From Chloroflexota bacterium (GTDB taxonomy: Bacteria > Chloroflexota > Dehalococcoidia > SHYB01), in contig VGPF01000010.1 of the NCBI GenBank assembly GCA_016875535.1, forward strand, positions 1 to 53,577: a stretch of DNA of 53,577 nucleotides, read 5' to 3'. This document shows positions 1 through 53,577 of the stretch, one piece after another. The translations under genes and the position numbers were made by a program. Position 1 is the first letter of the stretch, and each line of letters starts with the position of its first letter. Below the pieces are notes generated by a model that saw only the letters and a program-made list of their open reading frames with translations, did no database searches and was not told the DNA's origin.

Positions 1-891
1 GGCGCAGGCGGCGAAGGCGCGAGGGCAGCGCGGGGCGAAGCGACAGCCTGAAGGCGGAGCGATGAGATCGGGCGGCGCGCCGGGGAGGAACTCCGGCTGC
101 GCCGCCTCTTTCAATTTCGGGATGCTGGCGATGAGCCGCTCCGTGTATGGGTGCTTGGGCCGCAGGAGGACCGCATCGGCTGGGCCGGATTCGACGTGCT
201 CGCCGCCATAGGCGACGACGATGCGGTCGCAGAGGTCGCTGGCGAGGGCGATATCGTGGGTGATGAAGAGCATCGTGAGACCCTGGTCGCGCTTGAGGGC
301 CTTGAGGAGGTTCATCACCTGGGCCTGGACGCTCACATCAAGGGCCGAGGTCGGCTCGTCCAGGATGAGGAGCTTGGGGGACATGACGAGGGCCATGGCG
401 ATGGCGACGCGCTGTTTCATGCCGCCGCTGAGCTCGTGGGGATAGCGGTCCAGGACTTCCTTGGGCAAGCCCACCATCTCCAGAAGGCTCTGGGCGCGCG
501 CCAGGGCCGCCTCCTTGGTCATCAGCCTCTCCAGGAGAGGGCGCTCGATGACCTGCCTGCCGATGCGCATCACGGGGTTCAGGGTGTTGAGCGCGCCCTG
601 GGGCACCATGGCGATCTCGCGCCAGCGGACGCTCTTACGGAAGGCTTCCTTATCGAGCTGCATAAGGTCGCGCCCATCCAGGATGACCTGGCCTGTGTAG
701 GCGGCGATGTTGGCAGGCAGGAGGCGCATGATGGCGGCGGCGAGGCTGGTCTTGCCGCTGCCTGATTCGCCGACGACGGCGACGGCCTCGCCCGTTTGCT
801 CGATGGCGAAGGAGACGCGGTCCACGGCGCGCACGGGGCCCTTGGGCGTGGCGTAGTGGAGCGTGAGCTCGCGGACGTCAAGGAAGGGCAT
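1..891 (-). CDS. Oligopeptide/dipeptide ABC transporter ATP-binding protein (partial, OppD/DppD-like)
   Basis: This is the cytoplasmic ATPase that powers a peptide-type importer. Reading the minus strand from ATG at 891 gives 297 codons open to the window edge, beginning MPFLDVRELTLHY. Visible motifs are Walker A GESGSGKTS, the signature LSGGMKQRVAIAMAL, Walker B LLILDEPTSALD and the H-loop FITHDIA. The last visible stretch, CRFAPRCPRAFAACA, is the Cys-containing C-terminal extension typical of the OppD/DppD/OppF branch. Family members run about 320-340 residues, so only a short tail is missing. It lies 72 nt downstream of the permease gene in the same direction, and a second ATPase (OppF-type) would be expected just outside the window. 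The sequence supports the family firmly; peptide specificity is not shown. Confidence 0.93.
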   Translation of the reverse strand, partial: MPFLDVRELTLHYATPKGPVRAVDRVSFAIEQTGEAVAVVGESGSGKTSLAAAIMRLLPANIAAYTGQVILDGRDLMQLDKEAFRKSVRWREIAMVPQGALNTLNPVMRIGRQVIERPLLERLMTKEAALARAQSLLEMVGLPKEVLDRYPHELSGGMKQRVAIAMALVMSPKLLILDEPTSALDVSVQAQVMNLLKALKRDQGLTMLFITHDIALASDLCDRIVVAYGGEHVESGPADAVLLRPKHPYTERLIASIPKLKEAAQPEFLPGAPPDLIAPPSGCRFAPRCPRAFAACA

Positions 892-963
892 AGAGCTCTC
901 CCTTGCGACCCTCTCCAGAGAGGCGAGGGGGAAGAAGGCAGGGATGTGCGCGGAGGGCGGACA

Positions 964-2397
964 TCATCTGACCTTTCGCAGGCGGGGGTTGACTACAGGC
1001 TCAAGGCCAAGGGCGATGAGCATGAAGGTGACGGCGGTGATGATGATGAGGACGCCGGGGGGGATGACCCACCACCAGTAGGCCAGGTAGACGGCGCCGG
1101 TGCGGAAGCCGTTCTCCAATATCTGGCCCCAGGTGGGGATGGAGGGATCGCCGAGGCCGAGGAAGCTGAGGCCCGCTTCGGCGAGGATGGCGGCAGGGAC
1201 GAGGAAGATGAGCTGGGAGATGATGAAGGGGGCCATCTGGGGGAAGATGTGGCGGTACATGATGCGCCACTTGGACGCGCCCATGGCGATGGAGGACTCG
1301 ATGAGCTGGCCGGAGCGTATCTGGAGGACCATGGAGCGCAGGAGGATGGTGAGGCCGGGCCAGCTGAAGGCGACGAGGAAGAGGAGGATAAGGTAGAGGT
1401 GGGAGCCGACGATGAAGACGAAGAAGATGAGGAGCGGCAGGAGCGGCACATTGTTGACGATATCGGCGAAGCGCTGGATGACCATATCCGTCTTGCCGCC
1501 GACATAGCCGCCCAGGATGCCGAGCCCCGCGCCGATGAGGGTGGTCATGACTGCGGCGATGATGCCGATGATGAGGGCGACGGGGAGGCCGAAGATGAGG
1601 CCCTGGGCGAGATCGCGGCCCTGGCCATCCGTGCCCATGAGGCCGAAGGTGGTGCCGCCGACGACGAAGCGGGAGAAGTCCACCGAATCTCGCCCGTCAT
1701 ACAGGGTGGCCTTGACGATGAGCTCGTAGCGGCCCTTCAGCAAGGCGATCTCGCCGGGCTTGCTTTCCGAGGGCTTGCCGAAGAGGGCGCGGTTCATGAC
1801 CTGGCGCAGGTCGCTGGAGCGGATGTCCGCGCCGTAGGTGTCCAGGTACATCTCGCGGAGGGCGTCTACGGCGGCAGGCTCGCTGGTGAGGGCGACGCGC
1901 AGCGGCTCGTCCTTGAAGCGGCTATAGGGCGCCGATTCGCCGTCCCTGGGGCCGCGCACGGCTTCGCGGTTGAGGGCGGCCTCCGAGCCATCGGGCCGCA
2001 GGATATGGACGGAGAGCGTGGGCGGGCGCTCGTGGAAGGTGACGCCGCCGATGGACACGGAGAGGAACTTGGGCGGCTTGTGCGCGGGGAAGCTGTAGGG
2101 CATCACGTAGCTCCGCACCTCCAAGCCATCGGAGGCTTCGACCTTCCCGGGGCGCTCGGCCTTGAGCTTTTCGTGCCGGAGCTGGTCGTTGCCGGTGAAG
2201 ATGTTGGACCAGGCGGGAGGCGCGGACTTTGGGTTATCGGCCCAGACGGCGGGGTTGCTCCACTTGGCCTTGCCGAAATCGGTAGGGAAGGTGGCGATGG
2301 CGACGATGGAGACGACGACCAGAACGGCGAGGGCAAACGTCCCGATCCTGCCGGGCCACGTGGCCAGGAACTCGCGAAGCATCTCCCGCCTGCTCAT
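964..2397 (-). CDS. ABC transporter permease, DppC/OppC family, with large extracytoplasmic insert
   Basis: Inner-membrane permease of a peptide/nickel-type importer, 477 residues. The first membrane segment is at about 20-37. The family motif GTDGQGRD (usually GTDxLGRD) appears only at 255-262, followed by four or five membrane segments and the ATPase-contacting EAA loop at about 367-390 (AMGASKWRIMYRHIFP). In ordinary DppC proteins the gap between segment 1 and the GTD motif is roughly 40-60 residues; here it is over 200 hydrophilic residues and probably forms a folded extracytoplasmic domain. The start overlaps the stop of the upstream permease by ATGA, indicating translational coupling. 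Family is certain; the role of the insert is unknown. Confidence 0.93.
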   Translation of the reverse strand: MSRREMLREFLATWPGRIGTFALAVLVVVSIVAIATFPTDFGKAKWSNPAVWADNPKSAPPAWSNIFTGNDQLRHEKLKAERPGKVEASDGLEVRSYVMPYSFPAHKPPKFLSVSIGGVTFHERPPTLSVHILRPDGSEAALNREAVRGPRDGESAPYSRFKDEPLRVALTSEPAAVDALREMYLDTYGADIRSSDLRQVMNRALFGKPSESKPGEIALLKGRYELIVKATLYDGRDSVDFSRFVVGGTTFGLMGTDGQGRDLAQGLIFGLPVALIIGIIAAVMTTLIGAGLGILGGYVGGKTDMVIQRFADIVNNVPLLPLLIFFVFIVGSHLYLILLFLVAFSWPGLTILLRSMVLQIRSGQLIESSIAMGASKWRIMYRHIFPQMAPFIISQLIFLVPAAILAEAGLSFLGLGDPSIPTWGQILENGFRTGAVYLAYWWWVIPPGVLIIITAVTFMLIALGLEPVVNPRLRKVR

Positions 2398-3446
2398 GTG
2401 TACCTCACGCGCGGATCCAGGAAGACGTAGAGGACTTCCAGGATGAAGCGGGCGGCAACGTAGAGGAGGGTGAAGACGAAGGTGAGGGCGACGATGACGG
2501 ACTCATCGGGGGAGCCGGAGACGGCTTCGAAGTAGAGGCGGCCCATGCCGTTCCAGTTGAAGATGGTCTCCACCAGGATGGAGCCGCTGAGGGAGCCTGC
2601 GAGGCCAAGGATAAGGCCGGTGACGATGGGCGGCGCGGCGACACGCAGGATGTGCCGGCGTTCGACGACGCTATCGGGCAGGCCCTTGGCGCGCGCCAGC
2701 ATGACGTGGTCTTCCTGGGCGACGTTCATGGTCAGGGTGCGGACGCCGTAGATATAGGGGCCGACGCTGACGAGCACCAGGGTAAGGACAGGCAGGACGG
2801 CATGTTTCACCAGGTCCAGGAACCGGGGGAAGCCATCGGCAGGCGGCGGCGTGCTGTACATGCCGCCGGAGGGGAGAAGGTTCAGCTTGAAGGCAAAGAT
2901 AAGGATGAGGAGGATGCCGACCCACCAGGTGGGCATGGCGAAGGAGACGGCGGAGAAATAGGAGACGGCCCGATCGGCCTTGCTGCCGACGCGGGTGGCG
3001 AGCCGCGGTCCCACGAGGAGGCCGATGACGGCGGTAATGACGAGGCTGGTGGTGAGGAGCAAGGCCGTGTTGGGCAAGCGATCGAGGACGATATCGGAGA
3101 CGCGGCGGCTGCCGTCGAAGCTCTTGAGAGTGCGCGCTTCGCCCAGGTCCAGCTTGACAACGCGGAAGACGGTATCCGGGAGGCGTCGCACCCATCTCTG
3201 GTCCAAGTCATAGAACTCCACCAGCTCTTGGCGTCGCACTTCGATGGTGCGCTCCAGTTCGTCCGGGTCGCGGATGGTCTGGGAGAGGCTCTGGCGGAGG
3301 CCGCGCACCTCTTCGCTGACGACGGCGTTGAGGAGCCTATCCGAGAAGCCGGTGGCTCCCAGGGTGATGACGAGGAGCAGGAGGACGGCGAAGAGGACGA
3401 AGACGAGGGTTAGCGCGCGTATGGCCAGCGGTCTGATAAGGGACAT
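2394..3446 (-). CDS. ABC transporter permease, DppB/OppB family
   Basis: The first permease subunit of the peptide-type importer, 350 residues. There is an N-terminal membrane segment at about 10-30, then a charged, probably extracytoplasmic stretch of about 85 residues (rich in Arg and Glu), then five membrane segments. The EAA-type loop is ARAKGLPDSVVERRHILR, and the C-terminus LDPRVRYT is the family hallmark. It is a little longer than the usual 310-335 residues because of the enlarged first loop, matching the enlarged loop in the partner DppC-like protein. A GGAG ribosome site lies 5-6 nt before the ATG. It is separated from the binding-protein gene by 100 nt holding a strong hairpin. Confidence 0.93.
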   Translation of the reverse strand: MSLIRPLAIRALTLVFVLFAVLLLLVITLGATGFSDRLLNAVVSEEVRGLRQSLSQTIRDPDELERTIEVRRQELVEFYDLDQRWVRRLPDTVFRVVKLDLGEARTLKSFDGSRRVSDIVLDRLPNTALLLTTSLVITAVIGLLVGPRLATRVGSKADRAVSYFSAVSFAMPTWWVGILLILIFAFKLNLLPSGGMYSTPPPADGFPRFLDLVKHAVLPVLTLVLVSVGPYIYGVRTLTMNVAQEDHVMLARAKGLPDSVVERRHILRVAAPPIVTGLILGLAGSLSGSILVETIFNWNGMGRLYFEAVSGSPDESVIVALTFVFTLLYVAARFILEVLYVFLDPRVRYT

Positions 3447-3464
3447 GGCGCTCCAATGATACGC

Positions 3465-3507
3465 AACTGGGGAACCCCGTCCAGTATCGGGACAGGGTTC
3501 CCCAGTT
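3465..3507 (-). promoter_or_regulatory. Long intercistronic hairpin between binding-protein and permease genes
   Basis: AACTGGGGAACCC pairs perfectly with GGGTTCCCCAGTT (13 bp). The stem continues, after one mismatch, through GTCC/GGAC around the loop AGTATC. No T-run follows on the minus strand, so it is not a classic terminator. Hairpins in this position, between a highly needed binding protein and its permeases, are known in other ABC operons to stabilise upstream mRNA or to let only part of transcription through. That function is inferred here. Confidence 0.7.
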
Positions 3508-3546
3508 CAAGGCTACCGGATGTGCGGCTGTCCGCGGGCGTGCCGC

Positions 3547-6021
3547 TTACGACGTTATCTCCAGGTTAACGCGCCGCTCGCTGAGGCTGGCGATGTCATC
3601 GCTGATGAGGGCCAGGGAGAGCTGGTAGACGCCGGTGGCCAGGCTTCCTGTGGTGGCGGCATCCAGGCGCACAGTGAATCGCGTGGCGCTTACGGCCTCG
3701 GCGTTGCCCGATCTCACGACTTTGCTGGTGGCCGGATCGAAGAGGACGTATTGCATGGAGAGCTTGCCTGGGCCGACGACGTCCGCCGTCACTTCGCCCG
3801 GTCGGCCTTTGCCGATCCTGGCTTGGGAGACGCGCTGGATTTCCAGGCGCGGCGGCTCCCCGCGATACCAATCGCCGGGCTTGAAGGGGTAGGTGGGATC
3901 GCGGAAGGCGTTGAGCTCGGCGAACTGGGCAGGCGGGTCGTAGCGGTTCAGGAAGAAGGGGCCGTTGCCGATGACCAGGTGGCCGTACTTGGCGTACCAA
4001 TCGATGTCCGCCTGGAGGCGCGCGGCGGCCTCTTGGGGGCTGACGAGGGAGCGGCCGCCGATGGTGAAGACGCCCTCAGGCAGGGGCGCGGAGCCGCGGG
4101 ACTGGATCTCGCGGAGGGCGCGCTCCACAAGGCCTGCATCGCGGCGGATGGCGAGGCTGATCCACGGGACGTTGAAGCGCGCGGAGGCGGTATCGCTATA
4201 GGCGGCGCGGCGCTGGGTGAAGACGAGCTCGTCCATGGCGTAGAGGAGCTCCCAGGGCATGGCAAGGCCCGAGGGCACGGCGTAGGAGCCGATCTGGGCC
4301 TGGTCGAAGTGCCAGAAGTCCACGTAGACCTCGATGCGGTTGCCGTCCAGGATGCGGAAGCCGCGGAAGGTGTCCAGGTAGGGTCGCGAAGTGGCGCCGA
4401 GGGCGAATTCGATGCGGGCCTTGTCCGGGTCGTAGGCGAGCTCAAAGCCCTGGGCGATGGAGTACATGAGGTCGGCCATGGTGATCTGCTGGCCGTTGTG
4501 CCACTTGGAGCTGAAGAACTTGGAATAGTCGTAGACGACCTTGCTGGTGGCCTGGCCGCCGCCGCCCAAAGGCTCCCAACGATTCGCGGACGCGTTCCAT
4601 TTCACGGCATCGGCCGGGACGGCGAGCTTGCCGGAGGGGCCTGCGGTCTCCACGTTGAAGGAGGCGCGGAAGGCGGTGGGCTGGCCGGTGAAGGGGTCGT
4701 TGATGAGGGTGGGGTCGGCGATGTTGCGCCAGATGTCGGCGCTGTAGAGGTCGCCGAAGCCGCCGACGGGGTTCCATGTGGTGCGCTCGGTCCAGACCCA
4801 CAGACTGCCGAGGGTCAGCTCGTCCTTGCCGGGGATGTAGGCTTCGCGGATGCTCTGGCCGCCCTTGGGCCCGGCGACGATATCTTCCGTGATGCCTTGA
4901 ATCTTATCGTTAAGGGGGAAGCTGTTATTGACGGTGACGACCCAGGCGCGGACGGACTCATCAAGGGCGATGCGCGTCATGCGGCGGTAGATATCGTTGC
5001 GCTCATCGGCAGAGGTGAACTTGCCGGTGAAGAGGCTCTGGCCGATATCGTCCAGCTCCCGATTCTCGTACTGCCAGAAGCCGGCTTCGCGCCAGCCGGG
5101 CATGTTGCCCTGCCAGGGAGCGGCGAAGTTATTGATGGATGCGTAGTCATACCGCTGAGGAGCGCCGCGGCTCCAGCCTTCCGTGTAGAGGTGCCATTCA
5201 AAGGCGACGGGATCGGAGGAGTAGACGGCCTGGACGGCGGGGGCGAATTGCTGGTAGCTGGGGGAGACGGTGAAGCCGACCTCTTCCAGCTTGGCGCGGA
5301 TCTGGTCGCCCACCTGGCGGCGCTCATCTTCCACGCGGATGATGAACTTGATGCGGATAGGCTGGCCGCGGAAGGACCACTTGCCGCCGACGAGCTCGGC
5401 GCCGGCCTGGCGCATCTCGCGCTCGATCATGCGCTTGGCGAGATCGGGGTCGTAGCGGTAGTCGGAGGCTTTGACGGTCTCAAAGATGGTGGCGTAATCG
5501 AAGTCCGTGGGGCTCAGGTGCGTGAGCATGGGTTGGGCCTGGCCCTGGTAGATATCGTTGGCGATGAAGTTGCGGTCTATGAGGTACTGGACGGCCTGGC
5601 GGACGCCCTTGATGGAGAAGGGGTTGAGCTGGTTTCCAGGAGCGGGCGCTGGATTCATGACGATGGAGACGGTGGTGGAGGGCGCCTCCTCCAGGCGAAC
5701 GCCGGAGGCGCTGCGCAGGGCGCGCGCGCCGTCCGTCTTGAGGCTGAAGAGGTAGAAGTCCATCTGTCCCGCTTGGAAGTCCAGAGGCGCGCGCTCGACG
5801 GCGAAGGACTTGAAGAAGACCTTTTCCGCCGCAGGGCCGGGCTTGTTGTGGGGGGCCTTGTAGGCCGCGGGCTGCGACGTGGGCGAGGTTCTGGTGGGCT
5901 GCGCGCCGCCTGTGGTGGGGGTGGCCTTTTCGCCGTCACCGCCGCCGCTGGAGCAGGCGGAGACGACGAGGATGAGGGCGATCGCGAGCGCGAGGCCTTT
6001 GCTGATGGTGAGCATCTTCAT
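3547..6021 (-). CDS. Extracellular solute-binding lipoprotein, family 5 (oversized)
   Basis: Substrate-binding protein of the adjacent importer, 824 residues. The N-terminus is a lipoprotein signal (hydrophobic 9-20, lipobox VVSAC with lipid Cys at 23) followed by a Ser/Gly/Thr linker. The body shows family 5 hallmarks such as FSIKGVRQAVQYLIDR (about 170-190) and a late region beginning KFFSSKWHNGQQITMADLMYS. Typical members have 500-620 residues. The extra length includes a C-terminal segment of about 100 residues that reads like a beta-sandwich (alternating hydrophobics, ending RRVNLEITS), and the order of recognisable segments looks unusual: the early-typical W-x-N-G-x-x-(I/F)-T-A-x-D-like motif occurs at about 500. 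GGAGGG lies 7 nt upstream of the ATG. The ligand is unknown. Confidence 0.88.
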   Translation of the reverse strand: MKMLTISKGLALAIALILVVSACSSGGGDGEKATPTTGGAQPTRTSPTSQPAAYKAPHNKPGPAAEKVFFKSFAVERAPLDFQAGQMDFYLFSLKTDGARALRSASGVRLEEAPSTTVSIVMNPAPAPGNQLNPFSIKGVRQAVQYLIDRNFIANDIYQGQAQPMLTHLSPTDFDYATIFETVKASDYRYDPDLAKRMIEREMRQAGAELVGGKWSFRGQPIRIKFIIRVEDERRQVGDQIRAKLEEVGFTVSPSYQQFAPAVQAVYSSDPVAFEWHLYTEGWSRGAPQRYDYASINNFAAPWQGNMPGWREAGFWQYENRELDDIGQSLFTGKFTSADERNDIYRRMTRIALDESVRAWVVTVNNSFPLNDKIQGITEDIVAGPKGGQSIREAYIPGKDELTLGSLWVWTERTTWNPVGGFGDLYSADIWRNIADPTLINDPFTGQPTAFRASFNVETAGPSGKLAVPADAVKWNASANRWEPLGGGGQATSKVVYDYSKFFSSKWHNGQQITMADLMYSIAQGFELAYDPDKARIEFALGATSRPYLDTFRGFRILDGNRIEVYVDFWHFDQAQIGSYAVPSGLAMPWELLYAMDELVFTQRRAAYSDTASARFNVPWISLAIRRDAGLVERALREIQSRGSAPLPEGVFTIGGRSLVSPQEAAARLQADIDWYAKYGHLVIGNGPFFLNRYDPPAQFAELNAFRDPTYPFKPGDWYRGEPPRLEIQRVSQARIGKGRPGEVTADVVGPGKLSMQYVLFDPATSKVVRSGNAEAVSATRFTVRLDAATTGSLATGVYQLSLALISDDIASLSERRVNLEITS

Positions 6022-6037
6022 GGTGCGCCCTCCTGTG

Positions 6038-8344
6038 CTAGGAACGTTTGGCCACCCGCAGGGTCACCCAGGAGCCGACGACGGCGGCAATGAGGGACCC
6101 CGAGAAGGTGGCGACTAGGATAACCCACCAGGGGGTGCCTTCGGAACCGCCGCCTTGGGAGACGGCGCCGCCGGAAGAGACTCCGCCTGTGGAGAGATCG
6201 GTGATCTGTTTGGCGATGGACTGCTGCTGGGTGCGGATATCGCCGAAGCCGAACTCGGTGAAGTAGGAGGTGGCGGCGACGTTGCCGGAATCGTCCACGA
6301 TGCGGATGGTCTGTGCGCCCTGGCCGGAGACGGGCATGAAGGCGCGGGCGGTGAAGCGGCCATCGGCGTTGGTGCGCTCCGTTTGGACCGTGACGCCGCC
6401 GACCTGAACGAAGACAAGGAGATCGGGCTGGAGGTTGAAGCCCTGGATGGTGATCTCCTGGCCGCCGGGGCCTGCAGGCGGGCTGATGAAGACCTCCGGC
6501 GAGGGGATGGACTTGCGGCGGGCGAAGCCGATCTTCTGGTTGACGCCGCCGAACTCGCCGAGGCGCTGGTCCGACCAGACGAGGTAGGCGTCCTTATCCG
6601 TGGCGGCGATGGCGAAGTAATCACCGATGAAGCGGCCTTTGGGGAAGCCTTTGTTGGGGTTGGAGGCGAAGTCCGTGACGCGGGTGTCTTCCCTGCGGAT
6701 GTTCAGCTCGCGGGACTCAAAGCCCCAGGTGCGGCCGCCATCCTCCGAGCGGGTGTAATAGATGTGGTAGCGCAGGCCGATGCGGTCATCCCGCGTATCT
6801 CCCCACATGACGTGGATGACGCCGTTGGGGTCTGTGGCGATGGCCGGGAAGAACTGGGTGCCGATGCCGATATCGCCGCCCAAGGTGACGGGCTGGGACC
6901 AGGTATCGCCCTTGTTGGTGGAGCGGATGAAGTAGAGGTCGCCATCGTCACCCGGCTTGTTCGGGTTGAGGGCAGTGTAGGCGAGGTAGACTTCGCCGTT
7001 CTTGCCGATGGCCATCTTGGGAAAGATGGAGGCCCAGTAGCGGAAGAAGGCGCGCCTGGGGGCGAAGCCGATCTCGCGGAAGATGGAGGCGCGGATGGGG
7101 TTGGTGAAGCGGCGGCCGCCATCATCCGAGCGAGTGATGTAGATCTCGCCCGCGCCTTTCTGGGACTCATCGTTCGTGCTATCGAACCAAGCGACGTAGA
7201 CGGTGCCATCGGGTCCGATGCCGGGGACGGGGCCCTGCACCACGCGCTTCAGCTGGGTGGTCTCTCCGGCGACGCCGGGAGTGGGCCTATCGCCCGCGAT
7301 ATCGCGCACCACGGGACTGACGTTGAGCGGCGCGGACCAGGTGCGACCGCCATCCTCCGAACGCACCAGTTGGATGACGCTCTGCACCTCTTCCACCGCG
7401 ATGTCCGGCACCTCATCAATATAGACGACACGCCCGATGATGGTGAACGTGGTGAAGGTGATGACGATGGAGTCTTTGGAGGGGTCCGCCTTGCTGGGGC
7501 CGATGGCCATCCAAGGTTTATCCAGGAAGGAGAGGCGGACGTTGCCGCGGATGCGCTGATCGCGATCGGTGCGCAGCTCCGTGCTGATGCCGCTGCGGGC
7601 GGTGGAGATGGATTCGCCCCAGTTGATACCGCCATCCGTGGAGGCGGCGATGCCGATGCTGGAGACCTCCGTAGCAAGGACGAAGGGGCCGACGTTGAAG
7701 TCCTCTATGCCGATGGAGATGAAGGCGTAGAAGAGCTTGCCATTGCGGTCGAAGGCGAGGACAGGGTCACCGCCGGTTCCTTCGTCTTCACGGATAAAGG
7801 GGACCAGGTAGGGGCCTTCCCATGTTTCGCCCGCATCGAAGCTGATATAGGAGGAGACGGAGGGAAAGTTGTAGTCTATGGTGCCGACGACGAGGTGGTT
7901 GGGGTCCTTGGGGTTCACGGCGATGTGGGGCTCGTTCTGGAGCGGCGAGTTGCTGAAATCGCGGGTGATGAGGAGATTGCGGCTGAAGGCGGGAGCCGGG
8001 TCGCGGAAGGGGACTAGGACGCCGCCCGCCTGCGCGGCAGGGGCGCCTTGGACGGAGCTGAAGGAGGGGCGGTCTTTCTCTCGGCCTTGATCGCCTAGGG
8101 GGCCGCGAGGGTCTTGGCCGGACATGCGGAGCCACATGGCGCTGGAGAGGGAGCGACCGGCGAAGTCTTTACGCATGTTGCTGAGGAGGTTCGTTACCTC
8201 AACCTCGCCGCCTTCGCTTTCGGCGGCGGCGGGCGCAGGGATAAGGAAGACGGCCAAGGAGCTTGCGAGCAGGATGACGATGGCCGTGATGGATGCCACG
8301 CGCATGCTGGACGTCCTCTTGGGGTTGGTGTTAAGCGTTGGCAT
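6038..8344 (-). CDS. Secreted, C-terminally anchored BNR/Asp-box repeat protein with IPT-like domain
   Basis: A 768-residue cell-surface protein. An N-terminal signal segment lies at about 15-40, ending in a Pro/Ala-rich cleavage-like site (PAPAAAES). Asp-box repeats typical of sialidase-type beta-propellers occur at about 236-242 (STDGGINW), 329-336 (SEDGGRTWS), 406-413 (SDDGGRRF), 475-482 (STNKGDTW) and 533-540 (SEDGGRTWG). An IPT/TIG-like beta-sandwich follows at about 620-700 (SPPAGPGGQEITIQGFNL), then a C-terminal membrane segment at about 735-757 with a basic tail. ATG 8344 has AGGGAGG close by; an internal ATG at 8305 would start directly at the signal peptide and also has a GAGG. No sialidase catalytic Arg triad could be assigned, so it may only bind or recognise a surface polymer. 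It is co-transcribed with the ABC transporter. Confidence 0.82.
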   Translation of the reverse strand: MPTLNTNPKRTSSMRVASITAIVILLASSLAVFLIPAPAAAESEGGEVEVTNLLSNMRKDFAGRSLSSAMWLRMSGQDPRGPLGDQGREKDRPSFSSVQGAPAAQAGGVLVPFRDPAPAFSRNLLITRDFSNSPLQNEPHIAVNPKDPNHLVVGTIDYNFPSVSSYISFDAGETWEGPYLVPFIREDEGTGGDPVLAFDRNGKLFYAFISIGIEDFNVGPFVLATEVSSIGIAASTDGGINWGESISTARSGISTELRTDRDQRIRGNVRLSFLDKPWMAIGPSKADPSKDSIVITFTTFTIIGRVVYIDEVPDIAVEEVQSVIQLVRSEDGGRTWSAPLNVSPVVRDIAGDRPTPGVAGETTQLKRVVQGPVPGIGPDGTVYVAWFDSTNDESQKGAGEIYITRSDDGGRRFTNPIRASIFREIGFAPRRAFFRYWASIFPKMAIGKNGEVYLAYTALNPNKPGDDGDLYFIRSTNKGDTWSQPVTLGGDIGIGTQFFPAIATDPNGVIHVMWGDTRDDRIGLRYHIYYTRSEDGGRTWGFESRELNIRREDTRVTDFASNPNKGFPKGRFIGDYFAIAATDKDAYLVWSDQRLGEFGGVNQKIGFARRKSIPSPEVFISPPAGPGGQEITIQGFNLQPDLLVFVQVGGVTVQTERTNADGRFTARAFMPVSGQGAQTIRIVDDSGNVAATSYFTEFGFGDIRTQQQSIAKQITDLSTGGVSSGGAVSQGGGSEGTPWWVILVATFSGSLIAAVVGSWVTLRVAKRS

Positions 8345-8375
8345 GGGCCTCCCTACTGTGCTGCGCGGCGTAGTG

Positions 8376-9080
8376 TCACCCCAGGCGGGCGATCTGTTCG
8401 AGGCGGTTACTGGCGATGAGCAGGAACGAGCTCCAGAAGTCGGTGATGGCGGACTCGAAGTTGTTGGCGCCGGTGAGGAGGAAGCTCAACTGGGCTTCTA
8501 GGGCGGAGGTGAAATCGGTCTCTACCCAATCGTAATAGGCGGGCAGGGCGCGGGTGACCCGGTCAACCTTTGCCACGAGAGAGGCGTCTGAGCGGCCTGC
8601 AACCGATTTGATGAGGTTCCACTGGGCTATCGCATCCGGGCGCTCATCCGGAACGCCCTTGCGGCGCTCAAGGAGAAGGACTCGATCGGCATCCAGGGCG
8701 TTCTTGAAGGCGCCGAGACTGGCGACCCTCTCGGTGGATTCAGCGAGCTTTTTGACCTGGAGATCGAGGTTTGCGAACTCCTTGGTCCTGGAGTCAAGCC
8801 TGGACTGGAGGGCGGCGACTTCTTCGCGAAGCTTGTTCAGCTGGATGGTGGTCTGCTCGTTGCCGCGGGCGAGCTCGCTCGCGCGGGCCTGGGCGCGGGC
8901 CAGGTCGGCCTGGACCTGGCCGAGTTTGGCGGCCTGCTCACGGCGCGCGGCCTCGGCGGCGTTGGCGTTGTTGCGCTCGACGACGAAGCCGATGACGATG
9001 CCTGCGCCTACTGCCGCCGCAAGGGCGACCATTGGGACAATGAGCTTGGCTCTTGAGCGAGACTGAACGGTTTGGCTCAC
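8376..9080 (-). CDS. Membrane-anchored coiled-coil protein of unknown function
   Basis: A 234-residue protein read from GTG 9080 (VSQTVQSRSRAKL). One membrane segment (about 15-35, VPMVALAAAVGAGIVIGFVV) is followed by a long heptad-like coiled coil rich in Ala, Gln, Glu and Arg (about 40-120), then an alpha-helical C-terminal region with no recognised motif. The open frame extends upstream to 9218, but the strong promoter at 9115-9144 would place the transcript start downstream of those codons, so the GTG at 9080, behind GAAAGGCAAGG, is the better start. It is the first gene of the ABC operon and probably a periplasmic or surface accessory. I do not recognise the family. Confidence 0.72.
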   Translation of the reverse strand: MSQTVQSRSRAKLIVPMVALAAAVGAGIVIGFVVERNNANAAEAARREQAAKLGQVQADLARAQARASELARGNEQTTIQLNKLREEVAALQSRLDSRTKEFANLDLQVKKLAESTERVASLGAFKNALDADRVLLLERRKGVPDERPDAIAQWNLIKSVAGRSDASLVAKVDRVTRALPAYYDWVETDFTSALEAQLSFLLTGANNFESAITDFWSSFLLIASNRLEQIARLG

Positions 9081-9114
9081 AGGTGGGCTAGGGCCTTGCC
9101 TTTCAAGGAGGCTC

Positions 9115-9144
9115 ACTATAACTGGGGGCGCCAGCCAGTGACAA
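9115..9144 (-). promoter_or_regulatory. Sigma70-type promoter of the left ABC operon
   Basis: The minus strand reads TTGTCA (9144-9139), an 18-nt spacer, then TATAGT (9120-9115). It lies about 35 nt upstream of the GTG at 9080 and faces away from the PadR gene promoter, forming a divergent control region of about 270 nt. Confidence 0.72.
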
Positions 9145-9227
9145 GAGGCGGCACCCGGTTTGCTAGGTAAGTAAACGAAGGCATCAAGGCTTTGGCTCTC
9201 CCAAAAGACAGTTGGCACACTGTATAG

Positions 9228-9242
9228 CCCAAGATTCTTGGG
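9228..9242. promoter_or_regulatory. Perfect palindrome CCCAAGA-T-TCTTGGG in divergent promoter region
   Basis: Two 7-bp arms surround a single T, between the divergent ABC-operon and PadR promoters. Its symmetry and position fit a repressor operator, most simply for the adjacent PadR protein. No binding-site family match is claimed. Confidence 0.5.
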
Positions 9243-9269
9243 AAAGGATTAGGAGCGGCGGCGAAATCC

Positions 9270-9299
9270 TTGACATATGCAGCCGTTGTTCTTTATCGT
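9270..9299 (+). promoter_or_regulatory. Probable promoter of the padR-membrane protein operon
   Basis: TTGACA (9270-9275) is a full consensus -35; an 18-nt spacer leads to TATCGT (9294-9299), 4 of 6 matches to the -10 consensus. The PadR ATG lies 50 nt downstream. Confidence 0.6.
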
Positions 9300-9349
9300 A
9301 TCGGACACGGTGCTCACAGGGTGCATGTCACCGGAGGCTAAGCCAACCT

Positions 9350-9685
9350 ATGGATAATGACCGCGAGCTACTCAAAGGCAGCACGGACTCGCTGTTGCTG
9401 GCGCTACTGACGGAACAGGCGATGTACGGCTATCAGTTGGTGAAGGAGCTGGAGCGCCGAAGCCAGGGCTATTTCCAGTTCCGAGAGGGGACGCTCTACC
9501 CGGCGCTGCACCGCCTTGAGAAGGACGGGCTCATCGCAGGGAAGTGGCAGCCTTCGCCCGTGGGGAAGGACCGGCGCTACTATTCGATCACCGATGCCGG
9601 ACACGCCGCCCTGCAAGCCCGCCTGACCCAGTGGCGCGGGTTCTCCAAAGCCGTATCCCAGGTACTTGTTCCGAGCGGCATCTAA
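9350..9685 (+). CDS. PadR-family transcriptional regulator
   Basis: A 111-residue winged-helix DNA-binding protein. It shows the PadR signature: LLLALLTEQAMYGYQLVKEL (helices 1-2), then the recognition segment F-R-E-G-T-L-Y-P-A-L-H-R-L-E-K-D-G-L and the wing G-K-D-R-R-Y-Y-S-I-T. The open frame begins at 9212, but the ATG at 9350 gives the standard PadR N-terminus and has GGAGG 12 nt upstream, while earlier codons overlap the promoter. It sits 15 nt before a HAAS-type membrane protein, the common arrangement in which PadR represses its own operon. The C-terminus is short, as in the PadR-s1 subgroup. Confidence 0.93.
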   Translation: MDNDRELLKGSTDSLLLALLTEQAMYGYQLVKELERRSQGYFQFREGTLYPALHRLEKDGLIAGKWQPSPVGKDRRYYSITDAGHAALQARLTQWRGFSKAVSQVLVPSGI

Positions 9686-9700
9686 GAGGCGCAGGAACCC

Positions 9701-10702
9701 ATGGTTCCCGAACTCGTGCGCTATCTGGAAGACCTGAGCCTGCATCTGCGCCTCAACCCGCTACGGGAGCGGCAGGTAATCCGCGAGATGTACACGCACC
9801 TGGAGGACCGGGTGCGTGATCTTGAAGAGGCCGGGCGCAGCCGGGACCTGGCCGTGGCGGAGGCGACGAGCAAGTTCGGGACGCCGGTAGCGGTTGCCCA
9901 AGAGTTGAGCCACGTCCATTCGGACCGCTCCTGGGGGAATGCCCTCCTTGCCGCGGCGCCATACGCGGGAATCTTTCTCCTCTTCGCGCTTCACGCATGG
10001 CAGTCGTTGCCTTGGGTGTGCGTCTTCCTCTCCGTAAGCGTGGTGATGACGCTCATCGGCTGGTGGCGCGGGAAGCCGCAGTGGATGTACCCCTGGGCTG
10101 GGTTCGCCCTGCTGATCCCGATGGTCACCGGCATCATCGCGATAGGGGCCGTGTGGAAGGACGGGAACGCCTACCTGAACGGCGACCCGGCCAAGGTGCC
10201 GGGCTGGGCGCTCCTCGGCCTGCTCATCTACATTCCCTTCAGCCTGTGGATGCTGATCTCCGTCATGATCAAAGTCATCAGGTTTGACTGGCTGATGGCA
10301 TCGCTGATGCTGCTGCCATTCCCCATCCTGACGCGCTGGATGCTTTCGCTACAGTTCGAAGGGAGCGCCCTGGCCTACAACCGCACGGCCTTCAACCCGG
10401 AGGCCGACCTGGTGGTGGCCTTGGTCTTCCTGGTGCTGGCGGCCCTCCCGGTGCTCTTTGTGCGTATCCAGCAGCGGCCGGTGAAGATCGGTGCGCTGAT
10501 CCTGGTGACGCCCCCGAGCTTCATCGTGGCGGCCTATAACACGCCCGGCAAGTCCGAGTTCTGGGCACTGGCCCTCTTCGCGCTGCTGGCCCTTGTGGTC
10601 TTGATGCTACCGGCCCTTCTGGACCGCCGGGTGGGACGCGGCAGCAGCGGCTATAGGTCCAACCGGGCGCGCTGGGCGGAGCAGATTCTTTCCGATGCGT
10701 AA
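9701..10702 (+). CDS. PadR-associated membrane protein with N-terminal HAAS-like domain
   Basis: A 333-residue integral membrane protein. Residues 1-80 are soluble and helical (charged, including LRERQVIREMYTHLEDRV and a FGTPVAVAQEL segment), resembling the HAAS/permease-prefix domain found next to PadR regulators. About seven or eight membrane helices follow from residue 85 to 315, ending in an Arg-rich cytoplasmic tail. It is encoded 15 nt after the PadR gene, and known pairs of this kind work as a membrane sensor and cytoplasmic repressor or as a regulated efflux-like unit. Its actual activity is not known. Confidence 0.8.
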   Translation: MVPELVRYLEDLSLHLRLNPLRERQVIREMYTHLEDRVRDLEEAGRSRDLAVAEATSKFGTPVAVAQELSHVHSDRSWGNALLAAAPYAGIFLLFALHAWQSLPWVCVFLSVSVVMTLIGWWRGKPQWMYPWAGFALLIPMVTGIIAIGAVWKDGNAYLNGDPAKVPGWALLGLLIYIPFSLWMLISVMIKVIRFDWLMASLMLLPFPILTRWMLSLQFEGSALAYNRTAFNPEADLVVALVFLVLAALPVLFVRIQQRPVKIGALILVTPPSFIVAAYNTPGKSEFWALALFALLALVVLMLPALLDRRVGRGSSGYRSNRARWAEQILSDA

Positions 10703-10835
10703 AGGTTCCCCCTCTTTGCCGTACATTCCCCTGCCTTGGGATATAGACTCCCGGCTGCAATCCATTATCATTGCCACGTATGCGTAGAAAACGGTTGAGA
10801 CGCCGCCACACCTCCACTTCCCTGGCGAGGGCCTG

Positions 10836-11693
10836 ATGCACTCCAGGGAAGCACTGACTAGAGATTTCCTCGCGCTCGGTGTTCAGCCCGGCGATGTTGT
10901 GATGCTTCATGCCTCCGTGCGGGCCATCGGGGAGATCACCGGAGGGCCCGATCAGATCCACCTGGCGCTCAAGGACGCCCTCACGCCGGAGGGCACGCTG
11001 ATGATGTACGCCAGCTGCCCCCGCTACTACGACGAGGTGGGCCGCGGGAGATTGAGCGCAGCGCTGGAGCGGGATCTTCTGGAGACCCTCCCGGCCTTTG
11101 AGGCGCAATCTGCGCGTTCCGCTCCGGAGAACGGCGCGATGGTGGAGCTCTTCCGCACTTATCCCGGCTCCACCGTGAACGACCACGTTGTGCGCTTCGT
11201 CTTTTGGGGCAGGCACTCCACCCATCTCCGTTTGCCGCAGCCGTGGGACTTCGCCTTCGGCAAGGGATCGGCGCTTGAGCGATTCCTGGAGCTCGACGGC
11301 AAGATCCTCCTGCTGGGCTGTGACCACGATAATTCCACATTCCTCCACTATGTGGAGCATATCCTGGACGTGCCTGGGAAGCGCATCGCCCGCTATCGTG
11401 TGCCGGTCAAGGATGGCGGCAGGCGGGTCTGGCGCGAGATGGCGGAGTACGATACGGCAGATGCGGGGGCCCACCCCAACTGGCCGCCGCGCTTCTTCGC
11501 CAAGCTGGCGGATTCCTATATGGCGCAGAAGGGGAACTACGGCGGATCCATCGGCGAGGCGCAGGCCTACCTCTTCCCAGCGCGGGAGCTGATGGAGTTC
11601 GCGCTGCCTATCATGAAGGCGGTAGCGGCCGACCCACACGCCGCCGACGGCCTGCGCGAACGTCCGAAAGAAGTGAGCCGCGCCATAGACTAA
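10836..11693 (+). CDS. Aminoglycoside N(3)-acetyltransferase family protein (AAC(3)-like)
   Basis: A 285-residue acetyl-CoA-dependent N-acetyltransferase homologue. Family features are the N-terminal VMLHASVRAIGEITGGPDQI (acetyl-CoA/antibiotic site region), GTLMMYAS at about 50, and the catalytic neighbourhood LLLGCDHDNSTFLHYVEH at about 155-172, matching the AAC(3) pattern GxxxxxxTxxHxxE. The length is normal (260-290). Many environmental relatives are not resistance enzymes and acylate other amines, so resistance should not be assumed. It stands alone between the PadR operon and the kinase gene; I see no convincing promoter in the 133-nt gap before it. Confidence 0.87.
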   Translation: MHSREALTRDFLALGVQPGDVVMLHASVRAIGEITGGPDQIHLALKDALTPEGTLMMYASCPRYYDEVGRGRLSAALERDLLETLPAFEAQSARSAPENGAMVELFRTYPGSTVNDHVVRFVFWGRHSTHLRLPQPWDFAFGKGSALERFLELDGKILLLGCDHDNSTFLHYVEHILDVPGKRIARYRVPVKDGGRRVWREMAEYDTADAGAHPNWPPRFFAKLADSYMAQKGNYGGSIGEAQAYLFPARELMEFALPIMKAVAADPHAADGLRERPKEVSRAID

Positions 11694-11747
11694 CGCTTGG
11701 GCACAAATGCGGGGTGCGGTCTCCAGCCATCCCTGTTCCTCCGTTGG

Positions 11748-11753
11748 TATAAT
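11748..11753 (+). promoter_or_regulatory. Extended -10 promoter giving a probable leaderless mRNA
   Basis: TATAAT is preceded by TG at one base's distance (TTGGTATAAT), an extended -10. Only 8 nt separate it from the ATG at 11762, so transcription would begin within one or two bases of the start codon. No ribosome-binding site precedes that ATG. Confidence 0.65.
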
Positions 11754-11761
11754 GTCGCCGC

Positions 11762-12370
11762 ATGTTAGACGCAACCCTCAGCGCCGATGTTGACCGCATC
11801 GAACGCGCGCTTACCCACAGTCCCGCCATCGCGCGCCCGTTCCTGTTGATGTTGAGCGGGCTACCCGGCACAGGCAAATCCACCCAGGCAAAGAAGCTCG
11901 CCGAGCGGCTTTCGGCAACCATCATCGAATCGGACGATATCCGCCGTAAACTCTTCGCCGCGCCAGCCTTCACGGACGTTGAGAGCAGCTACGTCTTCCA
12001 GGTCTGCTACCTGGTGATGGAGCGCTTGCTGAAGAAGGGTGTCCCTATCGTCTTTGACGCGACGAACCGGCTGGAGCGGCACCGCCAGCAAGTCTATGAC
12101 ATCGCAGAGGCGTGCAAGGCTGACCTGCACATCGTGCATGTGGACGCGCCGCAGGCCATCGTGCGGGAGCGGCTGGAGCGGCGGCTCAAGAAGCCGGGCA
12201 TCAAGTCCCAGGCGGTGGCTGACTGGAAGGTCTATGTGCGCATGCGACGCGATGTAGAGCGCATCGGCAGGCCGCACATGAGCATCAACACCGCGAAGGA
12301 GACGGATGCGGCCATCGAGAAAGTCGTCGCCGCCGTCAAACAAAAGATGAGCGCTGAAGAGAGGAAATAG
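11762..12370 (+). CDS. AAA-type P-loop kinase (zeta-toxin/AAA_33-like)
   Basis: A 202-residue ATP-binding protein of the small kinase type. The Walker A motif GLPGTGKST lies at 33-41, followed by IIESDDIRRKLF at about 55-65, where the Asp pair is the usual base/Mg region, then FDATNRLERHR at about 95 and the lid-like RERLERRLKKPG. These match uncharacterised AAA_33 kinases acting on small molecules or RNA ends; the substrate is unknown. No antitoxin gene adjoins it, so a zeta-toxin role is unlikely. It is 3 nt upstream of the aminopeptidase gene and likely co-transcribed from the leaderless promoter. Confidence 0.85.
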   Translation: MLDATLSADVDRIERALTHSPAIARPFLLMLSGLPGTGKSTQAKKLAERLSATIIESDDIRRKLFAAPAFTDVESSYVFQVCYLVMERLLKKGVPIVFDATNRLERHRQQVYDIAEACKADLHIVHVDAPQAIVRERLERRLKKPGIKSQAVADWKVYVRMRRDVERIGRPHMSINTAKETDAAIEKVVAAVKQKMSAEERK

Positions 12371-12373
12371 CCC

Positions 12374-13876
12374 GTGGAGATCACCGTAACCATCCAAGAT
12401 GTCACCAAGGTCAAGAGCGATGCGCTGCTGATCAACCTTTTTGAGGGTGTGAAGCAACCCGGCGGCGCAACCGGGGCTGTTGACCGGGCATTGGGCGGGG
12501 CGATTTCAAAACTCATCGAATCGGGGGAGATAAAGGGCAAGCGCGGCGAGATGACTACGGTGCACGTTTTTGGACAGATCCCCGCCAGCCGGGTGATGGT
12601 CCTTGGCCTGGGGAAGCGCGAGGAGTTCACGAGGGACATCATCCGTCGAGGCATGGCAGAGGCCGCTCGAGCGATACGCGGCATGGGCGTCAAGCGGTTC
12701 GCCACTATCCTGCACGGCGGAGGGATCGCCGGGCTGGATGCGGAGGCGTGCGCCCAGGCTATCGCGGAAGGGGCGACTCTGGGCCTCTACACATTCAAGA
12801 AGCTCGGGAAGGCGGCGAACGATAGCCCACAGGTACAGGCCATCGAGATCGTGGAGGGCGATAAGGCGAAAATCGCCGCCATCAAGAGGGGGATCGAGGC
12901 CGGGAAGGCGATTGCGGAGAGTGTCTGCCTTGCGCGCGATATGGCAAACATGCCCGCCAACATGATGACGCCCACGGACATCGCGGCCCAGGCGCAGAAG
13001 GTGGCGAAGGAGACGGGGCTGGCCATCACCATCTTCGATCAAAAAGAGATGGAGAAGATGGGCATGGGCGCGATCCTGGGCGTTTCCAAAGGAAGCGCGC
13101 AGCCGCCCAAATTCATCGTCCTCCGGTACACAGGAGACAGGGCGAACCCGAAAAGAGTCATCGGGCTTGTAGGCAAGGGCGTCAGCTTTGATACGGGAGG
13201 CATCTCGCTCAAGCCCGCCGATGGCATGGGGTGGATGAAGACCGATATGTCGGGCGCGGCGACGGTGATCGGGGCGATACGGGCCATCGCGCTGCTGAAG
13301 CCGAAGGTGAATGTGACGGCGCTCGCCCCCTGCGCGGAGAACATGCCATCGGGCACGGCGCAGAAGCCGGGCGATGTGCTGACGGTGATGAACGGGAAGA
13401 CGGTGGAGGTGGACAACACAGATGCCGAAGGACGGCTTTTGCTGGCCGATGCGCTGAGCTACGGCAACCAGATCGGCCTGGCACCGATGATTGACGTGGC
13501 GACGCTGACGGGGGCGATCAAGACGACGTTCGGCGGCATCACCACAGGCGTCTTCACGAACGACCAAGCGGTGTGCGATAGGGTGCTGAAGGCCGCCGCG
13601 ACGGCAGGCGAAAAGGCCTGGCAGTTGCCGATGCACGATGAGTACAAAGAGCAGAACAAGAGCGACGTGGCCGATATTAAGAACAGCGGCGGCGCGGGCG
13701 CGGGCTCCATCACGGCGGCGCTCTTCCTGGCGGAGTTCGCGGGGAAGACGCCGTGGGTGCACCTGGACATCGCGGGGACGGGACGGACGGATTCGACGAA
13801 GGGCTACATCATCAAGGGCTCCACAGGGGTGCCTGTGCGGACGTTGGTCCAGTTCGTTCTGGCTTCGGCGAAGTAG
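12374..13876 (+). CDS. pepA: Leucyl aminopeptidase, M17 family
   Basis: A cytoplasmic zinc/manganese aminopeptidase that releases N-terminal amino acids from peptides, 500 residues, starting at GTG 12374 just 3 nt after the kinase stop. The C-terminal catalytic domain carries the complete metal and active-site set: K268 and D273 in GKGVSFDTGG, K280, D291 in MKTDMSG, and the signature NTDAEGRL at 348-355 with D350, E352 and R354. The N-terminal macrodomain-like region (1-170) is typical. Hexamer formation is known for the family. It may process peptides imported by the ABC systems, but it is a common housekeeping gene. Confidence 0.96.
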   Translation: MEITVTIQDVTKVKSDALLINLFEGVKQPGGATGAVDRALGGAISKLIESGEIKGKRGEMTTVHVFGQIPASRVMVLGLGKREEFTRDIIRRGMAEAARAIRGMGVKRFATILHGGGIAGLDAEACAQAIAEGATLGLYTFKKLGKAANDSPQVQAIEIVEGDKAKIAAIKRGIEAGKAIAESVCLARDMANMPANMMTPTDIAAQAQKVAKETGLAITIFDQKEMEKMGMGAILGVSKGSAQPPKFIVLRYTGDRANPKRVIGLVGKGVSFDTGGISLKPADGMGWMKTDMSGAATVIGAIRAIALLKPKVNVTALAPCAENMPSGTAQKPGDVLTVMNGKTVEVDNTDAEGRLLLADALSYGNQIGLAPMIDVATLTGAIKTTFGGITTGVFTNDQAVCDRVLKAAATAGEKAWQLPMHDEYKEQNKSDVADIKNSGGAGAGSITAALFLAEFAGKTPWVHLDIAGTGRTDSTKGYIIKGSTGVPVRTLVQFVLASAK

Positions 13877-13887
13877 GCGACGCGATT

Positions 13888-13916
13888 TTTTGCACAGGTT
13901 GTGCACAATCGTTTAC
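13888..13916. promoter_or_regulatory. DnaA-box-like pair and palindrome downstream of pepA
   Basis: TTTTGCACA (13888-13896) and the perfect palindrome TTGTGCACAA (13899-13908) both fit the loose pattern TTxTxCACA. CAATCGTTTAC (13906-13916) is repeated inverted at 14084-14094 as GTAAACGATTG. The 293-nt gap before the winged-helix gene is otherwise less GC-rich than its surroundings and contains no gene I can support. Confidence 0.45.
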
Positions 13917-14083
13917 GGTCAAGATGGTTTAGACATAAAGGCCGGGACTGGCCTTACATAAGCACTTCTGTTCTAACAGAATCGCGACTCTTCTGGACCT
14001 ATTCCCCAAGGGCCACTGCTGGTTCTAAACCGTGTCTATTTCTCGATATAAACATGCAACGAAATAGCTGAAATCGCTTGCGT

Positions 14084-14094
14084 GTAAACGATTG
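14084..14094. repeat. Distal arm of an 11-bp inverted repeat
   Basis: GTAAACGATTG is the exact reverse complement of CAATCGTTTAC at 13906-13916, 167 nt upstream. It lies about 75 nt before the winged-helix ATG, so the pair may be an operator bound at two sites. Confidence 0.4.
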
Positions 14095-14169
14095 CCGGTG
14101 TTAGAATCCCTGTTACCGAAGTACCGAATCGCGCCTACCCTATCTTTGTCTTTTGGAAGGTGGAGGACT

Positions 14170-14481
14170 ATGGCACGCATCCCCGAATCCGACTGGAAGT
14201 TCCTGACCAACCACGCGCTGGTGCTGAGCTGGATCACGCAGCACCCGCAGACGACGGCCCGCGAGACGGCGATCGCGATCGGCATCACGGAGCGGACGGC
14301 GCTGAAGATTATCGGCGAGCTGGACGCCTCCGGTTACATCACGCGCCGCCGCCGTGGCCGCCGAAACGTCTACCGCGTGAACCCGAATCTGCCGATGCGC
14401 GAGGAGACGCAGAAGAATGTGATGGTTGGCGATCTGCTCGGCGTCATCGCGCCCAAGCGGGCGAAGCGCAACGTCGCGTAA
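14170..14481 (+). CDS. Small winged-helix transcriptional regulator
   Basis: A 103-residue MarR/ArsR-like DNA-binding protein. Residues 18-75 form the winged helix: HALVLSWITQHPQTTARETAIAIGITERTALKIIGELDASGYI followed by a basic wing (RRRRGRRNVYRV). The C-terminal 25 residues are polar and include GDLLGVI. The frame opens at 14092, but ATG 14170 has the strong site GGTGGAGG 4-5 nt upstream and gives a family-like start. No partner gene is present; it is followed by a terminator and tRNA genes. The target is unknown, though the inverted repeats upstream are candidates for autoregulation. Confidence 0.85.
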   Translation: MARIPESDWKFLTNHALVLSWITQHPQTTARETAIAIGITERTALKIIGELDASGYITRRRRGRRNVYRVNPNLPMREETQKNVMVGDLLGVIAPKRAKRNVA

Positions 14482-14511
14482 TAGACCGATCCGCAAACTG
14501 AATAGTCTGGT

Positions 14512-14550
14512 GACTGAGGGGGCCTGCACAGGCCCCCTCAGTCTATTTCT
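14512..14550 (+). terminator. Rho-independent terminator
   Basis: A perfect 15-bp stem (GACTGAGGGGGCCTG / CAGGCCCCCTCAGTC) with a two-base loop is followed by TATTTCT. It ends the winged-helix transcript just before the tRNA promoter. Confidence 0.85.
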
Positions 14551-14560
14551 CGGCACTCCT

Positions 14561-14589
14561 TTGCTCCAGGAGTGGCAGGATGCTATAAT
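14561..14589 (+). promoter_or_regulatory. tRNA operon promoter
   Basis: TTGCTC (14561-14566), a 17-nt spacer, and consensus TATAAT (14584-14589), which ends 11 nt before the tRNA-His G-1. Confidence 0.78.
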
Positions 14590-14600
14590 CGGGTGCGTGT

Positions 14601-14677
14601 GGTGGGCGTGGCCAAGTGGTCAAGGCGCCAGGTTGTGGCCCTGGAGATCGTGGGTTCGACCCCCATCGCCCACCCCA
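14601..14677 (+). tRNA. tRNA-His (anticodon GTG)
   Basis: The cloverleaf is complete. Acceptor GTGGGCG pairs with CGCCCAC; the D arm is GCC/GGC; the anticodon stem CCAGG/CCTGG holds the loop TTGTGGC; the T arm is GTGGG/CCCAT around TTCGACC. The extra G at 14601 (G-1) opposite discriminator C at 14674 is the tRNA-His identity element. CCA is encoded (14675-14677). Confidence 0.97.
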
Positions 14678-14688
14678 TTTTCTTTTTT

Positions 14689-14764
14689 GCGCCCGTAGCT
14701 CAACGGATAGAGCATCAGTCTTCGGAACTGAGGGTTCAGGGTTCAAGTCCCTGCGGGCGTACCA
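14689..14764 (+). tRNA. tRNA-Arg (anticodon TCG)
   Basis: Acceptor GCGCCCG pairs with CGGGCGT (first pair G-T). The anticodon stem TCAGT/ACTGA holds the loop CTTCGGA, giving anticodon TCG. The T loop is TTCAAGT and CCA is encoded (14762-14764). It lies 11 nt after tRNA-His and is co-transcribed. Confidence 0.97.
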
Positions 14765-14776
14765 CTCATGAACGGG

Positions 14777-14801
14777 CTCACAAGAGGGCTTTGCTTGTGA
14801 G
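14777..14801 (+). terminator. Hairpin after the tRNA genes, probable terminator
   Basis: CTCACAAG pairs with CTTGTGAG across a 9-nt loop, 12 nt after tRNA-Arg. Only a short T stretch (GTTTG) follows, so termination is likely but not strong. Confidence 0.5.
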
Positions 14802-14847
14802 TCGTTTGCCCAGTGTACCAGGCAGACCAGAATGCAACGGCTAGAGC

Positions 14848-14868
14848 ACTCCGGTGCGGCACCGGAGT
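14848..14868 (-). terminator. Perfect palindromic hairpin in the convergent gap
   Basis: ACTCCGGTGC-G-GCACCGGAGT, 10-bp arms with one central base, followed on the plus strand by a smaller CCCT/AGGG hairpin. It lies about 100 nt past the amidohydrolase stop on the minus strand and may end that transcript, though no T-run is present. The rest of 14765-14966 shows no gene. Confidence 0.45.
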
Positions 14869-14966
14869 CCCTCGGAAGGGACAGATTCGCACAGATCGGC
14901 GGAGTGTCCGGCCGAAGCGGAGGCTGAGGACGGGTGAGTGGAAGGGGGACGTAACACAGGCAGCGT

Positions 14967-16043
14967 CTACTTGAAGCCGTAGAGCCGGGCGGCATTGCCC
15001 CAGACGAGCTTGAGCTCATCGGCCCTTGGGGTGCGGGCCATGTGCTCAGCGATGATGTTGTGGGAGTTGGGCCAGGTGCTACCGCCGTGTGGAAAATCGC
15101 TGGACCACATGAGGGAGTCCGGGCCGATAATCTCGCGGGCGACGACGGCGGCGCGATCCATGATGAAGGTGTAGCCGACGTTGCCGCGGAGGATCTCGCT
15201 GGGCACGCGGTCGCAGAGGATGTCGCGTTTTTTTCGTTTGTAGCCGTGCAGGTGGTAGAAGTAATCGAGGCGCTCAAGGAATGCGGCGGCCCACCCCGCT
15301 TCACTTTCGACGCTAACCACTTTTAACTTGGGGAAGCGGTCAAAGACCCCGGAATAGACCATCGCCGCGAGGACGCGCTGGATGTGGACGGCGTAGACGA
15401 TGAAATCTATGCGGGTGCGGTTCCGCGGCCCGCGGCCCGTGCCGGTGTGCATGTTGATGGGCATCCCGAGCTCTTGAGCGGCGGCCCAGATGGGGTCGTA
15501 TTTGGGCAACTGGTATTCGCTCTGCTCCATGCCGATCATCCCGCCGACGAGCCCGAGCTTCTTGCAACGGTAGAGCTCTCGCACCGCTCCTTCGATATCA
15601 TCCACGGAGATCATCCCGATGCCTTTGTAGCGGTCAGGGTGGCGCTGGCAGAAACCAGCGAGCCAATCGTTATAGGCAGCAAAGAGGGCCTTCTGCAGTT
15701 CGATATCGGCGACCATGAAGAGGCGGAGTCCCACCGTTGGGTAGAGGACTTCGCCGGAGATGCCATCCTTCTCCAGGTCCTTCAGGCGCTCATCGGGGTC
15801 GTAGCCGCCGGGGAGGATATCCACACCGTAACGGCCGGCAGTCTGGGAGGAGAGGAAGTCGCGGTTGACGCCGACGAGGTCAGTGATAGCGGGGAGAACG
15901 GCCTCAGCACAGACCCACCGGTCAGTCTCAGGCGAGCGGACCACGCGAGGGGCGCGCTCCTGGAATCTCGCGTCAAGGCGAGTGACCCACAGGTCCGGCG
16001 GCTCGATGATATGCGAGTCGGCAGAGATCGCCTTGGAGGCCAT
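14967..16043 (-). CDS. Amidohydrolase family protein (amidohydrolase_2, decarboxylase-like)
   Basis: A 358-residue TIM-barrel metal enzyme. The N-terminal SADSHIIEPPDLW supplies the first metal-ligand region (DxH in place of HxH), MHTGTGRG at about 200 supplies a His, and MWSSDFPHGGSTWP at about 310 supplies the catalytic Asp. This pattern is shared with ACMSD and 5-carboxyvanillate-type decarboxylases as well as hydrolases, so hydrolysis and decarboxylation are both possible. It is the last gene of an operon with a MaoC-like hydratase (8 nt upstream) and two SDRs. A paralogue lies at 26580-27680. Confidence 0.88.
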   Translation of the reverse strand: MASKAISADSHIIEPPDLWVTRLDARFQERAPRVVRSPETDRWVCAEAVLPAITDLVGVNRDFLSSQTAGRYGVDILPGGYDPDERLKDLEKDGISGEVLYPTVGLRLFMVADIELQKALFAAYNDWLAGFCQRHPDRYKGIGMISVDDIEGAVRELYRCKKLGLVGGMIGMEQSEYQLPKYDPIWAAAQELGMPINMHTGTGRGPRNRTRIDFIVYAVHIQRVLAAMVYSGVFDRFPKLKVVSVESEAGWAAAFLERLDYFYHLHGYKRKKRDILCDRVPSEILRGNVGYTFIMDRAAVVAREIIGPDSLMWSSDFPHGGSTWPNSHNIIAEHMARTPRADELKLVWGNAARLYGFK

Positions 16044-16051
16044 GGGCGCTG

Positions 16052-17290
16052 CTAGGAGGCTTTTGCCTGCAGGGCCTTCTCCGCCGCGTAGTCCTTGGGC
16101 GGGACGGGCAGGCGCGCGGGGCCGCCTTCCCTTGAGGGGAGGATGATGGTGGCGCGGGCTGGGGTGGTCGTTTCGCCGCGCTGGCTTTCGGCCCAGAAAT
16201 CGAGCTTGACGCAGTAGTGGTCGCCTTCCTTGAACTTCTCGGCGACCTTGCCCTTATACCACTGAGTATCGCCGTGGTAGTTGAACTTGCGCATCTCGCA
16301 TTCGATCTTCCAGAGCCAAGCATCGTCGCCGGCCCAATTGGTGGCGTAGTTCATGGCCCACTGGCAGCGCATCATGCCGTAATCGTAGGACATGGGGGTG
16401 CCGACCTTTTTTGCCCAATCTTCTTCCCAGTGCATGCGCTGGACGGCTTCCGGGTAGCCGTACTTGCCGGGGACGTAAAAGCGGGGCATGCGCTTCTTAT
16501 TGAAGTAGTTCATCTTGCCCGGGTTGATGCCGAAGCCGCCCCAGCCGATGGCGATATGGAAGCCGATGATATCCACCAGAGTAAGCGGCCCGCGCACCAT
16601 CGTGGGAAGCTCCTCGCCGACAACGACGTCCTCCCAGTAGCGAGGGGTCGCACCGCGGACGTACTCGGCCTCATAAGCCTCGTCTATCTTCTTGATATCT
16701 TCCTCGGTGTATTTGGCCTGGCTAATTTCGACGTACTTGCCCTTTTTGGCGGCGGTGCCGCGCTCGGCGTGGATCATGAGGTAGCGGTAGACGCCCACAT
16801 CTTCGCCGCGGGTGTTCCAGTAGGAGGTGGCGTGTTTGATGAGGAGTGACTTGTTGGCGAACTCGCTCTGCTTTTCGATGACGTCCGAGACATAGGAGCG
16901 CTTGAAGAGCTCATCGCCCGGGTAGATGGGGCGGAAGAACTCGAACTCGAAGCCGGATTGGTACATGCCGATGCCGCGTAGGGCGCCCCTGGTTTTCGCC
17001 TTCAGCTCCGGATCGAGGGTGCCGGAGCGGTCATAGCCCATGGTGATGATGAACATGGGCGGGGCGATAACGTTACCCCAGCGGGTGTTCTTGGCGTAAT
17101 CAGGATTGGCGTAGAGGGGGTTATTATCGCCGCAGTTGTTGAGGTAGCGGCGGAAGTCGTTGGCCATGGCCACGGGGTTCCAGGTAGGGTCGTTGTTCTG
17201 CTCCGGCTGGTTGACGAGCATGCGCATCTTGGCGACGTCTTCGGGCGTGATCTTGGCATCAACGTCCGGGTTAGGAGTTTGTGTGGTCAC
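16052..17290 (-). CDS. MaoC-like double hot-dog (de)hydratase
   Basis: A 412-residue protein with two hot-dog-like halves. The N-terminal half (about 20-190) contains FRRYLNNCGDNNPLY and WGNVIAPPMFI, typical of the FAS1-like/MaoC N domain. The C-terminal half (about 215-390) has the matching PTMVRGPLTLVDIIGFHIAIG segment. Such proteins hydrate enoyl-CoA thioesters or open lactone-like rings in beta-oxidation. The classic hydratase dipeptide of MaoC cannot be assigned with certainty. The start is GTG 17290 with AAGGAG 7-8 nt upstream. It follows the SDR pair by 56 nt, consistent with hydration followed by dehydrogenation. Confidence 0.8.
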   Translation of the reverse strand: MTTQTPNPDVDAKITPEDVAKMRMLVNQPEQNNDPTWNPVAMANDFRRYLNNCGDNNPLYANPDYAKNTRWGNVIAPPMFIITMGYDRSGTLDPELKAKTRGALRGIGMYQSGFEFEFFRPIYPGDELFKRSYVSDVIEKQSEFANKSLLIKHATSYWNTRGEDVGVYRYLMIHAERGTAAKKGKYVEISQAKYTEEDIKKIDEAYEAEYVRGATPRYWEDVVVGEELPTMVRGPLTLVDIIGFHIAIGWGGFGINPGKMNYFNKKRMPRFYVPGKYGYPEAVQRMHWEEDWAKKVGTPMSYDYGMMRCQWAMNYATNWAGDDAWLWKIECEMRKFNYHGDTQWYKGKVAEKFKEGDHYCVKLDFWAESQRGETTTPARATIILPSREGGPARLPVPPKDYAAEKALQAKAS

Positions 17291-17346
17291 GGGCGTCTCC
17301 TTGTTCGCGGTTGGGCGGGACGGCCTAAGGCCGTTCCCTACCCGGG

Positions 17347-18279
17347 TTATTTCGGCTGGGCGGGCTGGGGTGGCGCGGGGTTCACCAGGTCTTTGCCGAT
17401 GGTCTGGGGGAAGAGGAGGGCGATCTCTTCAAAGGTCCAGCGACCGCCCTTTTTCATGTTGCGGTACATGGTTGGATTGCTGAGGAGGGAGATCATGCCG
17501 GCCTGGACCCAGAGGAACTGGCCGTTGATATTCTTGGCGGCGTCCGTGCAGAGGAAGACGACGGCAGGGGCGACATCTTCCGGGAGGCGCTTGGGCCAGG
17601 GGATTTCCCTGGCGGCCTGGGTGGTGGAGATGCCGGCCCGCTCGCGGGCCTGCATGGCGGATTCGGGGATAGCGGTCATGCGCGTTTCAGCGACGGGGGC
17701 GATACCGTTGACGGTGACGCCGTACTTGCCAAGATCGAGGGCGGCGCCGCGGATGAACCCGGCGATGCCGTCCTTGGCGGCGCCGTAGTTGACCTGGCCG
17801 ACGTTGCCGAAGAGGCCGGAGGTGGAGGTGAAGCCGATGATGCGGCCGTTGCGCTGCTGGCGGAAGACCATGGAGGCGAAGCGGCTGACGGTGAAGAAGC
17901 CCTTGAGGTGGACCTGGATGACGGCATCGAACTCCTGCTCCGTCATGTTAAAGACCATGCGGTCGCGGATGATGCCTGCGGTGTGGACGAGGATATCGAG
18001 GCGGCCGAACTTTTCGACGGCCGTCTTGACGATGGCTTCCCCGCCCTGCATGGTGGTGACGGAGTCATAGCTGGCGACGGCGTGGCCGCCCTTGGCCTTG
18101 ATCTCCTCGACGACCTTATCGGCAGGGCCGTGGGCCGCGCCGGCGCCATCGAGGGCGGCGCCGATATCGTTGACGACGACCTTGGCGCCCTGTTCGGCGA
18201 GGGCGATACAAACGGCGCGGCCGAGGCCGCCTGCGCCGCCCGTGACGATGGCGACTTTATCTTTCAGCAGGTTTGGCAT
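17347..18279 (-). CDS. SDR-family oxidoreductase (FabG/MFE-type hydroxyacyl dehydrogenase-like)
   Basis: A 310-residue NAD(P)-dependent dehydrogenase. The cofactor motif TGGAGGLG is at about 13-20, NDIG after strand 2 favours NAD(H), the catalytic Ser is in FTSTSG, and the active site is YGAAK. The C-terminal 50 residues extend beyond the basic SDR fold, and with the charged DGAGAAHGPADKVVEEIKAKGG insertion after strand 2 they resemble the (3R)-hydroxyacyl-CoA dehydrogenase part of peroxisomal MFE-2. It is a tandem paralogue of the next gene (9-nt gap). Confidence 0.9.
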   Translation of the reverse strand: MPNLLKDKVAIVTGGAGGLGRAVCIALAEQGAKVVVNDIGAALDGAGAAHGPADKVVEEIKAKGGHAVASYDSVTTMQGGEAIVKTAVEKFGRLDILVHTAGIIRDRMVFNMTEQEFDAVIQVHLKGFFTVSRFASMVFRQQRNGRIIGFTSTSGLFGNVGQVNYGAAKDGIAGFIRGAALDLGKYGVTVNGIAPVAETRMTAIPESAMQARERAGISTTQAAREIPWPKRLPEDVAPAVVFLCTDAAKNINGQFLWVQAGMISLLSNPTMYRNMKKGGRWTFEEIALLFPQTIGKDLVNPAPPQPAQPK

Positions 18280-18288
18280 GGCGGTTCC

Positions 18289-19212
18289 TTACTTGGCCTC
18301 CTGGGCAGGCGCGGGGTTGACGATGCCCTGGGCGAGGGTCTGGGGAACGACTTCCACAAGCTCCTCAGCCGTCCACCGGCCGGGCTTCCAGATGGTCTTG
18401 ACCGCGCGGGGCGGCGAGACGACGGCTATCTCATTGCCTGCGGAGTAGATGACCTGGCCGTTGACGTTGGCCGCAAGGTCGCTGGCGAGGTAACAGACGG
18501 CGGGGGCCACATCTTCCGGCATCATCCTGTCTATGCTCGTTTCGAAGCCGGAGCGTATGCCCTTTTCGGCCTGGAGAGCCAGGGACTTCTTCACATCCTC
18601 CGTCATGGTCATGCGAGTGGCGGCCAGAGGGGCCATGGCGTTGACGGTGACGCCGTAGCGGCCAAGGTCGTAGGCGGCGCACTTGGTGATGCCGGTGATG
18701 GCGGATTTGGCGGCGGCATAGTTGGTCTGGCCGATGTTGCCGAAGAGGCCGGTGCTGGAGGTGAAGGTGATGATGCGGCCGCTGCGCTGCTGGCGCATCA
18801 CCATGGATGCGGCCTTGACGCAGGCGAAGGTGCCTTTGACGTGGACGGCGATGACGGAGTCGAACTCCTGCTCGCTCATGTTGAAGAGCATGCGGTCGCG
18901 GAGGATGCCGGCGCAGGTGACCATGATATCGAGCTTGCCGAAGTTCTCTAGGGCGGTCTTCACGATGGCCTCGGCACCCTGGACGGAGGTGACGCTTTCA
19001 TAATTTGGGACGGCGTGGCCGCCCTTGGCCTTGATCTCATCCACGACTTTCTGCGCGGCAGTCTGGGATGAGCCGGAGCCGTCTACGGAACCGCCGAGAT
19101 CGTTGACGACGATGCTTGCGCCTTGCTCTGACATCGCGAGGGCGATGGCACGTCCGAGTCCGCCGCCGCCGCCGGTGATCGCGGCGACTTTACCTTTCAG
19201 CCATTCAGCCAC
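18289..19212 (-). CDS. SDR-family oxidoreductase (tandem paralogue)
   Basis: A 307-residue NAD(P)-dependent dehydrogenase, first gene of its operon, starting at GTG 19212 with GGAGG 7 nt upstream. The cofactor loop is TGGGGGLG, NDLGG follows strand 2, the catalytic Ser is in FTSSTG and the active site is YAAAK. It shares its whole layout, including the extended post-strand-2 insertion and the C-terminal tail (WKPGRWTAEELVEVVPQTL), with the neighbouring SDR, whose tail reads KKGGRWTFEEIALLFPQTI. The two may form a heteromer or oxidise opposite stereoisomers. Confidence 0.9.
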   Translation of the reverse strand: MAEWLKGKVAAITGGGGGLGRAIALAMSEQGASIVVNDLGGSVDGSGSSQTAAQKVVDEIKAKGGHAVPNYESVTSVQGAEAIVKTALENFGKLDIMVTCAGILRDRMLFNMSEQEFDSVIAVHVKGTFACVKAASMVMRQQRSGRIITFTSSTGLFGNIGQTNYAAAKSAITGITKCAAYDLGRYGVTVNAMAPLAATRMTMTEDVKKSLALQAEKGIRSGFETSIDRMMPEDVAPAVCYLASDLAANVNGQVIYSAGNEIAVVSPPRAVKTIWKPGRWTAEELVEVVPQTLAQGIVNPAPAQEAK

Positions 19213-19283
19213 TGTGACCTCCAGAATGTGTGGGGATGAAAAGAGGAAACGCCAGATGTGCAGGGGTGCTCTGAAGCGCGGCG

Positions 19284-19313
19284 AGTATACCTAAGTTACA
19301 TAGGCACTGTCAA
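19284..19313 (-). promoter_or_regulatory. Strong promoter of the SDR-MaoC-amidohydrolase operon with internal palindrome
   Basis: The minus strand reads TTGACA (19313-19308), 18 nt, TATACT (19289-19284). The spacer holds the near-palindrome CCTATGTAACTTAGG (19304-19290), in which 6 of the 7 base pairs around the centre are symmetric. A regulator bound there would block polymerase. The remaining gap to 19430 holds nothing I can support. Confidence 0.75.
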
Positions 19314-19429
19314 CGGAAATGGACAGGCAGACGTGCGTTTTACCGGAGAGCGATGACGGGGAAAAGACGGTCTGCTATGACTACGGAGATGAGGATGGAG
19401 GCTGGAGCCGCGCTCGCAAAGAGACGGGT

Positions 19430-20128
19430 TCACGCGTTCGCGTGGTCTTCAGCCCCATCCATACGGTGGATGAACTTGTAGAGGAAGGCCCCGAAGAGGG
19501 CGCCAAGGATGGGGCCGAGCCAGTAGACCCACTGGTCTGCGAAGTAGCCGCTGACGAGGGACGGGCCGAAGGAGCGCGCCGGGTTCATGGAGGCGCCGGT
19601 GATGGGACCGGCGTAGGTGGCCTCCAGGGCGACGACGGCCCCAATGGCGATGGCGGCGTTGCTCTTGATGATGCGCGCATCAGTGGCGACAGCCATGATG
19701 ACGAACATGAGGATGGTTGTCAGGAAGAACTCGATGATGAAGGCTTGCGACGCGGTGTCACGGGGGAGGGTTGCGCCGAGCTGCCGCACATCGCCGAAGA
19801 GGCCGAGGACGATGGCGCCGGCGGCGCAAGCCCCGGCGAGCTGGGCGATCCAGTAGGGAAGGATATCGCGCTTGGGGAAGTGCCGCGTGAGGGCGAAGGC
19901 GAGGGTGACGGCAGGGTTGATGTGCGCCCCCGAGATATGGCCTGTGGCGATGATGACGGCCATGACGATAAGGCCGAAGGTAAGGCCGATGCCCAGGTTG
20001 CCGACGGTGCCGCCGGTCACCACGTCTATGACGATGGCGCCGGTGCCGACGAAGACGAGGATGAAGGTGCCGACGAATTCGGTGAAGTAGCGATTGAGAT
20101 CTTTCCGGTTAAGCCAGGAGGCGAGCAT
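19430..20128 (-). CDS. Aquaporin / MIP-family channel
   Basis: A 232-residue channel with six membrane helices and both pore half-helices: GAHINPAVTLA at about 73 and GASMNPARSFGPSL at about 185. The frame opens at 20203, but ATG 20128 gives the usual short cytoplasmic N-terminus (MLASWLNRKDLNRYF) and lies 4 nt after the DUF35 stop. Being last in an operon of CoA-thioester enzymes suggests it passes a small neutral metabolite (glycerol, urea or a protonated short acid) rather than only water. Selectivity cannot be read with confidence. Confidence 0.93.
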   Translation of the reverse strand: MLASWLNRKDLNRYFTEFVGTFILVFVGTGAIVIDVVTGGTVGNLGIGLTFGLIVMAVIIATGHISGAHINPAVTLAFALTRHFPKRDILPYWIAQLAGACAAGAIVLGLFGDVRQLGATLPRDTASQAFIIEFFLTTILMFVIMAVATDARIIKSNAAIAIGAVVALEATYAGPITGASMNPARSFGPSLVSGYFADQWVYWLGPILGALFGAFLYKFIHRMDGAEDHANA

Positions 20129-20132
20129 CGTT

Positions 20133-20564
20133 CTACTTTCTAGCGGATGGCTTGAATTTGGGGATAGAGAGGCCAGGAGCCACATCATCGAAGGTGACTT
20201 CAAGGCTCATGCCTATGCGAAGATCTTCATTCCTGCAGCCGACGATGTTGGAGAAGACGAAGGGGCCCTCTTCCGTTTCGACGACTGCGACATTGTACGG
20301 TATATCGGTCTCGAATCCAGGGTGGAGCGTGCGATGGAGGATGGTGTAGGTGTGGAGCTTGCCCCGCCCGCCGGCCTCCGTCCAGACCATCGCAGTATCG
20401 CCGTGGGTGGTGCAGAGGCTGGAAGGCCAGTAGAAGGTGTTGCAGACGGCGCACTTGTGCAAGACGAACTTATGCTTGGCGGCGGCCTCCCAGAACGGCG
20501 TATCAAGGCCGTCCAGGGCGACTTCGTCAGGCCGGGGCTTGGTGTATCGGTTGTGGTCAGGCAT
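20133..20564 (-). CDS. DUF35 family OB-fold protein with zinc ribbon
   Basis: A 143-residue acyl-CoA-binding partner protein. The N-terminal helix FWEAAAKHKF precedes a rubredoxin-like zinc ribbon (CAVC, then a CxxH variant of the second pair: LCTTHG), followed by a C-terminal OB-fold with the motif NVAVVETEEGPFVFSNI. Most DUF35 zinc ribbons have four Cys; the His replacement is a small oddity. DUF35 proteins bind thiolases and aldolases of the thiolase superfamily, bridging substrate channels. Here it follows the Cys-less thiolase homologue by 5 nt, matching that partnership. Confidence 0.9.
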   Translation of the reverse strand: MPDHNRYTKPRPDEVALDGLDTPFWEAAAKHKFVLHKCAVCNTFYWPSSLCTTHGDTAMVWTEAGGRGKLHTYTILHRTLHPGFETDIPYNVAVVETEEGPFVFSNIVGCRNEDLRIGMSLEVTFDDVAPGLSIPKFKPSARK

Positions 20565-20569
20565 AAAGG

Positions 20570-21712
20570 CTACCTCCGCAGGATCAACGTCGAGTGCGCC
20601 CAGGTGTTCTGCACCCCGGCGTTGCCGCCGTGGCCGGAGACCAGGGCGATCTCAGCGTCTTTCACTTGGGTCTTGCTAGCATCGCTCCGGACTTGGCGCA
20701 CCGCCTCCGCCAGCGGCGTGAAGCCCTGGCGGTAGTAGCCGGAAAGCTGGCCGCCGCCGGTGTTCGTGGGGATGGCGCCGGTGAGCCTTGTCCGGCCCTC
20801 GGCCACAAAGGGGCCGCCTTCACCGGGTTTACAGAAGCCGTAGCTTTCCAGCTGCATGATGACCAGGATGCTGAAGCCGTCATAGAACTGGGCGGTATCA
20901 ATATCCTTGACGGTGATGCCGGCCGTTTTGAGCGCGGCATCCCGGGCGACGCCGATATCGAGTTCATCATAGAGCTTTTTATCATGCCAGTGGCGGATGT
21001 TGTGGCCGACCCCCGCGCCCATGATGTAGACAGGCTTGCGCCTGAGCTGTTTGGCGCGCTCGGCTGAGGTGACGATGAGGGCGATGGCGCCATCGGCATC
21101 GCGGGTGCAATCGTAGCGGCGGAGGGGGTCGGCAATCATGGGAGCGGCGAGGTATTCGGCCATGGTGAGGGGTTTGTTGTGGTCAACGGCGTCCGGGCGC
21201 AGGTTGGCGTAGGCGCGCTGGGTGAGGGCGACTGCGCCCATCTGCTCGGCGGTGGTGCCGTAGAGGTGCATATGGCGCCTGGCGTTGAGGGCCACGCTAG
21301 CGACGGCGCTGTAGAGTCCCCACATTTGGCCGATGCCGTAGCGCGTAGAGCCGGTGCGGTGCCTATCGCTCTTGGTGCGCCCGCCATCAAAGCAGAGGAC
21401 CGTGCGGGCGAGGCCCGAGGTGATGAGGCTACAGGCGGTCATCACCATGACGTTCGCCGTCGCGCCGCCCGTCTCCATGCCCAAATGGACCTTGGGCGTC
21501 AGGCCCAGGTAGTGGCAATCGGCGATGGCGGGGTAGTTCTCCGGGTAGTAGAGGAAGCCATCAATATCGGCGCGTTGGATGCCCGCATCTTCTATGGCAA
21601 GGCTGATGGCCCAGTTTGCGATCTGCCGTACGGAGAGGTGAGGAAGACTGCCCTGGGTGGTGACGCCAAGGCCGGCGATGGCGCAGCTATCGTGATAGGG
21701 GTGTGCGGCCAC
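20570..21712 (-). CDS. Thiolase-superfamily protein lacking the nucleophilic Cys (Ltp2-like aldolase candidate)
   Basis: A 380-residue protein of the SCP2-thiolase/Ltp branch, read from GTG 21712 behind AGGAG; upstream in-frame codons overlap the preceding gene. Where true thiolases carry the nucleophile (compare NFCATG in the thiolase at 28601-29791) it reads TGGAT, placing Gly83 at the Cys position. The late Cys of thiolases is also absent (SGHGGN). Retained are FYDGFSILVIMQLESYGFC and the glycine-rich NTGGGQLSGYY. Actinobacterial Ltp2-type retro-aldolases, which cleave beta-hydroxyacyl-CoA side chains with a DUF35 partner, show this loss. The adjacent DUF35 gene supports that reading, which remains an inference. 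Confidence 0.85.
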   Translation of the reverse strand: MAAHPYHDSCAIAGLGVTTQGSLPHLSVRQIANWAISLAIEDAGIQRADIDGFLYYPENYPAIADCHYLGLTPKVHLGMETGGATANVMVMTACSLITSGLARTVLCFDGGRTKSDRHRTGSTRYGIGQMWGLYSAVASVALNARRHMHLYGTTAEQMGAVALTQRAYANLRPDAVDHNKPLTMAEYLAAPMIADPLRRYDCTRDADGAIALIVTSAERAKQLRRKPVYIMGAGVGHNIRHWHDKKLYDELDIGVARDAALKTAGITVKDIDTAQFYDGFSILVIMQLESYGFCKPGEGGPFVAEGRTRLTGAIPTNTGGGQLSGYYRQGFTPLAEAVRQVRSDASKTQVKDAEIALVSGHGGNAGVQNTWAHSTLILRR

Positions 21713-21725
21713 GCTGGGGATGCTC

Positions 21726-22991
21726 CTATTTCTTGCCAGACTTCGCGGGGCGACGCTTATGGTACCGCAAGGCGCTTCCAAGGACTTCCCCTGTGTGCTC
21801 GCCCACCAGCGGGGGGCGGCGGGAAATGCGCCAGGGCGCGGCGGGCAGGGAGAAGGGCGCACCCGGATAGAGCACCGTTCTGCCCAGTTCTTGGTGGCGC
21901 ACGGGGATGAAGAAGTCGTTCGCCTTGTAGTGCGGGTCTTCGAACAGGTCATGTGGGGCCATGATGCGCCCGCAGACGATGCCGCGCTTCTGCGCCTCCT
22001 CAAAGACCCATTGAGCGGGATGCAGGGCGCAGAACTCCCGGATGCGCTGGTCTATGAGATAGGCGTCCGTCTCGCGCTCCACCGGATCCCAATAGCGCGG
22101 GTCTTTGAGGTCCTCTGCGAGGCCGTCCGGCTCCAGCCAATCGAGCCAGGTCTGCCACAGCTTCTTCATGTCCTGGTACATGTACACCCCGGAGCCGATG
22201 CCGGGCATCATGTAGAGGTAGCCCTTGTCCGCGCAGCGGTACGTGTTGGAGGGGACAGGGTAGATGGTGGCGTAGCGCCCCCTGCCGCGGTAGACGCGCT
22301 TTTTGCCGTAGAGGTAGTAGTGCAGCGAGCTCTCCGTGGTGCAGCAGAGGGCGTCATGGATGGAGCAATCAAGGTAATCGCCTGTGCCGTGCTGCTCACG
22401 CCAGACGAGGGCCGCCGTCGCCGCGATGTAGGCGTAGTTGCAGCCAGTGTGCCAGGCCTGGTAATCGCCGGGGCGGATGGGCGGGATGGGCGGGTCATAG
22501 CCGCAGTTATCCATGAGACCGCCTATGGCGATGCTGACCAGTTCCGTGGTCTTCCAGCGGGCGTAGGGCCCAGTCTGGCCGAAGGGCGTGATGGCGACCA
22601 TAATGAGGCGCGGGTTCAGCTTGCTGAGCTTGGTGTAATCCAGGCCGATGCGCTTGAGATAGCCCGGCTCCGTGCCTTCGATAAGCAGATCGGCCTTGGC
22701 GGCCAGGGCGGCAAAGGCTTCGCGCCCACCGGGTGAGGCAAGGTCCATCGTGACCGACTGCTTGCCCGTGTTGTACTGCCAGAAGAAGAGGCTGCGATCC
22801 GCGCCGGGCGTATCATCCACAAAGGGGCCGATGCTCCGGCTAGGGCAGCCGCCCGGCGGCTCGATGAGCACCACGTCCGCGCCGCTATCGGCGAAGAGCT
22901 TGCCGCAGAGGTGAACCTTCTCATCGGCCAGCTCCAGGACGCGCAGGCCGTTCCAGACGCCGGGAGGCGCGTTCGACCGCTTGCCAGGCAT
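21726..22991 (-). CDS. Type III CoA-transferase, CaiB/BaiF family (type-1 subunit)
   Basis: A 421-residue protein that would transfer CoA between carboxylic acids without free CoA. The N-terminal fold begins GLRVLELADEKVHLCGKLFADSGADVVLIEPPGG, then GPF, DTP and YNTGK, a pattern shared with 32544-33788 and with the first half of the fused protein at 42299. The substrate loop PFGQTGPYARWK is present, and the C-terminal PLVGEHTGEVL is the family signature. Its start overlaps the stop of 22991-24232 by one base (TGATG), so the two are translationally coupled and probably form one heteromeric enzyme. Substrate is unknown. Confidence 0.92.
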   Translation of the reverse strand: MPGKRSNAPPGVWNGLRVLELADEKVHLCGKLFADSGADVVLIEPPGGCPSRSIGPFVDDTPGADRSLFFWQYNTGKQSVTMDLASPGGREAFAALAAKADLLIEGTEPGYLKRIGLDYTKLSKLNPRLIMVAITPFGQTGPYARWKTTELVSIAIGGLMDNCGYDPPIPPIRPGDYQAWHTGCNYAYIAATAALVWREQHGTGDYLDCSIHDALCCTTESSLHYYLYGKKRVYRGRGRYATIYPVPSNTYRCADKGYLYMMPGIGSGVYMYQDMKKLWQTWLDWLEPDGLAEDLKDPRYWDPVERETDAYLIDQRIREFCALHPAQWVFEEAQKRGIVCGRIMAPHDLFEDPHYKANDFFIPVRHQELGRTVLYPGAPFSLPAAPWRISRRPPLVGEHTGEVLGSALRYHKRRPAKSGKK

Positions 22992-24232
22992 CAGATGACC
23001 CCCGCCTTCTCATAGGCTTCGACCGAGGAGGAGGGCATGCCGAGGATGCTCTTGTAGACTTCGTCATTGAATTCGCGCATGGGGGTGGAGGAGTAGAGGG
23101 GTCCGGCCTGCTGTTTCGCGAATTTCACGGGCAGATCCGGAACCAGGCCGGAGCCCATCGTTGGATGTTCCAGAGACCTGAAGAGGTTGCGGTGCTTGAA
23201 CTGCGGATCGCGTTCGACGCGGTCTTCCCCGTTCTGCACCACGCCGGCGGGGATGCCCGCGGCCTGGAGGCGCTCCATCAAGGTGTAGCGGTCAAACCGG
23301 CGCGTCCACTCGCCGACGAGGGAATCCAGCGTGTCTTGGTTCTCGGCTCGCGACTCGCCGGTTGCGAACTTGGGGTCCTTTGCCCAGGATGGGTTGCCCA
23401 TCTCTTTGCACAGCGCGTGCCACTGGGCATCGTTCATGACGCTGATGGCGCACCATCGGTCATCGCCCTCACACGGGTATGCGCCATAAGGAGCGGCGGG
23501 CTGATACTTGGAGCGATTGCCGGCCACAAAGGCGTTGCGCTTGTTGACCGCGTAGTCCAAGAGCGATGGGCCGGTGAGGGTCGCGGCGCAGAAGACCTGC
23601 GAGAGGTCTATCCACTGTCCCTTCCCTGTCCTGCGGCGGTGATAGACGGCTTGGATGGCCGCCATGGCGGCATAGTAGCCGGAGGTGTGATCCATATAGG
23701 AGAAGCCCCAGCCGGAGGGTTCTTCGCTGGGGAGGCCGCCGAGGAAGGTGAGGCCGGAGAGGGCCTGGACGATGGGCCCAAGCGTGCGGTAGCTGCTGTA
23801 TGGGCCGATGCGCCCGGTGCCGGGCATGGAGATGTAGATGAGGTCAGGACGGAGCTTGCGCATCTCCGGGTAGGTGAGGCCCCAGGAGGGCAGGACTTTT
23901 GGCGTGAAGTTTTCTATGACGATGTCAGAGACGGAGATGAGTTCCCTGGCGATATCCCTGCCGCGCGGGTCTTGCATATTGAGGGTGACGCTCATCTTGC
24001 TATGGTATTCCACAGCCCAGGCGCCGCCGACCCCGGGGCCGAACTGGCCGCCGATGGAGCGGGAGGCGTGGGGCTTGAGGCTTTCGATCTTCACCACTTC
24101 AGCGCCGAATTCGGCGAGGAGGACGGTGGCCTGCGCCCCTGCGTGCCACCAGGTGAAGTCTGTGACGCGGATGCCGTCCAACGCGTAACCCCTGGTGGAG
24201 GGGCGGGCCGGGGGCTGAGGGCGCGTTGTCAT
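22991..24232 (-). CDS. Type III CoA-transferase, CaiB/BaiF family (type-2 subunit)
   Basis: A 413-residue CoA-transferase homologue. The N-terminus GIRVTDFTWWHAGAQATVLLAEFGAEVVKIES, then SKMSVTLNMQDPRG, DIVIENFTPKVL and TGKGQWIDLSQ, matches the second half of the fused protein at 42299-44785 much better than it matches its own neighbour. It is coupled by single-base overlaps to the acyl-CoA dehydrogenase upstream and to the type-1 CoA-transferase downstream. Pairing of unlike subunits is known for BbsEF and the Chloroflexus SmtAB enzymes. Confidence 0.92.
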   Translation of the reverse strand: MTTRPQPPARPSTRGYALDGIRVTDFTWWHAGAQATVLLAEFGAEVVKIESLKPHASRSIGGQFGPGVGGAWAVEYHSKMSVTLNMQDPRGRDIARELISVSDIVIENFTPKVLPSWGLTYPEMRKLRPDLIYISMPGTGRIGPYSSYRTLGPIVQALSGLTFLGGLPSEEPSGWGFSYMDHTSGYYAAMAAIQAVYHRRRTGKGQWIDLSQVFCAATLTGPSLLDYAVNKRNAFVAGNRSKYQPAAPYGAYPCEGDDRWCAISVMNDAQWHALCKEMGNPSWAKDPKFATGESRAENQDTLDSLVGEWTRRFDRYTLMERLQAAGIPAGVVQNGEDRVERDPQFKHRNLFRSLEHPTMGSGLVPDLPVKFAKQQAGPLYSSTPMREFNDEVYKSILGMPSSSVEAYEKAGVI

Positions 24233-25353
24233 CAGAGCCCCATGGCCTGCGCGGCGCGCTCTTTGAAGTGGCGCACCTCGCCCAGGGAGATTTCCCAGAA
24301 CTTGGCGTGGCGGGCGTAGAGGTGCATATCGTGCTCTGCGATGAAGGCCACGCCGGCGAAGACTTCGTGCGCGGCGCGGATGCCGTCTCTAGCGGCGATG
24401 GAGGCGTAGGCCTTGGCCAACGCCACCTCCCGCTCATGGGGCAGGCCTGCATCTATGGCCCAGGCGGCCTGGGCGGTCATGAGCGACGCCGTGTGGGCGG
24501 CGACGGCGGCATCGGCCGCCAGCCACTGGACGCCCTGGAACTTGCCGATGGGCTGGCCGAACTGGACGCGGGTCCGCGCGTAGTCCACGGCCATCTCCAG
24601 GGCGCGGGCGCAGGCGCCTGTGAGCTGGGCGCATCGGAGGACGGCGGCGCGGTCCAGGACTGCCTGGACGGTCTTCCACCCCATGCCAGGCTGGCCGATT
24701 AGGCTTCCGGGCGCGGCGTGGACGTTTTCAAAGGACACCGTGTAGAGACGCTGGCTGGTGATGTTCGGGCGCTCAGTCACGGACATGCCGGGGCGTTCTG
24801 CGGCTAGATCGAAGAGCGCGAGCTGATGCGTGCCTTCGACCTTTGCGAGGCAGAGGCAGGCCTCGGCGGAATCGCCGAAGGTCACCATATCCGCCGTGCC
24901 GTTGAGCGTCCAGCCCGTATCCGTCCGACGGGTGCGCATGCCCGCGCTATCCGGTCCGGGGGGCAGCCCCGGCTTGGGAAGAAGGGGTGTGATAACCAGG
25001 TCGCCCTTGGCGATGGCGGGGAGGAGGCGCTTCCGCTGTTCCTGGGCGGCGAATGCCTGGATGAGGCCGCCGCAGATGACGACGGTTTCAAGATGGGGCG
25101 AAGGCAGAAGGGCGCGGCCGAACTCTTCATATAGGGCGGCGAGGTCTACGATAGAGCCATCGCCGCCGCCGACATCGGCGCGGAAGGGAAGGCCGAGCCA
25201 GCCGAGAGAGGCGAGCTGTTTCCAGAGGGCATGATCGTATCCGGTGGTGGTCTCCAGCGCTGCGCGCACCTTCGCCATCGGCGCTTCCTTAGATAGGAAG
25301 TCGCGAGCGGCCTGCTTCAGCATCTTCTGCTCTTGGGAGTAGCCTAAGTCCAT
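24232..25353 (-). CDS. Acyl-CoA dehydrogenase (second subunit of an adjacent pair)
   Basis: A 373-residue flavoprotein dehydrogenase. The open frame extends to 25614, but ATG 25353 (MDLGYSQEQKMLKQAARDFL) is the family-like start, 2 nt after the stop of the upstream dehydrogenase. The C-terminal motif VFAGVAFIAEHDMHLYARHA matches the (G)GIGFTWEHDxHLYxRRA signature, retaining the candidate catalytic Glu but with Gly-Gly changed to Ala-Gly. The middle domain is weakly conserved, as in alpha2beta2 dehydrogenases of steroid catabolism where one subunit has a degenerate FAD site. Pairing with 25356-26510 is inferred from adjacency. Confidence 0.9.
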   Translation of the reverse strand: MDLGYSQEQKMLKQAARDFLSKEAPMAKVRAALETTTGYDHALWKQLASLGWLGLPFRADVGGGDGSIVDLAALYEEFGRALLPSPHLETVVICGGLIQAFAAQEQRKRLLPAIAKGDLVITPLLPKPGLPPGPDSAGMRTRRTDTGWTLNGTADMVTFGDSAEACLCLAKVEGTHQLALFDLAAERPGMSVTERPNITSQRLYTVSFENVHAAPGSLIGQPGMGWKTVQAVLDRAAVLRCAQLTGACARALEMAVDYARTRVQFGQPIGKFQGVQWLAADAAVAAHTASLMTAQAAWAIDAGLPHEREVALAKAYASIAARDGIRAAHEVFAGVAFIAEHDMHLYARHAKFWEISLGEVRHFKERAAQAMGL

Positions 25354-25355
25354 AG

Positions 25356-26510
25356 CTACCTCGGCAGGCCCAGGCCGCGGGTGGCCAGCACCATGCGCTT
25401 GGTCTGCGGCGTGCCGCCCGCGTGGTTGCCGTACGAGCGAACATAGAGCTCCGCCAAGCGCCCCTTGAGCACAGCGCCCTTGCCTTCCAGGAAGAGACCG
25501 GATGCGCCGAGGATCTCCGAGGTGATGTTGGCGAAGCGGGTGTTGAATTCCTTCATGAAGAGGACGCCGATGGAGCCGGCAAAGGCGGGCTCCAGCTGCT
25601 GTTCGAGCCGCCATATCTCCTCGTACTCGAGAAGCTTGAGGACTTCAAAGCCCATGGCTAGGTCCACAAGCTTGTCCCGGACGATGGGGTCCTTGGACAG
25701 CCCCGTATGCCTGCAGAAGGTCACAAGGTCATCGAAGGCGCGCTTGTAGCGCGCCCACTCGGTGCCCGAAGGCGCTCCGCCCCAGAGGGCGTTGGTGATG
25801 TAGCGCCAGCCCTGGTTCGGCTCGCCGATGATGGCGTCTGCGGGAAGGCGGACATTCTCGATGAAGATATGGTTCTGGCGCCCGCCGCCGATGTTCATGA
25901 GGGCTTGCATGGTGACGCCCTTGGCGCGCAGGGGCATGCAGAAGATAGAGATGCCCTTGTGCTTGGGCACATTGGGGTCCGTGCGGGCGGCTAGGTAGAG
26001 GACATCGCAGCGGTGCGCCCAGGTGATGTAGGTTTTCTGGCCGTTGACGAGCCAATCGCCACTCGCCTGGAGCTCGGCGCGGGTCTGGAGGGAGGCGAGG
26101 TCCGATCCGGCGTTAGGCTCAGAGAAGCCTTCCGCCCAGAGTGTTTTCATGGAGGCGATGGCGGGCAGGTGTTCCCGCTTCTGTTTTTCGGAACCGAAAT
26201 TGAGGAGCGTTCCCGCGGCCAGGCCGAGGCCGGTGCTGTTCACCAGCGGGGCGCTGCGGTAGGCGAACTCATCGCGGAAGATCGTTTCATAGACGAAGGG
26301 GCGCTCCAGGCCGCCGTACTGCTTGGGCCAGCTGAGGCAGGTCCACTTTTTGGCGCCGACCTTTTTGGAGAAGGCGAGAGCGAAGTTCCAGCGACCGTCG
26401 TCCTCATCGAACTCCGTCTCAAATTCCTTCTCGGGAGGCAAATCCGCGTCAAGGAAGTCGCGGACTTCCTTGCGCCAGGCTTCGGCCTCTTGTGAGAAGT
26501 GCAGGTCCAT
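25356..26510 (-). CDS. Acyl-CoA dehydrogenase (first subunit of an adjacent pair)
   Basis: A 384-residue FAD enzyme catalysing alpha,beta-desaturation of acyl-CoA. Visible signatures are LSWPKQYGG at about 60, the flavin/substrate motif WAEGFSEPNAGSDLASLQT at about 130-150, and NGQKTYITWAHRCD at about 155. The usual C-terminal GGTSEIQRNIIA is replaced by AGGTPQTKRMVLATRGLGLP. No good ribosome site precedes ATG 26510; the segment upstream is a hairpin followed by TTTATGCT. It heads an eight-kilobase run of overlapping genes ending with the aquaporin. Confidence 0.93.
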   Translation of the reverse strand: MDLHFSQEAEAWRKEVRDFLDADLPPEKEFETEFDEDDGRWNFALAFSKKVGAKKWTCLSWPKQYGGLERPFVYETIFRDEFAYRSAPLVNSTGLGLAAGTLLNFGSEKQKREHLPAIASMKTLWAEGFSEPNAGSDLASLQTRAELQASGDWLVNGQKTYITWAHRCDVLYLAARTDPNVPKHKGISIFCMPLRAKGVTMQALMNIGGGRQNHIFIENVRLPADAIIGEPNQGWRYITNALWGGAPSGTEWARYKRAFDDLVTFCRHTGLSKDPIVRDKLVDLAMGFEVLKLLEYEEIWRLEQQLEPAFAGSIGVLFMKEFNTRFANITSEILGASGLFLEGKGAVLKGRLAELYVRSYGNHAGGTPQTKRMVLATRGLGLPR

Positions 26511-26526
26511 AAGCGTCTAGCATAAA

Positions 26527-26558
26527 GCAACGCTCCAGTAGGGTCACCGGAGCGTTGC
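26527..26558 (-). terminator. Hairpin between operons, terminator or operator
   Basis: GCAACGCTCC pairs with GGAGCGTTGC (10 bp, 12-nt loop), followed on the minus strand by TTTATGC. As a terminator it would end the amidohydrolase transcript. Alternatively TATGCT could be a -10 only 8 nt before the ATG at 26510, with the palindrome covering the promoter; the weak -35 (GTGACC at 18 nt) makes this less certain. Confidence 0.55.
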
Positions 26559-26579
26559 GGCCATGCTTCGGAGGCTCTT

Positions 26580-27680
26580 CTAGTAGGGGAGGTGGTAGAG
26601 CTTGACGGCGTTCTTTGCCAGGATCTTCTCCCTGTCCTGCTTCGGCACGCCCTTGAACATAGATTCGATGCCCTTTTGGGAGTCAGGCCACGAGGTGTCA
26701 CTATGGGGGTAGTCAGAGGACCACATGAAGTTATCCACGCCCACCCATTGGCGCACCTGGACGCCGATGTGGTCTACGATGAAGCTGGCGAAGCAATTCC
26801 TGCGCCATTGCTCGCTGGGCTTGGTGGTGATGACGGCCTTGGTCCAGAAGCGGTGGCGCTCAAAGACCTGGTCGCAGCGCTCCAGCATGTATGGGATCCA
26901 GCCGACATTCCCTTCGATGTGGCCCAGGCGGAGCTTGGGGAAGCGCTCATAGAGGCCGGACCAGAGGAGTTCCGCCGCCAGATGGAACTGCGTAATGGCA
27001 CCGATGGAGAGCCAGGCGCCGGTCTTGGGCATGCCTTCGTACGGCAGCCTTTCGCCTCTGACGGTGATGCCTTCGCGAGCGTGGAAGTGGAGGGGGAAGC
27101 CCAGATCAACCGCGGTCTTCCATAGCGGGTCCCAGTACGGGTCGCCGTAGGGCTTGATGTTCTGCGTGGTGGGAAGCACGGCCCCAACATGGCCCAGCTG
27201 CTTGATGCGCTTCAATTCGGAGATGGCGCCTTCAATCTCAAAGATGGGGACGAAGCCGATGCCGAAGAGCCGCTTGGGCTGGGCTTTGCAGAAATCGGCA
27301 AGCCAATCGTTATAGGCCCTGTAAAGCTCAAAACGGAAGGGGATATCATCGGACTGGCCGGGAGGCCCGCCGCCGTAGAGTACCTCCGCCGCCACGCCAT
27401 CCATATCCTGGTCCTTCATGCGCTTGTTGGGATCCCAGCCGCCTGGGCGCGCGTTGGTCTCTTTGATGCGGTCGCTAAAGTCTCGCGGGTCGCGGCCGGC
27501 CATGGCCGCCAGGCCCTGGAGGGGGGTGCGCTTGCCTTCAAAGACGACGACATCGCCTTCCGGGGTCTTTTCCACCTTAGGCGCGCGAGACTTATATTTC
27601 GCAGGCAAGCGGGTTGCCCAGTCTTCATGGGGGACGTTGACATGGGAGTCAGCGGAGATCACAAGTTCTTTTGTCGGCAT
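26580..27680 (-). CDS. Amidohydrolase family protein (amidohydrolase_2)
   Basis: A 366-residue metal-dependent TIM barrel. The motifs are ISADSHVNVPHEDW (N-terminal metal region), FHAREG at about 190 and MWSSDYPHSDTSWPDS at about 320 with the catalytic Asp. It is a clear paralogue of 14967-16043 (same SADSH, AYNDWLA, KRLFGIG and WSSD..H..W landmarks) but carries an extra segment near residues 45-80 (FEGKRTPLQGLAAMAGRDP). GGAGGG precedes its ATG. Whether it hydrolyses or decarboxylates is undecided. Confidence 0.88.
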   Translation of the reverse strand: MPTKELVISADSHVNVPHEDWATRLPAKYKSRAPKVEKTPEGDVVVFEGKRTPLQGLAAMAGRDPRDFSDRIKETNARPGGWDPNKRMKDQDMDGVAAEVLYGGGPPGQSDDIPFRFELYRAYNDWLADFCKAQPKRLFGIGFVPIFEIEGAISELKRIKQLGHVGAVLPTTQNIKPYGDPYWDPLWKTAVDLGFPLHFHAREGITVRGERLPYEGMPKTGAWLSIGAITQFHLAAELLWSGLYERFPKLRLGHIEGNVGWIPYMLERCDQVFERHRFWTKAVITTKPSEQWRRNCFASFIVDHIGVQVRQWVGVDNFMWSSDYPHSDTSWPDSQKGIESMFKGVPKQDREKILAKNAVKLYHLPY

Positions 27681-27771
27681 CTAGCCCTCCGTGGCGCGGA
27701 TACATTAGTGAGCGAGGCATCCATATGATACACGATGAGAAAAGCCTAGCCACAGTCGAGGTCCAGCAGGG

Positions 27772-28569
27772 TCAGCGACCTTTGAACCTCGGCTCACGCT
27801 TTTCAATGAAGGCCTGGGTGCTCTCCTTGAAGTCCTCAGTGCCGAAGCAGAGCTTTTGATAGTGGGTCTCCAGGTCCAGGTGCGGCACAAGGTCGCTCTG
27901 CATGCCGCGCCAGACGGCTTTCTTGGTCAGCTCAGCGGCGATGGGCGGCATCCTGGCGATCTTGCGCGCCAGCTCCAGGGTCACAGGCATAAGTTGATCG
28001 GCGGGGACGACTTTGTTGAAGAGGCCGAGCCGCTCCGCCTCCGGCGCTTCTATCCAATCGCCGGTAAGCATCAGATCAAGGGCCTTTGCGGGGCCAAGGG
28101 TGCGGGGCAGGAGCCACGTGACGCCGCTGGCGGGGGTGAGGCCGCGCTTGATGAACATGGTGCTGAGACGCGCCGTGTCCGAGCCGATGCGGAAGTCCGC
28201 GGCCATGGCGAGGGCGAAGCCCGCGCCTGCCGCGACGCCGTTGATGGCGCCGATGACGGGACGCGGGAATTCGCGGAAGGGCAGGATGAGGCCGGTAGAG
28301 GACTGGGTGATTTTGCGGCGGCTGATGGCGCTGTCCTTGGCAGTGGGGTCCTTGCCGCCGGACCAGCCCTGGACGTCCGCGCCGGAGCAGAAGCCTTTGC
28401 CGGCGCCCGTGAGCACCAGGACACGCACCTCGGGATCGTTCGCCAGCCTGGGCATCCACTCTTCCAGCAGCAGGTCCATCTCGCCAACCCAGGCGTTCAT
28501 GCGCTCAGGGCGGTTGAGCGTCATCACGGCGACGTGGTCTTTAATCTCGACGAGGATCTCGTTTGCCAT
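27772..28569 (-). CDS. Enoyl-CoA hydratase/isomerase family protein
   Basis: A 265-residue crotonase-fold enzyme. The oxyanion-hole segments are GKGFCSGAD at about 58-66 and NGVAAGAGFALA at about 108-119. At the catalytic region it reads FIKRGLTPASGVTWLLPRTLG, close to PaaG/isomerase-type FxRxGLxPDxGxSxxLPR but with Ala where Asp is usual, and neither of the two crotonase Glu residues is evident. It may therefore be an isomerase or act on an unusual CoA ester. It ends the thiolase operon segment, 31 nt after the thiolase stop. Confidence 0.9.
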   Translation of the reverse strand: MANEILVEIKDHVAVMTLNRPERMNAWVGEMDLLLEEWMPRLANDPEVRVLVLTGAGKGFCSGADVQGWSGGKDPTAKDSAISRRKITQSSTGLILPFREFPRPVIGAINGVAAGAGFALAMAADFRIGSDTARLSTMFIKRGLTPASGVTWLLPRTLGPAKALDLMLTGDWIEAPEAERLGLFNKVVPADQLMPVTLELARKIARMPPIAAELTKKAVWRGMQSDLVPHLDLETHYQKLCFGTEDFKESTQAFIEKREPRFKGR

Positions 28570-28600
28570 AGGGGTGTCCTTGGGCGTAGGCCCCGCGCTC

Positions 28601-29791
28601 CTACTTGCGCAGGGTATCGGCCCTGCCGAAGATGGCGACGCTGCCGGTGAAGGAGCCGGGGTAGCCGCCCAGGTTATGTGTGAGGCCGAGCCGGGCGTTC
28701 TTGACTTGGCGGGGGCCCGCCTTGCCCTGGAGTTGCTTATAGACCTCGTACATCATGCGGATGCCGCTTGCGCCGATGGGATGGCCGAAACACTTGAGCC
28801 CGCCATCCGTGTTGACCGGCAGTTCGCCCTCCAGGGAGAAGGTGCCGGCCTCCACATCCTTAGCGGCCTGGCCCCTGGGAGAGAACTGCAGGTCCTCCAT
28901 GATGATGAGCTCCGTAATAGTGAAGCAATCATGGACCTCCGCGATGTTGATCTCCTTGCGCGGATCCGCGATGCCCGCTTCGGCGTAGGCCTGCTTGGCG
29001 GCGCTGACGTTTTCCGGGAAGAAGTGGAACTCGGAATCGTCGCGCAGGGTGCCTTGATCGCCGCCGACGGCGAGGCCCATGCCTTTGACCAGGACGTAAT
29101 CGCTCCGCAAGGTCTTGGCGATCTCCGGGCGGGTGATGATGGCCACGGCCGCGCCATCGCTGACGCCGCAGCAATCGAAGAGGCTGAGCGGCCAGGCGAT
29201 CATGGGCGCTTTGAGCGCCTGCTCCAGGGTAATCTCTCGCTGGAAGTGGGCCTTGGGGTTGAGGCTGCCATTGTGGTGGTTCTTCACCGCGATCTTGGCC
29301 AGGACCTCCTTGCCCTTTTCCAGGGTGAGGCCGTACTTGTTGAAGTAGGCCGTGGCGGCCAGGGCGAACTGGGCCGGAGGGGGCGAGGGGGCGTCCACGT
29401 TCGTGTTCGGGAGGATAAAGGGCGAGGCGAGGCCTGTGAAGCCCGTGTCCTTGAGCTTCTCCACGCCCGCCACCATCACCATATCGTAGGCGCCGGCGGC
29501 CACGGCGAAGCAGGCGTTGCGGAAGGCGTCCGTCCCGGTGGCGCAGAAGTTCTCCACGCGGCTGATGGGGATATAGTCCAGCTTGAGGGCCTTAGCTAGG
29601 GGCTGGCCACTCCAGCCGGAGAGCATGGTGCCGAGCCAGGCGGCCTTGATGTCCTTGGCCTCCACGCCCGCATCCTTATAGGCCTCCTGCGCTGCTTCTG
29701 CCAGGAGGTCTTCCGGGCTATCGCCCCAGCGTTCGCCGAACTTGGTGCAACCCATGCCGACGATCGCCACTTTATCGCCTATGCCAGACAT
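28601..29791 (-). CDS. Thiolase (acetyl-CoA acetyltransferase, archaeal-type)
   Basis: A 396-residue thiolase with an intact nucleophile: Cys83 in ENFCATGTDAF. The other landmarks are EVHDCFTITELIIMEDL and the base-region His in CFGHPIGASGIRM. The late motif reads THNLGGYPG in place of the Cys-containing CxGGG of classical thiolases, as in archaeal-type enzymes that work with HMG-CoA synthase and DUF35. It likely performs the terminal thiolytic cleavage, or a condensation. Its upstream neighbour is precisely an HMG-CoA-synthase-like/DUF35 fusion (21 nt away). Confidence 0.93.
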   Translation of the reverse strand: MSGIGDKVAIVGMGCTKFGERWGDSPEDLLAEAAQEAYKDAGVEAKDIKAAWLGTMLSGWSGQPLAKALKLDYIPISRVENFCATGTDAFRNACFAVAAGAYDMVMVAGVEKLKDTGFTGLASPFILPNTNVDAPSPPPAQFALAATAYFNKYGLTLEKGKEVLAKIAVKNHHNGSLNPKAHFQREITLEQALKAPMIAWPLSLFDCCGVSDGAAVAIITRPEIAKTLRSDYVLVKGMGLAVGGDQGTLRDDSEFHFFPENVSAAKQAYAEAGIADPRKEINIAEVHDCFTITELIIMEDLQFSPRGQAAKDVEAGTFSLEGELPVNTDGGLKCFGHPIGASGIRMMYEVYKQLQGKAGPRQVKNARLGLTHNLGGYPGSFTGSVAIFGRADTLRK

Positions 29792-29812
29792 CGTGTGCCT
29801 CCTGGGGTGAGC

Positions 29813-31219
29813 CTATGCCCGGATTGGGGTGGTCTTCCAATAGTAGTTGTGCACACCGCCGATGACGCCGAGCTTGCGGAAGCTCAACTCCAGAGGCATG
29901 CCGACTTTTATCTGGTCAATCTCGCGATCGGTCATCATGAGGAGAGCGCGCCCGCCGCCATCGAAGTCCACGACGGTGATGACGAGGGGCACGTCCTGGG
30001 TCCCGGCGACGTAGTCCATGGAGAAGGTGACGATCTTGGCCTGTTTATCGGAGAGACGCACAGGGGACCAAGAGTCGTAGGCCTTGCAGAAGGCGCACTG
30101 CTTCTGCGGGGGGTATTGGACATGGCCGCAGACCGTGCACTTGCCGCCATAGAAACGCAGATTGCGATCGGCATCCCGCCAGGCGGCCTGGAGGGAGACG
30201 GGCTGAGGATCTGGGCGGCGCGCCGGTTCGGCGGCGAGGAGCCCGCGCCAGCGCAGGAAGTGCTCATAGGCGGGCAGCTTGGCCTTGGCCGCAAGGTGCT
30301 TCTTGATCAACCGCCGCCCGGCGCGCGCCTGTTCGATCTTGTCCGTGACCTTCAGGGCGTAGGCATCCGCGCCATCGCCATATCCGATGAGGAGGATGCG
30401 GTCGCCGGGCTTGGCATCTTCCAGGGCGGCCGCGAGCATCATGAGAGGGAAGGCCGTGCCGGTATTGCCCAGGGAGCCGAACATGGGGTCTTGCAGCTGC
30501 TGAGGCGAGAGGCCGAGCCTCCGGGCGATCTCACCGTGGCGGCGCGGGTCGGAGGCGTAGATGACGGCTTTGGCGAAGTCCTTGGGCGTGAGCTTGGTCT
30601 TTTTCGCCAGGCCTGTGGAGGCTTCGATGACGGCGGGGATGTAGCCTTCATCCGCGATGAAGCGGTCTTCGCCGGAGCGGATGTAGGTGTCCGTGGTGGA
30701 GCGCCACTGGTCAATCATGTGCTCGGTGACGAAGTGGGAGGCCTCGATCTCCACCGCGACGTCCGTATCCGAGATAAGGAGGGCGGCGCCGCCATCGCCC
30801 AGGTAGCGCTCCATATCGCTCTTGGGATAGGCGAGGCGCACATCGCCCGCGGCGAGAAGGACGTTCTTGGCGGACCCGGCGCGCACGGCATCGGCGGCGG
30901 CGCGGAGGCCGGAGGTCCCAGCGCGGAGGGTGGAGGCGAGGTCTTGGGAGAAGATGTCAGCCCGAAGGTCGAGCGCAGTGGCGATGGTGGAGGCGCTCTG
31001 CTTTTCAAAATAGGGGTTGGACGTGGTGGCGAAGAGGATGCCGTCCACGGCGTGCCGGTCTATGCCGCGAAGGCAATCTATGGCGGCCGCTGTGGCCATG
31101 GTGACGCTGTCTTCATCGAAGTTCGCGACGGCCCGTTCTCCGGGCGAACCCCAGCCGATCGTTTCCTTGGTCATCCGGTACTTCGGCACATAGGCGCCGA
31201 TCGCTCGTATGCCAACCAT
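29813..31219 (-). CDS. HMG-CoA synthase-like protein fused to DUF35 (zinc ribbon/OB)
   Basis: A 468-residue fusion. Residues 1-320 follow the archaeal HMG-CoA synthase/KAS III layout (IRAIGAYVPKYRM, DIFSQDL..AGTSGLRAA, GDGGAALLIS, GSLGNTGTAFPLMML, ILLIGYGDGADAYAL). Residues 355-468 form a DUF35 module with a four-Cys zinc ribbon (CTVC, CAFC) and an OB-fold. At the nucleophile position archaeal synthases read CKAGT; here it is LRAGT, Leu98 (codon CTC), so covalent acyl transfer by Cys is not expected. The protein may be an aldolase-like or scaffold component working with the thiolase encoded next to it. Confidence 0.87.
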   Translation of the reverse strand: MVGIRAIGAYVPKYRMTKETIGWGSPGERAVANFDEDSVTMATAAAIDCLRGIDRHAVDGILFATTSNPYFEKQSASTIATALDLRADIFSQDLASTLRAGTSGLRAAADAVRAGSAKNVLLAAGDVRLAYPKSDMERYLGDGGAALLISDTDVAVEIEASHFVTEHMIDQWRSTTDTYIRSGEDRFIADEGYIPAVIEASTGLAKKTKLTPKDFAKAVIYASDPRRHGEIARRLGLSPQQLQDPMFGSLGNTGTAFPLMMLAAALEDAKPGDRILLIGYGDGADAYALKVTDKIEQARAGRRLIKKHLAAKAKLPAYEHFLRWRGLLAAEPARRPDPQPVSLQAAWRDADRNLRFYGGKCTVCGHVQYPPQKQCAFCKAYDSWSPVRLSDKQAKIVTFSMDYVAGTQDVPLVITVVDFDGGGRALLMMTDREIDQIKVGMPLELSFRKLGVIGGVHNYYWKTTPIRA

Positions 31220-31233
31220 CGTTGCCTCCAGAG

Positions 31234-32541
31234 CTACCGCACGGTTGGGGCGTAGTCCATGCCGATGCGCCCCTCGGCGATGAGTTTGGTGTATTTTTCG
31301 TGATCTGTCACGAGCAGCTTTTCATAAACGTATTCATTGTCTTCGCCCATGCGGCAGGCGGCGCGGCGGATATGGTTGGGCGTGCGGCGCATCTTGAAGC
31401 CGATCCCCGGGTAGCGATGGGCGCCGCACTCGGGGTGCGTCAGGCGCTCAAAGAAGCCTCGGGCGTTGAAGTGGGGGTCGCTGAAGGCCTCCGCCTCGTC
31501 AATCACGGCGCCCGCGGGAACGCCCGCTTCCTGGAGGCGCCACATCAAGGCGTAGTGCTCCTGGTCCTTTGTCCACTGGGAGATATTTTCGTCTAACTCG
31601 TTATGATTTCGGAGCCGGCCGGCGTTCGTCTGATACTCGGGGTTTTGCGCCCAGGGCGGATCGCCCATCACCCGACAGAGGGCGCGCCACTCTTCGTCCG
31701 AGCTGACGGCGATGGCGACCCATTTGTCGTCGCCTTTACCGGGGTAGACGCCCTGGGGGGCGCAGCGCGCGCTGCGATTGCCCAGGAGCTCCGGCTGTCG
31801 CTTGTTCATGGAGTAGTCCATAAGCGCCTCTCCCATGTAGGTGGCGAAGTTCTCTGTCTGGGAGACCTCGACGAGCTGGCCCTGGCCGGTGCGCGCCCGG
31901 TGGCGCAGGGCCATGACGGCGGCGGTGGCGCCGCCGACGCCGGAAGGGCCATCGCCCACCGGCAGGACGCCGCGCATGGTGGCGTCCGTATCGGGATAGC
32001 CGCGCATCCAGAGGTGGCCGTTGACCGCCTCTATATGGGAGCCGAAGGCGCGATAGTTCTCGTAATCGCCGCCGAGGCCGTAGGGCGGGATGCGGAGCAT
32101 GATGATGTCCGGCCGGATGCGGCGCACGCGATCGTAGGTGATGCCGAGCTTTGCCAGATTGATGGGGACGTTGTTCTCCACGATGATGTCTGAGATGGCC
32201 ACCAGATCCTCAAAGATCTTGCCGCAATCCTCCGCCAGGAGATCCACGGTCATGCTGAGCTTGTTCCGCGCATGGTTCTGGAACATCGCGTAGCGGTTCC
32301 AGGGACGCTCGGCGGGGGTGTTCCCGGCATAGCCGTAGCCGGAGCCGCTCACGGCCTCCACGTACTCCTTTGGCGGCCGGGGCGTGGTGCCACGCGTGTA
32401 GGGAACAAAGACCTGGGTGGTGTCCATGCGGATGACTTCGGCGCCCCAATCGGCCAGGAGCATGGTGCAATAGGGCCCGGCGACGACCATGGTGAGATCC
32501 AGGACGCGGATGCCTTTCAGCGGCAGACGGTTGGCGCGCAT
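31234..32541 (-). CDS. Type III CoA-transferase, CaiB/BaiF family (type-2 subunit)
   Basis: A 435-residue CoA-transferase homologue. It starts GIRVLDLTMVVAGPYCTMLLADWGAEVIRMD, with NHARNKLSMTVDL and DIIVENNVPINLAKLG, and reads GQGQLVEVSQTENF in place of the usual DxSxxE segment. The VVAGP and NHAxNKLSM landmarks group it with the second half of the fused enzyme (42299) rather than with its upstream neighbour, 2 nt away. The C-terminus retains GAVIDEAEAFSDPHFNARGFF. It is predicted to pair with 32544-33788. Confidence 0.92.
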   Translation of the reverse strand: MRANRLPLKGIRVLDLTMVVAGPYCTMLLADWGAEVIRMDTTQVFVPYTRGTTPRPPKEYVEAVSGSGYGYAGNTPAERPWNRYAMFQNHARNKLSMTVDLLAEDCGKIFEDLVAISDIIVENNVPINLAKLGITYDRVRRIRPDIIMLRIPPYGLGGDYENYRAFGSHIEAVNGHLWMRGYPDTDATMRGVLPVGDGPSGVGGATAAVMALRHRARTGQGQLVEVSQTENFATYMGEALMDYSMNKRQPELLGNRSARCAPQGVYPGKGDDKWVAIAVSSDEEWRALCRVMGDPPWAQNPEYQTNAGRLRNHNELDENISQWTKDQEHYALMWRLQEAGVPAGAVIDEAEAFSDPHFNARGFFERLTHPECGAHRYPGIGFKMRRTPNHIRRAACRMGEDNEYVYEKLLVTDHEKYTKLIAEGRIGMDYAPTVR

Positions 32542-32543
32542 GG

Positions 32544-33788
32544 CTAGATGACGCCGTCCTTCCTCAGCTTCGCAAGCTCACCCGCGGAGAGGCCGAGGAT
32601 GCTGCCGAAGATCTCCCGATTGTGCTGGCCGAGCAAGGGCGCCGGACGGCGCAGTCTCCAGGGGCTATTGGGCATGATGAAGGGCCTGCCCGGATATTCC
32701 AGCTTGCCAGCCACGGGGTGGTTGATCGCCGGAAAGAAGCCCCTGGCGCGGTAGTACGGGTCGTTGAAGAACTGGCCGGGGGACATCACGGGGGCGGTGG
32801 CGAGTCCCGCGCGCTGGGAATCCCTCCACACGGTATAGAGGTCGCGCTCAAGGGTCCAGGGAAGAAGGTACTCATTGTTGAATCGGTCTATTGCCTGGGG
32901 GCTTACGCCGCGCTCGTAATCCACGAAGTCCGGGTCGTTCGCGAGTTCCGGCTTGCCCACCATCTCAGCGACGCGGGAGAAACGGTTGATGCCGGACCAG
33001 AAGCAGATATAGCCATCGGCGCAGGGGAAGATGCCGAAGGCCAGGCCCGTGGCATCGCTATGGCGCTTGGTGACGACGCCGGTGTATTCATAGTTCAGCA
33101 TGTAGATGCTGCGGCGGTCCTGGTTGCCGGCTTGGGTCTCAAAGACGGAGACGTCCAGGTAATCGCCGAAGCCATCGAATTCGCGGCGGAAGAGGGCCGT
33201 CACGGTGGCGAAGCAGGCGTTCTGACCCGTCTGGTACATGCCGATGTTGCCGCCGAGCTTCACCGGCGGCCTGTCCGGATAGCCGGTGGAGTGCAGCTGG
33301 CCGCCGATGCCGTACTCAATGAGCTCATTGGCCTTGAAGTCACGATAGGGGCCGGTCTGTCCAAAGTTCGAGATGGAGGTCATCACGATGTTCGGCGCGG
33401 TCTTGTGGAGCTCCTCGTAATGCAGGCCTAAGCGCTCCATAGTCCCCGGGCTGAAGCTCTCCACAATAGCATCCGCACTCTTCAACAGTTCCAGGAAGAT
33501 CTGTCGGCCCTGGTACTGTTTCAGATCCAGGGTCACGCCGAACTTGTTGGTGTTCAGGTAGAGGAAGGGGCCGCATCTCTCCGGGTGGGGGACATCATGG
33601 AGGAACGGCCCCACATGGCGCAGGCCATCGCCTGTGCCTGGGCGCTCGATCTTGATGACATCCGCGCCGTAATCGGCGAGGAGCTTGGTGCAGAACGGCC
33701 CGGCGATGTAATGAGTCAGGTCAAGGACGCGAAGGCCATGGAGAGGGCCGGGGGCCGCCCGCGCCTGTTTTTGCGCGGAGCCGGTCAT
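32544..33788 (-). CDS. Type III CoA-transferase, CaiB/BaiF family (type-1 subunit)
   Basis: A 414-residue CoA-transferase homologue. The frame can begin at GTG 33800, but ATG 33788 makes the classic ATGA overlap with the upstream hydratase stop and is preferred. GLRVLDLTHYIAGPFCTKLLADYGADVIKIERPG is followed by GPFLHDVPHPE and YLNTNKFGVTLDL, the type-1 pattern shared with 21726-22991 and the first half of 42299. Also seen are NFGQTGPYRDFK and the C-terminal PLLGQHNREIFG. Confidence 0.92.
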   Translation of the reverse strand: MTGSAQKQARAAPGPLHGLRVLDLTHYIAGPFCTKLLADYGADVIKIERPGTGDGLRHVGPFLHDVPHPERCGPFLYLNTNKFGVTLDLKQYQGRQIFLELLKSADAIVESFSPGTMERLGLHYEELHKTAPNIVMTSISNFGQTGPYRDFKANELIEYGIGGQLHSTGYPDRPPVKLGGNIGMYQTGQNACFATVTALFRREFDGFGDYLDVSVFETQAGNQDRRSIYMLNYEYTGVVTKRHSDATGLAFGIFPCADGYICFWSGINRFSRVAEMVGKPELANDPDFVDYERGVSPQAIDRFNNEYLLPWTLERDLYTVWRDSQRAGLATAPVMSPGQFFNDPYYRARGFFPAINHPVAGKLEYPGRPFIMPNSPWRLRRPAPLLGQHNREIFGSILGLSAGELAKLRKDGVI

Positions 33789-34591
33789 CGCAGACGCCAC
33801 TTGGGCTTGTCCTTCCTTGCCAGCTTCTCATGCAACTGCTTGAGCGCTTCCGGAGTGTTGCCCACGCGCGGGTAGAGCTCGCCAAGCTCCAAGGCCTGCT
33901 TGCGGCCCACATCCAGGCCGCTCCAGATGGCCTTCACGGTGCCCTGCACGGCGATGGGGGGGTGGGAGGCGATGCTGGCCGCCAGGCGCTCCGCGGCGGG
34001 CATCAGCTCTGCCTGTAGCACCACTTCGCTCACCAGGCCGATCTCGTAAGCGCGTTTGGCGCTCACGCGCTCATCGCCGCCGACAAGCGCTATGCGGAGG
34101 ACTTCGCCCAGGGGGACGCGCCGCGTGAGGCCGATGGGCTCCAACGCCGTGACGAGGCCGTAGGAGACGTGGGTATCGAAGAAGGTGGCGCCCTCCGAGG
34201 CGATGACGATATCGCTATCGTAGATGAAGTAGAAGGCCCCGGCATTGCAGAGGCCGTTGACAGCGGTGATGACCGGCTTCCAGACGCCGTTCTGCTTGGA
34301 GGTGAGGCGCGCTCCCGCATCCTCATGATGCCAGGGGTCGCGCTCCTTCTTCGCTTTGGTCTCCGGGTCCTCGCCATCCTTCAAGTCCACGCCGCTGCAG
34401 AAGGCCTTATCGCCTGCGCCGGTGAGGATGACCACACGAACGTCCTCGTCTTCCTTCACCATCTGCCAGGCCGCCTTCAGCTCGCGCTGCATCGTCCTAT
34501 CAAAGGCGTTCAGGGCGTCCGGGCGGTTGAGGACGATCAAGGCACGATGGTTGGCCTTCTCGTAAATGAGAGTGCTAAACTTGGCGCTCAC
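33785..34591 (-). CDS. Enoyl-CoA hydratase/isomerase family protein
   Basis: A 268-residue crotonase-fold enzyme and first gene of the large minus-strand operon. It begins at GTG 34591 with GGAGG 6 nt upstream. The oxyanion segments are DKAFCSGVDL at about 61-70 and NGLCNAGAFYFIY at about 114. The catalytic region reads DTHVSYGLVTALEPIGLTRRVPLG, retaining a Glu (LEP) but not the usual ExxxG spacing. Actinobacterial relatives often lie in steroid or terpenoid clusters. The hydration or isomerisation substrate is unknown. Confidence 0.9.
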   Translation of the reverse strand: MSAKFSTLIYEKANHRALIVLNRPDALNAFDRTMQRELKAAWQMVKEDEDVRVVILTGAGDKAFCSGVDLKDGEDPETKAKKERDPWHHEDAGARLTSKQNGVWKPVITAVNGLCNAGAFYFIYDSDIVIASEGATFFDTHVSYGLVTALEPIGLTRRVPLGEVLRIALVGGDERVSAKRAYEIGLVSEVVLQAELMPAAERLAASIASHPPIAVQGTVKAIWSGLDVGRKQALELGELYPRVGNTPEALKQLHEKLARKDKPKWRLR

Positions 34592-34667
34592 AGGGCCTCC
34601 ATCGCACGCAGTCTTTCAGGAAAAACTGGGGACTGAGGAACGATTCCCCTCTGGCGAACGTGAGGTC

Positions 34668-34696
34668 ATTCTATCTTTGGCCGATATTGTTTTCAA
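34668..34696 (-). promoter_or_regulatory. Promoter of the 34591-27772 operon
   Basis: The minus strand reads TTGAAA (34696-34691), 17 nt, TAGAAT (34673-34668). Its -35 overlaps the -35 of the divergent plus-strand promoter, and the shared element ATCGGCCAA lies in its spacer. Confidence 0.68.
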
Positions 34697-34705
34697 GTAT
34701 ATATA
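34677..34705 (+). promoter_or_regulatory. Shared composite element TTGGCCGAT-(8)-CAA-(1)-TATATAT, copy A
   Basis: TTGGCCGAT (34677-34685), eight variable bases, CAA, one base, TATATATA (34698-34705). The same layout recurs at 38880-38908. It could be a promoter (TTGGCC-17-TATATA) or an operator lying across the two divergent promoters. Confidence 0.6.
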
Positions 34706-34718
34706 GGTGAGTTATACT
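34690..34718 (+). promoter_or_regulatory. Promoter of the thiolase-like/MFS operon
   Basis: TTTTCA (34690-34695), 17 nt, TATACT (34713-34718), ending 37 nt before ATG 34756, which has GAAGGAG upstream. The same two hexamers and spacing occur in front of the right-hand binding-protein gene (52386-52414). Confidence 0.62.
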
Positions 34719-34755
34719 ACCGGCCGTCCTGGCCTGTTTTGAAGGAGTTGAGCGG

Positions 34756-35919
34756 ATGTCCACGCTGCACAAGAAGGCTGCCATCGCCGGTGTCTACGAG
34801 TATCCCCGCAGGCGCGCCCCCGACCGCACGGTATGGCAGATCCAGGCGGAATCGGCCGCGATGGCCTTGGCGGAGTCCGGGCTGACTATCAAGGACGTGG
34901 ATGGGTTCATGAACGCGGACAGCTACTCCTCCATGTATATGGCCGAGTACTTGGGCCTCAATCCGAAGGTGATGGACAATACGCAAGTCGGCGGCTCCTC
35001 CTTCCTGCTGCATACGACGCGCGCGGCCGCGGCCATCGCCGCGGGCATGTGCGAAGTGGTGCTGATCACCTACGGCAGCACGGCCCTTTCCCAGGGCAGC
35101 GCCATCGGCACCGGGGGGTTCCGCAAGCAGACGGTGGACCCTAGGCCGGATAGCTTCGAGGCGCCCTACGGCACCATCCTGGCGGCGCTCTATGCCAATG
35201 TGGCATCCCGGCATATGCACCAGTACGGGACCACGAGCGAACAGCTGGCGGAGATCGCCGTGACGACGCGCCGCCATGCGGGCATGAACCCTACCGCCAT
35301 GTATCGGGATCCCATCACGGTGCAAGACGTCCTTAGCTCGCGCATGATCGCCTCGCCTTTGCACATGCTGGACTGCTGCGTCATCTCGGATGGCGGCGGC
35401 GCGGTCATCGTCACCAGCCCTTCGCGGGCCAAGAGCCTCAAGACCAAGCCCGTCTGGCTTCTGGGCTCGGGGGAAGGCTATGCCCACCTGAGCAGCGGCC
35501 ACCGCGATTTCACCACCATCGCGGCGGCGCAGTCGGGTCCGCACGCCATGGCTATGGCTGGGGTGAAGCACAAGGACATTGACCTGGCGATGGTCTACGA
35601 CTCCTTCACGATCACGGCGCTGACGACGCTGGAGGACCTGGGCTTCTGCAAGAAGGGCGAAGGCGGCAGCTTTGTCCAGGGCGGGCGGCTTGCCGTTGAT
35701 GGCGACCTGCCCATGAACACGGACGGAGGAGGGCTCTCTTCGAACCATCCAGGGATGCGCGGCATCTTTCTGATCATCGAAGCTGTGAAGCAGCTGCGGG
35801 GCGATTTCAAGGGCACCCCCAGGCAGGTGAAGAACTGTAAGATCGCCATCTGCCACGGCACGGGCGGCAACTTGGGCTCGCGGCATAGCGGCGTGACCCT
35901 GGTGCTGGGGGCCGACTAA
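34756..35919 (+). CDS. Thiolase-superfamily protein lacking the nucleophilic Cys
   Basis: A 387-residue SCP2-thiolase/Ltp-type protein. The nucleophile region reads QVGGSSFLLH (Gly80 aligned to Cys83 of the thiolase at 28601). It keeps MVYDSFTITALTTLEDLGFCKKGEGG and NTDGGGLSSNHPG, as well as a late Cys (ICHGTGG). It resembles 20570-21712 in pattern but has no DUF35 gene next to it; the DUF35 protein at 20133 or the fused module at 29813 could serve in trans. Expected activities are aldol cleavage or a non-Cys CoA reaction. It heads a two-gene operon with an MFS transporter. Confidence 0.88.
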   Translation: MSTLHKKAAIAGVYEYPRRRAPDRTVWQIQAESAAMALAESGLTIKDVDGFMNADSYSSMYMAEYLGLNPKVMDNTQVGGSSFLLHTTRAAAAIAAGMCEVVLITYGSTALSQGSAIGTGGFRKQTVDPRPDSFEAPYGTILAALYANVASRHMHQYGTTSEQLAEIAVTTRRHAGMNPTAMYRDPITVQDVLSSRMIASPLHMLDCCVISDGGGAVIVTSPSRAKSLKTKPVWLLGSGEGYAHLSSGHRDFTTIAAAQSGPHAMAMAGVKHKDIDLAMVYDSFTITALTTLEDLGFCKKGEGGSFVQGGRLAVDGDLPMNTDGGGLSSNHPGMRGIFLIIEAVKQLRGDFKGTPRQVKNCKIAICHGTGGNLGSRHSGVTLVLGAD

Positions 35920-35950
35920 GTGACGGCATGCTGCGGATGGTGACCCTACC

Positions 35951-37240
35951 GTGACAGAGACCGCAGCTACAGAGCCGAAGGCGCCCCGGGCCGATTGGCA
36001 CTGGCTCTTCGGCATCATGACGGCCCTGCTGGCCGCCGCGCTCCCCATGTCCGCCTATTCCGCCTCCTTGGCCATCATCCAGGAGGAGTGGGGGATGACG
36101 AACAGCCAGGCGGGGCTGGTCAATAGCGCCACGGCTGTCGGCTCCGTCATCGCCGCCCTGGTCATCGCGCCCATGACCGACCGCCTGCGCGCCGATCGCG
36201 TGCTGATTACGGCCGGGCTCTCCGCCGCGCTCGCGCAGATACTTTTCCCCCTGGTGGCGCACAATTTCGGCGTCGCGATGACGCTGCGCTTCTTTGTGGG
36301 CCTTAGCATCTCCGGCATCTACGTCACTGGGACGCGCGTGGTTGCAGAGCGCTTCGCCCTGGCGGGACGGGGGACGGCGACGGGCCTCTATGTGACGACT
36401 TTCTATCTGGGCTCGGGACTCTCCTTCACGCTCATCGGCGCCTTCATCCCGTTGCTGGGCTGGCGCGGCGCGACCACGCTCTTCGCCGGGCTCTCCTTCC
36501 TCACGCCCATCGTGCTCTACCTTATCCTGCGCGGCTACCGCCCGTCAGGAGTGCGCGATACCCGGGCCACGCTGGACCTGAGCGTGCTGAAGAGCAAGCC
36601 CGCGAGCGTCATGATCTTCGGCTATTTCATGCACTCCATCGAGCTTTCACACCTGCGCACCTGGCTCACACCCTTCCTGGCCTTTGTCCTTGTCGCCTAT
36701 GGCGGCTTCGAATCGGAGCATGCCGCCGCCCGCGCGGCCGTCATCTTCGGCATCTGGAACATCGTGGGGGCGGCGGCGCCTTTCCTGGGAGGCGTCCTTT
36801 CCGACCGGGTGGGCCGTTTGCGCGCCGCCATCGCCCTGTGCGCCCTGAGCGCCGCCTGCTCCATGACGATGGGATGGATCGGCGGCGCGCCCTGGGCGAT
36901 GGTCCTTGCTCTGAGTCTGGTCTACACCATCACCACCGGCGCGGACTCCGCCATCTACACCACCAGCGTCACGGAGGTTGCGATCCCCGGCAAGATGGGC
37001 TCCACGCTGGCGGTGCACGGCTTCTTCGGCTTTGCGGCAGGCATCGTCTCGCCCGCCCTTTTCGGCGGCCTTCTTGATATCACCGGGCGAGAAAGCCTGA
37101 CGGGCTGGGGGCTCGGCTTCGCGACTGCCGGCATCGGCGGGCTGCTGGCTGTGCTGGCGATGCTGTGGCTGATGCGCATCCCCGCCGCCTACGCCGCCAT
37201 CGAGGCGCGGACGAGCCGCGCCCGGCAAGCCGCTCACTAG
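35951..37240 (+). CDS. MFS transporter
   Basis: A 429-residue twelve-helix transporter, starting at GTG 35951, 31 nt after the thiolase-like gene. Between helices 2 and 3 is the MFS loop APMTDRLRADRVL, a weakened form of GxxxDRxGRR; the second half has GGVLSDRVGRLRAAIAL. Charged residues lie in the central loop. It resembles the cyanate/aromatic-acid type of MFS proteins. As partner of a CoA-dependent enzyme it may import the acid that is then activated. Its stop lies only 2 nt from the stop of the convergent gene on the other strand. Confidence 0.92.
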   Translation: MTETAATEPKAPRADWHWLFGIMTALLAAALPMSAYSASLAIIQEEWGMTNSQAGLVNSATAVGSVIAALVIAPMTDRLRADRVLITAGLSAALAQILFPLVAHNFGVAMTLRFFVGLSISGIYVTGTRVVAERFALAGRGTATGLYVTTFYLGSGLSFTLIGAFIPLLGWRGATTLFAGLSFLTPIVLYLILRGYRPSGVRDTRATLDLSVLKSKPASVMIFGYFMHSIELSHLRTWLTPFLAFVLVAYGGFESEHAAARAAVIFGIWNIVGAAAPFLGGVLSDRVGRLRAAIALCALSAACSMTMGWIGGAPWAMVLALSLVYTITTGADSAIYTTSVTEVAIPGKMGSTLAVHGFFGFAAGIVSPALFGGLLDITGRESLTGWGLGFATAGIGGLLAVLAMLWLMRIPAAYAAIEARTSRARQAAH

Positions 37241-37242
37241 GC

Positions 37243-38259
37243 CTATGGCATCACTTTGGTGATGGGCGGCACGCCGACGATCGTGGGCAGGAAGGTGGAG
37301 TGATAGCCTGCGATGCCGCCGGCGACCAGGATAGGCAGGCGTGCGGGACGTTCGTCCGCCTTGCCGCCGGTGAGGCATGTGGGCGCATTGATGCGCGATT
37401 CCGCCCCGTAGACCGGCTTGAAGTCAACACGTTTGAAGAGCTCTTCCCGGATGCGGTGTTTGTCCCATCCTCGGCCTGCGAAGATCTTGGCGTGGATAGG
37501 GCAGAGTAAGAGCACCGGCAGGCCGCCGTCCTGGTGGTAGGCGGTGGCGTAGCCCTCGATATATTTCATGCATGCCGCGATGTTGTTGATCAGGTCTTCC
37601 GGATTAACCTTGATGACGCGATAGAAGATCGGCACGGTGCCGGTGACGGCGAAGGCCGTGACGGCGCTTTGCCCTGCGGCGGTCCCCTGTTCTCTTGCGT
37701 ATGTCTCCCAAGGGCTCGCCCCTTCGCTCTCAGCGAAGCACATGCCCTGCCGCCCGGGGGATCCGTGGGCGCTCTTGCTCACCGCGCTAGGCGAAGCGCC
37801 CCCGATGTTCAGGAGAATGAGTCGCAAGGCCCGGCCGATCGTCGCATTCGCGCGCGCACCTGAGGCAAAGAGGTCGTGGCCGCTGCTCAGCCCGATCTTC
37901 TCCGTCATAGGGCCGCTGACGACGATCATGGGGGCATAGGGGGCCGTCCACGGCGCGATGCGGTCCAGCTGGAAATTCGGGTCGGCGACCGCAGAGACGG
38001 CGGCGCAGACAACGGGCATGTATCCGGGTAAGCAGCCTGCCATGACTGCGTTGACGGCCACCTTTTGCACAGTGGCACGCCCGCGGCGCGGCCCGATGAA
38101 GCCGAGGGTGTGATCGCCGGGGCGGCCTGACGCGGCAATCATCGCCTGGACGCGATCAGGCGTTGGGGGAACGATGGGCAGACCATCGGTCCAACCGCGC
38201 CGGTAGAGGTCTTCGTAGGCGCTCTCCTGGGAGGTCGCGAGTGGTTTTTCGGAGGTCAT
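37243..38259 (-). CDS. Conserved protein of unknown function, co-encoded with a UGSC-type protein
   Basis: A 338-residue soluble protein without a signal peptide. Distinctive segments are LYRRGWTDGLPIVPPTPDRVQAMI (about 18-41), VNAVMAGCLPGYMPVVCAAV (about 70), FASGARANATIGRALRLILLNIGG (about 130-153), and a late LLLCPIHAKIFAGRGW. I have the impression of having seen this N-terminal signature in uncharacterised proteins often paired with UGSC-family genes, but cannot name the family. Conserved Cys residues in CLPGYMPVVC suggest redox or thiol chemistry, which is speculative. It is 35 nt downstream of the UGSC-type gene. The ATG at 38259 has no clear ribosome site. Confidence 0.72.
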   Translation of the reverse strand: MTSEKPLATSQESAYEDLYRRGWTDGLPIVPPTPDRVQAMIAASGRPGDHTLGFIGPRRGRATVQKVAVNAVMAGCLPGYMPVVCAAVSAVADPNFQLDRIAPWTAPYAPMIVVSGPMTEKIGLSSGHDLFASGARANATIGRALRLILLNIGGASPSAVSKSAHGSPGRQGMCFAESEGASPWETYAREQGTAAGQSAVTAFAVTGTVPIFYRVIKVNPEDLINNIAACMKYIEGYATAYHQDGGLPVLLLCPIHAKIFAGRGWDKHRIREELFKRVDFKPVYGAESRINAPTCLTGGKADERPARLPILVAGGIAGYHSTFLPTIVGVPPITKVMP

Positions 38260-38294
38260 AGCGGGTGCTGTCTAGAAGCGTCTATCCAAACGCA

Positions 38295-38822
38295 TCAGTC
38301 TTTCGCAAGGGCATCAACGATCTTTACGTAGGAGGCATCGGCAAGCGTAACCACGGCATCTTCCTTCAACTCTTCAAACGGGTGGGGCACGATAACCATC
38401 TTGAGCGCGGGCCATCCCTCTGCCGCCGCCGTCGCCTTTGCGATGCCTGCAAACTCGTCGGTCACGATGCTCACCGTGGGAATACCCTTCTCTTCAAGCT
38501 CGATGGCGTCATAGACCGTCCAGGGGGAAGTTCCCCAACAGGCGCCAAGGCCGACGATCGCCCACTGTACCTGGCTCGTGAACGTGCGCCATTCCTCAAG
38601 CTTGGCATCGCGCCGCTCAGTGAAGGTGCCGCCTACGCGAAGGATGGGCTGGAGTTCGTGCTCCTGCATGAGCCGCCGTTCGATGCGGGCTGTGAACGTA
38701 TCGAAGTTGGGCCATTGCCGGCGGATGCCGCCCCGCGTTCCGCGGAGGTCTCTCCGCGCAGCGAGGGCGTGCGAGGCGCCGGGCCCGTCCGATGTGGGGT
38801 CGAGAACGTGGATTGTGATCAT
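38295..38822 (-). CDS. UGSC-family protein, cysteine form
   Basis: A 175-residue protein with the layout of the UGSC (seleno)protein family: N-terminal VLDPTS, a central hydrophobic strand ending GLGACWGTSPWTVYD, then a GIPTVSIVTDEF segment and VIVPHPFEEL. Family members carry Sec in GDUGSCTS; here the aligned residues are Cys95-Trp-Gly-Thr, so Sec is replaced by Cys and the second Cys is missing. There is no in-frame TGA at this point. Function is unknown; the partner gene follows immediately. Confidence 0.82.
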   Translation of the reverse strand: MITIHVLDPTSDGPGASHALAARRDLRGTRGGIRRQWPNFDTFTARIERRLMQEHELQPILRVGGTFTERRDAKLEEWRTFTSQVQWAIVGLGACWGTSPWTVYDAIELEEKGIPTVSIVTDEFAGIAKATAAAEGWPALKMVIVPHPFEELKEDAVVTLADASYVKIVDALAKD

Positions 38823-38846
38823 GGGCTAGCGCCTCGGTACAGCAGA

Positions 38847-38876
38847 TTGACACTTAGAAGTTGAGACCAATATAAT
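38847..38876 (+). promoter_or_regulatory. Near-consensus promoter of the LLM-dehydrogenase-CoA-transferase operon
   Basis: TTGACA (38847-38852), 18 nt, TATAAT (38871-38876). Both hexamers are perfect consensus. Transcription would start near 38883, inside copy B of the shared element, giving a leader of about 90 nt before ATG 38974. Confidence 0.82.
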
Positions 38877-38879
38877 CCC

Positions 38880-38908
38880 TTGGCCGATGCCTCACCCAAC
38901 TATATATC
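38880..38908 (+). promoter_or_regulatory. Shared composite element TTGGCCGAT-(8)-CAA-(1)-TATATAT, copy B
   Basis: TTGGCCGAT (38880-38888), eight variable bases, CAA, one base, TATATAT (38901-38907). It lies over the predicted transcription start of the plus-strand operon and in the divergent gap before the UGSC-type gene, where a repressor would block initiation. Confidence 0.6.
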
Positions 38909-38973
38909 TAGCGCCTGTAGGCAAGTCAAGGGCGCAGCCCTCTTGCGTGTAAGCCTCTCGCCTGGAGCTATCC

Positions 38974-39990
38974 ATGAAGTACGCCTTGCGTCTCGACGAT
39001 AAGAGCATGCCCCATATGATCGAGCGCGCGAAGCGCGCCGAGGCGGCGGGTTTTGAGGCGCTTTTCGCGGGAGAGCTTGCCGGCACCCCCTACGTGAACT
39101 GCGCCGCGGTCGCCGGGCATACGACGACCATCAAGCTAGGCACCGGTGTCGCGTACGCCTTCGTGCGCAGTCCCATGACGACGGCGCTGACTGCGCTGGA
39201 CCTCGATCGGCTTACGGACGGGCGCTTCATCCTTGGCCTCAGCACCAGCCTGCCGCGGCTCATCGAAAACTGGCACAACATGCCGTACGGCAAGCCGATC
39301 CCGCACATCAAAGAGTATCTGCAGGTGACGCGCCTCATCATGGAGAACGCCCACAAGATGCGGCCGATCCAGTTCAACGGTGAATACTACAAGACCAACA
39401 TTGTGGGGTATATGCGCCCGTGGCGTCCGGTGCGCGAGAAGATGCCGATCCTTCTCGGCGCGGTAGGGCCCGGCATGATCAAGACGGCCGGTGAGGTTGC
39501 CGATGGACTCATCGCCCACCCGGTCTATACGCTCAAATATATCAAGGAAGTCATGCAGCCGAAGCTTGCCGAGGGAATGGCGAAAGGCGGCAAGGAACGG
39601 AAGGACTTTTTCGTCTGGCTCTATGTGGACGTGCTTATCGGCAATGATAAGAAGACCCTTCTGGAGATCGCGCGCGGCACGCCAGCCTTCTACGCCACCG
39701 TGCGCTCCTATGAGCCGTTCTTTGCCCTCCACGGCTTCCAACAGCAGGCGCAGCAGATCCAGCAGATCTTCCGTGAGAACAAGGGGTTCTCGCCGAAGAT
39801 GAATGCGGCTGTGACCGATGAGATGGCTGAGACGTTCGTGGCGATGGGCACGGCGGATGAGGTGCGCAGGAAGATCGCCGAGTATGGCCAGTATGCCGAC
39901 GGCATCATCTTGCAGACGCCGACCCAGGCCATGAAGCGCGCCGACGCCCTCCCGTACGAGAACGCCCTCTTTGACGTCTTTGGGAAATAA
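38974..39990 (+). CDS. LLM-class flavin-dependent oxidoreductase (F420/FMN, luciferase-like)
   Basis: A 338-residue TIM-barrel flavin enzyme of the MER/luciferase-like family. Landmarks are IERAKRAEAAGFEALFAGE (N-terminus), TTTIKLGTGVAYAFVRSPMTTALTALDLDRLTDGRFILGLS (about 50-90) and PILLGAVGPGMIKTAGEVADGLIAHP (about 153-178, flavin-phosphate site). GGAG lies 7 nt before the ATG. The neighbouring gene 48 nt downstream is a paralogue. Members use reduced F420 or FMN for reductions or monooxygenations; no flavin reductase is encoded nearby, so F420 is the simpler guess. Confidence 0.9.
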   Translation: MKYALRLDDKSMPHMIERAKRAEAAGFEALFAGELAGTPYVNCAAVAGHTTTIKLGTGVAYAFVRSPMTTALTALDLDRLTDGRFILGLSTSLPRLIENWHNMPYGKPIPHIKEYLQVTRLIMENAHKMRPIQFNGEYYKTNIVGYMRPWRPVREKMPILLGAVGPGMIKTAGEVADGLIAHPVYTLKYIKEVMQPKLAEGMAKGGKERKDFFVWLYVDVLIGNDKKTLLEIARGTPAFYATVRSYEPFFALHGFQQQAQQIQQIFRENKGFSPKMNAAVTDEMAETFVAMGTADEVRRKIAEYGQYADGIILQTPTQAMKRADALPYENALFDVFGK

Positions 39991-40038
39991 CCGCCAAGCG
40001 GAGCGATCCGCCGCCGCGAAGAGATAAGGAAGAACGAC

Positions 40039-41061
40039 ATGAAGATATACGCTGGTCTGGGGTCGGGCACTGCCGCCCAGCTTATCGAGCGGGCGAAGAC
40101 GGCGGAATCCGCCGGGATGGACGGCGTGTGGGCGGAGCAGCTCAACGGCGGCGCCCCCTTTGTCCCGCTGGCCACCGTCGCAGGCCACACCTCGCGTATC
40201 CAGCTGGGCACCTCCATCGCCTTAGCTTTTACCAGAAGCCCGCTTGAGACGGCCCTGACCGCGCTGGACATGGATTACATCAGCGGCGGCCGCTTCAACC
40301 TCGGCCTTGGCTCCGGCGTCCAGCGCCTGGTGGAGATGTGGCACGGCGTGAAGAACTACGGCAAGGCGGTGCCGCACCTGCGCCAGACCGTGGAACTCGT
40401 CCGCATGATCATCAAGGACGCCCACACGGGCAAGCCCATCACCTACCAGAGCGAGTACTACGATGTGAAGGTAGTCGGCTGGCGGCGGCCCATCGCGCCG
40501 GTGCGGGAGCGCATCCCCATCTACCTGGCGGGCGTCCAGGGCGGCATGGCGCGGCTCGCCGGTGAGGTGGCGGAAGGGATGTTGGGTCACATCATCTGGT
40601 CGCCCTACTGGATCAAAGAGGTCATCCACCCCAATGTGAAGATCGGCCTGGATAGAGCCGGGCGCAAGCGCAGCGATATCGAACTGACCGTGCCCCTGGT
40701 GGTCATCATCTCCAAGGATCGCAAGGCCGCCCGCCATGACGCCGCTCGTGAGGTCGGCTTCTTCTCGACGGTTCGCACCTATCAGCCGCTTTTTGAGGCG
40801 CACGGTTTCGGCAAGCTCACGACGGAGATCCAGCAGATCTTCAAGACCGAAGGGGGCCACAGCCCCAAGATCGCCCAGCTGGTTACGGACGAGATGATTG
40901 ACGCTTTCACCGTCGTCGGCACCGTGGATGAAGTGCGGAAGAAGATCGCCGTTTTCAAGGACCTGGTGGACGGCATCATGGTTGAGGTGCCCGGCTTCCA
41001 CATGGACAGCGAGAAGACGAACGAATACCGCACGGCGCTCTTCGAGACGTTCGGACGCTAG
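40039..41061 (+). CDS. LLM-class flavin-dependent oxidoreductase (tandem paralogue)
   Basis: A 340-residue luciferase-like enzyme, tandem duplicate of the preceding gene. It shares AQLIERAKTAESAGMDGVWAEQ, IQLGTSIALAFTRSPLETALTALDMDYISGGRFNLGLGSG, PIYLAGVQGGMARLAGEVAEGMLGH and the FSTVRTYQPLFEAHGF region, where its neighbour has YATVRSYEPFFALHGF. AGGAAG precedes the ATG. The pair may act on related substrates or form a heteromer. An acyl-CoA dehydrogenase begins 18 nt downstream. Confidence 0.9.
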   Translation: MKIYAGLGSGTAAQLIERAKTAESAGMDGVWAEQLNGGAPFVPLATVAGHTSRIQLGTSIALAFTRSPLETALTALDMDYISGGRFNLGLGSGVQRLVEMWHGVKNYGKAVPHLRQTVELVRMIIKDAHTGKPITYQSEYYDVKVVGWRRPIAPVRERIPIYLAGVQGGMARLAGEVAEGMLGHIIWSPYWIKEVIHPNVKIGLDRAGRKRSDIELTVPLVVIISKDRKAARHDAAREVGFFSTVRTYQPLFEAHGFGKLTTEIQQIFKTEGGHSPKIAQLVTDEMIDAFTVVGTVDEVRKKIAVFKDLVDGIMVEVPGFHMDSEKTNEYRTALFETFGR

Positions 41062-41079
41062 AGGCCGGCAGGGGTTATC

Positions 41080-42273
41080 GTGGACTTCCGCTTCTCGCCT
41101 GAAGAAGAGACGTTCCGCCAAGAGGTGCGCGACTTCCTCAGGAAGCACGCCCCTGCCGAATATGCTAATCAGCAGCTCGGCGATAAAGAGACCGAGGAGT
41201 TTCGCAAGCGATTCGCCCGCGCCCTTGGCGAGAAGGGATGGCTTGCCGTCTCCTGGCCCAGGGAGTACGGGGGCCAGAGCTGGTCGCCGATGCAGCAGAT
41301 GATCTTCAACGAAGAGATGTCCTTGGCGCGCGCGCCGCGGCCCGCAGGCGCCGGCCTTGGCCTTGTGGGCCCCACGCTCATGCAGTACGGGACCCCTGAG
41401 CAAAAGGCGAAGCACCTGCCCAAGATCGCGAAGGAAGAGCTCCTCTGGTGCCAGCTCTTCAGCGAGCCGAACGCCGGCTCCGATCTGGCCGGCCTCCAGA
41501 CGAAGGCCGAGGACAAGGGTGATTATTTCCTGGTGAACGGCCGCAAGATATGGTCGAGCGACGCGCACCGGGCCCAGTGGGGGCTCCTCCTCGCTCGAAC
41601 GAACCCGGATGTGCCGAAGCACAAAGGCATCAGCACCTTCCTGCTCGAGATGTCCCTTCCAGGCATCACGGTCCACCCCATCGTCACCATGGTCCGCGAA
41701 TGGCGCGCGGTGGGCACCCACAACTTCAGCGAAGTTGTCCTGGAGAATGTGCGGGTGCCGCGCGACTGCCTTGTGGGCGAAGAGGACAAGGGCTGGCTTC
41801 AAGCCGTCACGGGTCTGGAGTCTGAACGCTCCAATCTCGCCGCGACGATATCCGTGCGCCGATTCCTTGACGAATTGCTCGAGTACATCAAGACTATGCC
41901 GTCGCGCCAGCGCGAGCGCATCAGGCAGACGGGCCTGCACCACCAGCTTGCGCAAGTCGCCATGGACCTCCAGGTGGCAAAGGCGCTCGGCTACGCCATC
42001 GTCTCCAAGCAGATGCGCAAGCAGTCTCCGAGCCGGGAGGCCTCTCAGACAAAGCTCTTTGTCACCGAACTGGAGCAGCGCGCCGCACGCATCGGCATGC
42101 AGGCGCTGGGCTTGGCGGGCCAGCTTGAGCGCGGCGATAGGAAGGCCCCGATGCTGGGCCGTGTGGAGCGCCTGTATCAGATCAGCGTCGCCTCCACGAT
42201 CGGCGTCGGCACCTCGGAGATCCAGCGCAACATCATCGCCGCGCGCGGGCTCGGGCTCCCTGCCGCAAAGTGA
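41080..42273 (+). CDS. Acyl-CoA dehydrogenase
   Basis: A 397-residue flavin dehydrogenase starting at GTG 41080 (VDFRFSPEEETFRQEVRDFL). Signatures are SWPREYGGQSWSPMQQ at about 64, WCQLFSEPNAGSDLAGLQT at about 126-144, the substrate-contacting region NGRKIWSSDAHRAQWG, and the C-terminal IGVGTSEIQRNIIAARGLGLP. The C-terminal catalytic-base region is not obvious, as in the type of subunit represented by 25356-26510. It follows the LLM pair by 18 nt and is followed 25 nt later by the fused CoA-transferase. Confidence 0.93.
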   Translation: MDFRFSPEEETFRQEVRDFLRKHAPAEYANQQLGDKETEEFRKRFARALGEKGWLAVSWPREYGGQSWSPMQQMIFNEEMSLARAPRPAGAGLGLVGPTLMQYGTPEQKAKHLPKIAKEELLWCQLFSEPNAGSDLAGLQTKAEDKGDYFLVNGRKIWSSDAHRAQWGLLLARTNPDVPKHKGISTFLLEMSLPGITVHPIVTMVREWRAVGTHNFSEVVLENVRVPRDCLVGEEDKGWLQAVTGLESERSNLAATISVRRFLDELLEYIKTMPSRQRERIRQTGLHHQLAQVAMDLQVAKALGYAIVSKQMRKQSPSREASQTKLFVTELEQRAARIGMQALGLAGQLERGDRKAPMLGRVERLYQISVASTIGVGTSEIQRNIIAARGLGLPAAK

Positions 42274-42286
42274 TCGCGGCGTCTGC

Positions 42287-42292
42287 TAGACT
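42287..42292 (+). promoter_or_regulatory. Extended -10 (TGCTAGACT) just before the fused CoA-transferase
   Basis: TAGACT preceded by TGC lies 6 nt before ATG 42299, and no ribosome-binding site precedes that ATG. The layout matches the leaderless promoter at 11748. No good -35 is present, so an internal leaderless start is only possible. Confidence 0.4.
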
Positions 42293-42298
42293 CTCCGC

Positions 42299-44785
42299 AT
42301 GGAGCATAAGCGAGCGCGCCCCGTGAGCGGCCGGTTTCCCCTGAGCGCCTACCGCGTTTTGGACCTCACGGACGCGAAGGCCTTTCTCTGCGGCCGCATC
42401 CTTGGCGACCTCGGCGCGGACGTCATTAAGATCGAGCCGCCCGGGGGCGACCCCGAGCGGCTAGTCGGTCCCTTCCACCATGACACGCCTGACCCGGATC
42501 GCTCGCTCTCCTATTGGGCCTACAACACCAACAAGCGCAGCATGACGCTTGATCTGGGAAGGCCCAGCGATAGGCGGACCTTCCTGCGCATGGCGGCGGC
42601 CGCCGACTTTGTCATCGAGTCAAAACCGGTCGGCTATCTGAGATCCCTGGGACTGGGCTATGACGATCTCCGCCGGTCCAACCCGAGCCTGGTCATGACT
42701 GCGGTCTCGCCCTTCGGCCAAGCCGGTCCGTATAAGGACTATAAGAACGGCGACCTGATCGCCATGGCTACAGGGGGGTTGCTCTACATCGCAGGCAACC
42801 CGGAACGGCGACCCGTCGTCATCGGCGTTCCCCAGTCATACTGCCAGGCTGGAGCGCAGGCCGCGGTGGGCACGTTGATCGCCCATTATCACCGCCTCAT
42901 GACCGGCCAGGGACAGTATGTAGACCTTTCGATGCAAGAGGCGGTGACGGACTCTCTCGATTGGGTCCAACAGTACTACGATACCCGCCAGGTCATCTGC
43001 ACGCGCGGCGGCACACCTGGGTTGAAGATCCACCGCAACTGGGTGTGGGAATGCAAGGACGGTTACGTCTCTTGGGTCTGGTGGGTCGGCGCGGGCTGGG
43101 GTCGCAAGAATACCCCCCTTCTTGCAATGATGAAGGAGGACGGCATTGACGAGGGCCTGCTCCAAGTCCCGTGGGAGGAGAAGAGCCTCTACAAACTCTC
43201 CCAGAGCGAAGTGGACAAGTGGGAGTCTGCCTTCCGCCGCTTCTTCAAGCTGCATACGGTGCAGGAGATGCTGGACGCGGCCATAAAACGGCGTATCCTG
43301 CTCTTTCCTATCAACGGCCCTAAGCGCGTTGTCCATAACGAGCAGCTTAGGGCTCGCAAGCTCTTTGTTGCTCTCAAACCGCACGGACTCGATGCGGCGG
43401 TCAAGTTTCCCGGCCCGCCGCTCAAAAGCTCCAAGCCTCTGTGGCGGGCGCCGAGCCCTACTCCAACGGTTGGGCAACACACTAGGGAGATACGCAGTGA
43501 GCTCGGGCGCTGGAAGCGCGCCGCGTACGCTTCGGCCCGGCCTGGTCCAAGGCGCGCCCTTGAAGGTCTGAAAGTCGCCGATTTCACATGGCTTGTTGCC
43601 GGGCCCACCGTGTCCAAGTATCTCGCGATGTTCGGCGCGACGGTCGTTAAGGTGGAGAGCAGCACGAGGCTCGATGGTACTCGCCAGACCGGGCCGTTTG
43701 CGGGGAAGCCCACGTTTAACTCGAGCGCTCAATTCGCGAATCACAACACCTCCAAGCTCAGCCTGGGCGTGAACATGACGAAGCCCGAAGGCCTGGAGAT
43801 CGCCCGGAAGCTGGCCAGCTGGGCGGACGTTGTGGTGGAAAACTTCACCCCCGGCGTGATGGAGAAGTGGGGCCTGGGCTATCAGGCCATCCGCAAGACG
43901 AACCCAAGCGTGGTGATGCTTAGCTCATCCTTCCAGGGACAGACCGGCCCAAACGCCCAGCAGTCCGGCTATGCCTCGCTCTTGCATGCGCTATGCGGCA
44001 TCAACCACGTGACAGGCTGGCCGGACCTTCCACCGGTTGACCTTGGCGCAGCCTACGGTGACCTCATCGGCGTTTGGTTCGCCCTTTCCACGGTGCTTGC
44101 GGCTCTTGAGCGGCGGCACAGGACAGGCAAGGGCGTCTACATTGACCTTTCTCAGTTCGAGTCCGCCGTTCATTTTCTCGCCCCGGCCGTGCTCGATTAC
44201 ACCGTCAACGGCCGCGAGTGGTCGCGGCAGGGGAATCGCTCTGACATCGCTGCGCCGCACAATACCTATCGCTGCGCCGACGACCCCGCCGCCGGCGCCG
44301 CCGCCAATGATCGCTGGTGCGCCATCGCCTGCTACACCGAGCAGGAGTGGCGATCGCTCTGCGGCGCGATGGGCAAGTCAGGGCTGGCGCGGGATCCGCG
44401 CTTTGCGACACAGGATTTGCGAAGGCGAAACGCGGGCGCCCTGGATGCCGTCATTGACACCTGGACTAGCGGGTTCAAGGCCGAGGAGGTTATGCGACGC
44501 TTGCAGCGGGCGGGCGTTCCGGCCGGTGTTGTGGCCAGCGGGTATGACCTTCACGCGAATGAGCAGTTGCGCCACCGTGGTCACTTGGCAAAGCTTCAGC
44601 ACCCGCAAATGGGCCTCCGCACCTATGATTGCCCGTCCTTCCGCCTCTCTTTGACGCCCCATGAAATGCGGCCCGCGCCCCTTCTCGGCGAGCACACGCA
44701 TCGCGTCGTCACCGAGCTTCTGGGCCTCTCCGATGAGAGGTACGCCGAACTCCTCGGCGCCGGCGTTCTTGAGCAGGAATCCTGA
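42299..44785 (+). CDS. Fused double type III CoA-transferase (type-1 + type-2 CaiB/BaiF modules)
   Basis: An 828-residue protein containing two complete CoA-transferase modules. Module 1 (about 1-400) begins YRVLDLTDAKAFLCGRILGDLGADVIKIEPPGG, has DTPDPDRSLSYWAYNTNKRSMTLDL and GQGQYVDLSMQEAV, and ends PTVGQHTREI. Module 2 (about 418-828) begins GLKVADFTWLVAGPTVSKYLAMFGATVVKVES, has NHNTSKLSLGVNM, VVVENFTPGVMEKWG and TGKGVYIDLSQFESA, and ends PLLGEHTHRVV. Single members are about 400 residues, so this is a true fusion. Module 1 matches 21726-22991 and module 2 matches 22991-24232. It would act as a self-contained heterodimer equivalent. Confidence 0.93.
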   Translation: MEHKRARPVSGRFPLSAYRVLDLTDAKAFLCGRILGDLGADVIKIEPPGGDPERLVGPFHHDTPDPDRSLSYWAYNTNKRSMTLDLGRPSDRRTFLRMAAAADFVIESKPVGYLRSLGLGYDDLRRSNPSLVMTAVSPFGQAGPYKDYKNGDLIAMATGGLLYIAGNPERRPVVIGVPQSYCQAGAQAAVGTLIAHYHRLMTGQGQYVDLSMQEAVTDSLDWVQQYYDTRQVICTRGGTPGLKIHRNWVWECKDGYVSWVWWVGAGWGRKNTPLLAMMKEDGIDEGLLQVPWEEKSLYKLSQSEVDKWESAFRRFFKLHTVQEMLDAAIKRRILLFPINGPKRVVHNEQLRARKLFVALKPHGLDAAVKFPGPPLKSSKPLWRAPSPTPTVGQHTREIRSELGRWKRAAYASARPGPRRALEGLKVADFTWLVAGPTVSKYLAMFGATVVKVESSTRLDGTRQTGPFAGKPTFNSSAQFANHNTSKLSLGVNMTKPEGLEIARKLASWADVVVENFTPGVMEKWGLGYQAIRKTNPSVVMLSSSFQGQTGPNAQQSGYASLLHALCGINHVTGWPDLPPVDLGAAYGDLIGVWFALSTVLAALERRHRTGKGVYIDLSQFESAVHFLAPAVLDYTVNGREWSRQGNRSDIAAPHNTYRCADDPAAGAAANDRWCAIACYTEQEWRSLCGAMGKSGLARDPRFATQDLRRRNAGALDAVIDTWTSGFKAEEVMRRLQRAGVPAGVVASGYDLHANEQLRHRGHLAKLQHPQMGLRTYDCPSFRLSLTPHEMRPAPLLGEHTHRVVTELLGLSDERYAELLGAGVLEQES

Positions 44786-44809
44786 TCCGCCTGCCTCCTT
44801 TCGGGCACC

Positions 44810-44838
44810 TTGACTCTGTACCGTCTGGACGGTAGAGT
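44810..44838 (+). promoter_or_regulatory. TetR promoter with operator inside the spacer
   Basis: TTGACT (44810-44815), 17 nt, TAGAGT (44833-44838). The perfect palindrome TACCGTC-TG-GACGGTA (44819-44834) fills the spacer and touches the -10. The -10 ends 7 nt before ATG 44846, so the message would be leaderless and self-repressed. Confidence 0.75.
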
Positions 44839-44845
44839 TGCGCCC

Positions 44846-45430
44846 ATGACGACGACCTCTGTGGCCCAATCAACACGCCAGTCGCTCCTTGACGCCGCCT
44901 CGCGCGTCGCCCTTCGCGATGGCGTGACCCAGATAACCCTTGAGGCCGTTGCCAGGGAGGCCCGGGTAAGCAAGGGCGGACTGCTCTACCACTTCCCCTC
45001 TAAAGATGCGTTGATCCAGGGGATGCTTGTGGGCTATATGGAGAGCTTTGACAGGGAGTTGACCCGGAAGCTCGAAGAGAGCGAAACCGGCAAGACTGAT
45101 ACGCCTGGTCGGTGGCTGCGGGCCTTTGCTCTGGCGATGTACGAGAGCAAGACGCCCCAAGAGCTTGGGGCAGGCCTTATGGCTGCCGCGGCTTTGAACC
45201 CCGAGCTTCTCGCTCCCGCTCGCGCTATCTACGCCAGGTGGCAGGCATCTGCCGAGGAAGACGGCCTTGACCCTGCACTGGCTACGATGCTCCGGTTGGC
45301 TATTGATGGCCTCTGGGCCGTCCAACTGCTGGGCCTTGCTCCCCCCAATGGGTCCAGCCGGAAGCAGGTGCTGGAGACCATCCTGCAGCTGACCCGTGGT
45401 ATGACGGCCAAGCGGCAGATGAAATTATAA
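44846..45430 (+). CDS. TetR-family transcriptional regulator
   Basis: A 194-residue repressor-type regulator. The N-terminal helix-turn-helix reads TRQSLLDAASRVALRDG, ITLEAVAREARVSKGGLLYHFPSKDALIQGML, a textbook TetR DNA-binding domain. The ligand domain (about 65-194) is helical with no recognised signature. The open frame begins at 44810, but those codons are the promoter and operator, so ATG 44846 is chosen. It sits in the middle of the catabolic run, 60 nt after the fused CoA-transferase and 13 nt before an SDR gene, and probably senses an acyl-CoA or the free substrate. Confidence 0.93.
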   Translation: MTTTSVAQSTRQSLLDAASRVALRDGVTQITLEAVAREARVSKGGLLYHFPSKDALIQGMLVGYMESFDRELTRKLEESETGKTDTPGRWLRAFALAMYESKTPQELGAGLMAAAALNPELLAPARAIYARWQASAEEDGLDPALATMLRLAIDGLWAVQLLGLAPPNGSSRKQVLETILQLTRGMTAKRQMKL

Positions 45431-45443
45431 AGCAGGTACCAAC

Positions 45444-46322
45444 GTGCCGATCCTGGAAAACAAAGTGGTGGTTATCACCGGCGCGGGCCGGGGCCTTGGA
45501 CGCGCCTATGCGGTGGCGATGGCCAAGGAAGGGGCGCGATTGGTCATAAATGACCTCAAGCCTGACCTCGTTGAGGCGGCAGCGGAGGAGATTCGGAGAA
45601 GCGGCGGGCGCGCCATCGCCGATTCTCACGATATCGCCACCTGGGACGGCGCCCACGATCTCGTCCAGACCGCCCTCCGCGGCTTCGGCACGCTTGACGC
45701 GCTTGTTAACAATGCAGGCATCCTCCACAAGGCGCGACTCCTTGACGAGAGCGAGGCCGGCTTTGACGCCATCTTCCGTACGAATACGTACGGCACCTTT
45801 TTCTGCGCCCGCCACGCCGCGAATGTCCTGGTGCAGAAAAGAGCCGGCGTCATCCTCAACACCACTTCCTACGCCCAGGCGGGCGGTCCTGATCTTTCCG
45901 CCTATAACGGCAGCAAGGGTGCGGTGGCGAGCCTTACCTACTCCTGGGCATTGGAGCTGGCCCCCTACGGGATACGGGTAAATGCCCTTTCTCCCAGCGG
46001 CGCGACGCAGATGACGGACATCTTGAATGCAGGCCGCGAAAAGCCGACTGTCTATCAACCGGTCGAGCTAGCCGCTCCTCTCGCATGCTTTCTGATCAGC
46101 GACTATGCGAAGAACATCACCGGCCAGGTTATGCGCCTCCACCGCGATAGCCTTCAGATACACGCACATCCCGGCCCATGGCGTGAGGCAAAGCGCCCAC
46201 AAGGTTGGACGCTTCAAGACATCATCCGCGATTTTCCCTCGATGCTCGGCAAAGACCTGCACCCCGTCGGCGCTGAAGCAGCGTCTTATCAGTTCTACAA
46301 CGCATTAGAGGAGTCGTCCTGA
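45444..46322 (+). CDS. SDR-family oxidoreductase
   Basis: A 292-residue NAD(P)-dependent dehydrogenase starting at GTG 45444. The cofactor motif TGAGRGLG is at about 11-18, NDLK follows strand 2 (NAD preference likely), NNAGI is present, the catalytic Ser is in NTTSYAQ and the active site is YNGSK. The C-terminal tail (about 235-292) carries a QGWTLQDIIRDFPSMLG segment resembling the tails of the SDR pair at 17347-19212. Its stop overlaps the next gene's ATG by one base (TGATG). Confidence 0.92.
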   Translation: MPILENKVVVITGAGRGLGRAYAVAMAKEGARLVINDLKPDLVEAAAEEIRRSGGRAIADSHDIATWDGAHDLVQTALRGFGTLDALVNNAGILHKARLLDESEAGFDAIFRTNTYGTFFCARHAANVLVQKRAGVILNTTSYAQAGGPDLSAYNGSKGAVASLTYSWALELAPYGIRVNALSPSGATQMTDILNAGREKPTVYQPVELAAPLACFLISDYAKNITGQVMRLHRDSLQIHAHPGPWREAKRPQGWTLQDIIRDFPSMLGKDLHPVGAEAASYQFYNALEESS

Positions 46323-47446
46323 TGAAGATAGATCTGCTCTACGAACTGCAGATGCCCAAGCCCTGGCCCAAGCCTCAATCGCGAGGCGAGTATCAGGTCT
46401 ATCGGAAGTCCATGGCGCAGATCGAGCTGGCCGATAAGCTGGGCTTCGATACGGTCTGGCTCGTGGAGCACCATTTTCGGGAAGAGCGTTCGCACTCCTC
46501 CGCTCCGGAGATCTTCCTCGGCGCGGTGGCCCAGCGCACCCAAAACATCCGTCTTGGCCACGGCGTGGTCCTTCTTCCCTATCCTTTCAATCACCCGGTG
46601 CGGGTTGCCGAGCGCGCAGCCGTCCTCGATCTGCTGAGCAACGGGCGCGTCGAGTTCGGCACCGGCCGTTCCACTCGGTTCGAGCAGGAAGGCTTCCGCA
46701 TCAAATATGAGGAATCCCGCGCGATGTGGAAGGAAGCGATGGAGATTATTCCGCAGATGTGGATGAAGGAGAGATTCAGCCACAAGGGGCAGTACTTCGA
46801 TATTCCGGAACGGAACGTCGTGCCCAAACCCCTTCAGGAGCCGCACCCGCCTCTCTGGATGGCCGCCAGCAATGACGAGAGCTACCCCATCGCCGCCGAG
46901 ATCGGCGTCGGCGCTCTGGGCCTGACGATCCTCCTTCCTCTTGATCGCCTTGAACAGCGGATCAACGTGTACAGGCGCGGCATCAAGAACGCGAAACCCG
47001 TCGGCGCGATGATCAACGATAAGGTCGGCGCCTATACCCTGGTCATGTGCGCCGATTCAGCCGCAAAAGCTCGGGAAGCCGGCGCCTACGAAGCGGTTGC
47101 ATGGTGGCTCACCCACGCCGTCCTGGCGACCACCGCCTGGGAGGGCATGCAGTCCACGAACAAGATGTTCGGGGACTTCCCGCTCTTGCAGAAGTACCAC
47201 GAAGGAAAGGTCGGCGTGGAGGCCTTCGATCATGAGGACATGGTAGTCATCGGCGATCCGGATCACGTCATCAGGAAGATGGAGTCCTACGCGAAGACCG
47301 GCGTGGACCACATCCTCTGCGACGTGGATTTCGGCCATATGAAGCATGAAGACATCATACACTCCATCGAACTCCTCGGGAAATACGTCATCCCGCACTT
47401 CAAGCGTAAGGGCATCTCCACCACGATCGGCGCTCAAAAGTCATGA
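46322..47446 (+). CDS. LLM-class flavin-dependent oxidoreductase (luciferase-like monooxygenase type)
   Basis: A 374-residue luciferase-like enzyme. The N-terminus MKIDLLYELQMPKPWP is followed by the LGFDTVWLVEHHFREE motif and RLGHGVVLLPYPFNHPVRVAERAAVLDLLSNGRVEFGTGRST, typical of bacterial luciferase alpha-like monooxygenases using FMNH2. PLWMAASNDESYPIAAEIGVGALGL forms the flavin-phosphate region. It is coupled to the SDRs on both sides (TGATG upstream, ATGA downstream). A separate flavin reductase would be required; none is in the window. Confidence 0.92.
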   Translation: MKIDLLYELQMPKPWPKPQSRGEYQVYRKSMAQIELADKLGFDTVWLVEHHFREERSHSSAPEIFLGAVAQRTQNIRLGHGVVLLPYPFNHPVRVAERAAVLDLLSNGRVEFGTGRSTRFEQEGFRIKYEESRAMWKEAMEIIPQMWMKERFSHKGQYFDIPERNVVPKPLQEPHPPLWMAASNDESYPIAAEIGVGALGLTILLPLDRLEQRINVYRRGIKNAKPVGAMINDKVGAYTLVMCADSAAKAREAGAYEAVAWWLTHAVLATTAWEGMQSTNKMFGDFPLLQKYHEGKVGVEAFDHEDMVVIGDPDHVIRKMESYAKTGVDHILCDVDFGHMKHEDIIHSIELLGKYVIPHFKRKGISTTIGAQKS

Positions 47447-48264
47447 AGACCGGCGAGAGGAGAAGACGCTATCGGGACAAGCTCTCCCTTAGCGGGAAGA
47501 CGGCGGTTGTGGCAGGCGGCGGCCTTGGTATGGGCCTCGCGATCTCCCAAGCCCTCTACGAAGCGGGCGCGAAGGTCGTCGTTGTTGATATCGTCAAGGA
47601 GCGAGCTGCCGCCGCCGCCAAGGGCCTTGGGCCCCGGGCCACGGCGCTTCAAGCGGACGTCACCCGCCAGGCCGATATTGACCGCCTTGTGCGGGACGTT
47701 GCCAAAGGCCATGGGAAGTTTGAGTTGCTGGCGACTGTGGTGGGCGGCATGCAGGGCTTTGCCCCGTGGGCGCCGGTCACCGATACGGACCCAAAGGCAT
47801 GGGACAAAGTCCTTGACCTGAACCTCCGCCACTTCTTCTTGCTCTCCCGCGCCGCCGTCACCCACTTCAAAAAGCATCGAACCAGAGGCGCTATCGTCAG
47901 CATTTCCTCTGTCAACGGTCTGACCTCTGCCCCTCATCACGCGGCGTACGGCGCGGCAAAAGCCGGGATGATCAGCGTGACGCGAACCCTTGCCGCTGAA
48001 TGCGGTCCCTTCGGCATCCGTGTGAACAGCATCGCCCCGGGGACCATCATGACCGACCGCAGCGCCGAGGCCTACACGCCGAAGGCGCTCAAGCGACTCA
48101 ACGAGCTCATCCCCCTTGGCCGCCTAGGCACCGTTGATGACATCGGCGCCGTCGCCCTCTTCCTTCTCTCCGACCTCTCCGCCTATATCACCGGCCAAAC
48201 CATCGTCGTTGATGGGGGCGTGACGAACGTCTACCCCTTTAGCATGCAAAAGGCGGAGGACTAG
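47443..48264 (+). CDS. SDR-family oxidoreductase
   Basis: A 273-residue NAD(P)-dependent dehydrogenase whose ATG overlaps the LLM stop (ATGA). A basic N-terminus (MKTGERRRRYRDK) precedes the cofactor loop AGGGLGMG at 24-31, VDIV follows strand 2, the catalytic Ser is in SISSVNG and the active site is YGAAK. The C-terminal VALFLLSDLSAYITGQTIVVDGG is standard for FabG-like enzymes. The usual NNAG motif is replaced by VVGGM, a modest deviation. It is followed 2 nt later by a second LLM enzyme. Confidence 0.92.
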   Translation: MKTGERRRRYRDKLSLSGKTAVVAGGGLGMGLAISQALYEAGAKVVVVDIVKERAAAAAKGLGPRATALQADVTRQADIDRLVRDVAKGHGKFELLATVVGGMQGFAPWAPVTDTDPKAWDKVLDLNLRHFFLLSRAAVTHFKKHRTRGAIVSISSVNGLTSAPHHAAYGAAKAGMISVTRTLAAECGPFGIRVNSIAPGTIMTDRSAEAYTPKALKRLNELIPLGRLGTVDDIGAVALFLLSDLSAYITGQTIVVDGGVTNVYPFSMQKAED

Positions 48265-48266
48265 CC

Positions 48267-49370
48267 ATGCAACAGCCTCCGATGAAGATCGCACTGCACT
48301 ATGAGATGGAAGTGGACCCCCGGAGCTATACCGAGTACGACATCTGGCATAACGTTCTTGAGCAGATCGTGGCCGGTGAACGGGCGGGCTTCTGGGGCGC
48401 CTTCAGCGTCGAACACCATTTCAATCCTGGCTATTCCCATGTTCCCGCTCCCGAGATATTGCTTGCCGCCGCGAGCCAGCGCACCAAGACGATTCGCCTT
48501 GGAACGGCGGTGCGCCTCCTGCCCTTGAACGACCCGATCCATACGGCTGAGTCTTTTGCCTCCATCGATATCCTCTCCAACGGACGCCTCGAGTTCGGCG
48601 TAGGCCGCGGCGTCTCTGAGGTCGAATTCGAGATATGGAAGCAACCCTCGCCGTACGGGGAGACGGCCGCCGCGAACAAAGAGCTCTTTCTGGAGTACTG
48701 CGACCTTGTCAGGAAATGCTGGACTGAGGAGAACGTCACATTTCATGGGAAGTATTACCAGGTCACCAGCCCGGTGACCATCGTGCCCAAGCCGCTGCAG
48801 AAGCCCGCGCCGCGCATGTGGGCTTCGACGACAAGCCGGACATCCCAAGAACAGAACCTCGGCCGCGGCATGCATATGCTCACGGGGACGATCTTGGGAG
48901 GCTTTGAGAATATCACAGGCGATACGGCCAGCGCCCGCGAGGTCTGGAAGAAGTTCGGCCACGATAGGCGCGAGGCCCTGGAAGTCGGCTGCATGGTCCC
49001 GCTGTTCTGCGCGAAGACCACCCGCGAGGCGATGGTGATGGTGCGCCCTCATCATGCCTATTACATCGAACAGCTCTGCCGCTTCTTCGCTCCGCGCGAC
49101 CCGGAGGAGCGCCGGAAGCGGCTCGCCGCCATCCCTCCCGGCCGCAAGCCGTACTGGGAGCAGCCGCCTTCTTGGGAGCAAGCCCTGAGCGAGCGCATGA
49201 TCATCGTCGGCTCCCCTGATGATTGCATCCGGCAGATCCGGGAGTATGAAAGGGCCGGGATAACGCTTATCTTGGGGCTGATGCAGATGGGCGGCATCGC
49301 GCATGACAAGGTCATGCGTAGCATCGAACTTATGGGTCGGGAAGTCATCCCGCACCTTGCGAAGGGTTAG
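48267..49370 (+). CDS. LLM-class flavin-dependent oxidoreductase (luciferase-like monooxygenase type)
   Basis: A 367-residue luciferase-like enzyme with GGAGG 7-8 nt before its ATG. Landmarks are MKIALHYEMEVDPRSY, ERAGFWGAFSVEHHFNPGYS, TIRLGTAVRLLPLNDPIHTAESFASIDILSNGRLEFGVGRGVS and APRMWASTTSRTSQEQNLGRGMHML. It resembles 46322-47446 more than the 38974/40039 pair. The two LLM and two SDR genes alternate in one transcript, which suggests sequential oxygenation and dehydrogenation. Confidence 0.92.
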   Translation: MQQPPMKIALHYEMEVDPRSYTEYDIWHNVLEQIVAGERAGFWGAFSVEHHFNPGYSHVPAPEILLAAASQRTKTIRLGTAVRLLPLNDPIHTAESFASIDILSNGRLEFGVGRGVSEVEFEIWKQPSPYGETAAANKELFLEYCDLVRKCWTEENVTFHGKYYQVTSPVTIVPKPLQKPAPRMWASTTSRTSQEQNLGRGMHMLTGTILGGFENITGDTASAREVWKKFGHDRREALEVGCMVPLFCAKTTREAMVMVRPHHAYYIEQLCRFFAPRDPEERRKRLAAIPPGRKPYWEQPPSWEQALSERMIIVGSPDDCIRQIREYERAGITLILGLMQMGGIAHDKVMRSIELMGREVIPHLAKG

Positions 49371-49378
49371 GGGTAGCC

Positions 49379-50263
49379 TTGGCGAGCAAGCCTTCCAACT
49401 GGGGCCGCTGGGGCAGAGCCGATGAGCGCGGCGCCCTGAACCTGCTGACCCCTCAGGTGGTTCGCGCTGCAACCGGCCTCTGCAGGACAGGCCAGGTCTA
49501 TCCCCTTGGCCTGCCGATACGGAGCGGCTACCCGCCCAAAGGCTACCGGAAGCCGCCAATGCGCACTACGTCACTCAGCGGGGCCGCCTACGAGAGACTC
49601 CACCCCGGCACCAAGGGCGTTTTCAGCGCTGAGGACCACTACTCGTTTGCCTCCCATTCTGGTACGCATATGGATTCCCTGGCTCACGTCTGGCACGGAG
49701 ATCGCCTGTTTAACGGCTTTCCTGCCGGTAGCCTTACGGCCGCCGCGGGGGCGCAGCGCTGCGGCATAGATAAGCAAGAGGCCATCGTGGCCCGTGGCGT
49801 CATGCTCGATATGGCTCGCTATCTCAAAGTCGGCGCCGTCCCCGCAGGGCGCGCCTTTGGCTCTGCCGAGCTTGCCGCTTGTGCCGAGTCCCAAGGCCTC
49901 ACGCTTCGCTCTGGGGACGCATTGCTCGTCCGGACAGGCTGGATCCGGCGTTACCTTAAGGACCCGGCCATCGAGCATCAGGGGGAGCCTGGCATCGGGC
50001 TTGATGCCTGCAACCTCATTCGGGAAAAGGGGATCGCCGTCGTCGGCTGTGATAATGCCGCTATCGAGCCGATCCCCTGGGCGAAGGGTCAATTCCTAGC
50101 CGTTCACGTTGAGCTGCTGCGCAACCAGGGTGTGCCGCTGCTGGAGTACCTCAACCTTGAGCGGCTTGCCGGAGACCGCATCTATGAGTTTCTTTTGGTC
50201 GTGGCCCCACTGCGCGTTGTGGGCGGCACGGGCAGTCCAGTGAACCCCATTGCGATAGCCTGA
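49379..50263 (+). CDS. Cyclase-family metal-dependent hydrolase (kynurenine formamidase-like)
   Basis: A 294-residue protein beginning at TTG 49379, 8 nt after the preceding stop. The metal-binding motif SHSGTHMDSLAH at about 93-104 (H-x-G-T-H-x-D) is the signature of the cyclase/KynB family, and a later VGCDNAAIEP and AVHVELLRNQGV complete the active-site region. Members hydrolyse amides, lactones or cyclic ketones. As the last gene of the flavin/SDR operon it may open a lactone made by the luciferase-like monooxygenases, in the manner of Baeyer-Villiger pathways. That is an inference. Confidence 0.9.
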   Translation: MASKPSNWGRWGRADERGALNLLTPQVVRAATGLCRTGQVYPLGLPIRSGYPPKGYRKPPMRTTSLSGAAYERLHPGTKGVFSAEDHYSFASHSGTHMDSLAHVWHGDRLFNGFPAGSLTAAAGAQRCGIDKQEAIVARGVMLDMARYLKVGAVPAGRAFGSAELAACAESQGLTLRSGDALLVRTGWIRRYLKDPAIEHQGEPGIGLDACNLIREKGIAVVGCDNAAIEPIPWAKGQFLAVHVELLRNQGVPLLEYLNLERLAGDRIYEFLLVVAPLRVVGGTGSPVNPIAIA

Positions 50264-50325
50264 GCCAGTACGGAAACCCCGCCAGACAGCCCACTATCCC
50301 CGCGAGATGCTGCCCGACGAAAAGC

Positions 50326-50359
50326 AAGAGCCCGCCCCATCACTGGGGCGGGCTCTTTT
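50326..50359. terminator. Bidirectional rho-independent terminator
   Basis: A perfect 14-bp stem (AAGAGCCCGCCCCA / TGGGGCGGGCTCTT) with loop TCAC lies between convergent genes. TTTTC follows on the plus strand and CTTTTC on the minus strand. Confidence 0.9.
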
Positions 50360-50392
50360 CTTCACTGCCCGGTTAGCGAGCCGAAGAGCCTA

Positions 50393-52234
50393 CTAGTCCA
50401 ACCACATGTACTCGAGGTTGGGGCCAAAGATGTTCGGCATCAGGTACTGGTAGGAGAAGAGGGCATTGTGGAGCTTCTCGCTATGGAAGTAGATCGCGGC
50501 GAGGGTGGGAGCCGGGATTCTCCAGACGTTGTCATGCTCCGCCTGCCAGATCTGCTTCAGGATGTCCTTGCGCTTGGCCGGATCCATCTCGACGCGCTGA
50601 TTATCAAGGAGTTTATCCAGGTTTTGGTCCTTGATGCGCGCCACGTTCCCCGAGGAAGCTGAATGCATGTGATTGTAGACGTACGAATCAATCGTGGACT
50701 GCGTTCCGACGAAGTAGAAGGTGCCGCCGCCGAACTTGTACCCCACCGCGTTGCCGCGGAGTGTGGTGAAGTCAACGGGATTCAGCTTGACCGTGATGCC
50801 GATCGCCTTGAGGTTGTCCACAAAGATCGGGCTGCTCAGGTCATGGTCGGCCAGGGCGCCTCTCGAGTAGTCCATCTGGATTTCGAAGCCGTTCGGGAAC
50901 CCCGCCTCGGTCAAAAGTTGCTTTGCCTTCGTCGGGTTGTACTGGTAGTTCGGCATCTCGTCCAGCTTCGGGCGCTGATCGAAAATCCAGGGCCAGGGCA
51001 CGGGCGACATGATGGTGCCGGCGTCCTGGTAGATGTCCTTCACCACGCCAGGGCGGTCATAGGCAAGGGACATCGCCTGGCGTACCTTCACGTTCGCCGT
51101 GGGGCCGCTCTCCAGGTTCACGACGATCGAGTAGAGGGCGTGGGGCCAAATTGTCTCAAAGTAGACGGCGTTGGGCACCGTGCGGCGGATCTCTTCAGAG
51201 CCGCGAACGGTGTAGTTCGCGCCCGGCAGGTTTGTCCAGTGCTGTTGGCCGGCGCGGAAGGCCGCCTTGGCGGCCTCGCCGTCCGTGATGACGCCGTATT
51301 CAAAGGCGTCCATGTACGGCTGACCGGGCTTGAAGAAGGTGGGGTTCTTGACGTAGATGATCTGCTCTTTCCCCTTGACTTCCTTTACCTGGTAGGGGCC
51401 GGTGCCGATCATCTGGTTCTCAAAGCTGCCGCTGGCATCCTTGATTTCCTTGGCCAGGATGTAGTGCTGGATGCCTGCGGGAACCACGGCAAGGAAGTCG
51501 GCGGAGACGCTCTTCTGTGCGATGACTACGGTCTGCGCGTCCGGCGCCGTGACGGAATCAACGTTCGCGAAGTTGCTCGCCAAGGCGCTGCCCTGGGTCT
51601 TCCAGGCGTAATCGTAGGAGAAGAGGATATCGGCCGAGGTGACGGCCCTGCCGTTCACAGGCGCGATGTTCTGGAACTTCGCATCCGGGCGCAGCTTGAA
51701 CGTCCATGTCTTGCCGTCGGCGGAAGCGCTCCAAGAGCTGGCAAGGTCGGGCACGATCTCGCAGGTGTACGGGTCAAAGACCTTCATTTCCAAGCCTGCG
51801 GCGCAGCGGACCAAGCGGTTGTGGGCCACGCTTAGCGGGCCGTTGGTGCCGGAGCCGACGGACTTGATGGGATCAAGATTCGGCCAGCTGACGCTGGAGG
51901 AAATCTTGAGGGTGCCGCCCGGCTTAGGCGTGAGGGAGAAGTTCGGGGCGTTATAGCGATACTTGATGACCTTCAGCGTGTTGGGGTTGACGTTAAAGAC
52001 GCCTGGCACCGGCGCAGCCGTTGCCGTTGGTGCGCGGGTTGGTGCAGCTGTCGGGGGAGCAGAGGTCACCGTTGGTGGGGCCGCTGTCGGGGCCGCTGTT
52101 GGGGGAGCAGTCGTCGCGGTGGGATCTTCATCGTCGTCCCCGCCGCAGGCCACCAGCACCATGCTCACCACCATGGCCAAGACAAAGGCGGTCCATGGAA
52201 GTTTTCTCAGTGGAAGTTTTCTCAGTTTCAGCAT
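50393..52234 (-). CDS. Extracellular solute-binding lipoprotein, family 5
   Basis: A 613-residue peptide/nickel-type binding protein. The lipoprotein signal ends LVAC with lipid Cys at 30, followed by an acidic patch and a long Thr/Ala/Pro linker (about 35-75). The mature part shows family hallmarks: GPLSVAHNRLVR, SWSASADGKTWTFKLRPDAKFQN at about 165-188, and VKVRQAMSLAYDRPGVV at about 380. Size is normal for the family. AAGGAGAA precedes the ATG. The permease genes lie upstream on the same strand, with a separate promoter in between. Confidence 0.94.
   Translation of the reverse strand: MLKLRKLPLRKLPWTAFVLAMVVSMVLVACGGDDDEDPTATTAPPTAAPTAAPPTVTSAPPTAAPTRAPTATAAPVPGVFNVNPNTLKVIKYRYNAPNFSLTPKPGGTLKISSSVSWPNLDPIKSVGSGTNGPLSVAHNRLVRCAAGLEMKVFDPYTCEIVPDLASSWSASADGKTWTFKLRPDAKFQNIAPVNGRAVTSADILFSYDYAWKTQGSALASNFANVDSVTAPDAQTVVIAQKSVSADFLAVVPAGIQHYILAKEIKDASGSFENQMIGTGPYQVKEVKGKEQIIYVKNPTFFKPGQPYMDAFEYGVITDGEAAKAAFRAGQQHWTNLPGANYTVRGSEEIRRTVPNAVYFETIWPHALYSIVVNLESGPTANVKVRQAMSLAYDRPGVVKDIYQDAGTIMSPVPWPWIFDQRPKLDEMPNYQYNPTKAKQLLTEAGFPNGFEIQMDYSRGALADHDLSSPIFVDNLKAIGITVKLNPVDFTTLRGNAVGYKFGGGTFYFVGTQSTIDSYVYNHMHSASSGNVARIKDQNLDKLLDNQRVEMDPAKRKDILKQIWQAEHDNVWRIPAPTLAAIYFHSEKLHNALFSYQYLMPNIFGPNLEYMWLD
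52196..52225 (-). repeat. 15-bp tandem duplication in the signal-peptide coding region
   Basis: TGGAAGTTTTCTCAG occurs twice in direct succession (52196-52210, 52211-52225). The in-frame duplication produces LRKLPLRKLP at the basic N-terminus of the lipoprotein signal. It looks like a recent slippage event and keeps the frame. Confidence 0.85.
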
Positions 52235-52340
52235 CTATTCTCCTTCATGAGCTTTCTACGCATAGCCGATCATAGAGTTCTACGCTTGTGGGACACGACA
52301 AAGTTGCTCTGCTCTCTCGATGCGGCCTCCTCAGTTCTTC

Positions 52341-52365
52341 CCTAGGAAACAATCGGTTTTCTAGG
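52341..52365 (-). promoter_or_regulatory. Hairpin in the binding-protein leader
   Basis: CCTAGGAAAC and GTTTTCTAGG form a 10-bp stem with one G-T type mismatch around AATCG, inside the predicted leader of about 145 nt. A longer-range inverted repeat (CTTGTGGGAC near 52283-52292, GTCCCACAAG near 52414-52423) brackets it. No T-run follows. Confidence 0.45.
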
Positions 52366-52385
52366 AGGGCGGTAAGGTGCGGGGT

Positions 52386-52414
52386 AGTATATAACACACT
52401 AAGCTATTTGAAAA
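52386..52414 (-). promoter_or_regulatory. Promoter of the right-hand binding-protein gene
   Basis: The minus strand reads TTTTCA (52414-52409), 17 nt, TATACT (52391-52386). This gives the binding protein its own transcript in addition to read-through from the permease genes. Confidence 0.65.
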
Positions 52415-52443
52415 GTCCCACAAGGCCGCATGCCATAAAGAGG

Positions 52444-53346
52444 CTACCCGATCCGTCCACGCAGCTTCGGGTCAAGAACGTCACGGATTGTATCGCCCAG
52501 CATATTGAAGCCAAAGACGGTCAGGCTGAGGAAAACGCCTGGGAAGATGCCGATCCAGGGGGCAGTGGTAAGCACATCCCGTCCCTCCTGGCTGATCATA
52601 TAACCCCAGGATGGGTTGGGAGGAGGCGGCCCCAGGCCAAGAAAGCTCAAGGAGGCCTCCAGGAGGATCGCGTTTCCTATCTGCACAGAGCCGATGACGA
52701 GAACCGGGGCGACGACGTTGGGGAGGACGTGGCGCAGGAGGATGCGCGCGCTCCCTGCGCCAAGGGCCTTGGCGGCCTCCACGTACATGTTCGGCTTCAC
52801 GGCCAGCACTGCCCCTCTCACGATGCGGGCAGAACTGGGCGTCATAACCACGGCGATCGTCAGGATAAGCTTGTCCGTCCCCGGTTCGAAGATCGAGATG
52901 AGCGCCAACGCCAGCACCATCGTTGGGATGGACATGATGGCGTCAATGATGCGTTGAAGCACGATGTCCAGAAAGCCGCCGAAGTAGCCGCTCAAGAGGC
53001 CGATGATGGTGCCCGCAGCGGTACCGATGGAAACAGAGATGATGCCCACCAGCAGCGAAACCCGGCCTCCGTGCACAACCCGGCTAAAGACGTCCCGTCC
53101 TACTTGGTCTGTGCCGAACCAGTGGTCCCAACCTGGGCCGGTGAAGGGCCGTCCGACCCGGGTCTTCGTCGGATCGAATTCTGAAATGAGGGGCGCGAAG
53201 AGAGCGGAGGAGATAAGGAGGATGATGAGGATGCCGGCGGCCGTGCCGATCGGCTCCCGCTTCGCGAAGCGCAGCCAGCGCTTCCCTAGGGAAACCGCCT
53301 TGTAGCGCGGGTCTGTCCGCCAGGTTGCTTGGATAGCAGTGCTCAT
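52444..53346 (-). CDS. ABC transporter permease, DppC/OppC family
   Basis: A 300-residue permease of ordinary size. The frame extends to 53394, but ATG 53346 (MSTAIQATWRTDPR), 17 nt after the upstream stop, is the better start. The first membrane segment is followed by GTDQVGRDVFSRVVHGGRVSL, four more segments, the EAA loop EAAKALGAGSARILLRHVLPN and SLSFLGLGPPPPNPSWGYMI. The motif spacing is standard, in contrast to the enlarged homologue at 964-2397. Together with 53364-53577 and 50393-52234 it forms a second peptide-type importer. Confidence 0.93.
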   Translation of the reverse strand: MSTAIQATWRTDPRYKAVSLGKRWLRFAKREPIGTAAGILIILLISSALFAPLISEFDPTKTRVGRPFTGPGWDHWFGTDQVGRDVFSRVVHGGRVSLLVGIISVSIGTAAGTIIGLLSGYFGGFLDIVLQRIIDAIMSIPTMVLALALISIFEPGTDKLILTIAVVMTPSSARIVRGAVLAVKPNMYVEAAKALGAGSARILLRHVLPNVVAPVLVIGSVQIGNAILLEASLSFLGLGPPPPNPSWGYMISQEGRDVLTTAPWIGIFPGVFLSLTVFGFNMLGDTIRDVLDPKLRGRIG

Positions 53347-53363
53347 CGGTCGCGATGGTCCTT

Positions 53364-53577
53364 TTAGGAGTACCTGATCCTGGGATCGAGCCACCCGTAG
53401 GACAGGTCAACGATCAGATTCACGAGCATGGTGATGGCGGCGATGAGCATGACGTTGGCCTGGATCTGCGTGTAATCCCGGTGCGTGACTGCCTCCAGGG
53501 TCAGCCTGCCCAGGCCCGGCAGGCCGAAGATGACTTCGATGATGATGGTGCCGCCGAGCAGATAGGCCAGCTGTGTG
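53364..53577 (-). CDS. ABC transporter permease, DppB/OppB family (C-terminal fragment at window edge)
   Basis: The last 70 residues of a permease whose start lies beyond the window. They read LLGGTIIIEVIFGLPGLGRLTLEAV, then a membrane helix and the closing LDPRIRYS, the standard C-terminus of DppB-type proteins. Stop TAA is at 53364-53366. It is translated immediately before the DppC-like gene. Confidence 0.9.
   Translation of the reverse strand, partial: TQLAYLLGGTIIIEVIFGLPGLGRLTLEAVTHRDYTQIQANVMLIAAITMLVNLIVDLSYGWLDPRIRYS

Follow-up and report, generated by a model that had tools for sequence, protein, structure and literature searches.

Paired and fused CaiB/BaiF modules in a small Chloroflexota genome as probable asymmetric class III CoA-transferases

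Do neighbouring CaiB/BaiF genes encode as many enzymes as there are genes, or do they work together as heteromers? Few families have expanded as strongly in SAR202-type Chloroflexota as CaiB/BaiF, whose members are usually counted as separate enzymes. We explored this question in a stretch of 53,577 nucleotides (hereafter, the window). It makes up contig 10 of a draft assembly of 2.52 Mb, with 98% completeness and 1.15% contamination. The 16S rRNA of this genome was 97.6% identical to that of a same-genus MAG and 84–85% identical to those of three Dehalococcoidia/SAR202 MAGs, and we place the source in Chloroflexota, probably in Dehalococcoidia. The initial annotation had proposed six CaiB/BaiF modules of two types, arranged as two split pairs and one natural fusion. 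Pfam recovered all six as full-length PF02515 modules at the same positions (244–340 bits vs a curated cut-off of 23.3): the four single genes matched with E = 3e-73 to 9e-98, and an 828-aa ORF contained two matching stretches. The assignment of each module to its type proved exact. No NCBIfam family scored above cut-off for the five CoA-transferase genes of the window, which were the following:

21726..22991, minus strand: unit 1, type-1 (BbsE-like) module, second gene of its pair (PF02515 3e-73; E clade); Trp180 at the catalytic position (codon 22452-22454)
22991..24232, minus strand: unit 1, type-2 (BbsF-like) module (PF02515 9e-98; F clade); catalytic Asp181 (codon 23690-23692)
31234..32541, minus strand: unit 2, type-2 module (PF02515 6e-93; F clade); catalytic Asp197 (codon 31951-31953)
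32544..33788, minus strand: unit 2, type-1 module (PF02515 1e-89; E clade); Met184 at the catalytic position, in the numbering of the ATG-start protein (codon 33237-33239)
42299..44785, plus strand: unit 3, fused type-1–type-2 protein of 828 aa with two PF02515 stretches in one ORF; Tyr181 at the catalytic position of the first half (codon 42839-42841), catalytic Asp588 in the second half (codon 44060-44062), linker at about residues 390–420

The stop codon of the type-2 gene and the start codon of the type-1 gene overlap by 1 base in unit 1, and the two genes of unit 2 are 2 bases apart, its type-1 gene probably starting at ATG 33788 (a 4-base overlap with the upstream gene) and not at GTG 33800. 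Every unit had one aspartate equivalent to Frc D169, located in the type-2 module, the type-1 modules having W, M, and Y there.

Genome-wide, we found 109 PF02515 matches (about 43 per Mb), in a range of 0 to about 50 per Mb given by first-look candidate counts in relatives. A maximum-likelihood tree was built without the catalytic columns from an alignment of all 103 full-length modules (from the window and 46 further stretches) with five PDB sequences, two of them BbsE and BbsF. It resolved a type-1 clade of 40 modules of this genome plus BbsE and a type-2 clade of 40 modules plus BbsF (support 100/99 each); the type-1/type-2 split described for the six window modules extends beyond the window. 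Pairing was one-to-one: 37 adjacent pairs had one member in each clade. Outside both BbsEF clades, a second lineage contributed six further pairs, five of them fused (C1:15430-17667, C2:83642-85942, C8:44791-47163, C12:38147-40444, C12:44603-46864, and C25:22863-25092). Together with a fused C4 protein, left out of the tree because the Pfam match to its first half was too fragmented, the genome has about 44 units, 12 of them fused, which account for 88 of its roughly 109 modules. Relatives of the second lineage were also seen on plasmids of Sphingomonas, Rhodococcus, and Mycobacterium, where they are annotated merely as 'CoA transferase'.

Identities among the six window modules were 32–34% within type 1, 33–38% within type 2, and 22–32% across types. 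Mean identity was 32.9% within type 1, 35.2% within type 2, and 26.6% within pairs, and partners were not each other's closest relatives. The closeness of the modules on the DNA might suggest recent tandem duplications at one locus, the two types being an accident of divergence; this origin is refuted by the tree and is extremely improbable, since identity between partners is 27% and the two belong to different clades (support 100/99), one with BbsE and the other with BbsF. Instead, distances among type-1 modules mirrored those among their type-2 partners (Mantel r = 0.76, a value reached in 0 of 5000 permutations); the pairs therefore multiplied as pairs. Three type-1 modules (C23:5065, C17:23711, and C1:60156) and two type-2 modules (C1:11603 and C1:50807) had no neighbouring partner. 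C23:5065 and C1:11603 take corresponding positions in the tree; they may work as partners although their genes lie apart.

The two types differed at the catalytic position, a feature that the initial annotation had overlooked, as it had the roughly 44 units of the genome. Aspartate was present at the Frc D169 position in 40/40 type-2 modules of the genome and absent from 34/40 type-1 modules, in which the residue was Y (8), E (6), Q (5), L (4), A (3), W (2), S (2), or V, T, H, and M (1 each). The second lineage had the same distribution, with aspartate absent in 6/6 first modules and present in 6/6 second modules. Among the 43 adjacent same-strand pairs, 37 were Asp/non-Asp, six Asp/Asp, and none non-Asp/non-Asp; shuffling the labels (20,000 times, ignoring the shared ancestry of pairs) gave a mean of 20.6 mixed pairs and a maximum of 32, vs the 37 observed. 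Aspartate was thus confined to the BbsF-type subunit in 3/3 window units and 31/37 main-lineage pairs. BbsEF itself follows this pattern, BbsF D178 and BbsE Y171 falling in the same alignment column, and PDB entry 9fol is entitled 'D178-CoA adduct'.

Loss of the aspartate was not accompanied by relaxed selection. Compared with same-genus orthologs, dN/dS was 0.101 in type 1 and 0.096 in type 2 (n = 12 and 14, respectively), indicating equal purifying selection on both types; with a dN/dS of about 0.10, decay of the type-1 gene is rejected. Conservation in type 1 also extends to the remaining conserved glycines and to the alignment columns of K98 and R45. A two-headed enzyme, in which type 1 would be active through another residue and each unit would have two sites of different acid specificity, could account for these conserved positions and for the Glu in 6/40 and Asp in 6/40 type-1 modules of the genome. 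We consider it very improbable: the position otherwise varies freely among Y, W, M, Q, L, A, S, H, V, and T, and no other type-1 residue has become newly invariant in an obvious catalytic role. In Frc and CaiB, the D169A/E/S and D169A mutants, respectively, are inactive. These mutants, represented in the PDB, likewise argue against a two-headed enzyme. The six Asp-bearing type-1 modules (C1:88961, C5:68920, C13:39283, C17:19389, C22:19874, and C29:21369) all belong to one subclade of 12, and judging from this residue their units may have two working sites; because of these six and of the six modules with Glu, the label 'inactive' perhaps does not apply to all of type 1.

Gene order and fusion point to coupling of the two types. 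Type 1 leads in 35/37 main pairs, window unit 1 being one of the two exceptions. In 25/32 split pairs the ATG of the second gene lies within -30 to +60 bases of the first stop codon, and 15 of these 25 overlap by 1 or 4 bases. All 26 fused proteins that we aligned, drawn from this genome, its relatives, and three proteobacterial MAGs, had type 1 as the N-terminal half, with Asp in 0/26 first halves and 26/26 second halves. A single ancestral fusion, giving one fused clade, was rejected (p-AU 6e-55); within the main lineage the fusion state changed at least four times, in counts that do not tell fusion from fission.

Neighbouring genes could nevertheless encode two separate homodimeric CoA-transferases of one pathway, their adjacency and fusion reflecting shared regulation only, in line with the homodimeric state of CaiB, YfdE, and Mct (PMC5592240) and with the Asp kept by six type-1 modules. 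Against this reading, which we regard as unlikely, most type-1 modules have no nucleophile yet are constrained like type 2, the partner trees match, fusion state has changed at least four times with type 1 always first, and BbsEF provides a precedent. Most probably, each unit is a single BbsEF-like enzyme, an asymmetric class III CoA-transferase composed of a catalytic type-2 module and a non-catalytic type-1 partner.

The predicted fold of the fused protein is consistent with such an assembly. AlphaFold2, run on unit 3 with 25 fused homologs (26 sequences), gave a mean pLDDT of 92.5 and a pTM of 0.94 over 828 residues, as expected of a single rigid body. In the PDB, the model came closest to BbsEF (9fn0) chain D (TM 0.96 along the chain) and also matched chain A. 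Sequence searches gave BbsE (9fn0 chain A, 1e-56) as the best hit of the first half and BbsF (chain B, 2e-76) as that of the second. Class III enzymes are interlocked dimers, as described for YfdE (PMC3720670).

In the mechanism that we propose for BbsEF-kind units, the nucleophilic Asp of type 2 (D181, D197, and D588 in the window) would take the acyl group of the CoA donor as a mixed anhydride, then hold CoA as an aspartyl thioester and hand it to the acceptor acid. The type-1 module, having lost the nucleophile, would be an obligate structural partner in an interlocked heterodimer, so that each dimer would have one working active site out of a possible two; this module would probably also select the substrate. 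In the fused form, both halves would make up a single chain. The donor is probably succinyl-CoA or acetyl-CoA, and the acceptor would be an organic acid feeding a beta-oxidation-type pathway. The obligate BbsEF-like heteromers put forward by the initial annotation gain support, for the two types, the pairing, and the analogy, from the tree, the fusions, the gene coupling, the catalytic asymmetry, and the fold; from these we infer the complex itself, its subunit interaction, and the inactivity of the type-1 site.

The asymmetry recurred in other bacteria. In loci from Dehalococcoidia, Desulfobacterales and other Deltaproteobacteria, Firmicutes, and Alpha- and Betaproteobacteria, we found 24 adjacent E/F pairs with Asp in every type-2 module and in only one type-1 module. 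In G036, a genome of the same class and another family, 25/25 type-2 modules had the Asp and 25/26 type-1 modules did not, six of these 25 type-1 residues lying in alignment gaps; the fused-protein alignment placed G, H, A, and P at the site in four of the six, and the raw sequence of the other two had a Trp near the site and no Asp. Eleven main-lineage pairs of G036 were fused.

The gene context bears on what the three window units are for, their number having been taken as a sign of parallel activation of several related acids. They lie in two groups of genes:

34591 to 20570, minus strand: units 1 and 2 within an inferred operon of 12 tightly packed genes (-4 to +91 bases between neighbours); in this direction, enoyl-CoA hydratase (ECH), type 1, type 2, HMG-CoA-synthase-like/OB, thiolase, ECH, amidohydrolase, two acyl-CoA dehydrogenases, type 2, type 1, thiolase
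38974..49370, plus strand: genes around unit 3; two luciferase-family oxidoreductases, acyl-CoA dehydrogenase, fused CoA-transferase, TetR regulator, SDR, luciferase-family, SDR, luciferase-family

Parallel activation is not well supported by this arrangement, in which both split pairs share one operon and only the fused unit lies in another. Two transferases in one operon suggest two CoA-transfer steps of one degradation pathway, and units 1 and 2 more likely serve successive steps of a beta-oxidation-type pathway than parallel ones. The first 4.8 kb of the operon are collinear in the same-genus genome G013 (82%), and a beta-oxidation-type gene, scored by similarity to window genes, was found at most 5 kb away from 28/43 pairs genome-wide. 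The presence of three units so close together, on which the same proposal had drawn, is not notable at the scale of the window: an even spread predicts about 0.94 units per 53.6 kb, with P(≥3) of about 0.07. On the 23-kb span that they occupy, clustering reached P = 0.008 (even spread of about 44 units over the genome).

Several of these features are already known: BbsEF, fused two-domain CoA-transferases such as DddD, and the CaiB/BaiF expansion in SAR202. BbsEF, the one solved heteromeric class III structure that our searches turned up, forms an alpha2beta2 assembly (PMC5592240). Like the units described here, which their sequences class as BbsEF-type, it has two PF02515 subunits, with BbsE Tyr171 in the type-1 clade and BbsF Asp178 in the type-2 clade. 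It differs from them in sequence (about 32–36% identity over the structural alignment of unit 3), and the units of this genome number about 44, some of them fused. No toluene-pathway (bss/bbs) genes were among the window genes identified by Pfam. DddD, the DMSP CoA-transferase/lyase, compared here by architecture alone, likewise has two CaiB domains in one chain (residues 1-416 and 439-821 in Endozoicomonas; PMC7174347) and acts on DMSP with acetyl-CoA (PMC8163506). SmtAB, compared by description alone, is also a heteromeric class III enzyme, with an (alpha-beta)6 structure (PMC5592240), but the units here have no malate context. The SAR202 study (PMC5395668) concerns a strong expansion of the same family in a related lineage, some of the matches being DddD-like; in its accessible sections, that paper counts paralogs, with no mention of active/inactive pairs or of fusions that recur. 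Our literature search, which left most subscription journals outside its coverage, found no description of such pairs, although this does not prove that none exists. As far as these searches showed, what is new is the catalytic asymmetry throughout the set, the presence of roughly 44 units in a genome this small, and the fact that fusion is repeated.

With 88 of about 109 modules in about 44 units, mostly with one catalytic Asp each, the number of enzymes to assign in this genome is about halved, and the asymmetry tells which gene of a pair carries catalysis. The natural single-chain fusions lend themselves to experiments on heteromeric class III CoA-transferases. More tentatively, as a possibility that we would not yet favour, the CaiB/BaiF expansion here might consist mainly of asymmetric heterodimers whose Asp-less module diversifies for acid specificity, and the fusions might be covalently closed interlocked dimers, their halves threading through each other, that evolved independently several times.

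Other genes of the window gave additional observations. Within the operon, at 28601-31219, an HMG-CoA-synthase-like protein fused to a zinc-ribbon/OB domain is followed by a thiolase; the former is closest to the archaeal type, below that family's cut-off, and we take the arrangement to resemble the archaeal thiolase/HMG-CoA synthase/DUF35 complex. Two neighbouring, closely similar SDR genes lie at 17347-19212. A dead partner in this pair was considered by analogy with BbsCD (on the basis of a title cited in PMC10818641) and rejected: both SDRs retain YxxxK, so neither is an inactive partner as in BbsCD. Finally, long minus-strand ORFs at 34717-36048 and 37243-38259 had no Pfam match, and the first of them overlaps an MFS transporter gene on the opposite strand.
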